A stretch of DNA of 64,000 nt, taken from assembly GCF_026627925.1 (NCBI RefSeq), contig NZ_JAPNLE010000009.1:4216001-4280000 (forward strand), given 5' to 3'. Below, in pieces: positions 1 to 64,000 of the stretch (within the stretch, counting starts at the first letter, position 1; each line of letters starts with the position of its first letter). The notes under the pieces are model-generated. The model was given only the letters and a program-made list of their open reading frames with translations, was not told where the DNA came from and did no database searches. Position numbers and translations under genes: made by a program. Source of the stretch: Cupriavidus sp. D39 (GTDB lineage: Bacteria > Pseudomonadota > Gammaproteobacteria > Burkholderiales > Burkholderiaceae).

Positions 1-12
1 CCCACCGGTAGC

Positions 13-328
13 CACCACCACGAAGTTCAAGCCGTCTGTCGCTCGCGGCGCGGGCGGCCACGAAGTTGCAAGCGTCCCGTTTTCGTCGTGGGCGCGGTGG
101 CACCGCCGGAATAGTTTTGAGGGATTCGCCACCGCGCCCACCCCACCACGAAACCATCACGGCGTGATATATCGTGATGCTCCGATCCGGTACCGGCAGA
201 TGGGCGAATGGGCAGGGATGCGGCTACCGGGGGCCTCACCACGAAACCAGCGTCATTAACAGGATCGTGGCCATTCAAACCGGTAACGGCACGAGTGAAT
301 TAAAACCCGGGGCCTGACGACGAAACCA
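13..328. repeat. degenerate REP-like intergenic repeats (CCACGAA motif)
   Basis: No gene is evident in positions 1-550. The motif CCACGAAGTT or CCACGAAACC recurs at 18, 58, 146 and 239, with a variant GACGAAACCA at 319, so spacings are about 40 to 93 bp. A 13-bp perfect inverted repeat, GTGGGCGCGGTGG at 88-100 and CCACCGCGCCCAC at 129-141, is flanked outward by TTTCGTC and CCACGAAA, giving a REP-pair or BIME-like hairpin. The 15-mer TTTCGTCGTGGGCGC at 81-95 occurs again at 13461-13475. I infer a dispersed repeat family; its name and function are unknown to me. Confidence 0.5.
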
Positions 329-380
329 TTGGGCTACGCAACCCCGACAAGCCAGCCTCCTGCAAGGATCGCTTTCTTTG

Positions 381-412
381 GTTACTTTTCTTTACGAGTA
401 AAGAAAAGTGAC
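381..412. repeat. T-rich/A-rich hairpin, relative of the larger intergenic elements
   Basis: GTTACTTTTCTTTA (381-394) pairs with TAAAGAAAAGTGAC (399-412) across the loop CGAG, with one T.G wobble. The layout resembles the CCTACTTTTTTG hairpin in the four large elements elsewhere in the window. It lies 3' of the Lrp-type gene (minus strand) and could also act in transcription termination. Positions 413-550 hold nothing I recognise. Confidence 0.4.
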
Positions 413-550
413 ATCTCACACGTTCTAAAACGGCCAACCCCGTACAGCCGCGACAGCAGCTAGAAGCATGAAAACCCCACCCAGCAAGCGCCAAAACCCG
501 CGTCAGCGGGGCCAGAAGCGCCAAATCCGAATCCCCACCCATTCCCCACC

Positions 551-1009
551 CTACACATAATCCAACGGCAACGCCGTAGTGTACTTAATCTGTTCCATAG
601 CAAAACTAGAACTCACATCCGCCAGCTCCGCCCCCTGTATCAGCTTCTTGTAAACGCGATCATAAGCAGCAATATCCGGCACCACCACGCGCAGCAGGTA
701 ATCGGTATCCCCGGCCATGCGGTAGAACTCGGTGACTTCGGGAATGGAGGCGACAAGATCATGAAAAGTCTTGAGCCACTTGACGCTATGCTGGCTGGTA
801 CGAACCGATACGAATACCGTCACGCCCACATTCAGCAGCGCGGGATCCAGCAGCGCCACGCGCTTGCGGATCACGCCGCTTTCCTCCAGCTTCTGCACGC
901 GCCGCCAGCACGGCGTGGAGGTGAGGCCTACCCGCTCCCCAAGCTCCGCCACAGGCACGGTGGCGTCCTCCTGAAGGGCGGCGAGTATCTGGCGGTCGTA
1001 ACGGTCCAT
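551..1009 (-). CDS. Lrp/AsnC family transcriptional regulator
   Basis: A 152-residue DNA-binding regulator of the feast/famine (Lrp/AsnC) family, whose members bind DNA as oligomers and often respond to amino acids. The N-terminus (about residues 1-50) is the typical winged helix-turn-helix, with the recognition stretch STPCWRRVQKLE. The C-terminal half carries the RAM effector-binding domain with the family signature GDTDYLLRV. I chose the ATG at 1009 because it gives the canonical MDRYDRQIL start; an upstream in-frame ATG at 1066 would add an atypical leader. It lies 60 bp downstream of the cysteine-dioxygenase-like gene on the same strand, so the two are probably cotranscribed. The ligand is unknown, but a sulfur amino acid is a reasonable guess from context. 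Confidence 0.9.
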   Translation of the reverse strand: MDRYDRQILAALQEDATVPVAELGERVGLTSTPCWRRVQKLEESGVIRKRVALLDPALLNVGVTVFVSVRTSQHSVKWLKTFHDLVASIPEVTEFYRMAGDTDYLLRVVVPDIAAYDRVYKKLIQGAELADVSSSFAMEQIKYTTALPLDYV

Positions 1010-1069
1010 GGCAAATCCTGTTGGCGCGCAGCGTTTCCCTGGTGCCTGGCCGCACGCCGGCCGCAAGAC

Positions 1070-1666
1070 TCAGGCCGCGTCCACCAGCAGGTTCACACCG
1101 CTGCAGATGTGTTCCTGGTCCACCCCATAGATATGCAGCGACACGGCCACCGCGTCGCTGTCGTTGCCGAGCGCATGGATATGGCGCAGCCCGGCCGGCA
1201 CGCTGAAGGTGTCGCCCGCCGTGCGCGTGATCTCGCCGCACGGATGTGCCTGGCGCTCTTGCGCGTCCCAGCGGTAGTGGCGCTCATGCAGCGTGCCGCG
1301 CAGCACCCGGTAGGCGCACCAGGTCTGGTGCCCGTGCACCGGGCTGTGCTGCCCCGGCCGCCAGACGATCAGCATGGCGGAGAAGCGCGCCAGCGGATCG
1401 GCGTGCACCAGGTGGCGCACATAGCCCTGGGCCGAGCCCTCGCGCAGCGATTCCGGCAACAGTGCCAGCAGCGTCGCGGCATCCGGCAGGCTGGCTTCGA
1501 TGCCTTGCGCCACCATGCGCGCGCTGGCGGCAAAGGCGGACGACATGCCGTCGGATAGCGGGGCAAAGAGATCCGGCTGGCCGCCGACCGCGTCAAGGGT
1601 GCCAAGGACACCGGCGCTACGTGCGTGGCTGGCAATATCGGTAACGGCGGCTTGCTGGGTGGCCAT
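1070..1666 (-). CDS. cysteine dioxygenase family protein (thiol dioxygenase)
   Basis: A 198-residue cupin of the cysteine dioxygenase type I family, non-heme iron enzymes that oxidise cysteine or 3-mercaptopropionate to the sulfinic acid. Predicted iron ligands are H111 and H113 (PVHGHQTW) and H162 (RHIH); H178 and Y180 in SLHIY match the conserved His/Tyr pair near the C-terminus. R84 in YVRHLV falls where cysteine-specific enzymes have the carboxylate-binding Arg rather than the Gln of mercaptopropionate dioxygenases. That favours cysteine as substrate, as an inference from a by-eye alignment. The Cys of the Cys-Tyr crosslink is not clearly aligned. The gene is divergent from a LysR regulator and leads an apparent operon with the Lrp-type gene. 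Confidence 0.85.
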   Translation of the reverse strand: MATQQAAVTDIASHARSAGVLGTLDAVGGQPDLFAPLSDGMSSAFAASARMVAQGIEASLPDAATLLALLPESLREGSAQGYVRHLVHADPLARFSAMLIVWRPGQHSPVHGHQTWCAYRVLRGTLHERHYRWDAQERQAHPCGEITRTAGDTFSVPAGLRHIHALGNDSDAVAVSLHIYGVDQEHICSGVNLLVDAA

Positions 1667-1840
1667 GAAGGGCTCCTTGTTGGTTTGCGACCATCATAGC
1701 GTCCAGCCCGTAGCAAGCACGTGCGTCCTGTCGTGCAAATCTGGCTGTAAGTGTAATCTAATTCTAATAAAAATCAATAAAGTAGAATATTGTTCCTGGC
1801 GGTGGCGAAACCGCAAGCAGCCGGTGGATAATGCCGCCTC
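1667..1840. promoter_or_regulatory. divergent promoter region, dioxygenase / LysR gene
   Basis: A 174-bp spacer between divergently read genes. Its central part (about 1745-1800) is strongly AT-rich compared with its surroundings, with several TAAT/TATT stretches suitable for -10 elements, for example TAGAATATTG near 1783-1792. I could not assign single promoters or an operator with confidence. Confidence 0.4.
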
Positions 1841-2812
1841 ATGGAAATCAAGTGGCTTGAAGACTTCGTCAGCCTGGCCGAGACGCACAGCTTCTCGCGC
1901 TCGGCCGAGCAGCGTCATGTGACGCAGCCCGCGTTCTCGCGCCGGATCCAGTCGCTGGAGTCCTGGGTGGGCACGGAGCTGATCGATCGCTCCAGCTATC
2001 CCACCAGCCTCACGCCGGCGGGCAAGGTGTTCTACGAGCAGGCCCTGGCCATGCTGGCGCAAGTCAGCGAGACCCGGGCGCTGATGCGGGGGCAGCGTTC
2101 GGCCAATGCCCAGGTGCTGGAATTCGCGGTGCCGCACACGCTGTCGCTGACGTTCTTCCCCGAATGGCTCAAGGCGGTGGAACGCGAGATCGGCACGCTG
2201 CCGTGCCGGCTGCGCGCGCTCAACGTGCACGACGCCGTGCTGGCGCTGGTCGATGGCGGCTGCGACCTGGTGATGGTCTACCACCATGCGCGCCAGGCCA
2301 TCCAGCTCGATCCCGCGCACTACGACATGATGGTGCTGGGCACCGAGCGGCTGTCGCCATACAGCGTGCCGGACGCCGCCGGCAAGCCCCTGTACCGGCT
2401 GCCGGGCACGGACAAGAAGCCGGTGCCCTTCCTCAGCTATACGCCCAATGCCTTCCTCGGCCGCATGGTCGACATGCTGCTGTCAGAAACCACCGACGCG
2501 CTCAAGCTCGACAAATGCTACGAGACCGATATGGCCGAGGCGCTCAAGGTGATGGCGCTGTCCGGGCATGGCATGGCCTTCCTGCCGGAGAGCGCGGTGC
2601 GGGAGGAACTGGCCCAGCACCGGCTGGTGCGTGCCGAGGCCGCGCGCGGCGTGCCGCTGTCGATCGACATGGAAATCCGGCTTTACCGGGAGAAGCCGGG
2701 CGAACACGTCAGCGAGCGGCGCAGCGCACAGGTTCGCAACAAGCGCCAGCTGGTGGACCGCGTCTGGTCTTCGCTGGCAGCGCAGACCTTGCCCGCACTG
2801 CCGAAATCCTGA
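1841..2812 (+). CDS. LysR family transcriptional regulator, HypT/YjiE-like
   Basis: A 323-residue LysR-type regulator. Residues about 3-62 form the winged helix-turn-helix (EIKWLEDFVSLAETHSFSRS, then VTQPAFSRRIQSLE); the rest is the periplasmic-binding-fold effector domain. The protein runs parallel to E. coli HypT (YjiE), the hypochlorite-responsive regulator: TKWLYDFLTL, SQPAFSRRI, AHSLSLGLLP and GIAWLPEY all have counterparts here. By eye, M231 aligns with HypT M230, one of three methionines whose oxidation activates HypT, whereas M123 and M206 are not conserved. It is divergent from the cysteine-dioxygenase-like gene, the likeliest target. A role in oxidant or thiol stress is an inference; general amino-acid control is possible. 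Confidence 0.85.
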   Translation: MEIKWLEDFVSLAETHSFSRSAEQRHVTQPAFSRRIQSLESWVGTELIDRSSYPTSLTPAGKVFYEQALAMLAQVSETRALMRGQRSANAQVLEFAVPHTLSLTFFPEWLKAVEREIGTLPCRLRALNVHDAVLALVDGGCDLVMVYHHARQAIQLDPAHYDMMVLGTERLSPYSVPDAAGKPLYRLPGTDKKPVPFLSYTPNAFLGRMVDMLLSETTDALKLDKCYETDMAEALKVMALSGHGMAFLPESAVREELAQHRLVRAEAARGVPLSIDMEIRLYREKPGEHVSERRSAQVRNKRQLVDRVWSSLAAQTLPALPKS

Positions 2813-2882
2813 AGGCGCGCGGCTGGTGCGCCGGGCGCACCGCCAAGTAGCCGGGAGGGGCGGCACAGGGCGCTCGTCAAAG

Positions 2883-2903
2883 GTTATGCTAACCATGCAT
2901 AAC
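2883..2903. promoter_or_regulatory. 7-bp inverted repeat upstream of gdhA
   Basis: GTTATGC (2883-2889) and GCATAAC (2897-2903) form a perfect inverted repeat with a 7-nt spacer, about 77 bp before the gdhA start. Position and symmetry suit an operator or a LysR-type binding site. No regulator can be named from sequence alone. Confidence 0.35.
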
Positions 2904-2979
2904 AGGATAATCAAACGGCATTGGCTTCTGCAGGGCTGCCTCCCCTAAGCTGGCGGCACCTTCACACCGGAACCAAACG

Positions 2980-4287
2980 ATGTCTTCCGCAGCGCCGTCC
3001 AATCCTGCCGTCAAGAACCATTCCCTGCCTTCCTACCTGAACGCCGATGCGCTCGGGCCCTGGGGCATCTACCTGCAGCAGGTCGATCGTGTCACGCCGT
3101 ACCTGGGCTCGCTGGCCCGCTGGGTCGAGACCCTCAAGCGCCCCAAGCGCGCGCTGGTGGTCGATGTGCCGATCGAGATGGACAACGGGACCATTGCCCA
3201 CTTCGAAGGCTATCGCGTGCAGCACAACATGTCGCGCGGCCCGGGCAAGGGCGGCGTGCGCTTCCACCAGGACGTGACCTTGTCGGAAGTCATGGCCCTG
3301 TCGGCCTGGATGTCGGTCAAGAACGCCGCGGTCAACGTGCCTTACGGCGGCGCCAAGGGCGGCATCCGCGTCGATCCGCGCACGCTCTCGCGCTCGGAGC
3401 TGGAGCGCGTGACGCGCCGCTACACCAGCGAAATCAATTTCATCATCGGACCCAACAAGGACATCCCGGCGCCCGACGTCAACACCAACGAGCAGGTGAT
3501 GGCATGGATGATGGACACCTACTCGATGAATTCCGGCAGCACGTCCACCGGCGTGGTCACGGGCAAGCCGATCTCGCTGGGCGGCTCGCTGGGACGGCGC
3601 GAGGCAACCGGCCGCGGCGTGTTCGTGGTGGGTTCCGAAGCGGCGCGCAACCTCGGCCTTGAGATCAAGGGCGCACGGGTGGCCGTGCAGGGCTTCGGCA
3701 ACGTCGGCGCCGTGGCCGCCAAGCTGTTCCATGAGGCTGGCGCCAAGGTGGTGGCGGTGCAGGACCACCGCACCGCGCTGTACAACCCGGCCGGCCTGGA
3801 TGTGCCCGCCATGATGGAATATGCTTCGCACAGCGGCACAATCGAAGGCTTCCAGGGCGAGACCATTTCCGGCGAGCAATTCTGGCAGGTGGATTGCGAA
3901 TTCCTGATCCCGGCCGCGCTGGAAGGCCAGATCACCGCCCAGAATGCGCCCCACATCAAGGCACGCATGGTCATCGAAGGTGCGAACGGCCCGACCACGC
4001 CCGAGGCCGACGACATCCTGCGCGAGCGCAATATCCTGGTGGCGCCCGACGTTATCGCCAATGCTGGCGGCGTTACGGTTTCCTATTTCGAGTGGGTACA
4101 GGACTTTTCCAGCTTCTTCTGGACCGAAGAGGAAATCAACCAGCGCCTGGTACGAATCATGCAAGAGGCTTTCCGGGCGATCTGGCAGGTTGCTCAGGAC
4201 AATAAGGTTACCTTGCGCACGGCCGCCTTCATCGTGGCGTGCACGCGGATTCTGCAGGCGCGCGAAATGCGCGGTCTCTATCCCTGA
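2980..4287 (+). CDS. gdhA: glutamate dehydrogenase (Glu/Leu/Phe/Val dehydrogenase family)
   Basis: A 435-residue cytoplasmic dehydrogenase interconverting glutamate and 2-oxoglutarate plus ammonium. The N-terminal substrate domain has [10 protein letters not shown] (K90) and the catalytic motif [10 protein letters not shown] (K126). The C-terminal Rossmann domain has [14 protein letters not shown] for the dinucleotide. The length and the GGxRxD continuation fit the hexameric small-subunit class, often NAD-linked in this lineage; coenzyme choice is inferred. The downstream glutamate/aspartate ABC transporter suggests joint use of external glutamate as carbon and nitrogen source. The intergenic hairpins after the stop argue for separate transcription units. 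Confidence 0.95.
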
Positions 4288-4303
4288 TGCTTGACGCGGC
4301 TTG

Positions 4304-4394
4304 GCGCCGCAGCGTCGCTCCCTGGCGATGCTGCGGCGCAGCAGGCCCATCCAGGATTGGTAACGCGGCTGCCGGGCTTCCCGGCAGCCGCGTT
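4304..4394 (+). terminator. tandem strong hairpins after gdhA
   Basis: Two stem-loops follow the gdhA stop. The first pairs GCGCCGCAGC (4304-4313) with GCTGCGGCGC (4330-4339), with further internal pairing. The second is a 14-bp perfect stem, AACGCGGCTGCCGG (4362-4375) with CCGGCAGCCGCGTT (4381-4394). Neither has a clear T-tract, so they may block RNA decay or help termination rather than be classical intrinsic terminators. Confidence 0.5.
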
Positions 4395-4573
4395 GTCGTA
4401 TGCGCTCGCTGTCCCCCCACGCACGAGGGGGAGCCCGTGCTGACAAGGCATTGCCGCAAGGCCGGCCCGGCGCGTTGGCGCAGGGGCTTTACAGGATTGA
4501 GTCAGACCTCGGTTTGCCCCGCAAACCATGCCTGAAATGACGCTGTTAGGGGAAAAACCCGTTGTCTTGAGTG

Positions 4574-4614
4574 CCTGCCTGCGCAATACTATTTCGTCGG
4601 CGGGTGGTTTTTTT
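4574..4614 (+). promoter_or_regulatory. possible terminator-like leader hairpin before gltI
   Basis: CCTGCC (4574-4579) can pair with GGCGGG (4599-4604), followed three bases later by seven T residues (4608-4614), about 30 nt before the gltI ribosome-binding site. It could be an attenuator in the gltI leader or the distal end of gdhA transcription. The stem is short with a long loop, so this is weak evidence. Confidence 0.25.
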
Positions 4615-4654
4615 GTTAGAGTCCCGCCTTTCTCTTCATGGTCAAGGAGATTTT

Positions 4655-5554
4655 ATGAATGTTGCCAAGTTGGCTTCCCTGATGATTGCTGCTGGCGTGC
4701 TGTGCGGTACCGCGCAAGCTGCCGAGCAACTGACGGGCACGCTGCAGAAGATCAAAGACACCGGTGTGATTACGCTTGGCGTGCGCGAGTCGTCGATTCC
4801 GTTCAATTACAACCTCGGCGGTGTGCGCCAGGTCGGCTATTCCTACGATATCAACGTCAAGATCGTGGAAGCCATCAAGGATCAGCTGAAGCTGCCGAAC
4901 CTGCAGGTCAAGGAAATCCCGATTACCTCGCAGAACCGCATCACCCTGCTGCAGAACGGCACCATCGACATCGAGTGCGGCTCGACCACCAACAACCTCG
5001 AGCGCCAGAAGCAAGCATCGTTTACCAACAGCATCTTCATCATCGGCACCCGCATCATGGTGAAGAAGGATGGCGGCATCAAGGACTGGGCCGACCTCAA
5101 GGGCAAGAACGTGGTGACCACTGCCGGCACCACCTCGGAACGCCTGCTGCGCAAGATGAACGATGACCAGAAGCTGGGCATGAACATCATCAGCACCAAG
5201 GACCATGGCCAGTCGTTCCTGACGCTGGAATCGGGCCGCGCCGTCGCCTTCATGATGGACGACGCGCTGCTGTACGGCGAGCGCGCCAAGGCCAAGAACC
5301 CGGCCGACTGGATCGTGGTTGGCAAGGCGCAATCGCGCGAGTCCTATGGCTGCATGATCCGCAAGGATGACGCACCGTTCAAGAAGCTGTCCGACCACGT
5401 CATCACCGGCATGATGAAGGATGGCTCGATCAACACGCTGTACACCAAGTGGTTCCAGCAACCGGTGCCGCCCAAGGGCCTGAACCTGGACTTCCCGCTG
5501 TCGGAAGACATGAAGGCGCTGTTCAAGACGCCGAACGACAAGGCACTTGACTGA
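4655..5554 (+). CDS. gltI: glutamate/aspartate ABC transporter, periplasmic binding protein
   Basis: A 299-residue solute-binding protein (SBP family 3) that captures acidic amino acids in the periplasm for the GltJKL membrane complex. Residues 1-22 are a Sec signal peptide ending in TAQA. The mature part has the family pattern (GTLQKIKDTGVITLGVRESS, then SYDINVKIVEAI and DIECGSTTNN). The ATG at 4655 is chosen over an upstream in-frame ATG at 4571 because it follows AAGGAG (4644-4649) and starts directly with the signal peptide. It is first in gltI-gltJ-gltK-gltL, 63 bp before gltJ. The substrate is assigned from resemblance to E. coli GltI and from the gdhA neighbour. Confidence 0.93.
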   Translation: MNVAKLASLMIAAGVLCGTAQAAEQLTGTLQKIKDTGVITLGVRESSIPFNYNLGGVRQVGYSYDINVKIVEAIKDQLKLPNLQVKEIPITSQNRITLLQNGTIDIECGSTTNNLERQKQASFTNSIFIIGTRIMVKKDGGIKDWADLKGKNVVTTAGTTSERLLRKMNDDQKLGMNIISTKDHGQSFLTLESGRAVAFMMDDALLYGERAKAKNPADWIVVGKAQSRESYGCMIRKDDAPFKKLSDHVITGMMKDGSINTLYTKWFQQPVPPKGLNLDFPLSEDMKALFKTPNDKALD

Positions 5555-5617
5555 TACTGGGATTCCGGTTGTGTGAAACGGAAGGCATGTCCTTCCGTTT
5601 CTTTTTGAGGACACATC

Positions 5618-6345
5618 ATGAACTACAGCTGGCATTGGGGTGTATTCCTCGAACAAGCGGCCCAGAACGAGACCTACCTGGACTGGATGATTTCCGGCCT
5701 GAAGGTCACCATTGCACTCGGGCTCTCGTCGTGGATCATCGCCCTCGTCATCGGCTCGGTACTCGGCGTACTGCGCACGGTGCCCAACAGGTGGCTGTCC
5801 GGCCTGGCCGCCACCTACGTCGAGATCTTCCGTAATATTCCGCTGCTGGTGCAGTTGTTCATCTGGTATTTTGTCATGCCCGAGCTGTTGCCCGGCGGCG
5901 AGACCATCAAGCAGATGAACCCCTTCGCCCAGCAATTCCTGGCGGCCATGTTCTGCCTGGGCACCTTTACCGCGGCCCGGGTTTGCGAGCAGGTGCGCTC
6001 GGGGATCAACTCGCTGCCCCCGGCCAGCGGAATGCAGGCCTGGCGATGGGCTTTACGCTGGCCCAGACCTACCGCCACGTGCTGCTGCCGATGGCGTTCC
6101 GCGTCATCGTTCCGCCGCTGACCTCGGAGTTCCTGAACATCTTCAAGAACTCCGCGGTGGCGTCGACCATCGGCCTGCTGGAGCTGGCCGCGCAGGGGCG
6201 CCAGCTGGTGGACTACACGGCGCGCCCGTATGAGTCCTTCATCGCGGTGACGTTGATGTACGCGCTGATCAATATCGTGGTCATGCTGCTCATGCGCTGG
6301 GTGGAAGGACGCACCCGCGTGCCCGGCTTCATCGGCAGCAAGTAA
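5618..6345 (+). CDS. gltJ: glutamate/aspartate ABC transporter permease GltJ (frameshifted as sequenced)
   Basis: An inner-membrane permease of the His/Glu/Gln family, about 242 residues if repaired. The first frame (from 5618) gives the N-terminal membrane segments and [17 protein letters not shown]. The second frame (to 6345) gives [28 protein letters not shown], which contains the EAA-loop contact with the ATPase. The switch falls at about 6018-6021, where a C-run reads as if one G or C were missing: ctg ccc ccg ggc... in place of the usual LPRGQ codons. A single added base restores 243 codons including the stop. The rest of the operon is intact, so a sequencing error is more likely than a null allele. 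Confidence 0.85.
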
Positions 6346-6356
6346 GGGGACACGTC

Positions 6357-7040
6357 ATGGCATATTCATTCGATTTCACCTCGATCAACCCCACCACGCT
6401 GGAAGTGCTGGGCGAGGGCATGCTGGTCTCGCTCAAGATCACCGTCACCGCGGTGGTGGTCGGCATCGTCTGGGGCACCATCCTGGCGATGATGCGGCTG
6501 TCTTCCGTCAAGGTGCTGAACTGGTTCGCGCAGGGCTACGTCACCATCTTCCGGTCGATCCCGCTGGTGATGGTGCTGCTATGGTTCTTCCTGATCATCC
6601 CGCAGCTCCTGCAGAAGACGTTCAACCTTTCGCAGGCATCCGACCTGCGCATGACCTCGGCGCTGATCGCCTTTGCCTTGTTCGAGGCGGCGTACTATTC
6701 CGAGATCATCCGCGCGGGTATCCAGAGCGTGTCGCGCGGCCAGATGTTTGCCGCGCAGGCCATGGGCATGACCTACGGACAGTCGATGCGGCTGGTGATC
6801 CTGCCGCAGGCCTTCCGCAACATGGTGCCGCTGCTGCTCACGCAAGGCATCATCCTGTTCCAGGATACGTCGCTGGTGTACGTGAGCGCGCTGGCGGACT
6901 TCTTTGGCCAGGCCTACGGCATCGGCGAGCGTGACGGCCGCATCGTGGAGATGCTGCTGTTCGCCGGGCTGGTGTATTTCATTATCTGTTTCTCCGCATC
7001 GCTGCTGGTCAAGCGTTACCAGAAAAAGGTGGCCGTATGA
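6357..7040 (+). CDS. gltK: glutamate/aspartate ABC transporter permease GltK
   Basis: A 227-residue inner-membrane permease, the partner of GltJ. It has about five hydrophobic segments, the N-terminal conserved block [21 protein letters not shown] and the cytoplasmic EAA-type loop around [27 protein letters not shown], which docks on GltL. It starts 11 bp after the gltJ stop, and its last four bases overlap the gltL start (ATGA), typical of translational coupling. Confidence 0.93.
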
Positions 7041-7771
7041 TTGAAATCAACAACGTCTCCAAGTGGTACGGCGCCTTCCAGGTGCTGACCGATTGCACCA
7101 CCAAGGTCGCCAAGGGCGAAGTCGTGGTGGTGTGCGGCCCGTCGGGGTCGGGCAAGTCGACGCTGATCAAGACCGTCAACGCGCTGGAGCCCTTCCAGAA
7201 GGGCGACATCACGGTGGACGGCACTTCGGTGGGCTCGCCCAAGACCAACCTGCCCAAGCTGCGTTCGCGCGTGGGCATGGTGTTCCAGAACTTCGAGCTG
7301 TTCCCCCACCTGTCGATCACCGAGAACCTGACCATCGCCCAGATGAAGGTGCTCGGCCGCTCCAAGGAAGAGGCTACCGCCAAGGGCCTGAAGTACCTGG
7401 ACCGCGTGGGCCTGAAGGCGCAGGCGGCCAAGTTCCCGGGCCAGCTGTCGGGCGGCCAGCAGCAGCGCGTGGCAATTGCCCGCGCGCTGTCGATGGATCC
7501 GATCTGCATGCTGTTCGACGAGCCGACCTCCGCGCTGGACCCGGAAATGGTCAACGAAGTGCTGGACGTGATGGTGCAGCTGGCGCAGGAAGGCATGACC
7601 ATGATGTGCGTGACCCACGAAATGGGCTTCGCGCGCAAGGTGGCCAACCGCGTGATCTTCATGGACCAGGGCAAGATCGTCGAGGACTGCGCCAAGGAAG
7701 AGTTCTTCGGCAATATCGAAGCGCGCTCCGAGCGGGCCAGGCAGTTCCTGTCGAAGATCCTGCATCACTGA
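7037..7771 (+). CDS. gltL: glutamate/aspartate ABC transporter ATP-binding protein GltL
   Basis: A 244-residue ATPase that powers the GltIJK importer on the cytoplasmic face. It shows Walker A GPSGSGKS (residues 34-41), the Q-loop [13 protein letters not shown], the ABC signature LSGGQQQR, Walker B with the catalytic Glu in [13 protein letters not shown], and the switch His in CVTHEMGFA. Length and motifs match the polar-amino-acid uptake ATPases. It is last in the operon; a probable terminator follows at 8032-8055. Confidence 0.95.
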
Positions 7772-7844
7772 TGCGGGACAAATCAGGGGGCGTTGGTCGA
7801 AGTCGACAGGATGCGCCAACACCGTCTGGAATGACGACGGTTGT

Positions 7845-7995
7845 CTCTCCCTCTCCCCTCAGGGGGAGAGGGCCGGGGAGAGGGGTGGCTTTGCTAGGAG
7901 CCACTTGGAGCGAAGCCTTCGGTTTTCTCCAGCACGCAGGCGTATCGAGCGCCCGCCCTCTCCCCAGCCCCTCTCCCACAAGTGGGAGAGGGGAG
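7845..7995. repeat. inverted pair of CTCTCCC-type intergenic repeats
   Basis: Two copies of a GA/CT-rich repeat stand head to head between the convergent gltL and amidotransferase genes. Copy one (7845-7888) reads CCCTCTCCCCTC then AGGGGGAGAGGG, then GGGGAGAGGGG. Copy two (7950-7995) is its inverse, with CCCTCTCCCC, then CCCCTCTCCCAC and GTGGGAGAGGGG. Each copy is itself palindromic. A third copy lies at 31824-31870. This looks like a dispersed repeat or small BIME-like unit. Confidence 0.65.
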
Positions 7996-8031
7996 CACGA
8001 CAACCCAGCTCCGGCTTTGTCGGCAAGCTGA

Positions 8032-8055
8032 AGGGACGCTCCGGCGTCCCTTTTT
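8032..8055 (+). terminator. intrinsic terminator of the glt operon
   Basis: AGGGACGC (8032-8039), loop TCCG, GCGTCCCT (8044-8051), continuing into a T-run to 8055. It is a compact stem with a U-tract in the + direction, between gltL and the convergent amidotransferase gene. Confidence 0.7.
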
Positions 8056-8077
8056 CATGCGGCGTATTCCCGAAGCC

Positions 8078-8907
8078 TCAGGTGCAGGCGCTGTTGGCCG
8101 CGTTCTTGGCCTGGACTTCCGGCGGGATCGGCACCGTCAGCGTCATCACCGAGCGGCCTTCCTCGAACATCATCAGCTCGCCGGGCGCGAAGGCGGTCCA
8201 GGTTTCGTTGTCGGTCAGCGGCGCGGTGGCGATCACCGCCACGCGGTCGTCGGGCGTGGTGACCTGGGCGAAGTCGATCGACAGGTCGGCATCGATCAGG
8301 TGGGCGGTGGAGAACGGCCACTGGCGCACGATGTAGTACAGGCGCGTGGAGCAGTGGGAGAACAATGCCTGGCCGTTGGAAAGCAGGTAGTTGAACACGC
8401 CGTGCTGCGTGATCTCGCGCGTGATGTCGGCGAGCGCGTGGCACAGCTCGTTGAGCGGCGGCTGCGAGCCGGGGAAGCGCTTGCGCAGCCCTGCATCAGC
8501 GTGCAGAAGGCGAGTTCGCTATCGGTGTCGCCGACCGGCTGGTAAACCCCTGACAGGAAGGGCGAGAAGTCCTTCAGGTCGCCGTTGTGGGCGAAGATCC
8601 AGTGCCGCCCCCACAGCTCGCGCATGAAGGGGTGGCAGTTTTCCAGCCGCACCGTGCCCTGGGTCGCCTTGCGGATATGCGAGATGACGTTCTTGGACTT
8701 GATCGGGTAGCGCTTGACCAGCTCGGCCACCGGCGAGGTGCCGGCGGACTGGTTGTCGATGAACAGGCGGCAGGCCTTGTCCTCGAAGAACGCCACGCCA
8801 AAGCCGTCGGCATGGTGATCCGTGACGCCGCCGCGGGCGGCGAAGCCGGTAAAGGAGAACGTCACGTCGGTCGGCGTGGCGCAGTTCATGCCGAGCAGCT
8901 GGCACAT
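8078..8907 (-). CDS. class II glutamine amidotransferase, YafJ-like (frameshifted as sequenced)
   Basis: A Ntn-type glutamine amidotransferase domain protein of about 276 residues if one base is restored. The start MCQLLGMN (ATG at 8907) places the nucleophile Cys2 at the mature N-terminus. ISHIRKATQG, HPFMRELWGRHWIFAHNGDL and the GDTDSE motif are the glutaminase signatures. The reading frame changes at about 8488-8491, where one C is missing: the frame is restored as TLMQG-LRKRFPGSQPPLNELCHALADI. The physiological role of the YafJ group is not well defined. The gene is divergent from ttuC with about 140 bp between the starts. Confidence 0.85.
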
Positions 8908-9048
8908 GGCGGGCACCGGAGCGGCAGCAGGCTGCCGGATTGCAATAGAATGTTCCATTATCCGGCCTGCCCGGGTTATCTGCCAAGCGCAGCGCGCCTT
9001 GCAGTGCGTTTCCCCCGATTTCAATACCATTCAGCGGGCCCTCGAGAC

Positions 9049-10137
9049 ATGAGCAAATACAAGATCGCAGTCATTCCCGGCGATGGCATCGGCACTGAAG
9101 TGATGCCTGAGGGCCTGCGCGTGATGGACGCCGCCGCGCGCCGGTTCGGCATAGACATGCAGTTCGACCACTTCGACTTCTCCAGCTGCGACTACTACGC
9201 CCGCCACGGCAAGATGCTGCCGGACGATTGGTTCGACACCCTGGTCAAGTACGACGCCATTTATTTTGGCGCGGTGGGCTGGCCGGACGCCGTGCCCGAC
9301 CATGTCTCGCTATGGGGTTCGCTGCTGCAGTTCCGGCGCTCTTTTGACCAATATGTCAACCTGCGCCCGGTGCGGCTGATGCCCGGCATCCGCAGCCCGC
9401 TGGTGGACCGTGATGGCAATGCGCGCAAGCCGGGCGACATCGATTTCTACGTGGTGCGCGAGAACACCGAGGGCGAATACTCCAGCATCGGCGGGCGCAT
9501 GTTCCCCGGCACCGACCGCGAGGTGGTGATCCAGGAAACGGTGATGACGCGCACGGGCGTGGACCGCATCCTCAAGTTCGCCTTCGAACTGGCGCAAAAG
9601 CGCCCGGCCAGGCATCTGACCTCGGCCACCAAGTCCAACGGCATCTCCATCACCATGCCCTACTGGGATGAGCGGGTGGAGGCCATGGCCACCAACTACC
9701 CCGGCGTGAAAGTCGACAAGTACCACATCGACATCCTGACCGCGCACTTCGTCCAGCACCCGGACTGGTTCGACGTGGTGGTGGCCAGCAACCTGTTCGG
9801 CGACATCCTGTCCGACCTGGGCCCGGCCTGCACCGGCACCATCGGCATTGCGCCCTCGGGCAATATCAACCCGGACCGCACCTTCCCCAGCCTGTTCGAG
9901 CCGGTGCACGGCTCCGCGCCCGACATCGCCGGGCGCGGCGTGGCAAACCCGATCGGCCAGATCTGGTGCGGCGCCATGATGCTGGAGCACCTGGGCCAGC
10001 CGGAAGCCGGCGCGGCCGTGCTGGGCGCCATCGAGAAGGTGCTGTCGGCCGGGCCGGAGCATGCTCCGCTGACCCGCGACATCGGCGGCAAGGCCGGTAC
10101 GGCGGACCTGGGCCAGGCCATCGCGGGCGCGCTATGA
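9049..10137 (+). CDS. ttuC: tartrate dehydrogenase / D-malate dehydrogenase family
   Basis: A 362-residue member of the isocitrate/isopropylmalate dehydrogenase family. It shows the N-terminal nucleotide-binding start KIAVIPGDGIGTEV, the substrate-loop Arg residues in LRPVRLMPG, the active-site Tyr region GEYSSIGG, the metal-binding aspartates in NLFGDILSDL and the NAD pocket EPVHGSAPDIAG. The sequence matches the tartrate dehydrogenase/decarboxylase (TtuC, DmlA) branch better than LeuB. Exact substrates (L- or meso-tartrate, D-malate) cannot be fixed by eye. The ATG at 9049 gives the family N-terminus. Its stop overlaps the next start (ATGA), so it is coupled to the glycerate-forming or glycerate-using enzyme downstream. 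Confidence 0.88.
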   Translation: MSKYKIAVIPGDGIGTEVMPEGLRVMDAAARRFGIDMQFDHFDFSSCDYYARHGKMLPDDWFDTLVKYDAIYFGAVGWPDAVPDHVSLWGSLLQFRRSFDQYVNLRPVRLMPGIRSPLVDRDGNARKPGDIDFYVVRENTEGEYSSIGGRMFPGTDREVVIQETVMTRTGVDRILKFAFELAQKRPARHLTSATKSNGISITMPYWDERVEAMATNYPGVKVDKYHIDILTAHFVQHPDWFDVVVASNLFGDILSDLGPACTGTIGIAPSGNINPDRTFPSLFEPVHGSAPDIAGRGVANPIGQIWCGAMMLEHLGQPEAGAAVLGAIEKVLSAGPEHAPLTRDIGGKAGTADLGQAIAGAL

Positions 10138-11474
10138 GCACGGGCGCCCAACCTGTCCCGGCCACGGCGGCCGACGCGCGCAGCCTGCTGCTGGATAGCT
10201 TCCGTGCCGCGGTAGCGGCAGCCGATCCGCTGCGCATCGTGGCGGACCACCTGCCGCCGCCCCAGGCTGGCGGACGCACCCTGGTGGTCGGCGCCGGCAA
10301 GGCCGCGGCCTCGATGGCGCTAGCCGTGGAGCGGGCTTATGCCAGCCAGAACAGCGCGGTGCAGCTCGACGGCCTGGTGGTGACGCGCTACGCCCACGGC
10401 CTGCCGACCGAACACGTCCGCGTGATCGAGGCTGGCCACCCGGTGCCGGACGAGGCCGGCGAGCGCGCCGCGGCCGAGATCCTCGCGCGAGCGGGCGAGC
10501 TCGGGCCGGATGACAGGCTGATCGTGCTGGTGTCCGGCGGCGGTTCCAGCCTGCTGTCGCTGCCTGCGGAGGGCATCGCCATGGCGGACCTCAAGGCCAC
10601 CACGCATGAGTTGCTGCGCTGCGGCGCGCCCATCACGGACATGAATATCGTGCGCAAGCACCTGTCGCGCATCCAGGGCGGGCGCCTCGCCCAGGCCTGC
10701 CGCGCGCCGGTGACCACGCTGATCGTGTCGGACGTGGCCGGGGACGACCCCAGCGCCATCGCCTCCGGCCCCACCGTGCCCGACGCCAGCACCTACGCCG
10801 ATGCGCTGGCGATCCTGCGCCGCTACGGTGCGGCGGTCCCGCCGGTGGTGCAGGCTTACCTCGAGCGCGGTGCACGCGGCGAAGTGGCGGAAACGCCCAA
10901 GCCGGGCGATCCGCTGTTCGCGCGGGTGGAGAATCGCGTCATTGCCACCGCCCACGGCAGCCTGGTGGCGGCAGCGGATCACTTCCGCGCGCGCGGCATC
11001 CAGCCGGTGGTGCTGGGCGACACGGTGACCGGCGAGGCGCAGGAAGTTGCCCGGGTCTACGCGGCACTGGTGCGCGAGATACGCGCGTACAATGCGCCAT
11101 TCGCGGCGCCCGTGGTGCTGATTTCCGGCGGTGAATGCACCGTCACGCTGCCGCAGGGCGGTGGCGGGGCGGCTGGAAAGCCCCGTGGCGGGCGCTGCTC
11201 GGAGTTCCTGCTCTCGCTCGCCCTGGAACTGGATGGCGTTGATAATGTGTATGCCATCGCGGCGGACACCGACGGCATCGACGGCTCCGAGGACAACGCC
11301 GGCGCGTTGCTGGACCCGTCCACGCTCGCGCGTGCGCAGGCTGCCGGCGCACCGGCGCGCGCCCGGCTCGACGCGCATGACGCCTGGGGCTTCTTCGAGG
11401 CCGCCGGCGACCTCGTGGTCACGGGCCCCACGCGCACCAATGTGAATGACTACCGCGCCATCCTGATTCTGTAA
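10134..11474 (+). CDS. ttuD: hydroxypyruvate reductase / glycerate 2-kinase (MOFRL family)
   Basis: A 446-residue protein of the TtuD/GckA family: an N-terminal DUF4147 domain ([24 protein letters not shown]) and a C-terminal MOFRL domain ([29 protein letters not shown]). Proteins of this family were first called hydroxypyruvate reductases in tartrate utilisation; several are now known to be glycerate 2-kinases. In either case it would feed the product of the upstream dehydrogenase into central metabolism. It starts inside the ttuC stop (10134-10137). The start at 10134 is used because longer in-frame extensions lie entirely within ttuC. Confidence 0.88.
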
Positions 11475-11521
11475 TCCAAAGCAAGCGCCAGCCGCGACTG
11501 CCGGCCGGCCCCCCGAAAGCC

Positions 11522-12555
11522 ATGACCCAGACTCTCACCATCACCCGCCCGGACGACTGGCACCTGCACCTGCGCGACGGCACGGCTCTGGCCGCCGTCC
11601 TGCCGGATACCGCCCGCCAGTTCGCCCGCGCCATCATCATGCCCAACCTGAAGCCGCCCGTGACCACGGTAGCGCAGGCCGCGGCTTACCGCGACCGTAT
11701 CCTGGCCGCGCTGCCGGCCGGCATGGCGTTCGAGCCGCTGATGACGCTGTACCTGACCGACAAGACCACCGCCGAGGAAATCATCGCGGCCAAGGCCAGC
11801 GGCTTCGTGCACGGGGTCAAGCTGTACCCGGCCGGCGCCACCACCAATAGCGATGCCGGCGTGACCGACCTGCGCCACTGCGCGGCAGCGCTGGAAGCCA
11901 TGCAGCGCGTGGGCCTGCCGCTGCTGGTGCACGGCGAAGTGACCGATCCGGCGATCGATATCTTCGACCGCGAGGCCGTCTTCATCGACAAGGTCATGAC
12001 GCCGCTGCGCCGCGACTTCCCGGGCTCAAGGTGGTGTTCGAGCACATCACCACCAAGGACGCGGCCGAGTATGTGCGCGACGCCGACGGCCCCGTCGCCG
12101 CCACCATCACCGCGCATCACCTGCTGTACAACCGCAACGCCATCTTCACCGGCGGTATCCGCCCGCACTATTACTGCCTGCCGGTGCTCAAACGCGAGAC
12201 GCACCGCGAAGCCCTGGTGGCTGCGGCCGTGTCCGGCAGCGAGCGCTTCTTCCTCGGCACCGACAGCGCGCCGCACGCGCGCGGGCTGAAGGAACATGCC
12301 TGCGGCTGCGCTGGCTGCTACACCGGGCTGCACGCCATGGAGCTGTACGCCGAGGCGTTCGAAGCCGCCGGTGCCCTGGATAAGCTGGAGGCCTTTGCCA
12401 GCTTCAACGGCCCGGCCTTCTACAGCCTGCCGCGCAATAGCGGCACGCTCACCCTGGTCCGCGAGGAATGGGAACTGCCGGCCGAACTGCCGTATGGCGA
12501 AACCACGCTGGTGCCGCTGCGCGGTGGCGAGACGCTGCACTGGAAGGCCCGCTAA
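11522..12555 (+). CDS. pyrC: dihydroorotase (frameshifted as sequenced)
   Basis: A pyrimidine biosynthesis enzyme, cyclising N-carbamoyl-aspartate to dihydroorotate; about 344 residues when repaired, the normal class II length. The metal site is visible: WHLHLRDG (His pair), [17 protein letters not shown] (carbamylated Lys), [18 protein letters not shown] and the catalytic Asp in LGTDSAPH. The frame breaks at about 12024-12026, where ggc tca agg should read ggc ctc aag ([13 protein letters not shown]), so one C is missing. pyrC is normally essential for de novo pyrimidine synthesis and the remainder is perfect, so I treat this as a sequence error. Confidence 0.9.
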
Positions 12556-12569
12556 GCCGCGCTGGCGAA

Positions 12570-13493
12570 GTGGACGCGGCAGTGGAAGCGGCAGTGAAAG
12601 CAAAAGGTCATGTCCGGCCGGTGCCGGCGTCACAGGATGCCGACGCCGTAGCCAGGCTGGCGCTGGTCGCCGCGGTGGCGCAGATCGACTGGGCACAGCC
12701 GTGGTTCCGGCCGTTCGCCACCATCGGCACGGCGCTGGATAGTGCGCTGAAGGTCGGCGCCGACCTGCGCGCCGTCCTCAGCACAATGGCCACGCAACGT
12801 GCGCTGCGCAATGCCCGCGGCGTGCCGCTGCGTTTCGTTGCGCAAGCCGAACTGCCCGCCGGCACGGCCTACGAGGCACATATCTACGCCACCGGCGCCG
12901 TGCCGACGCGCGACAACCTGCACGATTTCTTCAATGCGCTCATCTGGCTGCATTTCCCCCGTTCCAAGCGGGTGCTGAACCGGCTGCAGGCCCACGCCAT
13001 CGCGGCGGCAGGCGTGCAGGGCCGCCGTGGCAGCCTGCGCGACGCCGCTACCTTGTTCGACGAGAACGCCATCCTGTTCCTGAGCGCCGACAGTGGCCTG
13101 GAGTCCGTGTTGCGCGGCTTCGGCTGGGAGCATCTGTTCGTGGCGCGGCGGGATGTCTGGGACGGTAGCGAGCACGCCGGCAGCCGCGACGGCACAGCCC
13201 GCTGCAGCGTGGTGCCCTTCGGCCACGCCCTGCTGGAAAAGCTGGTGCGGCCCTACAAAGCGCTGACCGCGCATGCGTGGCCGCTGGCCGTCCCGCCGGC
13301 CGCCGGCGCTGCCCTGCCTGGCTCGCTCGACGATTCCGTGTGCGCCTCGCTCGAGGCGGCCGAGTTGCACAGCGGCCGCTTTGCGCCATTGCCGGTGCTG
13401 GGCATCCCCGGCTGGTGCGAAGCCAATCGCGATCCGGCCTACTACGCGGATACCACGGTGTTTCGTCGTGGGCGCCGCGCGCAGGCTGCATGA
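12570..13493 (+). CDS. DUF3025 domain-containing protein
   Basis: A 307-residue protein of the DUF3025 family, function unknown. Recognisable family features are an N-terminal WAQPWFRPF and the central HDFFNALIWLHFPRSKRVLN. I place the start at the GTG at 12570, just after the pyrC stop; an in-frame ATG at 12468 would run through the pyrC 3' end in another frame and gives unlikely residues. The C-terminal residues FRRGRR come from the 15-mer TTTCGTCGTGGGCGC (13461-13475), which is shared with the REP-like block at the window start, so the 3' end may have absorbed a repeat. It precedes rnpB. Confidence 0.75.
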   Translation: MDAAVEAAVKAKGHVRPVPASQDADAVARLALVAAVAQIDWAQPWFRPFATIGTALDSALKVGADLRAVLSTMATQRALRNARGVPLRFVAQAELPAGTAYEAHIYATGAVPTRDNLHDFFNALIWLHFPRSKRVLNRLQAHAIAAAGVQGRRGSLRDAATLFDENAILFLSADSGLESVLRGFGWEHLFVARRDVWDGSEHAGSRDGTARCSVVPFGHALLEKLVRPYKALTAHAWPLAVPPAAGAALPGSLDDSVCASLEAAELHSGRFAPLPVLGIPGWCEANRDPAYYADTTVFRRGRRAQAA

Positions 13494-13536
13494 GGGTGGC
13501 CGGTTCGTGGTCAAACGGTGTTAGACTGCGGGCCGC

Positions 13537-13874
13537 AAAGCAGGCCAGACAATCGCTGCTTGCACCCTCGCGGTGCAAGGGGAGGAAAGTCCGGACTCCA
13601 CAGGGCAGGGTGTTGGCTAATAGCCATCCACGGCAACGTGCGGAATAGGGCCACAGAGACGAGTCTTGCCATCGGGTTCGCCTGATGGGAAGGGTGAAAC
13701 GCGGTAACCTCCACCTGGAGCAATCCCAAATAGGCAGGCATTGAGGCGGCCCGCTGAGCCTGCGGGTAGGGAGCTTGAGCCGGTCGGTAACGACCGGCCT
13801 AGAGGAATGATTGTCACGTGCCGGCAACCGCAAGGAAGCCGGCGCGCACAGAATCCGGCTTATCGGCCTGCTTT
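13537..13874 (+). ncRNA. rnpB: RNase P RNA component (class A)
   Basis: The catalytic RNA that removes tRNA 5' leaders. The ends pair perfectly as helix P1: AAAGCAGGCC at 13537-13546 with GGCCTGCTTT at 13865-13874. The universally conserved core blocks are visible: GAGGAAAGTCCGG near the 5' side, GGGTGAAACGCGGTAACC with the following ACCTGGAGCAA, the CAAATAGGCAGGC stretch, TAGAGGAATGATTGTC and the 3' ACAGAATCCGGCTTAT. A length of 338 nt fits the bacterial A type. It lies between the DUF3025 gene and the convergent osmC-like gene. Confidence 0.96.
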
Positions 13875-13959
13875 GCTTCTGATTCTTTAGTGTGGCGCGC
13901 ACCCATCCCCAATGGGAGCGCCACAACCGGCCCTCCGGGGCTGGCCAGGCGCCAGGCGC

Positions 13960-14382
13960 CTACACCTCTACAATTTCCACCGTGTGCGTGATTTCCGCGG
14001 TCTTGGCCAGCATGATCGAGGCCGAGCAATACTTGTCGTGCGACAGGTGGATGGCGCGCTCGACAGCCCCGGGGTTCAGGTTGCGGCCGCTCACCGTGAA
14101 GTGGAAGTTGATCTTGGTGAACACCTTCGGGTCTTCGCTGGCGCGCTCCGCTTGCAGCTTGACGCTGCAGCCGCGCACATCCTGCCGGCTCTTCTTCAGG
14201 ATCAGCACCACGTCATAGGCGGTGCAGCCGCCGGTACCCAGCAGGACCATTTCCATCGGACGCGGGGCCAGGTTGTGGCCACCGCCCTCGGGCGCACCGT
14301 CCATCGCCACAATATGGCCACTGCCCGTCTCGGCCACGAAGCTCATGCCGTCGGTGCCCATCCAAGTTACTTTGCATTCCAT
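13960..14382 (-). CDS. OsmC family protein (peroxidase-like)
   Basis: A 140-residue protein of the OsmC/YhfA group. The two family cysteines are in TGGCTAYDVV and DKYCSASIM, with the conserved MEMVLLGTGGC helix between them and the N-terminus. Classical OsmC/Ohr proteins reduce organic hydroperoxides through such a Cys pair; the YhfA branch, which this resembles, is less well characterised, so peroxidase activity is inferred. It is convergent with rnpB and divergent from the small-RNA/rplM region. Confidence 0.85.
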   Translation of the reverse strand: MECKVTWMGTDGMSFVAETGSGHIVAMDGAPEGGGHNLAPRPMEMVLLGTGGCTAYDVVLILKKSRQDVRGCSVKLQAERASEDPKVFTKINFHFTVSGRNLNPGAVERAIHLSHDKYCSASIMLAKTAEITHTVEIVEV

Positions 14383-14524
14383 TTTGTTCGATCCTGCGTT
14401 CTGGTGAGTGCGTATTCGATCATGAACACGCGATTTCGAAGCTTGCTTTTTGAGTATAGGCCACTTGCTGGTAAGTGCCGTAACTCGGCTATTTTCCCGA
14501 AAACTGAAGCTTTCTTCTAAGATG

Positions 14525-14545
14525 ACAGTACTGTGACAGTGCTGT
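14525..14545. promoter_or_regulatory. tandem 10-bp palindromes with 11-bp spacing
   Basis: ACAGTACTGT (14525-14534) and ACAGTGCTGT (14536-14545) are near-identical, each symmetric, repeated at one helical turn. A TTGACT hexamer follows at 14560-14565, and the sequence to 14640 is AT-rich. This looks like a double operator in the region between the osmC-like gene and the candidate small RNA; the regulator is unknown. Confidence 0.45.
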
Positions 14546-14642
14546 AACCTTCTAAGCTATTGACTTTATTGAGTAAAATATTTTCATGTGCGGCTTCATG
14601 ATTTTTTACAATACGGAATACAATTTCGCACTGCAAATTTCC

Positions 14643-14670
14643 TTGCGCTGGGAGGGCGCCCGTGTATAAT
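14643..14670 (+). promoter_or_regulatory. promoter of the candidate small RNA
   Basis: TTGCGC (14643-14648), a 16-bp spacer, then a perfect sigma-70 -10 box TATAAT (14665-14670). Transcription would start about 14677. No start codon with a ribosome-binding site follows; an intrinsic terminator lies about 165 nt downstream. Confidence 0.6.
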
Positions 14671-14676
14671 TTGAAT

Positions 14677-14843
14677 TATTGAACGACGGCGCACAAGGTG
14701 GCGCAGAGTGCGAAAGCGAATCGGATGGTTACAGCCACATTCGCCGGCCCGCACCGCGACCCAGCCCCGTCGATCTCCCGGTGTCTCCTCCACCCTCCTC
14801 CTTTGGTGGATTCAAACCCAAGCTCAATAGCTTGGGTTTTTTT
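14677..14843 (+). ncRNA. candidate trans-acting small RNA with CUCCUCC loop
   Basis: A free-standing transcription unit of about 165 nt. The promoter lies immediately upstream and the end is a textbook intrinsic terminator (14817-14843). Just before the terminator, CCACC (14790-14794) and GGTGG (14805-14809) form a hairpin that presents CTCCTCCTTT in its 10-nt loop; another TCTCCTCC lies just 5'. Such C/U-rich loops complement Shine-Dalgarno sequences and are a hallmark of several bacterial sRNAs that block translation. No conserved open frame is apparent. I do not recognise an Rfam family. It is separated from rplM by about 315 nt, with a second promoter in front of rplM. Confidence 0.55.
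14817..14843 (+). terminator. intrinsic terminator of the candidate small RNA
   Basis: CCCAAGCT (14817-14824), loop CAAT, AGCTTGGG (14829-14836), then seven T residues (14837-14843). The three A residues before the stem can pair with the T-run and extend it. A perfect rho-independent terminator on the + strand. Confidence 0.9.
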
Positions 14844-14990
14844 ATTCTGCGCCTGTGCGGCCAGATGCGCGGCCAGATGCGCTTCCTGCCGCGAAGTGCC
14901 TCATGACCTGCTTTTCTGCCGGTCGCTGCCATTCCGGATAGCGAGCAGCACACTGCGCGGCACCATCTTGGCGTTCTTCCCTAACTTTCC

Positions 14991-15020
14991 TTGTGCTCAG
15001 GCCTCAGTCCGCAGTATACT
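14991..15020 (+). promoter_or_regulatory. probable rplM-rpsI promoter and leader
   Basis: TTGTGC (14991-14996), an 18-bp spacer and TATACT (15015-15020). The resulting leader of about 130 nt before the rplM ATG contains no recognised riboswitch. Ribosomal-protein leaders often carry autoregulatory structures, but none was identified by eye. Confidence 0.45.
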
Positions 15021-15158
15021 CGTGGGCTTTTCCGTCATGCCCGCGGGAAGGAATTCAGGGAGAGCCTGCACATACAAGCAGGAAGGTCAGATCCTAAGGG
15101 TCGGCCGACGACGTAAAGTCAATGTTTCGGGCAGGTTCTACAAGTCTCAGGAAAAATC

Positions 15159-15587
15159 ATGAAGACCTTTTCCGCAAAGCCTGCAGAGGTTAAGCGCGAC
15201 TGGTACGTGATTGACGCGACGGACAAAGTCCTCGGCCGTGTTGCCAGCGAAGTGGCACGCCGACTGCGCGGCAAGCACAAGCCGGAATTTACTCCGCACG
15301 TCGACACGGGTGATTACATCATCATCGTCAACGCAGGCAAACTGCGTGTCACGGGTACCAAAGAAACCGACAAGAAGTACTATCGTCACTCGGGTTACCC
15401 GGGCGGCATTTACGAAACGACGTTCGGTAAGATGCAGCAACGTTTCCCGGGCCGCGCCCTGGAAAAAGCTGTGAAGGGCATGTTGCCGAAGGGCCCGCTG
15501 GGCTATGCGATGATCAAGAAGCTGAAGGTTTACGCCGAAGCCGAGCATCCGCATGAAGCGCAGCAGCCTAAAGCGCTGGAAATCTAA
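15159..15587 (+). CDS. rplM: 50S ribosomal protein L13
   Basis: A 142-residue large-subunit protein, an early assembly component. It has the family landmarks [22 protein letters not shown] at the N-terminus, YRHSGYPGG and the [16 protein letters not shown] block near the end (here [12 protein letters not shown]). Length and order before rpsI are the universal arrangement; the gap to rpsI is 11 bp. Confidence 0.98.
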
Positions 15588-15598
15588 GGGGGCCATCC

Positions 15599-15991
15599 AT
15601 GATCGGAAATTGGAATTACGGTACTGGCCGCCGCAAGAGCGCAGTGGCTCGGGTCTTCATCAAGTCGGGCAAGGGCGATATCATCGTCAATGGCAAGCCC
15701 ATCAATGAGTATTTCGCTCGCGAAACCTCGCTGATGATCGTGCGCCAGCCGCTCGAACTGACTGCCAACGCACAGACCTTCGACATCAAGGTCAACGTGA
15801 CTGGCGGCGGTGAAACGGGTCAAGCCGGCGCAGTGCGCCACGGCATCACCCGTGCACTGATCGACTACGATGCCACCCTGAAGCCGTCGCTGTCCAAGGC
15901 CGGTTTCGTCACGCGCGATGCGCGTGAAGTGGAACGTAAGAAGGTCGGTTTCCACAAGGCGCGTCGTCGGAAGCAATTCTCGAAGCGTTGA
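15599..15991 (+). CDS. rpsI: 30S ribosomal protein S9
   Basis: A 130-residue small-subunit protein whose C-terminal tail reaches the P site. It shows [14 protein letters not shown] at the N-terminus, [19 protein letters not shown] in the middle and the basic end RRRKQFSKR, with the invariant terminal KR. Second gene of the rplM-rpsI operon, followed by a strong bidirectional terminator. Confidence 0.98.
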
Positions 15992-16034
15992 TGTGTGTTC
16001 GGCAGGTCCGGTTCACCGGATCTGGCCGCGCCAG

Positions 16035-16068
16035 AAAAAAACCGCACGGTTCGCCGTGCGGTTTTTTT
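16035..16068. terminator. bidirectional intrinsic terminator after rpsI
   Basis: A 15-bp perfect stem: seven A then CCGCACGG (16035-16049), loop TTCG (16050-16053), CCGTGCGG then seven T (16054-16068). The A- and T-runs make it functional on both strands; it ends the rplM-rpsI unit. Confidence 0.95.
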
Positions 16069-16206
16069 GCCCCCGGCGCTCGTGAAGACGTGTGCAATAG
16101 CGCGCAACGGCTGGCTTTAACCACGTTTTACAAATACTTTGCATCTCCCCGGCTACAATCCCTGCTCCTGCCGCCCGGAGAACCCGACCATGATGCATAG
16201 GATGCG

Positions 16207-17010
16207 ATGGCCAGCCGACCCGCACCGCGCCAGCCTGTCGGTGCCGCCCGCCCGCCGCGCATGAGGTATCGCTTGTTGCGCCCGCGCCGGGGCTCGCTGT
16301 CCGGGAGCCTGGCGGTGCGTTCGCACCTGCCGTGGCGGCTTCGCGTGCTGGGCGCCGCGTTGATGCTCGTCGTCATGCTCGTCGTGGCGGTGGTCGCCGC
16401 GGGTTGGGCGTACGACGCTGGCCGGCGGCTCACCGGCGCCCCGGATATGACGGCGCAGGGCAAGGCGCTGCACGAGCAGGTTGCGGCGATGACGGCCCAG
16501 CGCGAGCGCTTGCAGGCGGTGGCCAATACCGCCGAGGCGCAGTTGCTGATGGCGCGCAGCGCCCAGGAGGCGCTGGCCGGGCAGTTGAAGACGGCAGAAG
16601 GCGAGGTCGCCCAACTCAAGGAAGACCTGGCCTTCTTTGAGAGCCTGCTTCCGGCCAGCGGCAATACCTCCGGCATCCATGTGCGGAGTTTTCGCGTGGG
16701 TCTTGATGAAGCCGACCCACTGAAGATGCACTATCGATTGCTGATAATGCAGGGTGGATCCAAGGCTTTTTCCTCCTTGCCTGAGTTCCGCGGTGAGTTA
16801 CAGTTGGTCGTTTCACTGCTGCGGGATGGCAAGCCAGTCACATTGAGCCTGCCCGAAAACGGCGCCGGCGCGCTGCCTGGCCTGCGGGTCACGCACTACC
16901 AGCGGATTGAAAGCGCCTTTGCGCTGCCTGCGGGCGCCGCGGTGCGGGCGGTCACGGTACGAATTTTGCAAAACGGTCAGTTGCGCGCGACCCAGACGGC
17001 CATGCCGTAA
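16207..17010 (+). CDS. DUF6776-type membrane-anchored coiled-coil protein
   Basis: 267 residues, no enzyme motif. A basic N-terminal stretch is followed by one strong membrane segment (about residues 49-66, GAALMLVVMLVVAVVAAGW). Then comes a coiled coil of about 65 residues (QGKALHEQVAAMTAQRERLQ to EVAQLKEDLAFFESLLP) and a C-terminal beta-rich domain (RSFRVGLDEADPLKMHYRLLIMQG). This layout matches what I recall as the DUF6776 family of Betaproteobacteria. The start at 16207 has AGGA just upstream; a second ATG at 16261 is possible. It stands 34 bp before the bactofilin gene, so the pair is probably an operon acting at the inner membrane. Confidence 0.75.
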   Translation: MASRPAPRQPVGAARPPRMRYRLLRPRRGSLSGSLAVRSHLPWRLRVLGAALMLVVMLVVAVVAAGWAYDAGRRLTGAPDMTAQGKALHEQVAAMTAQRERLQAVANTAEAQLLMARSAQEALAGQLKTAEGEVAQLKEDLAFFESLLPASGNTSGIHVRSFRVGLDEADPLKMHYRLLIMQGGSKAFSSLPEFRGELQLVVSLLRDGKPVTLSLPENGAGALPGLRVTHYQRIESAFALPAGAAVRAVTVRILQNGQLRATQTAMP

Positions 17011-17044
17011 GGCTGCGCTGGGCCAGCAACGAAAAAAGGGACCT

Positions 17045-17458
17045 ATGTTGTTTTCCAAGAAGAAAAGCCTGTCGATCGATACCCTGATCGGCCAGCACAG
17101 TGTGATCCAGGGCGACCTGACGTTTTCGGGCGGCCTGCGCCTGGACGGCCGGGTACGCGGCAACGTGATAGCGGCTGCCGACCAGGCAAGCATGCTGGTC
17201 ATCAGCGAAAAGGGCGTGGTCGAGGGCGAGGTCCGGGTCGGACACCTGATCCTCAACGGCACGGTCACCGGGCCGGTGCACGCGACCGAGCTGCTGGAGC
17301 TGCAACCGCACGCCCGCGTGCAGGGCGAGGTGCACTACGCCGCGCTGGAAATGCACCAGGGCGCATTGGTGGAAGGCCGCCTGGTGCCGCTCGGCAGTGC
17401 GGAGCCCAAGGCGCTGCCCAACCTGGTCCTGGCATCCGGCGCGCAGGAATCCGCCTGA
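17045..17458 (+). CDS. bactofilin (polymer-forming cytoskeletal protein)
   Basis: A 137-residue bactofilin: a short N-terminal tail with a charged-hydrophobic membrane-targeting look (LFSKKKSLSIDTLIG), then the right-handed beta-helix DUF583 core with repeated G-x-[LIV] turns (VIQGDLTFSGGLRLDGRVRGNV, GEVRVGHLILNGTVTGPV, HARVQGEVHYAALEMHQGALVEG). Bactofilins polymerise without nucleotide and position cell-wall enzymes. The ATG at 17045 follows AAGGGA. It is coupled to the upstream DUF6776 protein, and an M23 peptidase lies 3.5 kb away; the latter link is only suggestive. Confidence 0.92.
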   Translation: MLFSKKKSLSIDTLIGQHSVIQGDLTFSGGLRLDGRVRGNVIAAADQASMLVISEKGVVEGEVRVGHLILNGTVTGPVHATELLELQPHARVQGEVHYAALEMHQGALVEGRLVPLGSAEPKALPNLVLASGAQESA

Positions 17459-17568
17459 TACGGCACCTCCGGCCTGGTTGTACCAACAGAACCCCTTGAA
17501 TTCACGGGGTTTCGGCACGATCTTCCCAGAGCGCTTAAAATACAGGCGTATCTACATAGGAGAACCCC

Positions 17569-17937
17569 ATGAACGCAGTCGCAGAGGCACCCGTTACCGA
17601 GGACATGCCGGCCCCGTTCGTCTTTACTGACAGCGCTGCCGACAAGGTCAAGCAGTTGATCGAGGAAGAGGGCAATGCCGAGCTGAAACTGCGCGTGTTC
17701 GTGCAGGGCGGCGGCTGTTCCGGCTTCCAGTATGGCTTCACCTTCGATGAAGAGGTGAACGAGGACGACACCACGCTGGACAAGAATGGCGTCACGTTGT
17801 TGATTGACTCGATGAGCTACCAGTATCTGGTGGGTGCCGAGATTGATTACAAGGAAGACATCAACGGCGCACAGTTCGTGATCAAGAACCCCAACGCAAG
17901 CACCACCTGCGGTTGCGGCTCTTCGTTCTCGGTGTAA
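17569..17937 (+). CDS. erpA: iron-sulfur cluster insertion protein ErpA
   Basis: A 122-residue A-type Fe-S carrier. The three cluster-ligand cysteines are present: [11 protein letters not shown] and the C-terminal [11 protein letters not shown]. ErpA hands clusters to apoproteins such as those of isoprenoid synthesis. The N-terminal 14 residues before [14 protein letters not shown] are a variable extension typical of betaproteobacterial ErpA. A ribosome-binding site AGGAG precedes the ATG. An intrinsic terminator follows directly. Confidence 0.95.
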
Positions 17938-17972
17938 GGCTCGCAAGAGCGCCACGGATTCCGGTGGTAATA

Positions 17973-17998
17973 AAAAAGCGCACTTCGGTGCGCTTTTT
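17973..17998. terminator. bidirectional intrinsic terminator after erpA
   Basis: AAAAAGCGCAC (17973-17983), loop TTCG, GTGCGCTTTTT (17988-17998). It lies between the convergent erpA and PhyH-like genes and can serve both. Confidence 0.9.
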
Positions 17999-18000
17999 AT

Positions 18001-18798
18001 TTACTTCTCCCGGCGCCAGACCACCGGGAACCAGTCTTCGCGCATCCGCTCGCCGCTGGCCAGCCCGATCCCGGGGAAGGGCGGCGAGGTACGGCCCGGC
18101 CGCTCCAGGTAGCGCACGTCGTCACCCAGGAAACGTGCCGAGAAGGCGCGGCGCCGTCCCGCGCCGGTATTGCCCGCGGCGCCATGCACCGTGCGGAAGT
18201 CGAACACCACGGCATCGCCCGGCTCCAGCGCCGGCATCAGGATGGCGTGGTTGCCGTCGTCCACGTCCGGCATCTCCATGAACTGGTCGCTGCCGGCGTA
18301 GAAATTCTCATTGCTGGCCCAGCGCTTGGGCCGTACCAGCTTGGGCCAGCGATGCGAGCCCAGCACCACGCGCAAGGTATTGGCGGTGGTGACCGGGTCC
18401 AGCGGGATCCAGTAGCTCGCGGTCTGCAGGCCATCCACACAGTAGTAGGGCAGGTCCTGGTGCCACGGCGTAGGCTTTGCCGTGCCCGGTTCCTTGACCA
18501 GGATGTGCTCGTGGAACACCTGGACGGACTCGGCCTGCATGATGTCGCCGGCGATGGCGGCGGCCGGCGAGCGCCGGATGAAATCGGCGAACGGCTGGAT
18601 GCGCTCCCAGTTGCAGTAATCCTCGAAAAAACGGCCGCGTTCGCCGCTGCCGACGTTCTCGATGGCAAAGGGGCCGGGCTGGGCGAGATTCTGCTCGAAT
18701 CCTTCGCGCAGCGGCGTCACCCAATCGGCGAAGGCGCCGCGCAATACCAGGGCGCCGTCGCGCTGGTAGGTCTCGATATCGGCTGTAGTGATGTGCAT
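18001..18798 (-). CDS. phytanoyl-CoA dioxygenase (PhyH) family protein
   Basis: A 265-residue Fe(II)/2-oxoglutarate-dependent oxygenase of the PhyH family. The facial triad is H-x-D in TPWHQDLPYYC and the distal His in RTVHGAAGN; an Arg for 2-oxoglutarate follows in RRRAFSARFLG. Family members hydroxylate varied small molecules, so the substrate cannot be given. I chose the ATG at 18798 (MHITTADIETYQRDG); an in-frame ATG at 18849 would overlap the probable operator. It is divergent from its likely LysR regulator and seems inserted into an otherwise conserved erpA-anmK neighbourhood. Confidence 0.85.
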   Translation of the reverse strand: MHITTADIETYQRDGALVLRGAFADWVTPLREGFEQNLAQPGPFAIENVGSGERGRFFEDYCNWERIQPFADFIRRSPAAAIAGDIMQAESVQVFHEHILVKEPGTAKPTPWHQDLPYYCVDGLQTASYWIPLDPVTTANTLRVVLGSHRWPKLVRPKRWASNENFYAGSDQFMEMPDVDDGNHAILMPALEPGDAVVFDFRTVHGAAGNTGAGRRRAFSARFLGDDVRYLERPGRTSPPFPGIGLASGERMREDWFPVVWRREK

Positions 18799-18848
18799 GG
18801 GGGTCCCGTGGATGGCTGGCCTAGGACGAGTATCGGGGCAGGGCGGCA

Positions 18849-18888
18849 ATAGGAAAAGAATATATTTCCTATGCTGTAGTATAGGAAA
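18849..18888. promoter_or_regulatory. three regularly spaced LysR-type half-sites
   Basis: ATAGGAAA (18849-18856), TTTCCTAT (18865-18872) and ATAGGAAA (18881-18888) alternate in orientation with an exact 16-bp period. The last two extend to a perfect 9-bp inverted repeat with an 8-nt spacer ending two bases before the regulator ATG. This is a strong candidate operator for the divergent LysR and PhyH genes, implying autoregulation. Confidence 0.65.
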
Positions 18889-18890
18889 TC

Positions 18891-19805
18891 ATGATTGGAT
18901 TCTCCTTCCGCCAGCTCGAGTACTTTGTCGCGGCCGCCGAGCACGGCAGCATCAGCGCGGCTGCCCGCGCGCGCCATGTATCGCAGCCTTCGGTGTCGCA
19001 GGCCGTGGCGCAGCTCGAGGAAACGCTGGGCGAGGCCCTGTTTCGCCGCCAGGTCAGCCGCGGGCTGGAACTGACGCCGGCGGGCCAGCGCTTGCTGGGC
19101 CGCGCCCGCGACATTCTGGCACTGGCGGCCGGCCTGGCAAGCGATGGTGCGGACCAGGCGCAGGCGCGTGGCCTTAGCGGGCAACTGTCGCTGACGTGCT
19201 TCCAGGATCTTGGCGCCTACTACGCGCCGCGGCTGCTGGCCGGCTTCCGGCGCCTGCATCCGCATGTTGCCGTGACGCTGTTCGAGGCCGACCTGGCCAC
19301 GGTGCATCGCACGCTCACTGCCGGCAAGGCGGAACTGGCGCTGACCTACGATCTCGGCTTCGACCAGCGCATTGCGCGCTGGATACTTGCCCGGCTTGCG
19401 CCATACGCGCTGCTGCCTGCCGGCCATGCGCTGGCCGCCCAGCAAAGCGTAAGCCTGAAAGACCTGGCTGGCGAACGGCTGATCCTGGAAGACATTGCGC
19501 AAACACGTGAGTACTTCCTCTCGCTGTTCTGGGCGCACGGCTTGCGCCCGCAGCTGCACCAGTACACGCAGACCTTCGAGATGCAGCGCGGCCTGGTGGC
19601 GCACGGCTATGGCGTGGCGCTGTCATGCACGCGCCCGGCGGGCGACCACAGCTACGACGGCCAGCCCATCGTCTGCCTGCCGCTGCGCGAGGCCGTGACG
19701 CCGCAGCGCGTGGTGCTGGCGCGTTCGCCGGCCATGCGGCCTTCGCCCGTCGCCGAGGCATTTATCCAGTGGGTTTGCGAGGCAGGCCACGCCGGGCCGG
19801 CATGA
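18891..19805 (+). CDS. LysR family transcriptional regulator
   Basis: A 304-residue LysR-type regulator with the N-terminal winged helix-turn-helix (FRQLEYFVAAAEHGSISAAA, then VSQPSVSQAVAQLEETLGEALFRR) and an effector domain with the usual LysR substrate fold (LSLTCFQDLGAYYAPRLLAGFRRLHPHVAVTL). It is divergent from the PhyH-like oxygenase with a 92-bp gap holding three half-sites, so that oxygenase is the probable target. The inducer is unknown. Confidence 0.92.
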   Translation: MIGFSFRQLEYFVAAAEHGSISAAARARHVSQPSVSQAVAQLEETLGEALFRRQVSRGLELTPAGQRLLGRARDILALAAGLASDGADQAQARGLSGQLSLTCFQDLGAYYAPRLLAGFRRLHPHVAVTLFEADLATVHRTLTAGKAELALTYDLGFDQRIARWILARLAPYALLPAGHALAAQQSVSLKDLAGERLILEDIAQTREYFLSLFWAHGLRPQLHQYTQTFEMQRGLVAHGYGVALSCTRPAGDHSYDGQPIVCLPLREAVTPQRVVLARSPAMRPSPVAEAFIQWVCEAGHAGPA

Positions 19806-19821
19806 GGGTAGGGAGGTTTTG

Positions 19822-20964
19822 CTACCGAGGGTAGAGCGCGCCCAATACGCGCGGGCCGGCCGCGCCGGTGACGGTGGGCACATTGCCCGGCGCCCTGCGC
19901 AGCATCTGGCGCGCCAGCCAGGCAAAGGCGATGCCTTCCACCTGCGATACCGGAACGCCCAGGTCGTCCGAGCTTTGCACCGTGACGCCGGGCAGCGCAT
20001 GCGCCAGCAGCGCCATCACCAGGCCGTTGCGGGCGCCGCCGCCGCAAACGATCAGCCGCGCCGCGTCGGGCGCGTGCAGGCGGATGTCGCGGGCAATGGC
20101 CTCGGCGGTCAGCGCGGCCAGCGTGGCCTGCACGTCGGCGGCATCGAGTGCCTTGCCGAGCTGGGAAAGATGATTCTCCAGCCAGGCGGGATGGAACAGG
20201 TCGCGGCCCGTGCTCTTGGGCGGGGCCACGCTGAAATAGGGCTCGGCCAGCAGGCGTGCCAGCAGTGCGTGGTCGACCTTGCCGCTGGCGCCCCAGGCGC
20301 CGTCGGCGTCGTAGGCCAGGCCGTGATGCCGGTCGATCCAGTAGTCGAGCAGCACGTTGCCCGGGCCGCAGTCGAATCCGGTAACCGGCCGCGCCGCGCC
20401 GCCTGCGCTGGCGGCGGGCAGCACGCTGATATTGGAGATCCCGCCGATATTGCACGCCACCCGTGTTTCGGCGGCGTCTCCGAACAGCGCCTGGTGCAGC
20501 GCCGGCACCAAGGGCGCGCCCTGGCCGCCGGCCGCCACGTCGCGGCTGCGGAAATCCGCCACCACGTCGATGCCCGTCAACTCTGCCAGCAGCGCGGGTT
20601 GCTGGCTCTGGCGGGTATAGCCGGTGCCATCGTACAAGCCGGGCCGATGGCGCACGGTCTGGCCGTGCGCGCCGATCGCCGCGATGGCGCCCGGCGCCTG
20701 GCCGGCATCGCGCAGCAGGGCAGCCACGCAAGCCGCATAGACGCGCGCCAGCCCATTGGCCGCCAGCGCCTCGCGGTGGATTTCATCATTGCCGGGCTGC
20801 TGCAGCGCTGCGAACGCGTCGCGCAGCTCGGCGGGGAAGGGCTGGAAGGCCGCCGCCAGCACCGCGGGCCGTGGCCCGGAGAAATCGACCAGCACGCCGT
20901 CCGCGCCGTCCATGCTGGTGCCGGACATGATGCCGATGAAGCAGTCTGAGGACGATGTTTGCAT
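19822..20964 (-). CDS. anmK: anhydro-N-acetylmuramic acid kinase
   Basis: A 380-residue ASKHA-fold kinase that opens and phosphorylates 1,6-anhydro-MurNAc to MurNAc-6-phosphate during peptidoglycan recycling. Signatures are [18 protein letters not shown] near the N-terminus (with the catalytic-site Asp), [21 protein letters not shown] and [14 protein letters not shown] near the C-terminus. Downstream of and on the same strand as the M23 peptidase gene, 19 bp apart: an envelope-recycling pair. The AmgK-MurU route is also encoded in this window. Confidence 0.95.
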
Positions 20965-20983
20965 GCTGGCCGGGCGGGCTCGA

Positions 20984-22363
20984 TCAATTGCTGGCCGAAG
21001 CCACGTTGTAGGTACGCAGCGCGTTGATGCGGCTGAGCATCTCGCTGGTATAGCTCAGGAACTGCTGGCGCGCCGGGCCCGACAGCGCGGGCGTGTCGAG
21101 CGCGGCGATGGCCAGCGGGTTCAGCGGCACATCGTTGACGCGGAACTCGTAGTGCAGGTGCGGGCCGGTGGCCCAGCCGGTCTGCCCGACGAAGCCAATG
21201 ACCTCGCCTTGCGACACATGCTGCCCGCGCTTCATCGTGGCAAAGCCGGACAGGTGCGCGTAGTAAGTGGAGTAGCCGCTATGGTGCTTGAGGATGACGA
21301 TGTTGCCGTAGCCGTTCTGCTGGCCGACAAACTCGACTTCACCGTCGCCGGTGGCCATCACCTTGGTGCCCGTAGGTGCGGCAAAGTCCACGCCTTTGTG
21401 CTGCGCCCAGTGGTGGTGCAGCGGATGGTCACGCCCGCCGAAGCCCGACGACACGCGCGAGAACTCCACGGGCGAGCGCAGGAACGGCCGCTTCATGCTG
21501 CGCCCGTCGAAGGTGTAGTACGCGCCCTGCTTGCTGCCTTCCGGTGCGTACCAGAGCGCCTGGTGCAACTGGTTGTGGTTGATCAGCTCGACCGCGACCA
21601 CGCGGCCGTTGCGCACAAACGCGCCGTCGCGAAAGCCCGCTTCGTAGACGATGCGGAAGCGGTCGCCGCTGGTGATGTCGTGGTGGAAGTCGATCACGCC
21701 GGAGAAGATCGAGAGCATCTGCTGGACGATCTCGTCGGGCACGTTGGCAGCGTCCATGGCCTTGAAGAAACCGCCGTTGGCGATGGCGCCGGACAGCATC
21801 TCGTAGTGCAGCTCGTTCTTCACAGACTGCACGCGGGCCTTGTAGACCGGATCGGCAGGGTCGCCCGCGCGTTCGATCACCAGCTCGCGGGAGGCGTTTG
21901 CGTCACCGCCGAGGTTGGCTTGCAGCGACACCAGCAGGTTGTTCTCGTCGACCTCGGCCTGCACCGTCTGGCCGGGATTGAGGTCGAACAGGCCGCGCGC
22001 GGTGGTGTTGCGGCGGATAAAGGCCTGCGCATCGGGGTCGTCCACGCCAAGCCGCTTGAGCAGGCTGCCAATGGTGTCGCCACGCTGCATGCGCTCTTCG
22101 CGCACAAAGGTAGCGTCGGTTTCGGTAAGCTGTTCGAGTTGTGTGCGTAAATCGGGCAGGCGTATCGCCTCCCGGACACGCGGAGCCTGGGGATCGTCGA
22201 AGGCGCTACGGGGGGCCACGCCCATGGCGGCGGCCATGCCCAGCGTGAACACCGTACCCACCGCCGCTGTCAACTGCTTGCGCCGACGGGCGTGCAGGGC
22301 ATTGGTAGGATCGACTAGAACCACCAGCTCACGCGCGAAAACTTCGCGGAGTCTGGACCACAT
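20984..22363 (-). CDS. M23 family metallopeptidase (murein endopeptidase)
   Basis: 459 residues. A membrane anchor or uncleaved signal near residues 25-45 ([19 protein letters not shown]) precedes a long region with LysM/OapA-like features ([13 protein letters not shown]). The C-terminal LytM/M23 domain has its zinc site H-x(3)-D in [10 protein letters not shown] and the H-x-H in [10 protein letters not shown]. It should cleave peptidoglycan cross-links in the periplasm, like MepM. The start at 22363 (MWSRLREVF) gives a normal cytoplasmic head; an in-frame ATG at 22504 adds an improbable leader. It is divergent from tyrS. Confidence 0.9.
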
Positions 22364-22588
22364 CACGTAAAATTCACTCTTTGTTTCGGGCTGCGCTGCC
22401 GCGACGATTTGCCTCGTCTGCCTTCCTCCCCGAGGTGCGGCGCCTGCCATATTGGTTTGCCGCCTAGAATGGCGGTTGGCCCACGGGAGCATTCCCGTTT
22501 GCACAAGAAGCGCGGATTATACCAAAACCGGCCGCAAGCCGTTTTTGTGTCCCCGTCTGAATTCTCATGTTTTTCAAAGACTTACGTC

Positions 22589-23830
22589 ATGACTGAAGTT
22601 TCCTCCGGCGCTGCCACCTCCTACCCCCTCACGCCCACCGTGATGCACGCCCTGGAGGTGTCCAAGCGCGGTTGCGACGAACTGCTGGTCGAATCCGAAT
22701 GGCTGGCCAAGCTCGCGCGCAGCGAGGCTACCGGCGTGCCGCTGCGCATCAAGCTGGGGCTGGACCCGACCGCGCCCGATATCCATATCGGCCACACGGT
22801 GGTGCTCAACAAGATGCGTCAGTTGCAAGACCTGGGCCACCAGGTCATCTTCCTGATCGGCGACTTCACCTCCACCATCGGCGATCCGTCCGGGCGCAAC
22901 GCCACCCGTCCTCCGCTCACGCGCGAGCAGATCGAGGCCAACGCCCAGACCTACTACAGCCAGGCCAGCCTGGTGCTGGATCCGGCCAGGACCGAGATCC
23001 GCTACAACAGCGAGTGGTGCGATCCGCTGGGTGCGCGCGGCATGATCCAGCTGGCGGCCAAGTACACCGTGGCGCGGATGATGGAGCGCGACGACTTCAC
23101 CAAACGGTTCCGCACTGGGATTCCGATTTCGGTGCATGAGTTCCTTTACCCGCTCATGCAGGGCTACGATTCGGTCGCGCTCAAGGCCGACCTGGAGCTG
23201 GGCGGCACCGACCAGAAGTTCAACCTGCTGGTGGGCCGCGAGCTGCAGAAGGAATACGGCCAGGAGCAGCAGTGCATCCTGACCATGCCGCTGCTGGTGG
23301 GCCTGGACGGCGTGGAGAAGATGTCCAAGTCCAAGGGCAACTACATCGGCGTGACCGAAGCCCCGAGCGAGATGTTCGGCAAGCTGATGAGCATCTCGGA
23401 CGACCTGATGTGGAAGTACTTCGAGCTGCTGTCGTTCCGCCCCATGAGCGAGATCGACCTGATGAAGCAGGAGATCTCGCTGGGCCGCAATCCGCGCGAC
23501 TGCAAGGTGATGCTCGGCCAGGAGATCGTCACGCGCTTCCACAGCGCTGCCGACGCCGGGCGCGCGCTCGAGGACTTCAACCACCGCGCGCGCGGCGGCG
23601 TGCCCGACGAAATCCCCGAGGTCAGCCTTTCCGGCGCGCCGCTGGGCATCGGCCAGTTGCTCAAGCAGGCCAACCTGGTGCCCTCCACGTCGGAAGCCAA
23701 CCGCAATATCGAGCAGGGCGGCGTCAAGATCGACGGCACCATCGTCAGCGACAAGGGGCTGAAGGTCGAGGCTGGCAGCTACGTCGTGCAAGTGGGCAAG
23801 CGCCGCTTCGCACGCGTGACGCTGGCCTGA
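22589..23830 (+). CDS. tyrS: tyrosyl-tRNA synthetase
   Basis: A 413-residue class I aminoacyl-tRNA synthetase. The HIGH motif is at residues 66-69 ([13 protein letters not shown]) and KMSKS at 244-248 ([12 protein letters not shown]). A C-terminal S4 RNA-binding domain ends the protein ([34 protein letters not shown]). The ATG at 22589 gives [10 protein letters not shown]; a longer in-frame start at 22409 would overlap the divergent M23 promoter. It is followed after 19 bp by dtd. Confidence 0.96.
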
Positions 23831-23849
23831 GGCCGGGCAGGGACGGTTC

Positions 23850-24350
23850 ATGATCGCGTTGATCCAGCGGGTCGCACAGGCCCGCGTCACTGTCGACGGC
23901 CGCACTACCGGGGAGATCGGCGCCGGCCTGCTGGCACTGGTCTGCGCCGAGCGTGGCGACACCGAAGCGCAGGCCGAGCGGCTACTCGCCAAGCTGCTGG
24001 CTTACCGCGTGTTTTCCGATGAGGCCGGCAAGATGAACCTGCCCGTGCAGGACATCGATGGCCGCGGCACGCGCGGCGGCCTGCTGGTGGTGTCGCAGTT
24101 CACGCTGGCCGCCGATACCAACAGCGGCACGCGGCCCAGTTTCACCCCGGCCGCGGCGCCGGCCGATGGCGAGCGCCTGTACAACCATTTCGTGAAGCGC
24201 GCGCGCGCCGCGCATGGCGAGGTGCAGACCGGCGAGTTCGGCGCCATGATGCAGGTCAGCCTGGTCAACGACGGTCCGGTCACCTTCTGGCTGCGTGTGC
24301 CGCCGGCCGCGCCGGCCACCAATTCCCAGCCAGCGCAGGCCAGCGGCTGA
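23850..24350 (+). CDS. dtd: D-aminoacyl-tRNA deacylase
   Basis: A 166-residue proofreading hydrolase that removes D-amino acids and glycine from mischarged tRNA. Motifs are [13 protein letters not shown] (the SQFTL catalytic block), [10 protein letters not shown] and [10 protein letters not shown] (the cross-subunit GP motif). The about 16 C-terminal Ala/Pro-rich residues exceed the usual 145-150 length. It lies directly downstream of tyrS, a functionally sensible pairing because D-Tyr-tRNA is a main substrate. Confidence 0.95.
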
Positions 24351-24372
24351 TGCGGCGACGGCCTGACCGGAC

Positions 24373-24540
24373 ATGACCCAGACAGTTACCCTCTACATCG
24401 CCACCGGCCTCAACGGCATGATCGCTTCGCCGGACGGGAGCGTGGACTGGCAACTGGCGGCGCACCGCGCCGTCGACGACGGCCTGCTGCAGCTCAGCTA
24501 CCGCCGCCGCACCTCACCGCCGGGACCGGCCTCGGCCTGA
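24373..24540 (+). pseudogene. remnant of a dihydrofolate-reductase-like (RibD C-terminal) gene
   Basis: A 55-codon open frame. It begins exactly like the DHFR/RibD-C reductase family (TVTLYIATGLNGMIASPDGSVDW) but jumps after about 35 residues to LLQLSYRRR, which resembles the last strand of the same family. A full member has about 180-220 residues, so a central deletion is likely. It sits 23 bp after dtd. Loss of function is inferred; expression of a short peptide cannot be excluded. Confidence 0.55.
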
Positions 24541-24587
24541 TCCCGCATGCCGCGCAGCGCGCGGCGCAACCCAGCAAGGAGAGAAAC

Positions 24588-25247
24588 ATGAAACTCTGGA
24601 GCAAGGCATTTAGCGACAACGGGCCGATTCCCGTCGAGTTCGCTTTCGGTGCGATCGACCCCGCCACCCACGTGACGCTGTCGAGCAACCGCAATCCCGA
24701 CCTGCACTGGGATGAGGCGCCGGCCGAGACGCGTTCCTTTGTGCTGACCTGCCACGATCCGGACGTGCCCAGCCGTGGCGACGACGTCAACCAGGAAGGG
24801 CGCGAAGTGCCCGCCTCATTGCCGCGCGTGGACTTCTTTCACTGGGTGCTGGTGGATATTCCGATGGGGCTGCGCACTATCTCAGCAGGCACCCACAGTG
24901 ATGGCGTGATCGCGCGCGGCAAGCCGGGCCCCGAGGCCACCGGCGGCACCGCCGCGGCGGGCGGGCTGCGCCACGGCCTGAACGACTACACCGGCTGGTT
25001 TGCAGGTGACCCGGACATGAAGGGCGACTACTACGGCTACGACGGCCCTTGCCCGCCGTGGAACGACAGCCTGGTGCACCGCTACGTGTTCACCGTCTAC
25101 GCGCTCGACCTGGACCGCCTGCCGCTCGAGGGCACCTTCACGGGCGCCCAGGTGCGCGAAGCCATCCAGGGCCACGTATTGGCACAGGCCGCCTTCACCG
25201 GCACCTATACCCTCAATCCGAAACTCGCCGGCCAGCCGGCGAAGTAA
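24588..25247 (+). CDS. YbhB/YbcL family PEBP-like protein
   Basis: A 219-residue protein of the phosphatidylethanolamine-binding / Raf-kinase-inhibitor-like family. Ligand-pocket motifs are TCHDPDVPSRG and the HRYVFTVYALD block; FFHWVLVDIP is also typical. No signal peptide, so it is cytoplasmic. The biological role of the bacterial members is unclear. A ribosome-binding site (AAGGAGAG) precedes the ATG. Confidence 0.9.
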   Translation: MKLWSKAFSDNGPIPVEFAFGAIDPATHVTLSSNRNPDLHWDEAPAETRSFVLTCHDPDVPSRGDDVNQEGREVPASLPRVDFFHWVLVDIPMGLRTISAGTHSDGVIARGKPGPEATGGTAAAGGLRHGLNDYTGWFAGDPDMKGDYYGYDGPCPPWNDSLVHRYVFTVYALDLDRLPLEGTFTGAQVREAIQGHVLAQAAFTGTYTLNPKLAGQPAK

Positions 25248-25349
25248 GCATGGGCCGCGCGGCGCGCAAGCGCTGCCCGCCAGGGACGCTACGACCGCGT
25301 AGCGTCGCCTAAATCGCCTAAAGCGCCTGAGTCGCGTAGAGGAAACGGC

Positions 25350-26024
25350 ATGTCGCAATTGCCCGGGCCGCATTCGCTGGCCTTCACCCACCTGATCCTG
25401 ATCCGTCACGGTGAGACCGCATGGAACCGCGAACGGCGCCTGCAAGGCCAGCTCGACATCCCGCTCAATGCCACCGGCGCGGCGCAGGCGGATGCCCTGG
25501 CCCAGGCGCTGGCGGTCGAGCCGATCGATGCGGTCTACGCCAGCGACCTGTCGCGCGCGATGCAGACGGCGGCGCCGCTGGCCGAGGCGCTTGGCCTTGC
25601 GGTGCAGCCCGATTCCCGCTTGCGCGAGCGCTGCTACGGCTCGCTCGAAGGCATGACCTACGCGGAAATGGCCGAGCAGCTGCCCGAGGATTTCGCCAGG
25701 TGGCAAGCGCGGGTTCCCGACTACGCGCCCGATGGCGGTGAGTCCTTGCTGGCGTTTCACGAGCGCGCGGTGGAAGCCGCGCTGGCGCTCGGGCGCCGCC
25801 ATCCCGGCGAGCGCATTGCCCTGGTGGCGCACGGCGGCGTGCTGGACTGCCTGTACCGCGAAGCCAACGACATGACGCTGGAGGCGCCGCGCCGGCACGA
25901 GCTGCTCAATGCCAGCATCAACCGGCTGCGCTGCGACAGCGTGCGGCTCACGGTCATGCAGTGGGCGGACGTGGGCCACCTGGAAGCGCTCACCCTCGAC
26001 GAAGTCGACCGCAGGGTGCCCTGA
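25350..26024 (+). CDS. histidine phosphatase family protein (phosphoglycerate mutase-like)
   Basis: A 224-residue phosphohydrolase of the histidine phosphatase clan. The phospho-accepting motif is LILIRHGETAWN, followed by RLQGQLDIPLN and YASDLSRAMQTAAPLA; the second catalytic His is in ALVAHGGVLDCL. The family includes GpmB, CobC and many unspecific phosphatases, so neither mutase activity nor the substrate can be assigned. It ends 17 bp from the convergent queuosine transporter gene. Confidence 0.88.
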   Translation: MSQLPGPHSLAFTHLILIRHGETAWNRERRLQGQLDIPLNATGAAQADALAQALAVEPIDAVYASDLSRAMQTAAPLAEALGLAVQPDSRLRERCYGSLEGMTYAEMAEQLPEDFARWQARVPDYAPDGGESLLAFHERAVEAALALGRRHPGERIALVAHGGVLDCLYREANDMTLEAPRRHELLNASINRLRCDSVRLTVMQWADVGHLEALTLDEVDRRVP

Positions 26025-26041
26025 GCCGCGCTGGCCGCGCG

Positions 26042-26767
26042 CTACACCCGCAGGCGGAAGGGCGTGAAATCGGTATTGCGGTCGTAGAAGTCTTCGCGCT
26101 CGGCGCGCTTGAGGAAGTTCACCACCTTGTAGGTGACCGGCGTCATCACCACTTCCCATGTGGTCTTGAGGATGTACTGGGCAATGGCGACCTGGATCAC
26201 CTTCTCCAGCGGCCAGACGCCGTAGAAGGCGATCACGTAGAACAGCGAGGAATCGACCAGCTCGCCGGCCAGCGTGGAGCCGATGGTGCGGGTCCACAGC
26301 CAGCGGCCATTGGTCCACAGCTTCATCTTGGCCAGCACGTAGCTGTTGGTGAAGCTGCCGCAGCAGAACGCGATCAGCGAGCCCATCGCGATGCGCCAGG
26401 TATTGCCGAAGACGTCTTCCAGGCTCTTCTGGTAATCGCTCATGAAGGGCGCCACCGGCATCTTCAGCACCACCAGGCTCATGAAGGTGGCGAACGCCAG
26501 CGCGGCGAATCCGGCCCAGACCACGCGGCGATCCCGCCCGTAGCCGTAGACCTCGGTCAGCACGTCCCCAAAAATGTAGGAGATCGGGAAGAACAGCACG
26601 CCCGCGCCGAAGGTCACCGCGCCGATCACCGGCAGCGTGACCTGGGCCGCCTTGGCCGCGCCGATCAGGTTGGAGCACAGCAGGACCGTGACGAAAGCCA
26701 CCATCACAAGATCGTAGTAACGATAGACGCGCCCGCTGTGGGCGGGCGTGGCGCTTGACATGGTCAT
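26042..26767 (-). CDS. queuosine precursor transporter (YhhQ family)
   Basis: A 241-residue inner-membrane protein with about six hydrophobic segments (VMVAFVTVLLCSNLIGAAKAA, GAGVLFFPISYIFGDVLTEVYGYG and later helices). The FPISYIFGDVLTEVYGY block is diagnostic of the YhhQ/VUT family, which imports preQ0/preQ1 for queuosine tRNA modification. No preQ1 riboswitch is evident upstream. The second in-frame ATG at 26761 is an equally possible start. Confidence 0.9.
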   Translation of the reverse strand: MTMSSATPAHSGRVYRYYDLVMVAFVTVLLCSNLIGAAKAAQVTLPVIGAVTFGAGVLFFPISYIFGDVLTEVYGYGRDRRVVWAGFAALAFATFMSLVVLKMPVAPFMSDYQKSLEDVFGNTWRIAMGSLIAFCCGSFTNSYVLAKMKLWTNGRWLWTRTIGSTLAGELVDSSLFYVIAFYGVWPLEKVIQVAIAQYILKTTWEVVMTPVTYKVVNFLKRAEREDFYDRNTDFTPFRLRV

Positions 26768-26897
26768 CGGGGTGTTCCAGGGGGCGATTTTGCGCGATTA
26801 TGCCAGCCGCGCCACCACCTTGCCCCGCCACACTGTAGACGAGCGGGCACCCTGGCCGGGTCGCCCCGGGCCAGGGCTGCCTGCGTGGGGGCTGCGG

Positions 26898-27482
26898 CTA
26901 GATGTTCAGCTTGCTGATCTTGGAGCCGTCCAGCGACACGTCGAACATCAGCCCGACATTGGTCTGCAGGAAGGCGATCACCGGCTGCTGGCCGGTGATC
27001 GTATCGAGTTTGCCGTTGGCACCGACCTTGGCGAGCGCCACGCCGGCATCCGCGCCGACCGTCCAGCCGCTGCTGCTGACGAACTTGTTGTAGGCATCGG
27101 GCGTCATGAACATCAGCACCACCGACTTGGACTGGCCGCCGGCAGTCAGGCCGACCGAGGCAGAGGTCGTGCGGTAGTAGCCCATCGGGGCACCGTTTGA
27201 GCGCAGCACGCCCTCGCCGTATTCGCCGCCAACTACCAGCCCAGCAGACAGCACACGCGGGAAAATCAGGATGCCCTGGGCTCGCGACGCCAGGTCGCGG
27301 GAGCCGTCGACCGTCGTGAACAGCCGGTTGAGCGCGCCGTCGGCACCGGCATCGATTTCTTTCTTCTTGGCCGCCGCGTCGGTTGGCGCATAGGTGCCGG
27401 TCGTGGTGCAGCCAGCCGCGAACGCGGTGGCCACGACCAGGCTCGAGCCCGCCAGCCGGGTGACAAAGTGGCGTCGATTCAT
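26898..27482 (-). CDS. SYLF (YSC84) domain lipoprotein
   Basis: A 194-residue lipoprotein. The N-terminus carries an RR-containing signal (MNRRHFVTRLAGSSLVVAT) and a lipobox AAGC, with Cys25 as lipidation site. The remainder is the lipid-binding SYLF/YSC84 domain (LASRAQGILIFPRVLSAGLVVGGEYGEGVL, then YNKFVSSSGWTVGADAGVA). It is predicted to sit on a periplasmic membrane face. Widespread in Burkholderiales; its function is not established. Confidence 0.88.
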   Translation of the reverse strand: MNRRHFVTRLAGSSLVVATAFAAGCTTTGTYAPTDAAAKKKEIDAGADGALNRLFTTVDGSRDLASRAQGILIFPRVLSAGLVVGGEYGEGVLRSNGAPMGYYRTTSASVGLTAGGQSKSVVLMFMTPDAYNKFVSSSGWTVGADAGVALAKVGANGKLDTITGQQPVIAFLQTNVGLMFDVSLDGSKISKLNI

Positions 27483-27657
27483 GTGCTCTCTCCTGTCTGG
27501 GATCCGTTAGCCGGCCGTCGGGCATCTGCCGTCTGTCGTCGCCTTGCCTTGGCGGTCGGGGCTAAGTCATTGTGGACAAGGAGGTTGCCCGCAGCAATGC
27601 ATGACAAAAGAATTGTCTGGGGGCCTCGAAACTATTTAATGCGGATTTCGATGCCGC

Positions 27658-28716
27658 TCAGGCAGGCGCCGGATCGCCGCTGTCCCCGGGGGCGGCCAGC
27701 CCGAAGTGCCGGTAGGCGGCAGCGGTGGCCATGCGGCCCCGTGGTGTGCGCTGCAGGTAGCCCTGCTGGATCAGGAAAGGCTCGAGCACGTCCTCGATGG
27801 TGTCGCGCTCCTCGCCGATGGCAGCGGCCAGGTTATCCACGCCCACCGGGCCGCCGCTGAACTTGAGCAGGATCGCTTCCAGCAGCTTGCGGTCCATCAG
27901 GTCGAAGCCGACCGCGTCCACGTCGAGCATGGCGAGTGCGGCGTCGGCAATCGTGCGGGTGATGTTGCCGTCTCCTTTGACCTCCGCAAAGTCGCGCACG
28001 CGGCGCAGCAGCCGGTTGGCGATCCGCGGCGTGCCGCGCGCGCGGCGTGCGATTTCCAGCGCGCCCATCGGGTCGATGCGGGCACCCAGCAGCTGGGCGG
28101 AGCGCGTGACGATGCGCGAGAGCTCCTCGGCGGTGTAGAACTCCAGCCGCGCCACGATGCCGAAGCGATCGCGCAGCGGGTTGGTCAGCATGCCCGCGCG
28201 GGTGGTGGCGCCGACCAGCGTGAAGGGCTGCAGGTCCAGCTTGACCGAGCGCGCGGCCGGGCCTTCGCCGATCATGATGTCGATCTGGTAGTCCTCGAGC
28301 GCCGGGTACAGGATTTCCTCGACGACCGGGGAAAGCCGGTGGATTTCGTCGATGAACAAGACGTCGTTGGCTTCCAGGTTGGTCAGCAGCGCGGCCAGGT
28401 CGCCCGGGCGCTCCAGCACCGGGCCCGAGGTCTGGCGCAGGTTGACGCCCATCTCACGGGCGATGATGTGCGCCAGCGTTGTCTTGCCCAGCCCAGGTGG
28501 CCCGAACAGCAGCACGTGATCGAGCGCTTCGCGGCGGTTGCGCGCGGCGTGCATGAAGATGTCGAGCTGGCCGCGCACTTTTTCCTGGCCGACATATTCG
28601 TCGAGCAGCTTGGGACGCAGCGCGCGCTCGAAGGCCTCTTCGTTGGGGGAGACGGCGGTGGGGGCGATCACGCGATCGGGGCCCCGCTCGGTGGCTAGCT
28701 TGTCGGTTTCGATCAT
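27658..28716 (-). CDS. ruvB: Holliday junction branch-migration helicase subunit RuvB
   Basis: A 352-residue AAA+ motor that drives branch migration with RuvA and RuvC. Walker A is [11 protein letters not shown], Walker B LFIDEIHR, sensor 1 lies in VGATTRAG and the arginine finger region in [14 protein letters not shown]. The C-terminal winged helix ends [12 protein letters not shown]. Located 127 bp downstream of ruvA on the same strand. Confidence 0.97.
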
Positions 28717-28843
28717 GTTACGGATGCGGGCAAAGTGGTTGGATTGTAGCCCTTCCGGGCGTGGCGCCGGCCGCGCGGGCCCTGTGCCGCCAGCGCGGGC
28801 TCAGCGTCGGGAGCGTCCTTGGCCTGCCCTCGATCCGGCCGGG

Positions 28844-29425
28844 TCAACCCTTGGACAGCGACTTCAGCGCCATCTTGATGCCGTCCGACACGCCGGTGCC
28901 GGCCGGCACCTGCTTGATCGCCAGTGCCGCCTCCTTCTCCGAGTAGCCGAGTGCCAGCAGCGCGTTGAGGATGTCGACGGCGTTGTCGTGCACCGGGGTG
29001 CTGCCGGGCGCAGCCCCAAGCTCGGCGCCCAGCTTGCCCTTGAGCTCTAGCAGCAGGCGCTCGGCGGTCTTCTTGCCGATGCCCGGCACGCGCGTCAGGC
29101 GCCCCGCTTCCTGCAGCGTGATGGCCTGCGCCAGTTCGCTGACCGACATGCCGGAGAGCACCGCCAGCGCCATGCGCGCACCGATGCCGGTGATCTTGAT
29201 CAGCTCGCGGAAGGTGTTGCGCTCGGTGGCGCTGCCGAAGCCGTACAGCAGGTGCGCATCCTCTCGCACGATCTGCTGGGTCAGCAAGGTAACGGGATGG
29301 CCGACGGCGGGCAGGTTGTAGAAGGTGCTCATCGGCACGTCGATCTCATAGCCGACGCCGTGGCAATCGACCAGCAGGTGCGGGGGATTCTTCTCGATGA
29401 GGGTGCCGGCGATGCGTCCGATCAT
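28844..29425 (-). CDS. ruvA: Holliday junction DNA helicase subunit RuvA
   Basis: A 193-residue tetrameric junction-binding protein. It has the N-terminal OB fold ([31 protein letters not shown]), two helix-hairpin-helix motifs ([15 protein letters not shown] and [17 protein letters not shown]) and the C-terminal RuvB-binding domain ([20 protein letters not shown]). The ATG at 29425 gives the universal MIGRI start. ruvC is separated from ruvA here by a GDPD lipoprotein gene. Confidence 0.97.
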
Positions 29426-29597
29426 GGTGTGGTGTCTGCAGCGAATTACGGCGCGTGCGCCGGGATGGGAAGGGAGTGCGGCGGCGGGCACCGCAGGGAA
29501 GGCCCGCCATCGCGAAGGCCGCCAGTGTAGCCCAGCGTGCGGCGTACCGGCGCTGCCGGGCCACATTGGCCAATGGGTATCGGCTATCGGCTATCGG

Positions 29598-30863
29598 CTA
29601 TCGGCCCAGCGTGTCCACCGCCTGGCGTCCCAGCGCGGGATCGTCGGTGAAGAAGCCGTCGATGCCGGCGGCGAGGAATGCTTGCACCTCGCGCACCATG
29701 CCGCTGGGGCTGCGCGTGGCATCATCGCCGCCGGTGCGCAGGTTGCGCGGCAGGAAGGTGTTCTCAGGGCGGAAGGTATAGGGATGGACCAGCAAGCCGG
29801 CCGCGTGCGCGTTGCGCACCAGCGCGGTCGGCGTGCCGAGGTTGCCGTTGGCGTCGCGGGGCACCACGCTGGACTTCTCCGGGCCGATGCCGTTGGCGTA
29901 GCTGGCCACTTCGCGCAGGCCGATCGGGGTCATCATGTTGGCGAAGGTGCGGGTGTCGCCGGCCAGGCGCCAGTCGGCAGGCCGGTTCTTCGCGCCACCC
30001 ATCAATTGGATGAGCTTCACATTGGGCATGCCCTGGGCCAGGCGCTGGCGCATCTCGCGCAGGTTGCCAGTCTCGAAGGACTGCACGAATACGGGCGCGC
30101 TGCGCGTATATGCATGGGCTTGCAGCGTGGCCACCAGCTTCTCCTCCAGCGGCAGCCCGATGCCGCGGAAATAGCTCGGGTGCTTGGTTTCCGGATACAG
30201 GCCGATCACGCGCCCGCTGCGTTGCGATGCCTTGGCCACCAGCTCGATGATTTCGTCGAAGGTGGGGATCTCGAACTTGTCGTTGTACTGGGTATTGGCC
30301 TTGCGCACCTGCGGGATGCGCTCGCGCGCGCGCAACGTCTTGAGCTCAGCCAGCGTGAAGTCTTCGGTGAACCAGCCGTCCAGGCGCTCGCCGTCGATCA
30401 CCTTGATGCGCTTGCGGCTGGCGAACTGGGGCAGCTCCGCCACATTGGTCGTGGTGCCGATCTCGTTCTCGTGCCGGGCCACCAGCACGCCGTCGCGCGT
30501 CATCACCAGGTCGGGCTCCACCACGTCGGCACCGTCGTCGATGGCGCGCTGGTAGGACGCCAGCGTGTGCTCAGGGCGCAGCGCGCTGGCGCCGCGATGC
30601 CCGATCACCAGCGCCTTGGGCGCGGCTGGCGCCGGGCTGGGGGCCGGGGCTGCCGGGGCGGTGGCCACGGGCGGCTGCGCGGCGCAGCCGGCGAGGACCG
30701 CGGCGGCCAGCGCGGACAGCAGTGCTGGCAGGCGAGCGGAGCGGAGCGAATTCAAGGCGCGGAACGCGCGAAGCGAAGCGGAGCATGCGGCATCCTTTGG
30801 CGGGCGATCGCTCGATTGTAAGAGACTTGAAGGTGCAGGCGGCTGCTTAGCCGCTTGGCTCAC
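29598..30863 (-). CDS. glycerophosphodiester phosphodiesterase, lipoprotein
   Basis: A GDPD-family TIM-barrel hydrolase (about 421 residues from the first ATG) that splits glycerophosphodiesters to glycerol-3-phosphate and an alcohol. Catalytic motifs are VIGHRGASALRPEHTLASYQ and DVVEPDLVMTRDGVLVARHE. A signal peptide ending LAAAVLAGC gives a lipidated Cys, so the enzyme is envelope-attached like GlpQ. The ATG at 30863 abuts the ruvC stop but leaves an odd 36-residue leader; a TTG at 30755 would begin directly with the signal peptide and may be the true start. It lies between ruvC and ruvA. Confidence 0.88.
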   Translation of the reverse strand: MSQAAKQPPAPSSLLQSSDRPPKDAACSASLRAFRALNSLRSARLPALLSALAAAVLAGCAAQPPVATAPAAPAPSPAPAAPKALVIGHRGASALRPEHTLASYQRAIDDGADVVEPDLVMTRDGVLVARHENEIGTTTNVAELPQFASRKRIKVIDGERLDGWFTEDFTLAELKTLRARERIPQVRKANTQYNDKFEIPTFDEIIELVAKASQRSGRVIGLYPETKHPSYFRGIGLPLEEKLVATLQAHAYTRSAPVFVQSFETGNLREMRQRLAQGMPNVKLIQLMGGAKNRPADWRLAGDTRTFANMMTPIGLREVASYANGIGPEKSSVVPRDANGNLGTPTALVRNAHAAGLLVHPYTFRPENTFLPRNLRTGGDDATRSPSGMVREVQAFLAAGIDGFFTDDPALGRQAVDTLGR

Positions 30864-31409
30864 TTAGCCGATCAGGCGCCCACGCCGTACGCGCATGCCC
30901 TTGCGCACCAGGTCCGGGGCCAGCCCGGTCAGGGCGGTGAGCGTGTTGCTGCCATTGGCATGGCAGATTGCCATGCCCAGCGCATCCGCCGCGTCGGAGC
31001 TGGGCCGCCCCGTCAGGCTCAGCAGGCGCATCACCATTTCCTGCACCTGTTCCTTGTTGGCGCGGCCGTAGCCGACTACCGCCACCTTCAATTGCAGTGC
31101 TGTGTACTCGAACACCGGCAGGCCATGCGCCACCAGCCCGCAGATCGCCGCGCCGCGGGCCTGGCCCAGCAGCAGCGTGGATTGCGGGTTGACGTTGACG
31201 AATACTTTCTCGATCGCGGCGCAATCGGGCGCGTAGGTGCGGGTGACTTCGCTGATGCCGTCGAAGAGGGTTTTCAGCCTTGCCGGCAGGCCGCTGTCGC
31301 CGTCGCTCTTGATGGTGCCGGAGGCGATGTAAGTTAGCTTGTTGCCGTGCTTTTCGAGCACGCCGAAGCCGGTGGTGCGGAGGCCGGGGTCGATGCCGAG
31401 GATACGCAT
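30864..31409 (-). CDS. ruvC: Holliday junction resolvase RuvC
   Basis: A 181-residue endonuclease that cuts Holliday junctions with RuvAB. The four acidic catalytic residues are placed in [23 protein letters not shown] and [14 protein letters not shown]. The start and the ending [12 protein letters not shown] are as expected. Its 5' side faces a copy of the large intergenic repeat. Confidence 0.97.
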
Positions 31410-31470
31410 GAGGGTCGGGCTCGGCTTTTAATGGGTGATGGGGGATTGTAACGTTGGGAGGGTGGGGGCG

Positions 31471-31800
31471 GCTGCAACTGCAACTGCAACTGCAACTGCT
31501 TAAAGTCAAAAGCAGTTTCACCACCCCTGCGGGGCGGCGACCTACTTTTTTGTCTTGCCAAAAAAGTAGGCAAAAAAGGCGCGCCGGATGGGGCGACACC
31601 CCCTCGGGATTCGACGAAAAGAGCGGCCGGGACCCAAACTCGCATCGCCTTAAGGCGATACTCAGACATGGGTCCCTCTTTTCCGCTCTTTTCGCCGAAT
31701 CCCGAGGCGCCCCATACGGCCTTGGCACACCTTCACGGCTCGCTTCGCATCGCGTTTGGGTGTGGCCCGCCCTTCGGGGCGCTTCACACGGCTACCACAA
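31471..31800. repeat. large intergenic palindromic element, copy A
   Basis: About 330 bp between ruvC and purH. In order: four CAACTG hexamers; a hairpin CCTACTTTTTTG / CAAAAAAGTAGG; and a nested palindrome, 31588-31715. The palindrome has outer arms ATGGGGCG/CGCCCCAT, main 24-nt arms 31603-31626 and 31683-31706 (one mismatch), inner GGGACCCA/TGGGTCCC and a core CATCGCC-TTAA-GGCGAT. A tail with CGGCTCGCTTCGCATCGCG and a degenerate GTGTGGCCCGCC hairpin follows. It shares this plan with copies B, C and D. I see no conserved coding frame. Confidence 0.85.
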
Positions 31801-31823
31801 TGGGCTGATTCTTCCGCTGGTTT

Positions 31824-31870
31824 GCTCCCCTCTCCCGCTTGCGGGAGAGGGGCCGGGGAGAGGGCGGGCG
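31824..31870. repeat. third CTCTCCC-type intergenic repeat
   Basis: CCCCTCTCCCGC and GCGGGAGAGGGG form a perfect stem, followed by CCGGGGAGAGGGCGGG. It is the same repeat as the pair at 7845-7995, placed between element copy A and the purH 3' end. Confidence 0.65.
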
Positions 31871-31910
31871 CTTGCGATGCCGCGACGCGTTCAAGTGCCC
31901 GGCCTGGACC

Positions 31911-33485
31911 TCAATGGCGGAAGTGACGAACGCCGGTCAACACCATCGCGATATTGCGCTCGTCTGCTGCGGCGATCACTTCGTCGTCGCGCATCGAGCC
32001 GCCCGGCTGGATGACGCAGGTGGCACCTGCATCCACCACCACGTCCAGGCCGTCGCGGAACGGGAAGAAGGCGTCCGAGGCCACGGCCGAACCTGCCAGC
32101 GTGAGGCCGGCGTTTTGCGCCTTGATGCTGGCGATGCGGGCCGAGTCCACGCGGCTCATCTGGCCGGCGCCGACGCCGAGCGTCATGCCGCCGCCGCAGA
32201 ACACGATGGCGTTCGACTTGACGAACTTGGCCACGCGCCAGGCGAACATCAGGTCGTCCATTTCCTTGGGCGTGGGCTGGCGCTTGGTCACCACGCGCAG
32301 TTCGTCCTGCTGGACGTTCCTGGCGTCGGGGCTTTGCACCAGCAGGCCGCCGCCGACGCGCTTGAAGTCATACGGGTTGAGGCCGTTGCCCAGCGGGATT
32401 TCCAGCAGGCGCACGTTCTGCTTGGCAGCAAACACGGCGCGCGCGCCGGCGCTGAAGGACGGGGCGATCAGCACTTCGACGAACTGCTTGGCCACGGCTT
32501 GCGCGGCGGCTTCGTCCAGCTCGACGTTGAAGGCGATGATGCCGCCGAAGGCCGAGGTCGAGTCGGTCTTGAGGGCTTTTTCGTAGGCTTCCAGCGCATT
32601 GGCGCCGACTGCCACGCCGCACGGGTTGGCGTGCTTGATGATCACGCAGGCCGCGCCGGTGGCGGCTCCGAAGGTCTTGACGCACTCCCATGCCGCATCG
32701 GCGTCGGCGATGTTGTTGTACGACAGTTCCTTGCCTTGCAACTGCGCGTAGTTGGCCAGCGCGCCGTCGGAGGCCTTCAGGTCTCGGTAGAAGGCGGCCG
32801 ACTGGTGCGGGTTCTCGCCGTAGCGCATCTCCTGCACCTTCTCGAAGGCCACGTTCAGCGTCTGCGGGTAGGCGCTGCGGGTCTGGTGCGACTTGTCCGC
32901 GCCGAGGCTGGTCAGGTAGTTGGTGATGGCGCCGTCGTACTGCGCGGTGTGGGCGAACACCTTGGTGGCCAGGCGGAAGTTGGTGTCGTAGCCGACGCTG
33001 TTGGCGTTGGCGCGCATTTCTTCCAGCACCGGCGCGTAGTCGGCCGGGTCCACGATGACGGTGACGTCGCGGTGGTTCTTGGCGGCCGAGCGCAGCATGG
33101 TGGGGCCGCCGATGTCGATGTTCTCGATGGCATCCGGCAGCGAGCAGTCATCCTTGGCCACGGTTTGCTGGAACGGGTACAGGTTCACGACCAGCAGGTC
33201 GATGGTGGGGATGTTGTGCTCGGCCAGCGCTGCCATGTGCTCGGGCAGGTCACGGCGGGCCAGGATGCCGCCGTGCACCTTCGGGTGCAGGGTCTTGACG
33301 CGGCCGTCGAGCATTTCGGGGAAACCGGTGTAGTCGGCCACCTCCGTGACTGGCAGGCCGGCTTCGGCGAGCAGCTTGGCGGTGCCGCCGGTGGAGAGCA
33401 GCGCGATGCCGAGCGCGTTGAGCTCGCGGGCAAATTCGACGATGCCGGTCTTGTCGGATACGGAGAGGAGGGCTTGCTTGATCAT
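31911..33485 (-). CDS. purH: bifunctional AICAR formyltransferase / IMP cyclohydrolase
   Basis: A 524-residue enzyme for the last two steps of IMP synthesis. The N-terminal IMP cyclohydrolase domain begins [26 protein letters not shown] and has STGGTAKLL; the C-terminal transformylase domain includes the catalytic region [13 protein letters not shown] block (here [14 protein letters not shown]) and [13 protein letters not shown]. The start at 33485 is preferred to an in-frame ATG at 33506 because MIKQALLS is the family N-terminus. Last gene of dusB-fis-purH. Confidence 0.97.
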
Positions 33486-33502
33486 GGCTATGGGGAGACG
33501 CT

Positions 33503-33736
33503 TCAAAGTAAACCGTGCTGCTGCAACTTCTTGCGCAGCGTATTGCGATTGATGCCCAGGTAGGCGGCCGCGAGCGACTGGTTGCGCTCGGCGCGCGCCA
33601 TCACTGCTTCAAGCAGCGGCCGTTCCACGGCTTCGAGCACCATGTTGTACATATTCGACGGCTCTTCACCGTCCAGGTCGCGAAAGTAGGCACCCAGGCT
33701 GTCCCGGATGCACTGGTCGATAGCGTTGCGGCTCAT
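33503..33736 (-). CDS. fis: Fis family DNA-binding protein
   Basis: A 77-residue Fis-type protein. The C-terminal helix-turn-helix ([27 protein letters not shown]) is almost canonical. The N-terminal part is shorter than E. coli Fis (98 residues) and lacks the beta-hairpin arms, as usual outside Enterobacteria. It acts as a nucleoid-associated regulator. It overlaps the dusB stop by four bases and precedes purH by 17 bp. Confidence 0.93.
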
Positions 33737-34836
33737 GCGGCAAGCAACTCCCCGTTATTGTTGTTGTTCGACTGGTTGCGTTTCTCGTTGTCGGCGTCGA
33801 TCACATCATCCGTGCCGTTGGCGCCTTCTTCCACATAGACCAGGCGCTCCGACAGCTGCGCCTGCTCATCGAAGAATTCGTTGACCGCGGCGAGCTGTGC
33901 CGTGGTGCTGTCCAGCGTGTTCATGCGGTGGCGGAACAGGTTGGCGCCGGCCAGGCCGCGCGTGTACCAGGCAATGTGCTTGCGCGCGGTGCGCACGCCG
34001 GTGAACTCGCCGTAGAAGTCGTAGTGGTCTTCCAGGTGCGCGTTCATGATGGCGCGGATCTCGGCCACTTCCGGCGACGGCAGCAGCTCGCCGGTGGCGA
34101 GGTAGTGCTCGATCTCGCGGAACAGCCAGGGCCGGCCCTGCGCCGCGCGGCCGATCATGATGGCGTCGGCGCCGGTCACGGCCAGCACATGCTTGGCTTT
34201 TTGCGGCGTGGTGACGTCGCCATTGGCGACCACGGGGATGGAGAGCGCTGCCTTGACCGCGGCAATGGTCTCGTACTCGGCTTCGCCCTTGTACAGGTCG
34301 GCGCGCGTGCGCCCGTGCACGGTGAGCATGCTGATGCCGGCGTCTTCCACCATGCGCGCGATGCGAAGCGCATTGCGGTTCTGGCGGTCCCAGCCGGTGC
34401 GGATCTTGAGCGTGACGGGCACGCGCGGATCGACCTCGGCCACGGCGGCGACCACCGCCTGGACGATGCGCACCACCAGCGGCTCGTTTTGCAGCAGCGC
34501 CGAGCCGGCGGCCACATTGCACACCTTCTTGGCCGGGCAGCCCATGTTGATGTCGATGATCTGCGCGCCGCGCTCGACGTTATGGCGCGCGGCTTCCGCC
34601 ATCATGGCCGGCTCGGCGCCGGCGATCTGCACCGCGATGGGCTCGACTTCGCCGGTGTGGTTGGCGCGCCGCATGGTTTTTTCGCTCTTCCACAACTGCG
34701 CGTTGGAGGCCACCATTTCGGACACCGCGTAGCCCGCCCCCAGCCGTTTGCACAGCTGGCGGAATGGCCGGTCCGTCACACCGGCCATAGGCGCGACGAA
34801 CAGGTTGTTGCGGAGTTGGTGCGGTCCGATTTGCAC
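33733..34836 (-). CDS. dusB: tRNA-dihydrouridine synthase B
   Basis: A 367-residue FMN enzyme reducing specific uridines in the tRNA D-loop. Motifs are NNLFVAPMAGVTDRPFR, the QIAGAEP block, DINMGCPAKKVCN with the catalytic Cys in its PAKKV neighbourhood, VTLKIRTGWD, VHGRTRADLYKG and DAIMIGRAAQGRPWLF. The C-terminus ends in an unusual Asn run (NQSNNNNNGE). The GTG at 34836 gives the family start IGPHQL; an ATG at 34905 would add 23 residues of low credibility. Translationally coupled to fis, as in many Proteobacteria. Confidence 0.92.
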   Translation of the reverse strand: MQIGPHQLRNNLFVAPMAGVTDRPFRQLCKRLGAGYAVSEMVASNAQLWKSEKTMRRANHTGEVEPIAVQIAGAEPAMMAEAARHNVERGAQIIDINMGCPAKKVCNVAAGSALLQNEPLVVRIVQAVVAAVAEVDPRVPVTLKIRTGWDRQNRNALRIARMVEDAGISMLTVHGRTRADLYKGEAEYETIAAVKAALSIPVVANGDVTTPQKAKHVLAVTGADAIMIGRAAQGRPWLFREIEHYLATGELLPSPEVAEIRAIMNAHLEDHYDFYGEFTGVRTARKHIAWYTRGLAGANLFRHRMNTLDSTTAQLAAVNEFFDEQAQLSERLVYVEEGANGTDDVIDADNEKRNQSNNNNNGELLAA

Positions 34837-34980
34837 GATAGCGACTGTAGCGGCTGACGAGGGGCCGCAAGGCGGCCCGCAACTAGACAAAAATGAAAAT
34901 GGCATGCCCTGCCGAAACAGCGCTCGGCGTCATTCAGTGGGCATGTGTGAGGGCAGGATTTTACCGCCAAACGGCCCCGG

Positions 34981-34999
34981 TTGCTCAAGATTTGAGCAA
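34981..34999. promoter_or_regulatory. perfect palindrome upstream of dusB-fis-purH
   Basis: TTGCTCAA (34981-34988), spacer GAT, TTGAGCAA (34992-34999): an 8-bp perfect inverted repeat about 145 bp before the dusB GTG start. It looks like a dimer operator. The spacing does not match FNR, LexA or PurR consensus sites as I know them. Confidence 0.5.
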
Positions 35000-35035
35000 A
35001 TATTGCACCGGGCCGCATTGCAAACAATGTTGTCG

Positions 35036-35054
35036 GCGCCGCCTTTAGCGGCGC
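35036..35054 (-). terminator. GC-rich hairpin at the ubiH 3' end
   Basis: GCGCCGC (35036-35042), loop CTTTA, GCGGCGC (35048-35054), overlapping the ubiH stop codon. No T-tract follows in the minus direction, so it may be an RNA-stabilising hairpin or weak terminator. Confidence 0.4.
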
Positions 35055-36286
35055 ATGCCATACATCATCTGGCGCGCCAGCGTGTCCTTGAGCGGTCCCA
35101 GGCAAGCGAGCGCCGCCAAGGACGCCCCACGCGCGTGGGCAGCGAGCGGGTAGGAAACGCCAAACACGCGGGGGAGCAGGTCGGTCACGCCGATGGTGAC
35201 GGCCCGATCCAGCTTTTGTTGCGCCGCAAACGCCTGCAAGGCTTGCGGGCTGCAGTCGGCGCGCAGCGCGAGCGCCAGGGCAAAGGCGTCGCGCAGCCCG
35301 AGGTTGAGGCCCTGGCCGGCTACCGGATGTAGCGTCTGCGCCGCATTGCCGACCGCCACCACGCGGCCCTGCACGGTGACGGGCGCCGCGTTCAGCCCGA
35401 GCGGGAAGGCATGGCGCTTGCCAATGCCGGTGAAGCGGCCCATGCGCGGGCCGAATGCTTGTTCCAGTTCAGTGAGGAACTCGCCTTCGGGCAGCGCGAG
35501 CCGGCGCGCCGCTTGTTCTGGCGGGCAGCACCAGACCAGGGCGTAGCCGGGCGTGCCGTGCTCTTCATGCGGCAGCAGCGCCAGTGGCCCTTCCTCGGTA
35601 AAGCGCTCCCAGGCCCAGCCAGGCTGCGGGCGCGAGCAGGCCACGTGGGCCACGATCGCGGTCTGCCCGTAGTCGCGCCGGTATTTCTGCGCCTGCACGC
35701 CACGCTGCGCGCGGGTGGACTGCTGGTGGAACAGGCCGCCTTCGGCCTGCACCGCCAGGCGCGCGCCAAGGGCGGCGGGCTGCCGGTCATGCCCATGGCC
35801 GGAGAGGCGCACCAGGCCGGCCGTATCGGGACCGGATTGCTCCAGGTGATCGATGCGTGTCTCATAGACCCGTGCCAGGCGCTCGCCAGCGGCGGCGGGG
35901 CTGGCCTGGATGGCCTGGGCCAGCGCGCGCTCAAGTGCCTCGCACAGCTCGCCGTAGCGCACCACATAGCCCAGCGCGGGCACGTCGTAGTCGTCGCTGT
36001 GCAGCCTGACGTGGCCGAACCGCCCGCGTTGCGAGACATGGATATGCTCGATCGGCGTGACGGCGCGGGGCCACGCGCCGATCTGCTCGAGCAGCTGGCG
36101 GCTGCCGTAGGACAGCGCGATGGCGCGCGGATCGCGGGACGCGCGCGCAGGCGTGGCGGCGTCGATCAAGGTCAGGCGCCACGGGCTCCTGCGCAGCAAC
36201 AGGCAGGCCAGCGCGAGGCCTACCGGCCCCGCGCCGACGATGGCGATATCCGTGTCCGCAGAGACTTCAGTGCTTGCCGGGCTCAT
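35045..36286 (-). CDS. ubiH: UbiH/UbiF/COQ6 family FAD-dependent hydroxylase
   Basis: A 413-residue flavoprotein monooxygenase of ubiquinone biosynthesis. It shows the Rossmann dinucleotide motif IAIVGAGPVGLALA, the DPRAIALSYGSRQLL block and the second FAD motif VVAVGNAAQTLHPVAGQGLNLGLRDAFAL, which is diagnostic of the UbiH group. Which ring position it hydroxylates cannot be decided by sequence alone, but placement after pepP mirrors pepP-ubiH of E. coli. It overlaps the upstream unknown gene by 20 bp. Confidence 0.9.
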   Translation of the reverse strand: MSPASTEVSADTDIAIVGAGPVGLALACLLLRRSPWRLTLIDAATPARASRDPRAIALSYGSRQLLEQIGAWPRAVTPIEHIHVSQRGRFGHVRLHSDDYDVPALGYVVRYGELCEALERALAQAIQASPAAAGERLARVYETRIDHLEQSGPDTAGLVRLSGHGHDRQPAALGARLAVQAEGGLFHQQSTRAQRGVQAQKYRRDYGQTAIVAHVACSRPQPGWAWERFTEEGPLALLPHEEHGTPGYALVWCCPPEQAARRLALPEGEFLTELEQAFGPRMGRFTGIGKRHAFPLGLNAAPVTVQGRVVAVGNAAQTLHPVAGQGLNLGLRDAFALALALRADCSPQALQAFAAQQKLDRAVTIGVTDLLPRVFGVSYPLAAHARGASLAALACLGPLKDTLARQMMYGMRR

Positions 36287-36794
36287 GCGCGCTGCCTGGC
36301 TGGGCGAACGGGTTGCTGTCGTTGCTCGCGTTGCCCATGGTGTCCGTCGTGTCCATGGCGTCCGACTCCGCCGGCTGCGCGCCGCGCCTCCAGCAATTGG
36401 CGTCGGTCCGGTGCTTGCCCGCCGCCGCGTCGCTCAGGGCGTTGTCCAGCTTCTGCTGGTTGAAGCCGGGAAATGCCTGCAGGCGTTCCAAGAGCGCCGC
36501 GTGATTGGCCGCATCGAGCGGCACCACGCAGCCCCGGGGCGTGCCGTTGGACTTGGGGTCTCCCACCAGGATCAGCCATGCTTTGCCGGCCCACGGCTCG
36601 CGGTTCGAGACCCGCACCACCACGCGCTCGATCACATCCCATTCGAGTTCTTCGCGCTGGCCATCGGGGCGATGCACGACGAGGCGGTCGTCGTAGAGGT
36701 TGACCACGAACGGTTGCCCGGGATCGACGGAGCGCGCGCGGCTGGCCTGTGCGCGATTGCCCGTCGGAAGTATCTTGCGTAGCCAGCTGATCAT
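36267..36794 (-). CDS. unknown protein between pepP and ubiH
   Basis: 175 residues, no family recognised. After a short basic amphipathic start (MISWLRKILPTGNRAQASRARS), residues about 28-125 look like one folded domain with alternating strands (FVVNLYDDRLVVHRPDGQ, VVVRVSNREPWAGKAWLILVG) and a helical end (ALLERLQAFPGFNQQKLDNAL), reminiscent of a PH-like fold. The last 45 residues are polar and probably disordered (MDTTDTMGNASNDSN). No signal peptide. It overlaps pepP by 4 bp and ubiH by 20 bp, so all three are one operon. Confidence 0.75.
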   Translation of the reverse strand: MISWLRKILPTGNRAQASRARSVDPGQPFVVNLYDDRLVVHRPDGQREELEWDVIERVVVRVSNREPWAGKAWLILVGDPKSNGTPRGCVVPLDAANHAALLERLQAFPGFNQQKLDNALSDAAAGKHRTDANCWRRGAQPAESDAMDTTDTMGNASNDSNPFAQPGSAHEPGKH

Positions 36795-38185
36795 CGTGCA
36801 CCTCCCGCGTCGCGCATCAGCGCCTCGATTTCGTCGGCCTTGACCGGGACGCCACGCGTCATCAGTTCGCAGCCGCCATCGGTGACAACCGCATCGTCCT
36901 CGATGCGGATGCCGATATGCCAGAAGCGCTCCGGCACGTCCGGTGCCGGGCGCACGTAGATGCCGGGCTCCACCGTCAGCACCATGCCGGGCTCGAGTGG
37001 GCGCCAGGCGCGCTCGCCCTCGGCCGGCGCGGCACCGGGCACGCGGTATTCGCCCACATCATGCACGTCCATGCCTAGCCAGTGGCCGGTGCGGTGCATG
37101 TAGAACTGGCGGTAGCTGCCGCTGGCGAGCACGTCGTCCAGGCTGCCGCAGCGGTTCGCGTCGAGCAGGCCGGTATCGAGCATGCCCTGCGCCAGCACGC
37201 GGGTCGCCGCGTCGTGCGGCACGTTGTAGGGCACGCCGGGGCGGGTCTCGGCGATGGCGGCTTCCTGCGCGGCCACCACCAGGTCGTACAACTCGCGCTG
37301 GGCCGGCGAGAAGCGGCCGGAGACGGGGAAGGTGCGGGTGATGTCGGAGGCATAGCCGTCGAGCTCGCAGCCGGCGTCGATCAGGCACAGGTCGCCGTCG
37401 CGCAGCTCGGCGGGGCCGGCCCGGTAATGCAGCACGCAGGCATTGGGGCCGGTGGCGACGATCGAGTTGTAGGCGACGCTCTGCGCGCCGTGGCGGCGGA
37501 ATTCGTAGAGCAGCTCGGCTTCCAGGTGGTACTCGCGCAGCCCTTCGCGCGACGCGCGCATGGCGCGCACATGGGCCTGGGCCGAGATCTCGGCGGCGCG
37601 GCGCATGGTGACAATCTCGCCGGCGTCCTTGAACAAGCGCATCTCGTCGAGGATGGTGCGGATGTCGATCGCCGTCGATGGCGCGGTCACGCCGGCACGG
37701 CCTTGCATGCGCACCGTTTCGAGCCAGCGCCGCACCTGCATGTCGGTGCGGGTGTTGGCGGCCAGCGGGTAGGCCACCACGGCGTGGTTGGCCAGCAGCG
37801 ACGGCAGCAGGGCGTCGATCTCCTCGACCGAATGCGCTTCGTCGAAGCCGAAGGCGGCCTGCGCGCCTTCCGGGCCATAGCGGAAGCCATCCCAGATCTC
37901 GCGTTCTTCGTGCTTGGGGCGGCAGAACAGGATGCTGCGCTCGGCGCCGGACGCCTGCGCCACCAGGACCAGCACTGCCTCCGGCTCGGTGAAGCCGGTC
38001 AGGTAGTAGAAATAGCTGTCGTGGCGATAGGGATAGTCGCTATCGCGGTTGCGCATGGCTTCCGGCGCGGTGGGCAGGATCGCCACGCCGCCGCCGCCGG
38101 CGCGCAATTGCTGGAGCACGCGGGCGCGCCGGTCGCGACAGGCGAGAAGGAGGGCGGAGTCGGGTGCGGACATGTGTTGGGCCAC
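36791..38185 (-). CDS. pepP: Xaa-Pro aminopeptidase P
   Basis: A 464-residue M24B metallopeptidase removing N-terminal residues before proline. It has the N-terminal creatinase-like domain (RDSDYPYRHDSYFYYLTGFTEPEAVL) and the catalytic pita-bread domain with metal ligands in LCLIDAGCELDGYASDITRTFPVSG, HRTGHWLGMDVHDVGEY, GMVLTVEPGIYV and GIRIEDDAVVT. The start is at 38185, or the fifth codon ATG at 38173. First gene of pepP-unknown-ubiH. Confidence 0.95.
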   Translation of the reverse strand: MAQHMSAPDSALLLACRDRRARVLQQLRAGGGGVAILPTAPEAMRNRDSDYPYRHDSYFYYLTGFTEPEAVLVLVAQASGAERSILFCRPKHEEREIWDGFRYGPEGAQAAFGFDEAHSVEEIDALLPSLLANHAVVAYPLAANTRTDMQVRRWLETVRMQGRAGVTAPSTAIDIRTILDEMRLFKDAGEIVTMRRAAEISAQAHVRAMRASREGLREYHLEAELLYEFRRHGAQSVAYNSIVATGPNACVLHYRAGPAELRDGDLCLIDAGCELDGYASDITRTFPVSGRFSPAQRELYDLVVAAQEAAIAETRPGVPYNVPHDAATRVLAQGMLDTGLLDANRCGSLDDVLASGSYRQFYMHRTGHWLGMDVHDVGEYRVPGAAPAEGERAWRPLEPGMVLTVEPGIYVRPAPDVPERFWHIGIRIEDDAVVTDGGCELMTRGVPVKADEIEALMRDAGGAR

Positions 38186-38254
38186 GTGGATGGGGAATAA
38201 GGCGATTCTAACGCCGCCGCATTGCCGGTGCGGGCCTGGACGCGCTGGACCCGC

Positions 38255-38995
38255 TCAAGGCAGGGGTGCGCAAGCGGTGCCGGACCGGGCTAGCACCGCG
38301 GCATCGAGTGCCGCCAGCTGGGCCGGCGTGCCGATGTTCTCCCAGGCGCCGTCGAAGCGCTCGCCGCTGGCTAGCCCGGCTGCCACCGCGGCGCGGTAGT
38401 AAGGCGTCATGGCAACTTTCTGGCCGGGCTCGATGGCAGTAAACAGCCGGGTGTCGTACAGGCCAATATTGCCGAAGGTCAGGCTCGGCGCCGTTGCCGT
38501 GGGCGCGGGCAGCAGCAGGCCATCGGCCCCGAGCGCAAAATCGCCGCGCGGATGGAATGGCGGATTGGGCACCATCACCAGGTGCATGCGCGGCTCGGGC
38601 GCACCGGCCATGGCGCGCGCCCGGGGCAGCAGGGCGCGGAAGTCGTAGTCGGTGAAGATGTCGCCGGATACCGCCAGGAATATCTCTCCGCGCTCGGGCG
38701 CGGCCGACAGCAGCGGCAGCGCCTGGGCAATGCCGCCGGCGGTTTCCAGCGCGCTGGGCTCGGCCGAGTACGCCAGGCACACGCCGAAGCGGTTGCCATC
38801 ACCGAGCGCCTGTTCGATCTGCCCGCCAAGCCAGGCGTGGTTGATCACGATGTCCTTGAAGCCGGCACGCGCCAGCGCCTCGATCTTCCAGACGATCAGT
38901 GGTTTTCCGCCCACCTGCAGCAGCGGCTTGGGGCAAGCATCGGTCAGCGGGCGCATGCGCTCGCCGCGCCCGGCTGCAAAAATCATGGCTTTCAA
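38255..38995 (-). CDS. murU: N-acetylmuramate-1-phosphate uridylyltransferase
   Basis: A 246-residue nucleotidyltransferase. The Rossmann signature is MIFAAGRGERMRPLTDACPKPLLQV, followed by VSGDIFTDYDF (metal site) and FGNIGLYDTRLF. It best matches MurU, which makes UDP-MurNAc from MurNAc-1-phosphate in the recycling route that bypasses de novo synthesis. The TTG at 38995 yields M-KAMIFAAG, the family N-terminus; the ATG at 38986 is the alternative. AmgK, which makes its substrate, is encoded 1.1 kb upstream on the same strand with azlCD between. Confidence 0.88.
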   Translation of the reverse strand: MKAMIFAAGRGERMRPLTDACPKPLLQVGGKPLIVWKIEALARAGFKDIVINHAWLGGQIEQALGDGNRFGVCLAYSAEPSALETAGGIAQALPLLSAAPERGEIFLAVSGDIFTDYDFRALLPRARAMAGAPEPRMHLVMVPNPPFHPRGDFALGADGLLLPAPTATAPSLTFGNIGLYDTRLFTAIEPGQKVAMTPYYRAAVAAGLASGERFDGAWENIGTPAQLAALDAAVLARSGTACAPLP

Positions 38996-39012
38996 TGCAG
39001 GGTCTCCGGCGC

Positions 39013-39351
39013 TTATTTCAGCGCGTGGTTCAGCAGGTATGTCAGCGCGATCAGGGTGCCCATGCCGCCGGCAATGGTCCAGCCGATGCTGCGCGTCCTG
39101 GCGGCGATGACGATGGCCACCAGGCCGGCAATCAGGCGCGCGTTGCCAGGGCCGATGTCGAGCTGGCCATCGCGCATCAGCAGGTCGGGGGCGATCAACG
39201 CCGAGAGCATGGCGGCCGGCACGAACTGCAGCGCGGTGCGGAACCACGACGGCAGCCGCACCCGGCCTTCCACGGCAATGAAGGACAGGCGGATCAGGAA
39301 GGTGGCGAGGCCGGCGCCGATGAACACCAGCAGCAGGGTCAACTGGCTCAT
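39013..39351 (-). CDS. azlD: AzlD family branched-chain amino acid transport protein
   Basis: A 112-residue membrane protein with about four hydrophobic segments. RLSFIAVEGRVRLPSWFRTALQFVPAAMLSALIAPDLL is the AzlD signature. AzlD is the small partner of AzlC in branched-chain amino-acid (analogue) export. Its start overlaps the azlC stop by four bases. Confidence 0.92.
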   Translation of the reverse strand: MSQLTLLLVFIGAGLATFLIRLSFIAVEGRVRLPSWFRTALQFVPAAMLSALIAPDLLMRDGQLDIGPGNARLIAGLVAIVIAARTRSIGWTIAGGMGTLIALTYLLNHALK

Positions 39352-40109
39352 GCGGCGGGCTCCGTCGCGGCCGGCTTGCGCTGCCCGCGGTCCTTGCCCA
39401 GCAGCAGCATGCCCGCGGCAATCCCGCCCAGCGCCGCGGCCATCAGGCCGAGCTTGTGCGGCATGCCGTAGCAGGCCACCGCCAGCGCCGTGGCCACCAG
39501 CGCCGCCGCGGCGTGCGAGCGGTGCTTGATGCCGGGCACGATGATGGCGATGAAGGTGAGCGGCAGGAAGAAGTCGAGCGGCCAGTCGCGCGGGATCTGG
39601 GCGCCCACCAGCACGCCCGCCAGCGTCGAGACCTGCCAGCTGGCCCACAGCGCGAAGCCGGCGCCAAAGAAGAACCAGTGGCGGTAGCGCTTGTGCTCGT
39701 TGTCGTCGCCAAGGCGCCGCGTCATGGCGGCGAAGGCCTCGTCGGTCAGCAGGTAGGCGATCAGCGCCTTCCAGCGGCCCGGCAGGTGCGCCAGTGCCGG
39801 GGCCATGGTGGCGGAGTACAGCGCATGGCGCAGGTTGACCATGGCGACCGTCACGGCAATCAGCACCGCCGGCGTGCCCGCCGCCCACAGCTGCGTCAGG
39901 ATCATCTGCGAGGCGCCACCGAACACGATCGCGCTCATGGCGCAGGCCAGCCACGCGGGCATGCCGGCGTTGACCGCCAGCACGCCATAGATCAGGCCGA
40001 ACGGAGCCACGCCCAGCAGCATGGGCGCCAGCGCGCGCACGCCGGCCCACCACTCGCCGCCGCGGGTGAGCTTGCCCGGGGGTGGCCGCCGGAGATCATG
40101 GCTGTGCAC
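39348..40109 (-). CDS. azlC: AzlC family branched-chain amino acid transport protein
   Basis: A 253-residue inner-membrane protein, large subunit of the AzlCD exporter. Characteristic are MLLGVAPFGLIYGVLAVNAGMPAW, FGGASQMILTQLWAAG and NLRHALYSATMAPALAHLPGRWK. Substrate specificity is inferred from characterised homologues (branched-chain amino acids, azaleucine). It starts 21 bp after the amgK stop. Confidence 0.92.
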   Translation of the reverse strand: MHSHDLRRPPPGKLTRGGEWWAGVRALAPMLLGVAPFGLIYGVLAVNAGMPAWLACAMSAIVFGGASQMILTQLWAAGTPAVLIAVTVAMVNLRHALYSATMAPALAHLPGRWKALIAYLLTDEAFAAMTRRLGDDNEHKRYRHWFFFGAGFALWASWQVSTLAGVLVGAQIPRDWPLDFFLPLTFIAIIVPGIKHRSHAAAALVATALAVACYGMPHKLGLMAAALGGIAAGMLLLGKDRGQRKPAATEPAA

Positions 40110-40130
40110 CCGGCATGGCTTGCGCTGGCA

Positions 40131-41165
40131 TCAGAAGGTGTAGCTGACCGGGCGCTCGACGCCATCGAGGGCGTCGAACAGGCGTACCAGCCTGCGCAGC
40201 TCGATGTAGCGGCCCGCCACCTGGCGAGCGTACTTGAGCACCAGCGGCAGGTTGGCCAGGTAGCCATCCTTGCCGTCGCGATGGTAAAGGCGGGCAAAGA
40301 TGCCGAGCACCTTGAGGTGGCGCTGCAGGCCCATCCACTCGAAATCCCGGTAGAAGTCGCCAAAATCGGGCGCCACCGGCAGCCCGGCCTTGCGCGCGCG
40401 CTCCCAGTAGCGGATCAGCCAGTCGAGCTGCTCCTGCTCGTCCCATTCAATATAGGCATCGCGCCACAGCGACACCGCGTCATAGGTGATGGGGCCGATC
40501 ACCGCGTCCTGGAAATCGAGGATGCCGGGATTGGCCTCGCCCTCAAGCACCATCAGGTTGCGCGAGTGATAGTCGCGATGCACGTACACCTGCGGCTGGG
40601 CCACGTTGTTGGCCAGCAGCGTCTGCATCACTTCGGCCAGTCCGGATTCCTGGTCGGGCGTGAGTGTCACACCCAGGTGCCGGGCCACGTACCACTGCGG
40701 GAACAGGTCGACTTCACGCTGCAGCAGCGCGCGGTCGTAGGCGGGCAAGGTGCCGGGGCGGGTCGCGAGCTGGATCTTCACGAGCGCGGCGGAGGCATCG
40801 CCATAGAGGCCGCGCGCGCTGGCAGCGTCCAGCCGGGACAGATACGTGGTGTTGCCCAGGTCGCTGAGCAGAAGGAAGCCTTGTTCAAGGTCCTGCGCCA
40901 GTACCTTGGGCACGTTCACGCCGGCGGCGCCGAACAGTTCCGCCACATGGATGAAGGGGCGGCAGTCCTCCTGCGCGGGCGGCGCATCCATCACGATCAC
41001 GCTCGGATGGTCGGGGTGGCTGGTGCTGGCCCGGAAGTACCGCCGGAAGCTGGCGTCGGCCGATGCCGGGGCGCAGGAGTCGGGGTTAACGGACCAGGCC
41101 GGACCGAGTCCGGACACCCAGACTTTGAGCTGGTCGAGACGCGGGTCGAGAGGATGTGCTGCCAT
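40131..41165 (-). CDS. amgK: anomeric N-acetylmuramate/N-acetylglucosamine kinase
   Basis: A 344-residue aminoglycoside-phosphotransferase-fold kinase. The catalytic loop is YVHRDYHSRNLMVL and the metal-binding DFQ in GILDFQDAVIGPITYDAVSLWRD. This form is typical of AmgK, which phosphorylates MurNAc at C1 for MurU. The presence of murU in the same gene string supports the assignment over a generic APH kinase. The ATG at 41165 (MAAHPLDPRLDQLK) is chosen because longer starts run into the divergent lptD promoter. Confidence 0.88.
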   Translation of the reverse strand: MAAHPLDPRLDQLKVWVSGLGPAWSVNPDSCAPASADASFRRYFRASTSHPDHPSVIVMDAPPAQEDCRPFIHVAELFGAAGVNVPKVLAQDLEQGFLLLSDLGNTTYLSRLDAASARGLYGDASAALVKIQLATRPGTLPAYDRALLQREVDLFPQWYVARHLGVTLTPDQESGLAEVMQTLLANNVAQPQVYVHRDYHSRNLMVLEGEANPGILDFQDAVIGPITYDAVSLWRDAYIEWDEQEQLDWLIRYWERARKAGLPVAPDFGDFYRDFEWMGLQRHLKVLGIFARLYHRDGKDGYLANLPLVLKYARQVAGRYIELRRLVRLFDALDGVERPVSYTF

Positions 41166-41320
41166 GCCGGAAAGGGAGAATAGGATGCCCCGTATAATAC
41201 CCGACCAGACCCGGGCCCCGGGGCGGCTCCCAGGCGGGCCTCCCCAGCCCGACAGCCTGCTTCGGCGGTGGCTGGCGGTTGCTGGGCCGCCGCCGCCGCT
41301 CTGACTCATGACCCGCTCGC
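41166..41320. promoter_or_regulatory. divergent promoter region, amgK / lptD
   Basis: A 155-bp spacer with a perfect TATAAT at 41193-41198 in + orientation; a -35 element is not obvious. The rest is very GC-rich. The box probably serves lptD-surA-pdxA-rsmA; the amgK promoter is not resolved. Confidence 0.4.
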
Positions 41321-43729
41321 ATGACCGAACAACGACGATCACCGAACCAGAAGGCTAGCAAGACACCGGCACGACTCCCCGGCAGCGCGTTGCGCCCGCT
41401 CGTGCTGGCCATGGCCAGCTGGTCGGTGGGTGCGCACGCGCAGGCCGTGAGCTCCACCATTCCCGACCTGCCGGTGGCCGAGCCGACCGTCGAGGCGATG
41501 CCCGAGGCCCCGCCGGTAGCCGGCGAGCTGGTGCCGCGCCTGGCTGAGCCGGGCACGGCCAGGACCACGCCGGCCGAACCCGACGACAATCCGCCCACCT
41601 TTGTCTCGGGCGACCGCATGACCGGCTATAACCAGCGCGGCGTGGAACTCGAGGGCAACGCCGAGCTGCGCCGCGCTGGCGGCGTGGTCAAGGGCGACAA
41701 GCTCACCTATGACCAGGACAGCGACGAGGCTTTTGTCCACGGCAATGCCCGCATCGCCCGCGACGGCTCGCTCTCGGTCGGGCCGGAAGCCCGTCTGCGG
41801 GTCGAGGCCAACGAAGGCTACATGCTGTCGCCGGACTACTATTTCCAGCAGACCGGCGGCTCGGGCAAGGCCGAGCGCATCGATTTCATCGACAAGAACC
41901 TGAGCACGATCAAGCGCGCCACCTATACGACCTGTTCGCCGGACAACGCGGACTGGTATTTCAGCGCGCGCGAGCTCGATATCGACAGCGACCGCCAGGT
42001 GGGCACCGCCTATGGCGGCGTGCTGCGCTTTTTCGACGTGCCGATCATGGCGGCACCGGTGTTCAGTTTCCCGCTCAACAACGAGCGCCGCAGCGGCGTG
42101 CTGCCGCCGCTGTTCGGCTACAGCTCGCGCTCGGGGGCCGACCTGACGGTGCCGTATTACTTCAATATCGCGCCCAATCGGGATCTGACGTTGTTCCCGC
42201 GCTATCTGAGCTCGCGCGGGGCGCAACTAGGTAGCGACTATCGCTACGTCGGTGATGGCTATAGCGGACGCCTGCGCGGCGAGTTCCTTCCGGACGATCA
42301 AAAGACCAAGACCAATCGCTGGGCTTATTCGGTCCAGCACACCCAGTTGCTCGCCCGTGGCCTTACCGCCTACGTCAATGTGAACAAGGTTTCGGACAAC
42401 CAGTACCCCGACGACCTGACACGATCGGTGACGCAGGCGACTCAGAGGCAATACACGCAGGAAGGGGGTGTTTCTTACACCTGGCAGGATTTTTCCGTGC
42501 TCGCGCGCGTGCAGAAGTTCCAGACCCTGACGCCGAGCCAGCCCTCTTACGAACGCGTGCCGCAGATCAATGGCAGCTATACACGGTATGATCTGGCCGG
42601 CTTCGACATCCAAGTCCAGACCGATTTCACGCGCTTCCGTATCCCGCTGACTTCGGATGGCACGCAGCAACCGGAAGGTGACCGGCTCTTCGTCCAGTCT
42701 TCGATCAGCTATCCGATCGTGCGCCCGGGCTGGTTCGTCACGCCCAAGGTATCGTTCAACGCCACCCAGTACCAGATGGAACCCGGCTCGGTCGCCGCCG
42801 GCACACCCACCACACTGAACCGCACGCTGCCGACGCTCAGCCTGGATTCGGGCATGACCTTCGAGCGCGAAGCGCCGACCATGAGCCGCTTGTTTGGCGT
42901 CAACTACGTGCAGACGCTCGAGCCACGCCTGTTCTACGTCTACACGCCGTTCCGTGACCAGAGCCAGTTCCCGCTGTTCGATACCGTACAGTCCGACTTC
43001 GGCTACGGCCAGATCTTCAGTGAAAATCCGTTCACCGGCTATGACCGCATCGCTGACAACAATAAGGTGACGGCGGGCGTGACCACGCGCCTGATCGAGG
43101 CAAGCAGCGGCATCGAGCGTTTCCGCGGCACGATCGCGCAGCGTTTCGACCTGACGGGCCAGCGCGTGCAGATCAGCGGCACCGACCCGATAGGCAAGGC
43201 AGGCTATTCCGACCTGCTGGCGGCGACGACCATCCAGATGTTCAAGGGTTACTACCTCGATGCGGGGATGCAGTACAACCCGGACAGCGCACGGGTGATC
43301 TACTCGAACATTGCCTTCTCCTGGCGGCCGGAGCAGCGAAAGACGCTGAATATCGGCTATCGCTACCGGCGCCCGACTTCGGTGACGGACAATACCGCCA
43401 TCGACCAGTTCGAGGTGTCGAGCCAGTGGCCGCTGTCCCAGCGCACCTATGGCATCGGCCGGGTCGCGTTCGACCTGAGCGCGAGCCAGTTGGTCGACGC
43501 GCTGGCCGGCTTCGAATACGCAGCGGATTGCTGGGTTGGCCGTGTGGTCTACCAGCGCTTCCGCAATACCTCGCAGGGCTACACCGGGCGCATCTTCTTC
43601 CAGGTGGAGTTCCGCGGGTTGTCCAAGATCGGTTCCAATCCGCTGGATGTGCTGCGGCTGAACGTGCCGGGTTATGAGCCCGTCCTCGCCAAGCCTGTTA
43701 TCCCATCCCAGTTCGACCACTATGAATGA
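41321..43729 (+). CDS. lptD: LPS-assembly protein LptD
   Basis: An 802-residue outer-membrane beta-barrel that inserts lipopolysaccharide into the outer leaflet with LptE. The signal region ends GAHAQ; a Pro-rich linker leads to the OstA/LptA-like domain (FVSGDRMTGYNQRGVELEGNAELRRAGG). The barrel occupies most of the rest, with strands such as NIAFSWRPEQRKTLNIGYRYRRP. Only two cysteines of the disulfide network are seen, C205 (YTTCSPDN) and C737 (ADCWVGR), consistent with one long-range bond. It leads lptD-surA-pdxA-rsmA, a classic envelope operon. Confidence 0.96.
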   Translation: MTEQRRSPNQKASKTPARLPGSALRPLVLAMASWSVGAHAQAVSSTIPDLPVAEPTVEAMPEAPPVAGELVPRLAEPGTARTTPAEPDDNPPTFVSGDRMTGYNQRGVELEGNAELRRAGGVVKGDKLTYDQDSDEAFVHGNARIARDGSLSVGPEARLRVEANEGYMLSPDYYFQQTGGSGKAERIDFIDKNLSTIKRATYTTCSPDNADWYFSARELDIDSDRQVGTAYGGVLRFFDVPIMAAPVFSFPLNNERRSGVLPPLFGYSSRSGADLTVPYYFNIAPNRDLTLFPRYLSSRGAQLGSDYRYVGDGYSGRLRGEFLPDDQKTKTNRWAYSVQHTQLLARGLTAYVNVNKVSDNQYPDDLTRSVTQATQRQYTQEGGVSYTWQDFSVLARVQKFQTLTPSQPSYERVPQINGSYTRYDLAGFDIQVQTDFTRFRIPLTSDGTQQPEGDRLFVQSSISYPIVRPGWFVTPKVSFNATQYQMEPGSVAAGTPTTLNRTLPTLSLDSGMTFEREAPTMSRLFGVNYVQTLEPRLFYVYTPFRDQSQFPLFDTVQSDFGYGQIFSENPFTGYDRIADNNKVTAGVTTRLIEASSGIERFRGTIAQRFDLTGQRVQISGTDPIGKAGYSDLLAATTIQMFKGYYLDAGMQYNPDSARVIYSNIAFSWRPEQRKTLNIGYRYRRPTSVTDNTAIDQFEVSSQWPLSQRTYGIGRVAFDLSASQLVDALAGFEYAADCWVGRVVYQRFRNTSQGYTGRIFFQVEFRGLSKIGSNPLDVLRLNVPGYEPVLAKPVIPSQFDHYE

Positions 43730-43735
43730 CGGACC

Positions 43736-45229
43736 ATGATGAAACGTCAAGAATTCAACGCGCTCTCCTCGATGTCTTCCCGCCTGACCGGCTGGCAAAG
43801 CTTGCTGCTGACCGCACTGCTGGCCGCCTTCGCGCTGCCCGCTTCGGCGCAGCTCAAGGCGCCCGGGCAGAAGGCCACCGGCATCTTCATGCCTCAGGCC
43901 GGCGACAGCGCTGCCGCTTCGCCCAGCCAGCCGCGCCTGGGGGTGACGCAGCCGGGCACGAGCGCCCAGCGCTCGCAACTGGTGGACGAGGTGGTGGCGA
44001 TCGTCAACAACAGTGTGATCACACGGCGTGAGCTGCTGGATCGCGCCGACGAGATCGAATCGCAGCTGCGCCAGGCCAACCGGCCGGTGCCGGCGCGCGC
44101 CGACCTCTTGGGCGAAGTGCTCGAGCGGCTGGTGATGGAGCGCGTGCAGACGCAGGCTGCGCAGGATGCCGGCATCAAGGTGACGGACCAGGAAGTGGAC
44201 CGCGCCGTTGAGTCGGTCGCGCAGCAAAACCACATCAATGCGACCGACCTGCGCAGCCAGGTCGAGCGCAGCGGCATGACCTGGACCAAGTACCGCGACG
44301 AGCTGCGCAAGCAGGTCCAGGTGATCCGCCTGCGCGAGCGCGAAGTCGACTCCAAGATCCAGGTCTATGACGGCGAGATCGACAACTATCTCGCCGCCCG
44401 TGGCGGCCAGGGCGCCGCCGCCAGCGGCCCCACCGAATACAACGTGGCCCAGATCCTGGTGCGCGTGCCGGAGGATGCCTCCGAAGCACAGAAGGCCACC
44501 TTGCGCGCCAAGGCCGAAGGCCTGCTCAAGCAGGCCCAGGGCGGCGCGGATTTCGCCCAGCTGGCGCAGGGCTCCGACGGCCCCGAGGCTGCCCAGGGCG
44601 GCTCGCTCGGCTTCCGCGAAATCGGCCGGCTGCCGGCGCTGTTTGCCAATGCCGTGCTTGACCTGCAGCCCGGTGGCGTGGCGCCCCAGGTCATCGAGAG
44701 CGCCAACGGTTTCCACGTGCTCAAGCTGGTGGCCAAGCGCACTGCGCCGCCGGCATCGTCGAACCCTGAGGCCAGCAATCACATCACGCAGACCCAGGTG
44801 CGCCATATCCTGATCCGCACCGGCCCCAACATGCCGGAAGCCGAGGCGCGCCGCCAGCTTTCCACGCTGCGCGATCGCATCACCCACGGCGGCGATTTCG
44901 CCGACGCGGCCAAGCGCTTCTCCCAGGATGGCTCGGCGCAGAACGGCGGCGATCTCGGCTGGGTATCGCCGGGCGAACTGGTGCCGGAGTTCGAGCAGGC
45001 CATGAGCCGCCTGCGCCCGGGCGAGGTGTCCGAGCCCATCGTCACGCAGTTCGGCGTGCACCTCATCCAGGTGCTCAACCGCCGCGAGACCGAGGTCACG
45101 CCGGAGAAGCAGCGCGACTTTGCCCGCGCGGAACTCCGCGAGCAGAAGGTGCGCGCGGCGTATGAAGACTGGCAGCGCCAGTTGCGCCAGGCCGCCTACG
45201 TGGAATACCGCGTCAACCGCCAGCGCTAA
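43736..45229 (+). CDS. surA: periplasmic chaperone and peptidyl-prolyl isomerase SurA
   Basis: A 497-residue periplasmic chaperone for outer-membrane proteins. The signal peptide ends ALPASAQ; the N-terminal chaperone domain has VDEVVAIVNNSVITRRELLDR. Two parvulin domains follow (about residues 235-340, PTEYNVAQILVRVPE..., and about 350-455, TQVRHILIRTGPNMPEAEAR... with GDLGWVSPGELVPEFE). A C-terminal helix completes the chaperone module. It starts 6 bp after lptD, whose folding depends on SurA. Confidence 0.96.
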   Translation: MMKRQEFNALSSMSSRLTGWQSLLLTALLAAFALPASAQLKAPGQKATGIFMPQAGDSAAASPSQPRLGVTQPGTSAQRSQLVDEVVAIVNNSVITRRELLDRADEIESQLRQANRPVPARADLLGEVLERLVMERVQTQAAQDAGIKVTDQEVDRAVESVAQQNHINATDLRSQVERSGMTWTKYRDELRKQVQVIRLREREVDSKIQVYDGEIDNYLAARGGQGAAASGPTEYNVAQILVRVPEDASEAQKATLRAKAEGLLKQAQGGADFAQLAQGSDGPEAAQGGSLGFREIGRLPALFANAVLDLQPGGVAPQVIESANGFHVLKLVAKRTAPPASSNPEASNHITQTQVRHILIRTGPNMPEAEARRQLSTLRDRITHGGDFADAAKRFSQDGSAQNGGDLGWVSPGELVPEFEQAMSRLRPGEVSEPIVTQFGVHLIQVLNRRETEVTPEKQRDFARAELREQKVRAAYEDWQRQLRQAAYVEYRVNRQR

Positions 45230-45247
45230 CCAGAACGCATCGCCACC

Positions 45248-46296
45248 ATGTCCGAGACGCTCGCGCTAGCCGTCACCACCGGGGAGCCCGCCGGCATTGG
45301 CCCCGACATCACCGTCGGTGCCTTGCTGCAGCTCGCCGGCGAGCATCCGCAGGTGCGTTTCCACGTGCTGGGCGACGCGGGCCTGCTGGCCGCACGCGCC
45401 GCCGCGCTGGGTGTCGCGCAAGCCTGGGCGCACCGGCTGGCGGATGGCAGCGTGGTGTGCGACGATATCCCTCTGGCCGTGCCTTGCGATGCTGGCCGGC
45501 TGGATGCGCGCAACGGCGCCTATGTGCTCGCCTTGCTCGATGCCGCCATCGATGGCTGCATGGCGGGCACCAACGGCACGCGGCGCTTTGCCGGCATGGT
45601 GACAGCGCCCGTGCAGAAGAGCACCATCAACGATGCCGGCGTGCCCTTCACCGGGCACACCGAATACCTGGCCGAGCGCGCCGGCGTGCCGCGCGTGGTG
45701 ATGATGCTGGCCGGCCCGCAGCCCGCGCATGCCAACGCCATGCTGCGCGTGGCGCTGGCCACCACCCACCTGCCATTGCGCGCGGTGCCCGATGCGCTGA
45801 CCGTGTCCATGCTGGTAGAAACGCTGGCCATCGTCGACCACGACCTGCGCCGGCATTTCGGCATCGCCCGGCCGCGCATCCTGGTGACCGGCCTGAACCC
45901 GCATGCCGGCGAAAGCGGCCACATGGGCCATGAGGAGATCGATGTGATCATTCCCGCGCTGGCCCATGCCGTGGACGCGGGCATCGATGCCCGCGGCCCG
46001 TATCCGGCCGACACGCTGTTCCAGCCCCGCCATCTCGATGGCGCGGACTGCGTGCTGGCGATGTACCACGACCAGGGCCTGGCCCCGCTCAAGTACGGCA
46101 CCTTTGGCCACGGCGTGAACATCACGCTGGGCCTGCCTTTATCCGCACCTCGGTCGACCATGGCACCGCGCTCGACCTGGCCGCAAGTGGCCAGGCCGAG
46201 CACGGCAGCATGATCGAGGCGATCCGCAACGCCATCGCCATGGCCGGCCACGCCAACGGCCGGCCGCGTGTCGCGCCGCTGGCGGCAACACGCTGA
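45248..46296 (+). CDS. pdxA: 4-hydroxythreonine-4-phosphate dehydrogenase (frameshifted as sequenced)
   Basis: A pyridoxal-phosphate biosynthesis enzyme, about 349 residues if repaired. Metal-binding histidines lie in [24 protein letters not shown] and [13 protein letters not shown]; the N-terminus [12 protein letters not shown] is typical. The frame changes at about 46138-46141: cct tta tcc gca should read cct ttc atc cgc ([17 protein letters not shown]), so one C is missing; after repair the stop is at 46294-46296. The neighbours surA and rsmA are intact. I consider it a sequence error. Confidence 0.9.
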
Positions 46297-46316
46297 CGCC
46301 CGAGCGAGACCAAACT

Positions 46317-47138
46317 ATGCGTTCCAACGTACACCAGGGCCATGTGGCCCGCAAACGATTCGGGCAGAACTTCCTGGTCGATGACGGCATCATCCACGGC
46401 ATCGTCAGTGCCATCGACCCGCAGCACGGCGACACCCTGGTCGAGATCGGCCCCGGCCTCGGCGCGCTGACCCAGCCGCTGCTGGAGCGCCTGCCGCAGA
46501 TGCAGGTGGTCGAGCTTGACCGCGACCTGGTGGAGCGCCTGCGCCGCCGCTACGGCGAGCGGCTGGTGATCCACGCCGGCGACGCGCTGGCCTTCGATTT
46601 CGGCAAGCTGTGCGAAGCCGGCAAGCCGCTGCGCATTGTCGGCAACCTGCCCTACAACATCTCCAGCCCGCTGCTGTTCCACCTGGCCGGGTTTGCCGAC
46701 CAGGTGCGCGACCAGCACTTCATGCTGCAAAAGGAAGTGGTCGAGCGCATGGTGGCCGAGCCCGGCAGCAAGGCCTTCGGGCGGCTGTCGATCATGCTGC
46801 AGGTGCGCTATCACATGGAGCATGTGCTCGACGTGCCGCCGGCCTCGTTCAACCCGCCGCCCAAGGTCGACTCCGCCGTGGTGCGCATGATCCCCTGGCC
46901 GCGGCAGCCCGATGGCCAGTTGCGCTCGCCGTATCCCGCGTGCGACCTGACGGTGCTGGGCGACGTGGTGGCCGCGGCGTTCTCGCAGCGGCGCAAGGTC
47001 CTGCGCAATACGCTGTCGATGCTGCGCGACCAGGTCGACTTTGAAGCGCTTGGCTTCGACCTGGCGCGCCGTGCCGAGGAAGTCCCCGTGGCCGAGTACG
47101 TCGGCCTGGCGCGCCAGCTTGAAACCCCGGCCACATGA
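46317..47138 (+). CDS. rsmA: 16S rRNA dimethyladenosine transferase
   Basis: A 273-residue SAM-dependent enzyme (KsgA) dimethylating two adjacent adenosines near the 16S 3' end. Motifs are [38 protein letters not shown] (SAM site) and the catalytic [17 protein letters not shown]; the C-terminal helical domain includes [12 protein letters not shown]. Last gene of lptD-surA-pdxA-rsmA. Confidence 0.96.
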
Positions 47139-47299
47139 TGCGCGCGGCCGGCTCCCGTTCCCATTGCCATTGGTGGCGCTGCTGAACGCAGCGGCACGTC
47201 GTCATCCCCTGATCCCGACTCCAGCCGCCGCAGCCCGGTTGGCAGCAAACTGCCTGCGCTGACCGGCCCCGCGGCGCTTCTCTTACCGAAGGAAATGCC

Positions 47300-48323
47300 A
47301 TGACTAGCGAAACGCAGGCGCCCCAGCGCAAGGTCATCCTCACCGGCGACCGCCCCACCGGCCAGCTTCACCTTGGCCATTACGTTGGCTCGCTCAAGAG
47401 CCGCGTGGCGCTGCAGGACACCCACAAGCAATACCTGTTGCTGGCCGACACCCAGGCCATGACCGACAACGCGCACGATCCGGACAAGGTGCGGCGCAAC
47501 GTGCTGGAGGTGGCGCTCGACTACCTCGCGGTCGGCATCGACCCGGCCAAGACCACCATCACGGTGCAGTCGCACCTGCCGGCGCTGGCCGAGCTGACCC
47601 TGATGTACCTGAACTTTGTCACGGTGGCCCGGCTTGAACGCAACCCGACCATCAAGGATGAGATCCAGGCGCGCGGCTTCGGCCGCGATATCCCGGCGGG
47701 CTTCCTGTGCTACCCGGCATCGCAAGCTGCTGACATCACCGGCTTCAAGGCCACCGTGGTGCCGGTCGGCGAGGACCAGGCGCCCCTGATCGAGCAGACC
47801 AACGAGATTGCGCGCCGCATCAACCACCAGGTTGGCCGCGAAGTACTGCCGGAAGCCGCCGCGCTGATCCCGCGCTTTGGCCGGCTGCCCGGCGTCGACG
47901 GCAAGGCCAAGATGAGCAAGTCGCAAGGCAACGCGATCTCGCTGGCGGCCTCGCCCGAGCAGGTCAAGGAAGCGGTCATGCGCATGTAGTACCGACGCCA
48001 ACCACCTCAAGGTGTCCGATCCGGGCCAGGTCGAAGGCAATGTGGTGTTCACCTACCTCGACGCGTTCGACGAGGCTGTCGAGGAAGTGGCCGAGTTGAA
48101 GGAACACTATCGGCGTGGCGGCTTGGGCGATATGGTGCTCAAGCGCAGGCTGGATGGGGTGCTGCAGGCGCTGCTGGCGCCGATTCGCGAGCGGCGCGAG
48201 GAGCTGGCGAAGGATCCCGCGGCGGTGTTCGATATCTTGAAGCAGGGGACGGAGCGGGCTCGCGTGGTGACTCAGGCGACGCTGGATGAAGTGCGTGAGG
48301 CGCTGGGAACGTTCCGGTTCTGA
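47300..48323 (+). CDS. trpS: tryptophanyl-tRNA synthetase (interrupted as sequenced)
   Basis: A class I synthetase, about 340 residues when repaired. The HIGH-like motif is [12 protein letters not shown] and the KMSKS motif [11 protein letters not shown] (residues 204-208). At 47987-47989 the frame meets TAG after AVMRM; removing one G (atg ta-t acc gac) restores [28 protein letters not shown] and runs to the stop at 48323. The enzyme is indispensable and no second copy is in the window, so a one-base insertion error is the best reading. A ribosome-binding site AAGGAAA precedes the ATG. Confidence 0.9.
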
Positions 48324-48344
48324 GTTTTTTGAGGGGCGTGGGGT

Positions 48345-48685
48345 TGCAACTGCTTAACTGTAACTGCAACTGCTTAACGTCAAAGTCAAAGGCAGTTTCA
48401 CCTCCCCTGCGGGAGGCGACCTACTTTCTTGTCTCGCCAAGAAAGTAGGCAAAGAAGGCGACCCGGATGGGGCGAAAGACTCCTCGTCGGCAGGCAAAAA
48501 GAGCGGCCGGGGGCCAAACTCACATCGCCTTAAGGCGATGCTCAGACATGGCCCCCTCTTTTCCGCTCTTTTGCCTGCCGACGAGGCGCCCCATAACGGG
48601 AGATGAAAACCTTGACGGCTCGCTTCGCATCGTGGGCGGGTGATTGCCGCCTGGGGGCGGAACTCACGGCTACACCGAATCAAAT
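48345..48685. repeat. large intergenic palindromic element, copy B
   Basis: The same plan as copy A, in + orientation, after trpS: CAACTG-type hexamers, hairpin CCTACTTTCTTG / CAAGAAAGTAGG, outer arms ATGGGGCG (48467-48474) / CGCCCCAT (48587-48594), main arms 48483-48506 / 48563-48585 and the CATCGCC-TTAA-GGCGATG core. The main arms carry a different block (GTCGGCAGGC with GCCTGCCGAC), and the inner stem is GGGGGCCA/TGGCCCCC instead of GGGACCCA/TGGGTCCC, so both sides have changed together. Confidence 0.85.
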
Positions 48686-49055
48686 TTGACCCTCTGTGGT
48701 AAGCCGTGTTTCCCGCCCGAGGGGCGGGAAACACCCACGCGCGATGCGAAGCGAGCCGTGGAGGTGTGCCAAGGCCGTATGGGGCGCCTCGGGATTTCAC
48801 GAAAAGAGCGGAAAAGAGGGACCCATGTCTGAGTATCGCCTTAAGGCGATGCGAGTTTGGGTCCCGGCCGCTCTTTTCGTGAAATCCCGAGGGGTGTCGC
48901 CCCATCCGGCGCGCCTTTTTGCCTACTTTTTGGCAAGACAAAAAAGTAGGTCGCCTCCCCGAAGGGGAGGTGAAACTGCAGTTGCTTTTGACGTTAAGCC
49001 GTTGAAGTTGCAGCTGATTTTTCAGTTGCAGTTGCAGTTGCAGTTGCGGCCACAC
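48686..49055. repeat. large intergenic palindromic element, copy C (inverted)
   Basis: The same element in opposite orientation to B, making a head-to-head pair between the convergent trpS and EamA genes. Tail hairpin GTGTTTCCCGCCC/GGGCGGGAAACAC is perfect. Outer arms 48779-48786 / 48898-48905; main arms 48788-48811 / 48868-48891 are fully complementary, with the variant GGATTTCACG/CGTGAAATCC. Then the CTACTTTTTGG hairpin side, and CAGTTG hexamers at the far end. Confidence 0.85.
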
Positions 49056-49078
49056 CCCCTCCCTTCACTCCCGCCGAT

Positions 49079-49972
49079 TCACCAACACAATCCCCCCAAC
49101 ACCAGCACCGCAGCAATCGCAAACCGCATGCCAACAGCGTCATGCATCAGCACCACGCCAAACGCCACCCCGAACAGCGGCGTCAGAAACGAAAACACCG
49201 ACAAGCGCGACGCCAGGTACTGACGCAGCAGCCAGAACCACGTCAGATAGCTGGCGAACGCAATCAGCACCGACTGGTAGAACAGGCTGGCTACCACCAT
49301 GCCATCGACGCGCGCATGCAGGTGCTGGCCGGCTGCAAGCGCCATGGCCAGCAGCATCACCGCCGACACCGCAAGTTGATAGAGCAGCGTCTTGCTGGGC
49401 GCTGCCGAAGCCAGCCGGCTGGCGCGCACCACCACCGTGGTGGCGGCCCACAGGAAGCCGGCAAGGATCCCCAGCGCATCGCCCAGCAACGTGCTGCCGC
49501 CATGCGCGGCCGGCGCGGTGATGCCATCGGCAAAGGCCAGCGCCATCCCGCAGAAGGCCAGCCCGACGCCCAGCCATTGCCCGCGCCGCAGACGTTCGCC
49601 GGCGACGCTCAGATGCAGGCCGAGGGCGGTAAAGATGGGCGCGGTGTAGAGGAACACCGCCATGCGTGAAGCGGTGGTGTGGCCGAGCCCGACGAAGATG
49701 CAGAAGAACTCGGCGCCGAACAGCAAGCCAGCCAGCAGCCCGGCGCCCAGCGTGCCGTCGTGTTGCCACAGCGGCGTGCGGCGCCAGGCGGCAAAGCCGA
49801 ACACCAGCAGCGCCGCCACGGCAGAGCGCACGCCGGCCTGCAGCACCGCGCCCATCAGCGGCGCGGTCGCCTTGATGACCACTTGCTGCAGTCCCCAGGC
49901 CAGGCACAGCACCACCATCAGCGTGACGGCCGTGCCGTCGAGCGGGCGCCGGCTTGGCGACAGTGCGCTCAC
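49079..49972 (-). CDS. DMT/EamA family transporter
   Basis: A 297-residue inner-membrane protein with about ten hydrophobic segments in two EamA repeats (the first around MVVLCLAWGLQQVVIKATAPL, the second around GDALGILAGFLWAATTVVVRAS). This superfamily exports metabolites such as amino acids; the substrate cannot be inferred. It ends next to element copy C, and its start is 1 bp from the gloA stop, suggesting cotranscription. Confidence 0.9.
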   Translation of the reverse strand: MSALSPSRRPLDGTAVTLMVVLCLAWGLQQVVIKATAPLMGAVLQAGVRSAVAALLVFGFAAWRRTPLWQHDGTLGAGLLAGLLFGAEFFCIFVGLGHTTASRMAVFLYTAPIFTALGLHLSVAGERLRRGQWLGVGLAFCGMALAFADGITAPAAHGGSTLLGDALGILAGFLWAATTVVVRASRLASAAPSKTLLYQLAVSAVMLLAMALAAGQHLHARVDGMVVASLFYQSVLIAFASYLTWFWLLRQYLASRLSVFSFLTPLFGVAFGVVLMHDAVGMRFAIAAVLVLGGLCW

Positions 49973-49973
49973 C

Positions 49974-50381
49974 TCAAGGACGGCCGGCGTCGCGCGTGGA
50001 ATTGCGCTCGATCAGCTCGATCTTGTAGCCGTCCGGGTCTTCAACGAAGGCGATCACGGTGGTGCCGCCCTTGACCGGGCCGGCTTCGCGCACGACGTTG
50101 CCGCCGGCGGCGCGGATACGCTCGCAGGTGGCTGCCGCGTTATCGGTTTCCAGCGCGATATGGCCGTAGGCGGTGCCCATCTCGTACTTTTCCACGCCGT
50201 AGTTATAGGTCAGCTCGAGCACGGCGGTTTCGGATTCCGGGCCGTAGCCGACGAAGGCGAGGCGGTATTTGTATTCGGTGTTGTCGCTCTCGCGCAGCAG
50301 TTGCATGCCGAGGATGCGGGTGTAGAAGTCGATCGAGCGTTGCAGGTCGCCGACGCGGAGCATGGTGTGAAGGAGTCGCAT
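49974..50381 (-). CDS. gloA: lactoylglutathione lyase (glyoxalase I)
   Basis: A 135-residue metalloenzyme converting the methylglyoxal-glutathione hemithioacetal to S-lactoylglutathione. Metal ligands match the Ni-type enzyme: [14 protein letters not shown] (His5), ELTYNYG (Glu), [10 protein letters not shown] (His) and IELIE (Glu). It shows the family motif [16 protein letters not shown]. Single-domain length is normal. Confidence 0.96.
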
Positions 50382-50497
50382 TTTGGGAGAGGCCTGATTT
50401 TGTTTTGGGATAGGCCGGATATTCTAAACGGGATGGAAGCAATGGGTTTGCCTTGGCACAGGCGTGCCATTTTCCCGTTTTAAATCAAGGGCCCAGC

Positions 50498-51382
50498 CTA
50501 GAACGTGGGCAGCAACTCAGGCGGGTGGGCCCGCAATTGCGCGCGGGCATCCCGGAACTCCGGAAAGATCGACGCCACCGTATCCCAGAACCTCGGGCTG
50601 TGGTTCATCTCCTTGAGATGCGCCAGCTCATGGGCGGCCACGTAGTCGATCATCGACAGCGGAAAATGCATCAATCGCCAGTTCAGGCGGATCTTGCCGT
50701 CGGCGGTGCAACTGCCCCAGCGCGTGGCGGCGGAGGTCAGCGCGAACGCGCTATGCCGCACGCCGAGCTTTTCCGCGTAGAGATCGAGCCGCTGTGCCAG
50801 CAGGCGCCGTGCCTGGTGCTGCAGCCAGCCTTGCACGCGGTCCTTGATCTGCTGCTCGTCGGCATGCGCGGGCAGCGCGAGATGCAGGATGCGCGTGTCG
50901 GCATCGAACAGCAGCACGCCGGCGGGAGACTCCAGCTGCAGCGTGATGGGCTTGCCCAGGAAGGGCAGGCTGGCGCCTTCGCGCCATTGCACGGTGGGCA
51001 GCACGCGGCGGGCTTCGCGGTGCTGCCATTCGCCCAGCTTGTTGAAGATCCAGCGCTGCTTTTCCAGAATGGCCGACTCGATGTCGGCCAGCGTGACCCA
51101 GCGCGGCGCCGTGATGGACAGGCCGCGGTCGTCCACGGTGAAACCGATGGTACGGCGCGACGAGCGCTTGAGCGTGTAATGCACGGCGCGCTCGCCCACC
51201 AGCAGCCGCCGTGCATTGGGCTGCGGCTGGGGCCAGGGCCGCGCAGTCGGAGAGATGGGCTGCACCGGCGCCAATCCGCCTGGCACCATGCCGGGCGCCC
51301 TGTCCTCGCCCGCAAGGGCGTCGGACAGCGGCAGCTCCATCTGGGAACCGGGGGAGTCGGGGGACGGGCGCAGCAATTTCAT
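50498..51382 (-). CDS. YgjP-like (DUF45) metallopeptidase family protein
   Basis: A 294-residue protein with a C-terminal zinc-peptidase-like domain: YVAAHELAHLKEMNHSPRFWDTV holds the HExxH-type motif written HELAH, plus the third ligand His. The middle region (RRTIGFTVDDRGLSITAPRWVTLADIESAILEKQRWIFNKL) is typical of the YgjP/DUF45 family. Residues 1-60 are Pro-rich and low in conservation. The biological role of the family is unclear. Its start overlaps the plsC stop by 4 bp. Confidence 0.88.
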   Translation of the reverse strand: MKLLRPSPDSPGSQMELPLSDALAGEDRAPGMVPGGLAPVQPISPTARPWPQPQPNARRLLVGERAVHYTLKRSSRRTIGFTVDDRGLSITAPRWVTLADIESAILEKQRWIFNKLGEWQHREARRVLPTVQWREGASLPFLGKPITLQLESPAGVLLFDADTRILHLALPAHADEQQIKDRVQGWLQHQARRLLAQRLDLYAEKLGVRHSAFALTSAATRWGSCTADGKIRLNWRLMHFPLSMIDYVAAHELAHLKEMNHSPRFWDTVASIFPEFRDARAQLRAHPPELLPTF

Positions 51383-52131
51383 GCGGGCGTTTTGCTCCGG
51401 TAGCTCTCGGCGTCGATTCTACGCATATCTTGTTCGATCCACGCCTCAACCTCCTGGTTGACCTGATCCGCCGTCTTGTTCGCCGACGAAATCGGCGCGC
51501 CGACGGAGACCGTGATCAGGCCCGGGTACTTGAGAAACGAGTTGCGCGGCCACAGGCGGCCGGAGTTGACGGCCATCGGGATCACCCATGCGCCGGTCTC
51601 TACCGCAAGGCGGGCGCCGCCGCTCTTGTAGCGCGTCTTCTCCAGGCCGGAGCGCGTGCGCGTGCCTTCCGGGAACATGATGATCCAGGCGCCTTCGGCG
51701 AGCCGCTCGCGGCCCTGGCGCACGGCCGAGGCGAAGGCGCGGGTGCCTTCCTTGCGGTTGATGTGCACCATCTTGAGCATGCCCAGCGCCCAGCCGAAGA
51801 AGGGCACCATCAACAGTTCGCGCTTGAACACGAAGCACATCGGTTTGGGCATGGTGGCCAGGTAGGCCACGGTTTCCCACGCCGACTGGTGCTTGGACAG
51901 CACCACCACCGGCTTGTCGAGCATGGCATCGAAATGCTCGCGGCCTTCATAGCGGTAGCGGATGCCGCAGATCAGCGCGGCCGCGCCGGTCACCAGCCGC
52001 GGCCAGCCACGCACGAAGCGGTAGCGGCGCTCGGCGTTCATGAACGGAAAGACGATGAAGCACGCACAGGCATAGGGCGGCGTCAGTACCAGGAGGAACA
52101 ACGCGAACAGAAAGGAGCGGAGAAAAATCAT
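51379..52131 (-). CDS. plsC: 1-acyl-sn-glycerol-3-phosphate acyltransferase
   Basis: A 250-residue membrane enzyme acylating lysophosphatidate to phosphatidate. An N-terminal hydrophobic segment (SFLFALFLLVLTPPYACACF) is followed by the acyltransferase motifs KHQSAWE and FPEGTRTR. The usual catalytic H-x(4)-D appears here as H-x(4)-E, which I believe is common in betaproteobacterial PlsC. The start at 52131 gives a membrane-anchor N-terminus. It is cotranscribed with gmhB, 17 bp upstream. Confidence 0.92.
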   Translation of the reverse strand: MIFLRSFLFALFLLVLTPPYACACFIVFPFMNAERRYRFVRGWPRLVTGAAALICGIRYRYEGREHFDAMLDKPVVVLSKHQSAWETVAYLATMPKPMCFVFKRELLMVPFFGWALGMLKMVHINRKEGTRAFASAVRQGRERLAEGAWIIMFPEGTRTRSGLEKTRYKSGGARLAVETGAWVIPMAVNSGRLWPRNSFLKYPGLITVSVGAPISSANKTADQVNQEVEAWIEQDMRRIDAESYRSKTPA

Positions 52132-52148
52132 CGGTGCGGGAGTTGGGT

Positions 52149-52727
52149 TCAGGAGCCGGCCTGGCGCGGGGCGCCATCGCCGGTGAGCAGCCAGCGTGCA
52201 AAGGCGCGCAGGTCGTCGTGGATCAGCGTGCCGGGCGGAAGGCCGCCCTTTTTCTCGGTCTTGGGGCCTTTGCCGGTCAGCACCAGGTGCGGGGCGCAGC
52301 CCACCGCCAGCCCGGCTTCGAGGTCGCGCAGGGAGTCGCCTACCAGCGGCACGCCCTTGAGCTCGACGCCGAAGCGCTCCGCCAGTTGCTCGAGCATGCC
52401 GGGCTTGGGCTTGCGGCAATCGCAGCCGTCCGCCGCCGTATGCGGGCAGAAGAAGACCGCGTCAACGCGCCCGCCGAGATTGGCCAGCGCCTTGTGCATC
52501 TTCTCGTGCATGGCGTTGAGCGCGCTCATCTCGAACAGGCCGCGGCCGATGCCGGACTGGTTGCTGACGATCACCACGCGATAGCCAGCCTGGTTGAGCG
52601 CGGCGATCGCTTCCAGGCTGCCATCGATGGGGATCCATTCATCCGGCGTCTTGATGAACTGGTCGCTGTCGAGGTTGACGACCCCGTCGCGATCGAGCAC
52701 GACAAGCTTGGGCGGTGTCTGCGGCAT
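52149..52727 (-). CDS. gmhB: D-glycero-beta-D-manno-heptose 1,7-bisphosphate 7-phosphatase
   Basis: A 192-residue HAD phosphatase in ADP-heptose synthesis for the LPS core. The nucleophile motif is VLDRDGVVN; the zinc-site loop FCPHTAADGCDCRKPKPG is characteristic of GmhB; and motif IV is PLVGDSLRDLEAG. It lies between glyS and plsC on the same strand. Confidence 0.95.
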   Translation of the reverse strand: MPQTPPKLVVLDRDGVVNLDSDQFIKTPDEWIPIDGSLEAIAALNQAGYRVVIVSNQSGIGRGLFEMSALNAMHEKMHKALANLGGRVDAVFFCPHTAADGCDCRKPKPGMLEQLAERFGVELKGVPLVGDSLRDLEAGLAVGCAPHLVLTGKGPKTEKKGGLPPGTLIHDDLRAFARWLLTGDGAPRQAGS

Positions 52728-52755
52728 GATGGCTTCCCGGTGGGTGCTTGGCCGC

Positions 52756-54888
52756 TTACGCGGCCAGCTTGGAGATGTCGGCCACGCGATTGGCCAGCAC
52801 GTGCAGCGAGGCCAGCAACGCGAGCCGGTTGGCGCGCAGCTGCGGATCTTCGGCCATCACCATGACATCGTTGAAGAACTGGTCGACCGCCTCGCGCAGC
52901 TGTGCCAGGTCGCGCAGCGCGGTGGCGAAGTCGCCGTTGGCGAAGGCGGCATCCACTTGCGGACGCACGCTTTCCACCGCCCTGTGCAGCGCGCTTTCGG
53001 CGGCTTCCTGCAGCAGGGCCGGCTGCACCGTGCCGATCGGGTCCGTGTTCTTGCGCAGGATGTTGGTGATGCGCTTGTTGGCCGCGGCCAGCGCCTCGGC
53101 CTGGGGCAGGGCGGCAAAGGTGCGCACGGCTTCCAGGCGGGCCAGGATGTCGTCCAGGCGCTGCGGGCGCAGGCTCACCACGGCTTCCACTTCATGGGTG
53201 GTGTAGCCCTTGTCCTTCAGGTAGCCGCGCAGGCGGTCGTACAGGAAATCGGCAATCGCGGCTTGCGTGGGCTTGACCGCGGCAATGCCGGTGAAGGCCT
53301 GCTGGGTGAGTTCCAAGAGCGCGTCGATCGACAGCGGCAGCGGGGTCTCGACCAGCATGCGCAGGATGCCGAGCGCGTGGCGGCGCAGCGCAAACGGGTC
53401 CTTCTCGCCGGTAGGCGACAGGCCGATGCCCCAGATGCCGACCAGCGTTTCCAGTTTGTCGGCCAGCGCCACGGCCAGGCTCACCGGGCCATCCGGCAGG
53501 GCGTCGCCGGCAAAGCGCGGGCGGTAGTGCTCGGAGCACGCCAGCGCCACGCTTTCCGCCTCATCGTCGTGACGCGCGTAGTACGTGCCCATGGTGCCTT
53601 GCAGTTCCGGGAACTCGCCCACCATGTCGGTCAGCAGGTCGGCCTTGGCGAGCTCGGCGCCACGCATGGCAGCCGCCTTTTCCACGGCGATGCCGGCCGC
53701 GCCGAGCGCGTCGGCGATGTGGCCGGCGATCTGCTGCAGGCGCTGCACGCGGTCCAGCTGCGTGCCGATCTTGTTGTGATAGACCACGTTGGCCAGTTGC
53801 GGCACGCGCGAGGCGAGGGTCTTCTTGCGATCCTGGTCGAAGAAGAACTTGGCATCGGCCAGGCGCGGGCGCACCACGCGCTCGTTGCCGCTGATGATGG
53901 ACTCCGGCGTATCGGTGGCCAGGTTGGAGACCACCAGGAAGCGGTTGCGCAGGTGGCCGGCGGCATCGGTCAGCGCGAAGTATTTCTGGTTGGTCTGCAT
54001 GGTCAGGATCAGGCATTCCTGCGGCACTTCGAGGAACACTTCCTCGAAGTGGCACGGATAGACCACCGGCCATTCCACCAGCGAGTTGACTTCGTCGAGC
54101 AGGGCATCGGGCATCACGACCTGGTCGGCGCCCGCCTGCTCCAGCAGCGCGGTACGGATGCGTTCGCGGCGATCCGCGTAGCTGGCCAGCACGCGGCCTT
54201 GTGATTCCAGCACGGCGGCGTATTCGCCTGCGTGTGCGATCTCGATCTCGCCGCTCGACAGGAAGCGGTGGCCGCGCGTGGTCCGGCCCGCCTGCAGCCC
54301 CAGCACGCTGACCGGCACCACCTCGGTGCCAAGCAGTGCAATCAAACCGTGCGCGGGGCGCACGAAATGCACCGTGCTGCCGTCCGGGCGCTGGTAGCTC
54401 ATCACCTTGGGGATGGGCAGCCTGGCGATGGTGTCGTCCAGTGCTGCCTGCAGCCCGGCGCCCAGTTCGGCGCCGCGCGCGGTGTAGCAGTAGAAGAAGG
54501 CATCGGCCTTGCCGTCGGAGGCGCGCTCCAGGGTTTGCCAGTCGATCGCCTCGACGCCCACCGATTTAGCCAGTGCGGCCAGCTTCTTGGCCAGCGGGGC
54601 GGTGGGCTGGCCGCTGGCGTCCAGCGCCACCGTCAGGGGCAGCACTTTTTCGCGCTGCTCGCGGTCGGGCGCGTTGCGGCGCACCTTGGTGACCAGCGCG
54701 GCCAGCCGGCGCGGCGTGGCGAACGCGGTCACTGCCGCGCCGTCACCTACCAGGCCACGCTCGGAGAGGCCAGCGAAGAGGCCCTGCGCGAAGGCGTCGC
54801 CCAGGCGTGCCAGCGCCTTGGGCGGCAGCTCTTCAGTGAACAGTTCGATCAGCAGCGTATCGTTCGAATCGGTGAGGAGTTGCGACAT
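52756..54888 (-). CDS. glyS: glycyl-tRNA synthetase beta subunit
   Basis: A 710-residue beta subunit of the heterotetrameric glycyl-tRNA synthetase, needed for tRNA recognition. It begins [23 protein letters not shown] as in all Gly[36 protein letters not shown] and [27 protein letters not shown] are conserved blocks. Downstream of glyQ with one unknown gene between. Confidence 0.97.
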
Positions 54889-54924
54889 GAATCGTTTCCA
54901 ACAAGTTGTGGCACGCGCTGCGAT

Positions 54925-55586
54925 TTAGCAGCGCGGTGCAATAGTAGGTTCTACGCCGGACAACAGCCACAGGCCGTTTTGCTGGCGGAATTGCAGCGTG
55001 GTTGCTACGCACTGCGTGTCTGCGTTGGTGCCATTGGTGCCATTGGTGCCGTTGCTTGCGCTGCTGCCACGGCCGCCTGGGGCGGGACGGGGCGCGAAGA
55101 AGCGGGCATCGAGGCGGCGCAGCCGCTTGTCGTAGCGGATCTCGTCGATACGGCCGCTCACCCAGAAATCGATCTTGGGCGGCAGCTGCGCGGCCGAGTA
55201 ATACGTCTTGATCTGCCTGCGCACCCGCCCGTTGACGGTCTCGGTCTCGACCCACGAGAGTGGGTAGCGGATCGCGCTTTCATAGGCGCGCAGCGGCACG
55301 CGGTGCCAGCCCAGGTCCTTGGAGCCCGACAGATCGCACGAGAACGTGCGCACCAGCTGGGTCCATTGGTCCAGTGAGTTGTTCGGGCCGAAAGCACCAT
55401 GCCAGTGCCGGTCGATCGCCTGCTGCAGGGCCTGCGGATTGGCCTCGCACACATTGGACAGGTCGGCCGGCAGGTATAGCACCTGCGGGCTCGGCATGGA
55501 CGCGGTGGCCTGGGCGGCGCCATGCGCCCCCAAGGCCAGCAGCGCCAGGGCAGCGCCTCGGCATAGCGCGCTGCGCGCTGAGCGGG

Positions 55587-55590
<4 letters not shown>
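54925..55590 (-). CDS. unknown exported protein between glyQ and glyS
   Basis: 221 residues with a clear signal peptide ([22 protein letters not shown]). The mature protein has four cysteines ([20 protein letters not shown] and the C-terminal residue), suggesting two disulfides in the periplasm. No family recognised. Near the C-terminus a 9-bp repeat encodes NGTNGTNGTN. The start at 55590 overlaps the glyQ stop by four bases, so translation is coupled to glyQ. Its position inside the glyQ-glyS pair looks conserved in relatives, from memory. Confidence 0.8.
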
Positions 55591-56555
<965 letters not shown>

Positions 56556-56898
56556 AGGCGAAGACTAGTAAGGGCCTGCACGCAGGCCAGCAAGCAAGGG
56601 CGGACGGCGTGGCGGCAAAGTTGCCGCAGCGCCTCACGAAGATCGTGCCAAACCCCGAATTCTATCGGTTTTTTGCCGCCGCCAGCCATCGGCACGGCCC
56701 TTGCATGGGTCAGGGCGTCCAATCCCGCCCGCGGGGCTGGCATGTGGTGTCGGCGTTTTGCAACGAATCGGGTAAACACCGAAGGGAGCTAAAGGCTTGC
56801 CGGATACTGGTCGTTAGCGTTTTTGTATACAGTATTAGGCAGAGCTGTGCATAACAGCCGCAACCGTTTGAATCAATCCAGTTACGGGGACACCGGTC
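56556..56898. other. glyQ upstream intergenic region
   Basis: 343 bp without an evident larger gene. It holds a short hairpin, GCGGCAA/TTGCCGC near 56614, and the AT-rich string TTTTTGTATACAGTATTAGG near 56819-56838, which could carry a promoter for the small frame at 56899. No T-box or other known riboswitch is recognised upstream of glyQ. Confidence 0.3.
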
Positions 56899-56991
56899 AT
56901 GTCGCTACTTTCTCGCAAGCCCTATCTCGTTGCCATCGTCGTGATGATTGCCGTCGCCTTGCTATCGGTAGCAGCGGGGGCGTCTGCCTGA
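56899..56991 (+). CDS. possible 30-residue single-pass membrane peptide
   Basis: The frame encodes 30 residues: a short polar basic head (MSLLSRKPY) and a continuous hydrophobic stretch (LVAIVVMIAVALLSVAAGASA), the layout of a small membrane protein. GGGGA lies about 10 nt upstream as a weak ribosome-binding site, and the AT-rich TATACA/CAGTATT region 60-70 bp upstream could be a promoter. It is convergent to lnt and ends 18 bp from it. No homologue recognised, and a chance frame is possible. Confidence 0.35.
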   Translation: MSLLSRKPYLVAIVVMIAVALLSVAAGASA

Positions 56992-57009
56992 CGACTGGCC
57001 CGGCCGCCG

Positions 57010-58607
57010 TCAGCCCTGCTGGCGGCGGCGCCAGGCCGCCAGTGCCAGCACCAGCAGGCATGCCGCCAGCGCCGGCATATTGCCCCACCGCACGTAGGGG
57101 TGAATCCCTGCGTGCCCTGCACATTGGCGGTGAGCGTGCCGACGGTGAAGGTCGGCAGTTGTCCCGCCACCACGCCGTCTGGCGTCACCACGGCCGTCAT
57201 GCCGGTATTGGTCGAGCGCAGCATCGGCCTGCGCGTTTCCAGCGCGCGCATGCGCGAGATCTGCAGGTGCTGGTCCAGCGCGATGGTGTCGCCGAACCAC
57301 GCCAGGTTGGTCACGTTGGCCAGGATATTGGCCGGCACCTTCTGGCTGCGCAGGGTCTCGGCGATTTCCTCGCCGAACAGATCCTCGTAGCAGATGTTGG
57401 GCGCCACCATGATGCCGCGCACCGGCAGCGGCGTCTGGTCCAGCCCGCCGCGGCGGAAATCCCCTAGCGGCATCTTCATCATGTCCACGAACCAGTGGAA
57501 GCCGAAGGGAATGAACTCGCCGAATGGCACCAGGTGGTGCTTGTTGTAGCGGTACAGCCGTTCGGTCAACGGGCCCAGGCCAAAGACACTGTTGGTGAAA
57601 TCGACCGGCGAGTCCGCGCCGGCTGCACCGAACAGCACGGTGGTGCCGCTTGCCACGGTGAAGTCGCGCACCGCGATGGCGATGTCCACCGGCAGGTCCT
57701 GCAGGATCACCGGGAATGCGGTCTCGGGCGTCACCACCAGATCGGCAGGGGCGGCCGTGATCAGGTCGCGGTACAGCTCGAGCGAGCGCTGCACGCCGAC
57801 CGGCTCGAACTTGATGTCCTGCGCCACGTTGCCTTGCAGCAGCCGCACCGAAATGGGCTTGCCGGCAGGCGTGGTCCAGGCGATCGGCACCAGCGCGGCG
57901 CCGGCCAGCGGCAGCGCCACGGCCGCCGCCAGGGCGAGCATGCCGGCACGCATGCCGCGCGGGTTGGCGCCGCCACGGCCAAAGCCGCGTACGGCGGCCA
58001 CCAGCAACGCAGCCACCGTCGCGGCCAGCGCGCCGATGCCATAGACGCCCACCAGCGGCGCAAAGCCGGCCAGCGGGCCATCGGTATGGGCGTAGCCGCT
58101 CGACAGCCAGGGAAAGCCGGTGAAGACCACGCCGCGCAGCCATTCCGACAGCCCCCAGGCCGCGCCAAAGGCGAGCGGCGCGAGCAGCGTCAGTGAGGTT
58201 GTCCGCGTACGGCGGGCAGTCAGCCAGTGCCAGGTGGCGGCGGCCAGCGCCGGATAGAGGGAGAGGAAGGCGGCGAACAGCAGCACGGCAAGCAATGCCA
58301 TCCACGCTGGCATCTCGCCATAGACGTGCATGCTGATATAGAGCCACCAGATGCCGGAGAGGAACCAGCCGAGGCCGAAGGCGTAGCCGGTAGCGGCCGC
58401 GCCACGGGTGCGCGGCGCATCAGCGACCAGTGCCACCAGCCCCGCCAGCGACAGCAGTTGCAGCCACCACCATGTGTGCGGCGCGTAGGCCTGGGTATGG
58501 GCCACGCCCAGCACGGCAGCCAGAACCAAGCGGGGCAGGCTTACGCCGCGCGCGTCGTCGCGTCCGGCGCTGGTGGCGCCGGACCATGCCTGGAGCACGC
58601 GCCTCAT
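57010..58607 (-). CDS. lnt: apolipoprotein N-acyltransferase (frameshifted near the 3' end)
   Basis: An inner-membrane enzyme adding the third acyl chain to lipoproteins; about 532 residues if repaired. N-terminal membrane segments include YAFGLGWFLSGIWWLYISMH. The nitrilase domain has the catalytic Glu in VVTPETAFPV, Lys in the YNKHHLVPFGEFIPFG block and Cys in APNICYEDLFGEE. At about 57097-57100 one G (C on the coding strand) is missing: GFTP then TCGG should be GFTPYVRWGNMPALAACLLVLALAAW, ending at 57010. Unrepaired, the frame would run to 56922. Its start overlaps the corC stop. Confidence 0.9.
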
Positions 58608-59476
58608 GCGCCGTCCATGTCGGGTGCGGTGAGCGCAGGCTCGCGGCGCACCAGCAGCAGGTGTGCCTGCCGGGCGTCGGCGCGCAGGACTTCGAAGCGC
58701 ATCGGCGGCAGCATCACCACTTCGCCGCGATGCGGCACATGGCCCAGGTGGTTGCTCAGCAAGCCGCCCACGGTATCGACGTCGTGATCCGAAAATTGCG
58801 TGCCGAAGGTTTCGTTGAACTGCTCGATCTCGGTCAGTCCATGCACGCGCCAGCTGCCATCGGGCAGCTGCACGATGTTGTCATGGTCTTCGTCGAGATC
58901 GAACTCGTCCTCGATGTCGCCCACGATCTGCTCCAGCACGTCCTCGATGGTGACCAGGCCGGCGATGCCGCCGTACTCGTCCACCACCATGGCGATGTGG
59001 TTGCGGTTGATGCGGAAGTCGCGCAACAGGATATTGAGGCGCTTGGACTCGGGAATGAACACCGCCGGGCGCAACGTCTCGCGCAGGTCGAACTCCTCGT
59101 CGGTGTAATACCGCAGGAGGTCCTTGGCGAGCAGGATGCCGATGATGTTGTCACGGCTGCCCTCATAGACCGGAAAGCGCGAGTGCGCTGTCTGCCGCAT
59201 GAAGGGAATGAAGCTCTCCGGCGCGTCGGCGATATTGACGGTGTCCATCTGGCCACGGGGGACCATGATGTCGCGCGCGGTGAGTTCGGATACCTGGAAC
59301 ACGCCTTCGATCATGGAAAGCGAGTCGGCGTCGATCAGGTTGCGCGCATGCGCATCCTGGAGCACCTCAAGCAATTCGGCACGGGAGTCGGGCTCGGGAG
59401 AGATGAAATCCGAGAGCCGTTCGAGCAGGGATCGGGGACGGTCGGCTGACTTCGAACTGGGATAAGGGTCGTTCAT
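58604..59476 (-). CDS. corC: HlyC/CorC family transporter-associated protein
   Basis: A 290-residue soluble protein with two CBS domains (TARDIMVPRGQMDTVNIADAPESF and RPAVFIPESKRLNILLRDFRINRNHIAMVVDEYGGIAGLVTIEDVLEQIVG) followed by the CorC_HlyC transporter-associated domain (GLTEIEQFNETFG). Linked to cobalt/magnesium efflux in other bacteria; the exact role is uncertain. It lies in the conserved phoH-ybeY-corC-lnt order, but an intergenic element separates it from ybeY. Confidence 0.92.
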   Translation of the reverse strand: MNDPYPSSKSADRPRSLLERLSDFISPEPDSRAELLEVLQDAHARNLIDADSLSMIEGVFQVSELTARDIMVPRGQMDTVNIADAPESFIPFMRQTAHSRFPVYEGSRDNIIGILLAKDLLRYYTDEEFDLRETLRPAVFIPESKRLNILLRDFRINRNHIAMVVDEYGGIAGLVTIEDVLEQIVGDIEDEFDLDEDHDNIVQLPDGSWRVHGLTEIEQFNETFGTQFSDHDVDTVGGLLSNHLGHVPHRGEVVMLPPMRFEVLRADARQAHLLLVRREPALTAPDMDGA

Positions 59477-59574
59477 GGCGCGACGAGCGCGGGGTGGATA
59501 TCGGTTGAAGGATACACTAAAAGGGTTTGGGGGCTGTGACTTGGGGGTGACGGGGGAGGTTTGGCGGTGTTTGA

Positions 59575-59905
59575 AATTGCAACTGCAACTTCAACGGCTT
59601 AACGTCAAGGGCAACTGCAACTGCAGTTTCACCACCCCTGCGGGGCGGCGACCTACTTTTTTGTCTTGCCAAAAAAGTAGGCAAAAAGGCGCGCCGGATG
59701 GGGCGACTACCCTCGGGATTCGACGAAAAGAGCGGCCGGGACCCAAACTCGCATCGCCTTAAGGCAATACTCAGACATGGGTCCCTCTTTTCCGCTCTTT
59801 TCGTCGAATCCCGAGGCGCCCCATACGGCCTAGGTGAACCTTGACGGCTCGCTTCGCATCGCGCTTGGGTGATTCCCGCCTGACGGGCGGGAATCACGGC
59901 TACAC
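59575..59905. repeat. large intergenic palindromic element, copy D
   Basis: About 330 bp between corC and ybeY, the same plan as copy A. Hexamers GCAACT; hairpin CCTACTTTTTTG / CAAAAAAGTAGG; outer arms 59698-59705 / 59817-59824; main arms 59712-59735 / 59792-59815, perfectly complementary (GGATTCGACG with CGTCGAATCC); inner GGGACCCA/TGGGTCCC; tail hairpin GTGATTCCCGCC/GGGCGGGAATCAC. The remaining stretch 59477-59574 holds nothing I recognise. Confidence 0.85.
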
Positions 59906-60658
59906 CTAGTCTCTGATTTTAACGTTGCCGTCTGCCTGGTACGGATCTGCGAAGCCCAGGGCTTGCAGGGTTTCCGTTTCGATGGCTTCCATTTCTTCCG
60001 CCTCGGCATCTTCCTCGTGCTCGTAGCCTTGCGCGTGCAGCACGCCGTGCACGATCAGGTGCGCATAGTGCGCTTCTAGCGACTTTTTCTGCTCACGGGC
60101 TTCCTGCTCTACTACCGGGCAGCACAGCACGATATCGCCGCTGACCGGGTCCGACTCGTGCTCGGCATAGGCGAAGGTCAGGACATTGGTCGCGTAGTCC
60201 TTGCCGCGGTAGCTGCGGTTCAGGCTGCGGCCTTCTTCTTCGCCGACAAAGCGGATGGTCAGTGTGGCATCGGCGTACAGCGCCGACTTGGCCCAGGTTT
60301 GCACCTTGCGCTGGGTCGGCAGGCCGCGGCGGGCCTTGAGGCCGTCGCCATATTGCAGCGCCAGTTCCAGCGATGGCGGCGTGGCGGGGGTGCCGGTGGT
60401 GGTGACCACGGGCGTGGCGGTCACGGCGACCGAGAGGGCGTCGTGGTTGTCCGGGCGCACCAGCAGGCCGGCCTGCTGGCGGTCGTCGGCGTGCTCGGCC
60501 AGCAGCGCGACCACGCCGTCGGCAGCTTGCGACAGGTCCACGGTGACGCTGCGGCCGTCAGGCAGTTGCACGCGCAGGGCGTGTGCCTGGGTCTTGCGCG
60601 CGCGGCCTTCGGCGTCGAACAGGATCAGGCTGGCGGAGGAAGAGGATTTTGCGTTCAC
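59906..60658 (-). CDS. ybeY: endoribonuclease YbeY with an N-terminal extension
   Basis: An rRNA-maturation and quality-control RNase. The zinc motif is [20 protein letters not shown], and the conserved core starts near residue 97 ([17 protein letters not shown], then [20 protein letters not shown]). The usual YbeY has about 150-160 residues; this one has 250 because of about 95 extra N-terminal residues that look folded ([42 protein letters not shown]) followed by a Thr/Pro-rich linker. The extension has no obvious internal start that would avoid it. phoH lies 15 bp upstream. Confidence 0.92.
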
Positions 60659-60672
60659 GATTTGGCGTTTGA

Positions 60673-61668
60673 TTAAGCGTCTCGATGTTGAGCGTGATAT
60701 TCGTCGTAGGCATCGACGATGCGCGCCACCAGCGGATGGCGTACGACGTCGGTGCTGGTAAAGCGGGTCATGGCCACGCCGCGCACTTCGCGCAGCACGT
60801 GCTGGGCTTCCACCAGCCCGCTCTTCTGCCCGCGCGGCAGGTCGATCTGGGTGGTGTCGCCAGTGATGACCGCCTTGGAGCCAAAGCCGATCCGGGTCAG
60901 GAACATCTTCATCTGCTCGGGCGTGGTGTTCTGCGCCTCGTCCAGGATGATGAAGGCGTGGTTCAGCGTGCGCCCGCGCATATAGGCCAGCGGCGCGACC
61001 TCGATCATCTGGCGCTCGAACATCTTTTGCGTGCGGTCGAAGCCGAGCAGGTCGTAGAGGGCGTCGTACAGCGGCCGCAGGTAGGGGTCGATCTTCTGCG
61101 CCAGGTCGCCGGGCAAGAAGCCCAGGCGCTCGCCGGCTTCCACCGCGGGGCGCGTCAGCACGATGCGCTTGACCGAGTCGCGCTCGAGCGCGTCCACGGC
61201 GCAGGCCACCGCCAGGTAGGTCTTACCGGTGCCGGCCGGGCCGATGCCGAGCGTCAGGTCGTGCGCCAGCACGTTGCGCAGGTAGTCGCGCTGCATGGGC
61301 GTGCGCCCGTGCAGGCCCGCGCGGCGCGTGTGCAGCACGGGGGATTCGTCATCGTCGCCCCCGGTATCCGCGCTCGCGCCGTCGGGCACATAGCCGCCGT
61401 GCGCGGCGACCTGGCGCGCCTCGACCAGGCCGAGCTGCACGTCGTCGATCGACAGGGCGGTGCGGGCGTTGTTGTAGAAGCGCTCGAGTGCCGCCGCCGC
61501 GTCGCGGGCGTAGGCGCCGCGAACGGTCATGCGATGGCCGCGGCGCTGGATGGTGACGTCGAGCGCCTGCTCGATCTGGCGCAGGTTCTCGTCAAGCGGC
61601 CCGCATAGGTTCTGCAGGCGGGCGTTGTCGTCCTTGGGGGCGACGAATTCGGCTGAGGGAATTTTCAT
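60673..61668 (-). CDS. PhoH family ATPase
   Basis: A 331-residue PhoH-like protein (YbeZ type). Walker A is [21 protein letters not shown], Walker B lies in [24 protein letters not shown], and [19 protein letters not shown] and [12 protein letters not shown] follow. An N-terminal KH-like region precedes it. It partners functionally with YbeY in RNA processing in other bacteria. The start at 61668 (MKIPSAEFV) is chosen over an in-frame ATG at 61698. Confidence 0.94.
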
Positions 61669-61708
61669 CTGGGTACGAGTGGCGGCATCAGGCGGCATCA
61701 GGCTTGGA

Positions 61709-63061
61709 TTACTGGCGCACTACGATTTCGCCGCGCAGCGAATGCGGAAAGGCTTCGGTAATGGCCACGTCCACCATTTCGCCGACCATGCGGTCGCGGC
61801 TGGCCTGGGGCACGCCCGGCAGCGCGAAGTTCACCACGCGGTTGTTTTCGGTGCGGCCGTGCAACTCGGTCGGGTCCTTGCGTGCCGGGCCTTCCACCAG
61901 GATGCGCTGCACCGAGCCGACCATGCCGGCGCTGATGCGCTGCACGTTCTCCTCGATGGTGGCCTGCAGGCGCTGCAGGCGGCGCAGCTTGACCTCGGCC
62001 GGCGTGTCGTCGGCCAGGTTGGCCGCTGGCGTGCCGGGGCGCGGGCTGAAGATGAACGAGAACGAGGTGTCGTAGCCGATCTCCTCGATCATGGCCATCA
62101 GCTTTTCAAAGTCCGCCTCGGTCTCGCCGGGAAAGCCGATGATGAAGTCGGATGACAGCGACATGTCCGGACGCAGTGCGCGCAACTTGCGAATGATGCT
62201 CTTGTACTCCAGCACGCTGTAACCGCGCTTCATCGCAATCAGGATGCGGTCGGAGGCGTGCTGCACCGGCAGGTGCAGGTGGTTGACCAGCTTCGGGCAG
62301 CGCTCGTACATCTCGATCAGCCGCGGCGTGAACTCCTTCGGGTGGCTGGTGGTGTAGCGGATGCGCTCGATGCCGGGGATCTCGGCCACGTATTCGATCA
62401 GCAGCGCGAAGTCGGCGATTTCGCTGGTACCGCCCATGGCGCCGCGATAGGCGTTGACGTTCTGCCCCAGCAATGTGACTTCGCGCACGCCTTGCTCGGC
62501 CAGGCCGGCGACTTCCGCCAGCACATCTTCGAACGGGCGCGAGACTTCCTCGCCGCGGGTGTAGGGCACCACGCAGTAGCTGCAGTACTTGGAGCAGCCT
62601 TCCATGATCGAGACAAAGGCGCTCGGGCCTTCCACTCGTGCCGGCGGCAGGTGGTCGAACTTCTCGATCTCGGGAAAGGAGATGTCCACCTGCGAGTGGC
62701 CGGTCTGCTGGCGGCGGTTGATCATGTCGGGCAGTCGGTGCAGTGTCTGCGGGCCGAAGACCACGTCGACATAGGGCGCGCGCTTGACGATGGCGGCGCC
62801 TTCCTGGCTCGCCACGCAGCCGCCCACGCCGATCACCAGGTCCGGCTTGACGGCCTTGAGCGCCTTCAGGCGGCCCAGTTCCGAGAACACCTTCTCTTGC
62901 GCTTTCTCGCGCACGGAGCAGGTGTTGAAGAGGATGACGTCCGCTTCTTCCAGCGTGTTCTGTCTTCTCCATGCCCTGGGTGGCATGGAGCACATCGACC
63001 ATCTTGTCCGAGTCGTACTCGTTCATCTGACAGCCGTAGGTTTTGACGAAGACTTTTTCAT
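61709..63061 (-). CDS. miaB: tRNA-2-methylthio-N6-dimethylallyladenosine synthase (two indels as sequenced)
   Basis: A radical-SAM methylthiotransferase, 450 residues if repaired. It has the radical-SAM cluster in [21 protein letters not shown]0004 cysteines in [24 protein letters not shown] and [11 protein letters not shown], and a C-terminal TRAM domain. Two compensating indels occur near the 5' end. One A is missing in the A-run after the start codon (63054-63058), shifting [11 protein letters not shown]. One base is extra at about 62958-62959 (EKT-DTLEEAD). Between them the frame is correct. The ATG at 63061 is the family start. Confidence 0.9.
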
Positions 63062-63164
63062 GGTGCCGATCTCAGTGGTTGACCTGGGGGCATCAGGGTT
63101 TTATGGGGACTAAAGAGCATCCGGGCCTCGGCGCGTCGCCGCGCCCCGGAATACGGCTATTGCA

Positions 63165-63545
63165 CTATTGCGCTGCTTTCTGTTCCTGCTCGCTCAGCAC
63201 CCAGGCCGTCAGCAACTGGCCGTAGAGGTCGAGCTTGAACCGCACCGGCAGCTTCTGGCCGGCGACCGCCCCGATGGGCAGCAACTGGTTATCCGTGCCG
63301 AACAGCCGCAGGCCCGGCGCCACGCCAACGGTCTTGCCGTCCAGCGTGGCCGACTGTGGCGCGCTGGGCGACTGCGCGGCGAGCACCAGCTTGGCCTTGG
63401 CCGCGTCGGCGGGGATCACGCGCAACGCCTGCTGCGCATGCGCCGTTGCCGGCAGCAGCGCGGCCGACAAGGCAAGCGATGCGGCTAGCAGGGTTGCCCG
63501 CACCAAGTCGAAAAGGGCAGGGCGCGCGGCACGGTTGGCTGGCAT
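63165..63545 (-). CDS. unknown exported protein
   Basis: 126 residues. A strong signal peptide (LVRATLLAASLALSAALLPATAHAQ) is cut near residue 38. The mature part of about 88 residues is beta-rich (SATLDGKTVGVAPGLRLFGTDNQLLPIGAVAGQKLPVRFKLDLYGQLLTAWVLS) and has no cysteine. It is presumably periplasmic. No family recognised. Located between miaB and a CBS-domain gene on the same strand. Confidence 0.75.
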   Translation of the reverse strand: MPANRAARPALFDLVRATLLAASLALSAALLPATAHAQQALRVIPADAAKAKLVLAAQSPSAPQSATLDGKTVGVAPGLRLFGTDNQLLPIGAVAGQKLPVRFKLDLYGQLLTAWVLSEQEQKAAQ

Positions 63546-63657
63546 GGAGGCTCCGGCGGGAAACGGTTCGGAAAACGAAAGCGATGCGGGTCTTCTTCCC
63601 GGCGGCGCGGGCCGGGCAACCTAACATTCTACCCGGTCGCCCGCCTTGCGCGCGGCG

Positions 63658-64000
63658 CTAGAACAGCCCGGATGCTTCCTGCAGCACACGCTGCTTGGAG
63701 ACCGTGCCCATCAGCTCGCGCCCGGCCGTGTCGCGGATCAGCGGGATCCGGTTGAGCGCGTGATGGGTGAACAGCCGCATTGCGTCGGGCAGGCGGGACT
63801 CCGGCGTCAGGGTTGGGAAATCGCGCTCGCACAGCGCGAGCAGTCCCGCGTGCGGCTGCTCGCGCAGCGCGCGCTGCACCGCATGGATCGACAGCGCGCC
63901 CAGCAGGCGACCATCCGGCCCAACCATATACAAATAGCGCGTGCCGGTCTCGGCGAACTTGTCGCTGGCCTGCTCCAGCGTGGCCTCGGGGCCGATGATG
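63658..64000 (-). CDS. CBS-domain protein, C-terminal part (probably ClC-type chloride channel)
   Basis: A partial gene running off the right edge; the frame is open to 63999. About 113 residues are seen, forming the end of one CBS domain (KFAETGTRYLYMVGPDGRLLGALSIHAVQRAL) and a second (FPTLTPESRLPDAMRLFTHHALNRIPLIRD, GTVSKQRVLQEA). In Burkholderiales such a CBS pair commonly ends ClC voltage-gated chloride channel proteins, but that part lies outside the window. An Mg/Co transporter or a stand-alone CBS protein is possible. Confidence 0.65.
   Translation of the reverse strand, partial: IIGPEATLEQASDKFAETGTRYLYMVGPDGRLLGALSIHAVQRALREQPHAGLLALCERDFPTLTPESRLPDAMRLFTHHALNRIPLIRDTAGRELMGTVSKQRVLQEASGLF

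Follow-up and report, generated by a model that had tools for sequence, protein, structure and literature searches.

The REP/BIME elements of E. coli are reported as barriers to 3' exonucleases or as attenuators, and the REPINs are REP doublets in which two inverted copies form one unit. Elements of the IS200/IS605 and REP/RAYT types show a preference for the lagging-strand template. The MITEs are short, non-coding, dispersed and non-autonomous, with terminal inverted repeats and target-site duplication. REP/BIME sequences that accompany RAYT are described as intergenic palindromes in alternating orientation, often with a GTAG foot, that form mosaics and inverted pairs; the palindrome is short (about 20-40 nt), more than 100 copies are often found and the RAYT gene is flanked by the repeat (Nunvar 2010, PMC2817692). 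Template switching is described as a generator of block-wise compensatory change in RNA stems (PMC8794818).

In the current analysis we have characterised four intergenic elements, A to D, in a window of 64,000 nucleotides of Cupriavidus DNA. They belong to a new family of REP/BIME-like interspersed repeats that occurs in one group of Cupriavidus species. The explanation preferred here, to which we assign a probability of roughly 0.55, is a family of this kind whose minus-strand fold is kept by selection, probably as structured 3'-UTR RNA, with conversion between copies spreading variants.

Anatomy of the four elements

Re-reading of the sequence has located all four elements where the sequence-only reading of this DNA had placed them, as members of one family with the shared architecture of hexamer tract, hairpins H1 and H2, nested palindrome and tail hairpin. 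A, B and D lie on the plus strand and C is the same element on the minus strand. B and C form a tail-to-tail inverted pair, an orientation absent from that reading. The features are as follows.

31471..31800, + strand, element A (sequence reading)
31474-31497, + strand, hexamer tract of A
31519-31537, + strand, hairpin H1 of A
31541-31570, + strand, hairpin H2 of A
31584-31719, + strand, nested palindrome of A
31758-31792, + strand, tail hairpin of A
31819..31871, + strand, CTCTCCC-hairpin module after the tail of A
Neighbours of A: purH (-) and ruvC (-), the minus strand of A being sense for both
48345..48685, + strand, element B, second subfamily
48346-48371, + strand, hexamers of B
48399-48416, + strand, H1 of B
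48420-48449, + strand, H2 of B
48462-48599, + strand, palindrome of B
48638-48670, + strand, tail hairpin of B
48686..49055, - strand, element C, inverted and tail-to-tail with B
48703-48736, - strand, tail hairpin of C
48775-48909, - strand, palindrome of C
About 48921-48950, - strand, H2 of C (by eye; missed by the pattern search)
48954-48972, - strand, H1 of C
48980-49047, - strand, hexamers of C
Neighbours of the B/C pair: trpS (+) and a gene (-) for a DMT-type transporter, in convergent orientation and both named from matches below the NCBIfam cut-offs
59575..59905, + strand, element D
59579-59622, + strand, hexamers of D
59630-59648, + strand, H1 of D
59652-59681, + strand, H2 of D
59694-59828, + strand, palindrome of D
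59867-59900, + strand, tail hairpin of D
Neighbours of D: ybeY (-) and a corC-like gene (-, match below cut-off), the minus strand of D being sense

The unit is about 330 nt long and non-coding, and comprises the tail hairpin, a 135-nt nested palindrome, H2, H1 and a variable hexamer tract. The palindromes measure 135-138 nt and not 128 nt as had been claimed. The arms quoted earlier are exact, and they differ between copies yet remain complementary: GGATTCGACG pairs with CGTCGAATCC in D, GGATTTCACG with CGTGAAATCC in C and GTCGGCAGGC with GCCTGCCGAC in B. The arms of A, which had not been quoted, are GGATTCGACG and CGCCGAATCC with a single A.C mismatch. The two-sided change of the inner stem, from GGGACCCA/TGGGTCCC in A, C and D to GGGGGCCA/TGGCCCCC in B, has also been read correctly.

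Copy number, subfamilies and distribution

The description of a four-copy family does not hold. In the genome that bears the window (G000) at least 47 copies, complete or partial, were aligned from 39 places. The number is a lower bound, as 40 of the 57 candidate windows were scored and five more short fragments were excluded. The exact tail motif is found 41 times in G000 and 151 times in five relatives (G036 43, G032 48, G061 37, G034 13, G035 10). The exact palindrome core occurs 39 times in G000, all on its 5.3-Mb contig, and 41, 39, 9, 4 and 0 times in the same five relatives. Neither motif is present in exact form in G044, G033, G017 or G058; G044 bears a diverged form of the element, partly in tandem arrays, and G017 has an H2-like hairpin within another, larger repeat. 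A match to B at E<=0.001 is seen in 15 of 60 genomes of Cupriavidus, several of them weak, and an H2-like hairpin pattern in 6 of 300 genomes of the order, including G000, at least one of these probably by chance.

In named sequence records the core pattern was found in 14 stretches: 4 in Cupriavidus basilensis OR16, 9 in 'Burkholderiaceae bacterium 16' and one in an Acidobacteria MAG (L059); the last has no profile hit and was rejected as an apparent chance match inside coding sequence. Searches of plasmids with D, of phages with B and of viral contigs with the core pattern gave no match. An Rfam scan of the window gave two hits (RNase P and a toxic sRNA), neither overlapping an element, and a relaxed search of the D region gave only three chance-level hits and no family above the gathering threshold. 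Among the matches listed from the openly licensed literature, no title or abstract names this repeat family.

The 47 copies of G000 fall into two subfamilies, A/C/D-like and B-like. B-like and C-like copies are joined in tail-to-tail pairs at seven sites of G000 (1984, 3583, 3600, 3642, 3785, 4264 and 5306 kb), 87-93% alike to the pair of the window over 469-724 aligned bp. The linker is similar in six of them and differs in the pair of the window (4264 kb). The CTCTCCC-hairpin module follows the tail in 22 of the 30 singles with a readable tail; between the members of pairs it was not observed. The minus strand bears a GTAG foot in 29 of 45 tails (27 by script, two by eye), and the C-type copies of pairs are without it.

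Fold and covariation

RNA folding of D gives -169.6 kcal/mol for the plus strand (z -12.5) and -193.5 for the minus strand (z -15.3), and since none of 100 shuffles folds as well the palindrome is not a product of chance. A profile search on DNA from eight genomes has yielded 175 unique copies. RNAalifold on 25 copies predicts 77 pairs, 25 of which have changes on both sides, and pairing is kept in 99.0% of the 1913 stem cells. This falls to 39-46% when the 3' partner is slid by 1-3 columns, a comparison in which the structure, being derived from the same 25 copies, is favoured over its slid versions, and to 91.2% when the 3' letters are shuffled among copies. Double-change cells number 141, against 43.8 in the shuffles and 3-13 in the slid controls. 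The stem columns contain many types of pair, and one stem pair, for example, is represented by TA 47, AT 41, CG 19 and GC 8 times.

The sequence-only reading had proposed a covariation check with R-scape on a large alignment. The check was carried out with a home-made G-test with APC and 40 tree-simulated nulls on the 116 of the 175 copies that have the palindrome. At E<=0.05 the test singles out five of 38,226 column pairs, all within the variable stem of the predicted structure. The stems therefore covary beyond phylogeny, as a structured 3'-UTR RNA would show, with independence limited by conversion between copies. The earlier suggestion that the folded form is maintained is thus upheld in that covariation survives the larger test and the slide and shuffle controls, and is qualified by the inter-copy conversion that is also at work.

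Conversion between copies

At sites shared by G000, G036 and G032 the arms are mostly genome-specific, as exemplified at 4568 and 4619 kb, where the left arm reads GGATTCGACG, GGATTTCACG and GGGCTTCGGCG across the three genomes. The distances of A-type copies (five sites, 13 ortholog pairs) are 0.076 between orthologs, 0.075 between unrelated sites across genomes and 0.060 between paralogs within a genome; the corresponding values are 0.064, 0.065 and 0.035 for C-type (9 ortholog pairs) and 0.068, 0.070 and 0.049 for B-type copies (7 ortholog pairs). Since orthologs are as distant as unrelated sites and paralogs are closer, conversion between copies and not the history of the site sets the sequence. 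The family is under concerted evolution, in which copies homogenise within a genome and conversion spreads the arm variants. It follows that many of the arm differences represent a few events copied around. The events are thus non-independent, which weakens any event count, including those of this analysis.

Gene conversion, from arm to arm, had been named earlier as the main alternative to selection on the fold. Conversion is supported by these distances in its inter-copy form. Template switching from arm to arm would be shown most strongly by inversion of the loop, of which 116 aligned palindromes gave no instance, though such inversions are rare anyway. A functionless element, in which polymerase template switching within the palindrome copies arm onto arm and inter-copy conversion spreads the result, is a possible though unlikely explanation. 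It accords with the demonstrated homogenisation, with the block-wise change of adjoining pairs (by eye) and with the two-sided changes within one branch, of which 67 of about 73 lead from one Watson-Crick pair to another (averaged over 20 reconstructions), patterns of which template switching is a described source in RNA stems (PMC8794818); the missing loop inversions speak against it, with the reservation just given.

Turnover and insertion sites

Comparison of insertion sites shows that the G000 singles at 3872, 4204, 4421 and 4512 kb are missing from both G036 and G032. Inspection by eye revealed neither clean ends nor target duplication at these four sites, where the whole spacer is replaced. 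Six of the nine A/C/D-like singles in the compared stretch are common to G036 (4075, 4247, 4275, 4383, 4568 and 4619 kb) and three (3952, 4158 and 4179 kb) have no counterpart there. Seven of the eight B-like singles are also without a G036 counterpart, and opposite the eighth (3911 kb) G036 has a pair. A B-like copy at 4473 kb is present in G000 and G032 and not in G036, which indicates that losses or exchanges of spacers also occur.

Rearranged copies were identified as well. G036 has a B copy tail-to-tail with a palindrome-less D at a place where G000 has D alone, the pair at 975 kb of G032 has collapsed to one H1 hairpin, and insertions of 1.2-1.3 kb split an element at 717 kb of G036 and at 360 and 667 kb of G032. 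In some copies the palindrome has been lost between short GGCG/AGGCG direct repeats (three copies inspected). These copies are unlikely to be the ancestral form, since they retain the right half of the outer arm. Their abundance in some relatives (37 tail motifs against 9 cores in G061, 10 against 0 in G035) indicates that the palindrome is dispensable for persistence.

Strand of the fold

Single-arm changes in stems that give G-U pairs number 51.5 on the minus strand and 18.0 on the plus strand (mean parsimony events; Fisher p 0.007 against an unpaired-column control of 42.6:38.9), counts made on a structure that originated from folding the minus strand and with one pair (column 99) contributing 11.8 of the 51.5. 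A wider set of unpaired columns gives 63.0:60.4. Two sets of pairs are excluded from the counts: those at helix bases that read A.C almost throughout the copies, and those at the tips next to the loop. The bias lies mainly in the variable stem, with a minus to plus ratio of 30:3 events and 31:3 cells (mismatch cells in distinct haplotypes); among its 50 arm haplotypes a G-U is formed by the minus strand in 24 and by the plus strand in 3. H1 gives 2.7:1.0 events and 5:1 cells, and the tail 10.7:4.4 events but 7:8 cells. There is no bias in H2 (5:5 events, 3:7 cells) or the outer stem (1:1 in both), and no minus bias in the inner stem (1.0:3.6 events, 0:2 cells). Non-wobble mismatches in stems are commoner than wobbles, at 77.4 events.

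G-T pairs form in DNA too, so the wobble bias names the strand and not the molecule. Folding energy was rejected as evidence on the strand: of 60 copies sampled from 95, 58 have the better RNA energy on the minus strand, but the difference is the same in 100 shuffled versions of a single copy (-11.2 against -13.0). For D folded as DNA the two strands hardly differ (-104.6 and -106.4).

The one-sided wobble of the variable stem favours folding of a single strand rather than of both in a cruciform. A cruciform serving as the site for an architectural protein would fold both strands together, and wobble should then favour neither; the near-perfect arms, the 700-nt inverted repeat formed by tail-to-tail pairs and the collapsed pair of G032 are in keeping with such a structure, which we nevertheless regard as highly improbable. 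Template switching likewise predicts no preference between plus and minus wobble, against the 30:3 of the variable stem.

Genomic placement and replication direction

All placement counts rest on a simple codon-usage gene caller, which left 5 of the 32 G000 singles tried without a gene call. Relative to the element, the 27 callable singles comprise 16 convergent, 9 '--', 1 '++' and 1 '-+' arrangements ('--' to '++' being 10:2 instead of 9:1 with other caller thresholds), and the tail-side gene is transcribed into the element in 25 of them. Most copies thus lie behind genes, at their 3' ends, and the minus strand is mainly sense for the adjoining genes. In the background of 377 gaps of 60-2500 bp in 0.82 Mb of G036, 68 are convergent (18%), 80 '--' (21%), 131 '++' (35%) and 98 divergent (26%). 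Singles pooled from six genomes, whose sites are partly shared and not independent, give 26 convergent, 24 '--', 7 '++' and 3 '-+'.

The plus strand points with the replication fork in 27 of 32 G000 singles (p 0.0001), with the origin placed at about 3.0-3.5 Mb of the contig from sampled GC skew and the boundary set at 3.2 Mb. Tandem sites are '--' in 9 of 10, against 38% expected for fork-aligned elements (p 0.001) or 50% for free orientation (p 0.011, one-sided, by hand). When the placement and fork data are combined by hand, 21 of 27 tail-side genes are transcribed against the fork. Template switching leaves placement and orientation unexplained, and a cruciform would not readily account for the 9:1 ratio among tandem sites.

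Fork alignment makes the plus strand of most singles the lagging-strand template, as would suit a transposable element folding as single-stranded DNA for a nuclease of the HUH/Y1 type, in the manner of IS200/IS605 and REP/RAYT. The GTAG foot on the minus strand and the four singles missing from G036 and G032 also fit this explanation, which we consider decidedly unlikely: the wobbling strand is the minus strand and not the plus-strand template, and the four inspected sites have neither clean ends nor target duplication. The search for a RAYT gene between copies of the repeat was negative, 14 Y1 loci (12 places in six genomes, about 1.5 kb on each side) being without the element; comparison of elements with Y1 loci gave only scraps of 25-34 bits and no real match. 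Of 60 Cupriavidus genomes, 58 by an eye count have a RAYT-like gene class (29-37 bits), whether the element is present or not; this class was not found in G000 (assembly 97.8% complete), whose sole PF01797 match is probably IS200-like, with an internal stop and no element adjoining. RAYT as the mobiliser of the family is therefore unsupported.

Proposed role and significance

In the selected minus-strand fold that we prefer, the minus strand would be transcribed as 3'-UTR or intercistronic RNA, selection would keep its fold as a 3' exonuclease barrier or attenuator, and gene conversion among copies would spread variants of the whole palindrome. A more specific and tentative suggestion is that of a dispersed, self-homogenising structured RNA of 330 nt behind dozens of genes, mostly head-on to the fork, which could serve as a shared 3'-end module (attenuator or stabiliser) with its variable stem rewritten genome-wide by conversion and its pairing kept.

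Covariation is usually accepted as proof of RNA function. Since each genome offers dozens of copies, and several close relatives with orthologous sites can be compared, the effects of covariation, inter-copy conversion and replication are separable in this family. If the RNA reading is true, it represents concerted evolution of a dispersed bacterial RNA structure, which may act as a 3'-end module associated with head-on genes; if false, it is a warning that conversion may mimic RNA covariation in repeat families.

Comparison with known repeat families

The block-wise compensatory changes of the elements resemble those of RNA hairpins maintained by template switching, from which they differ in the lack of loop inversion and in the one-sided wobble of the variable stem. 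The elements share with MITEs their short, non-coding, dispersed and non-autonomous character, but the singles have a hexamer tract at one end and a hairpin at the other in place of terminal inverted repeats, and no target duplication at four sites. A SINE-like retroelement whose tail would be (AGTTGC)n was provisionally set aside, nothing having been found in its favour. The likeness to REPINs lies in the B/C-like inverted pairs that recur as a unit at seven G000 sites; unlike REPINs, each half is a large nested palindrome, singles outnumber pairs, RAYT is lacking and the linker of the window's pair differs. The unit of about 330 nt with four hairpins and its tens of copies distinguish the family from REP, as does the negative search for a RAYT gene flanked by it; the GTAG foot is carried by many tails, 29 of 45, but not by all. 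Its intergenic palindromes in alternating orientation, at gene ends and in inverted pairs and mosaics, are those of REP/BIME elements.

Element pairs and rearrangement

A 1.39-kb stretch occurs twice in the Cupriavidus sp. D39 genome (contig G000:C9, 3783936-3785325 and 5304469-5305857), in inverted orientation and with 99.9% identity, and both copies adjoin element pairs (two pairs), that is, two copies of the repeat inverted tail to tail. The two flanks of a pair at 1669 kb in another Cupriavidus genome (G032) are widely separated in the D39 genome, which places element pairs at points of rearrangement.

Associated repeats and variant forms

The window contains a hairpin module, which is present even where no element adjoins, and a small RNA:
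7849-7872, 7969-7992 and 31828-31851, CTCTCCC...GGGAGAGGG hairpin module
14782-14845, + strand, RF02278 Betaproteobacteria toxic small RNA (Rfam match, 68.6 bits)

The module is a separate dispersed repeat, found with most single copies of the element. A diverged form of the element makes up tandem arrays in a further Cupriavidus genome (G044), in which the unit spacing is about 440 bases for both C1 arrays and ranges from 310 to 470 for the one on C2:
C1 1209649-1210895, tandem array
C1 1731049-1732294, tandem array
C2 1552592-1554095, tandem array

RAYT-like genes and an intron-like insertion

The class of RAYT-like Y1 genes seems to be almost universal in Cupriavidus, being encoded in 58 of 60 genomes as counted by eye, with any PF01797 match in 59 of 60. 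A search of the D39 genome for a RAYT-like Y1 gene found none; its sole PF01797 match is probably IS200-like and has an internal stop.

One truncated element of D39 has an intron-like flank, recognised by its motifs:
G000:C9, about 4178700-4179200, intron-like flank
This flank resembles the end of a group II intron with its maturase, and the putative intron seems to be located inside the palindrome of the element.
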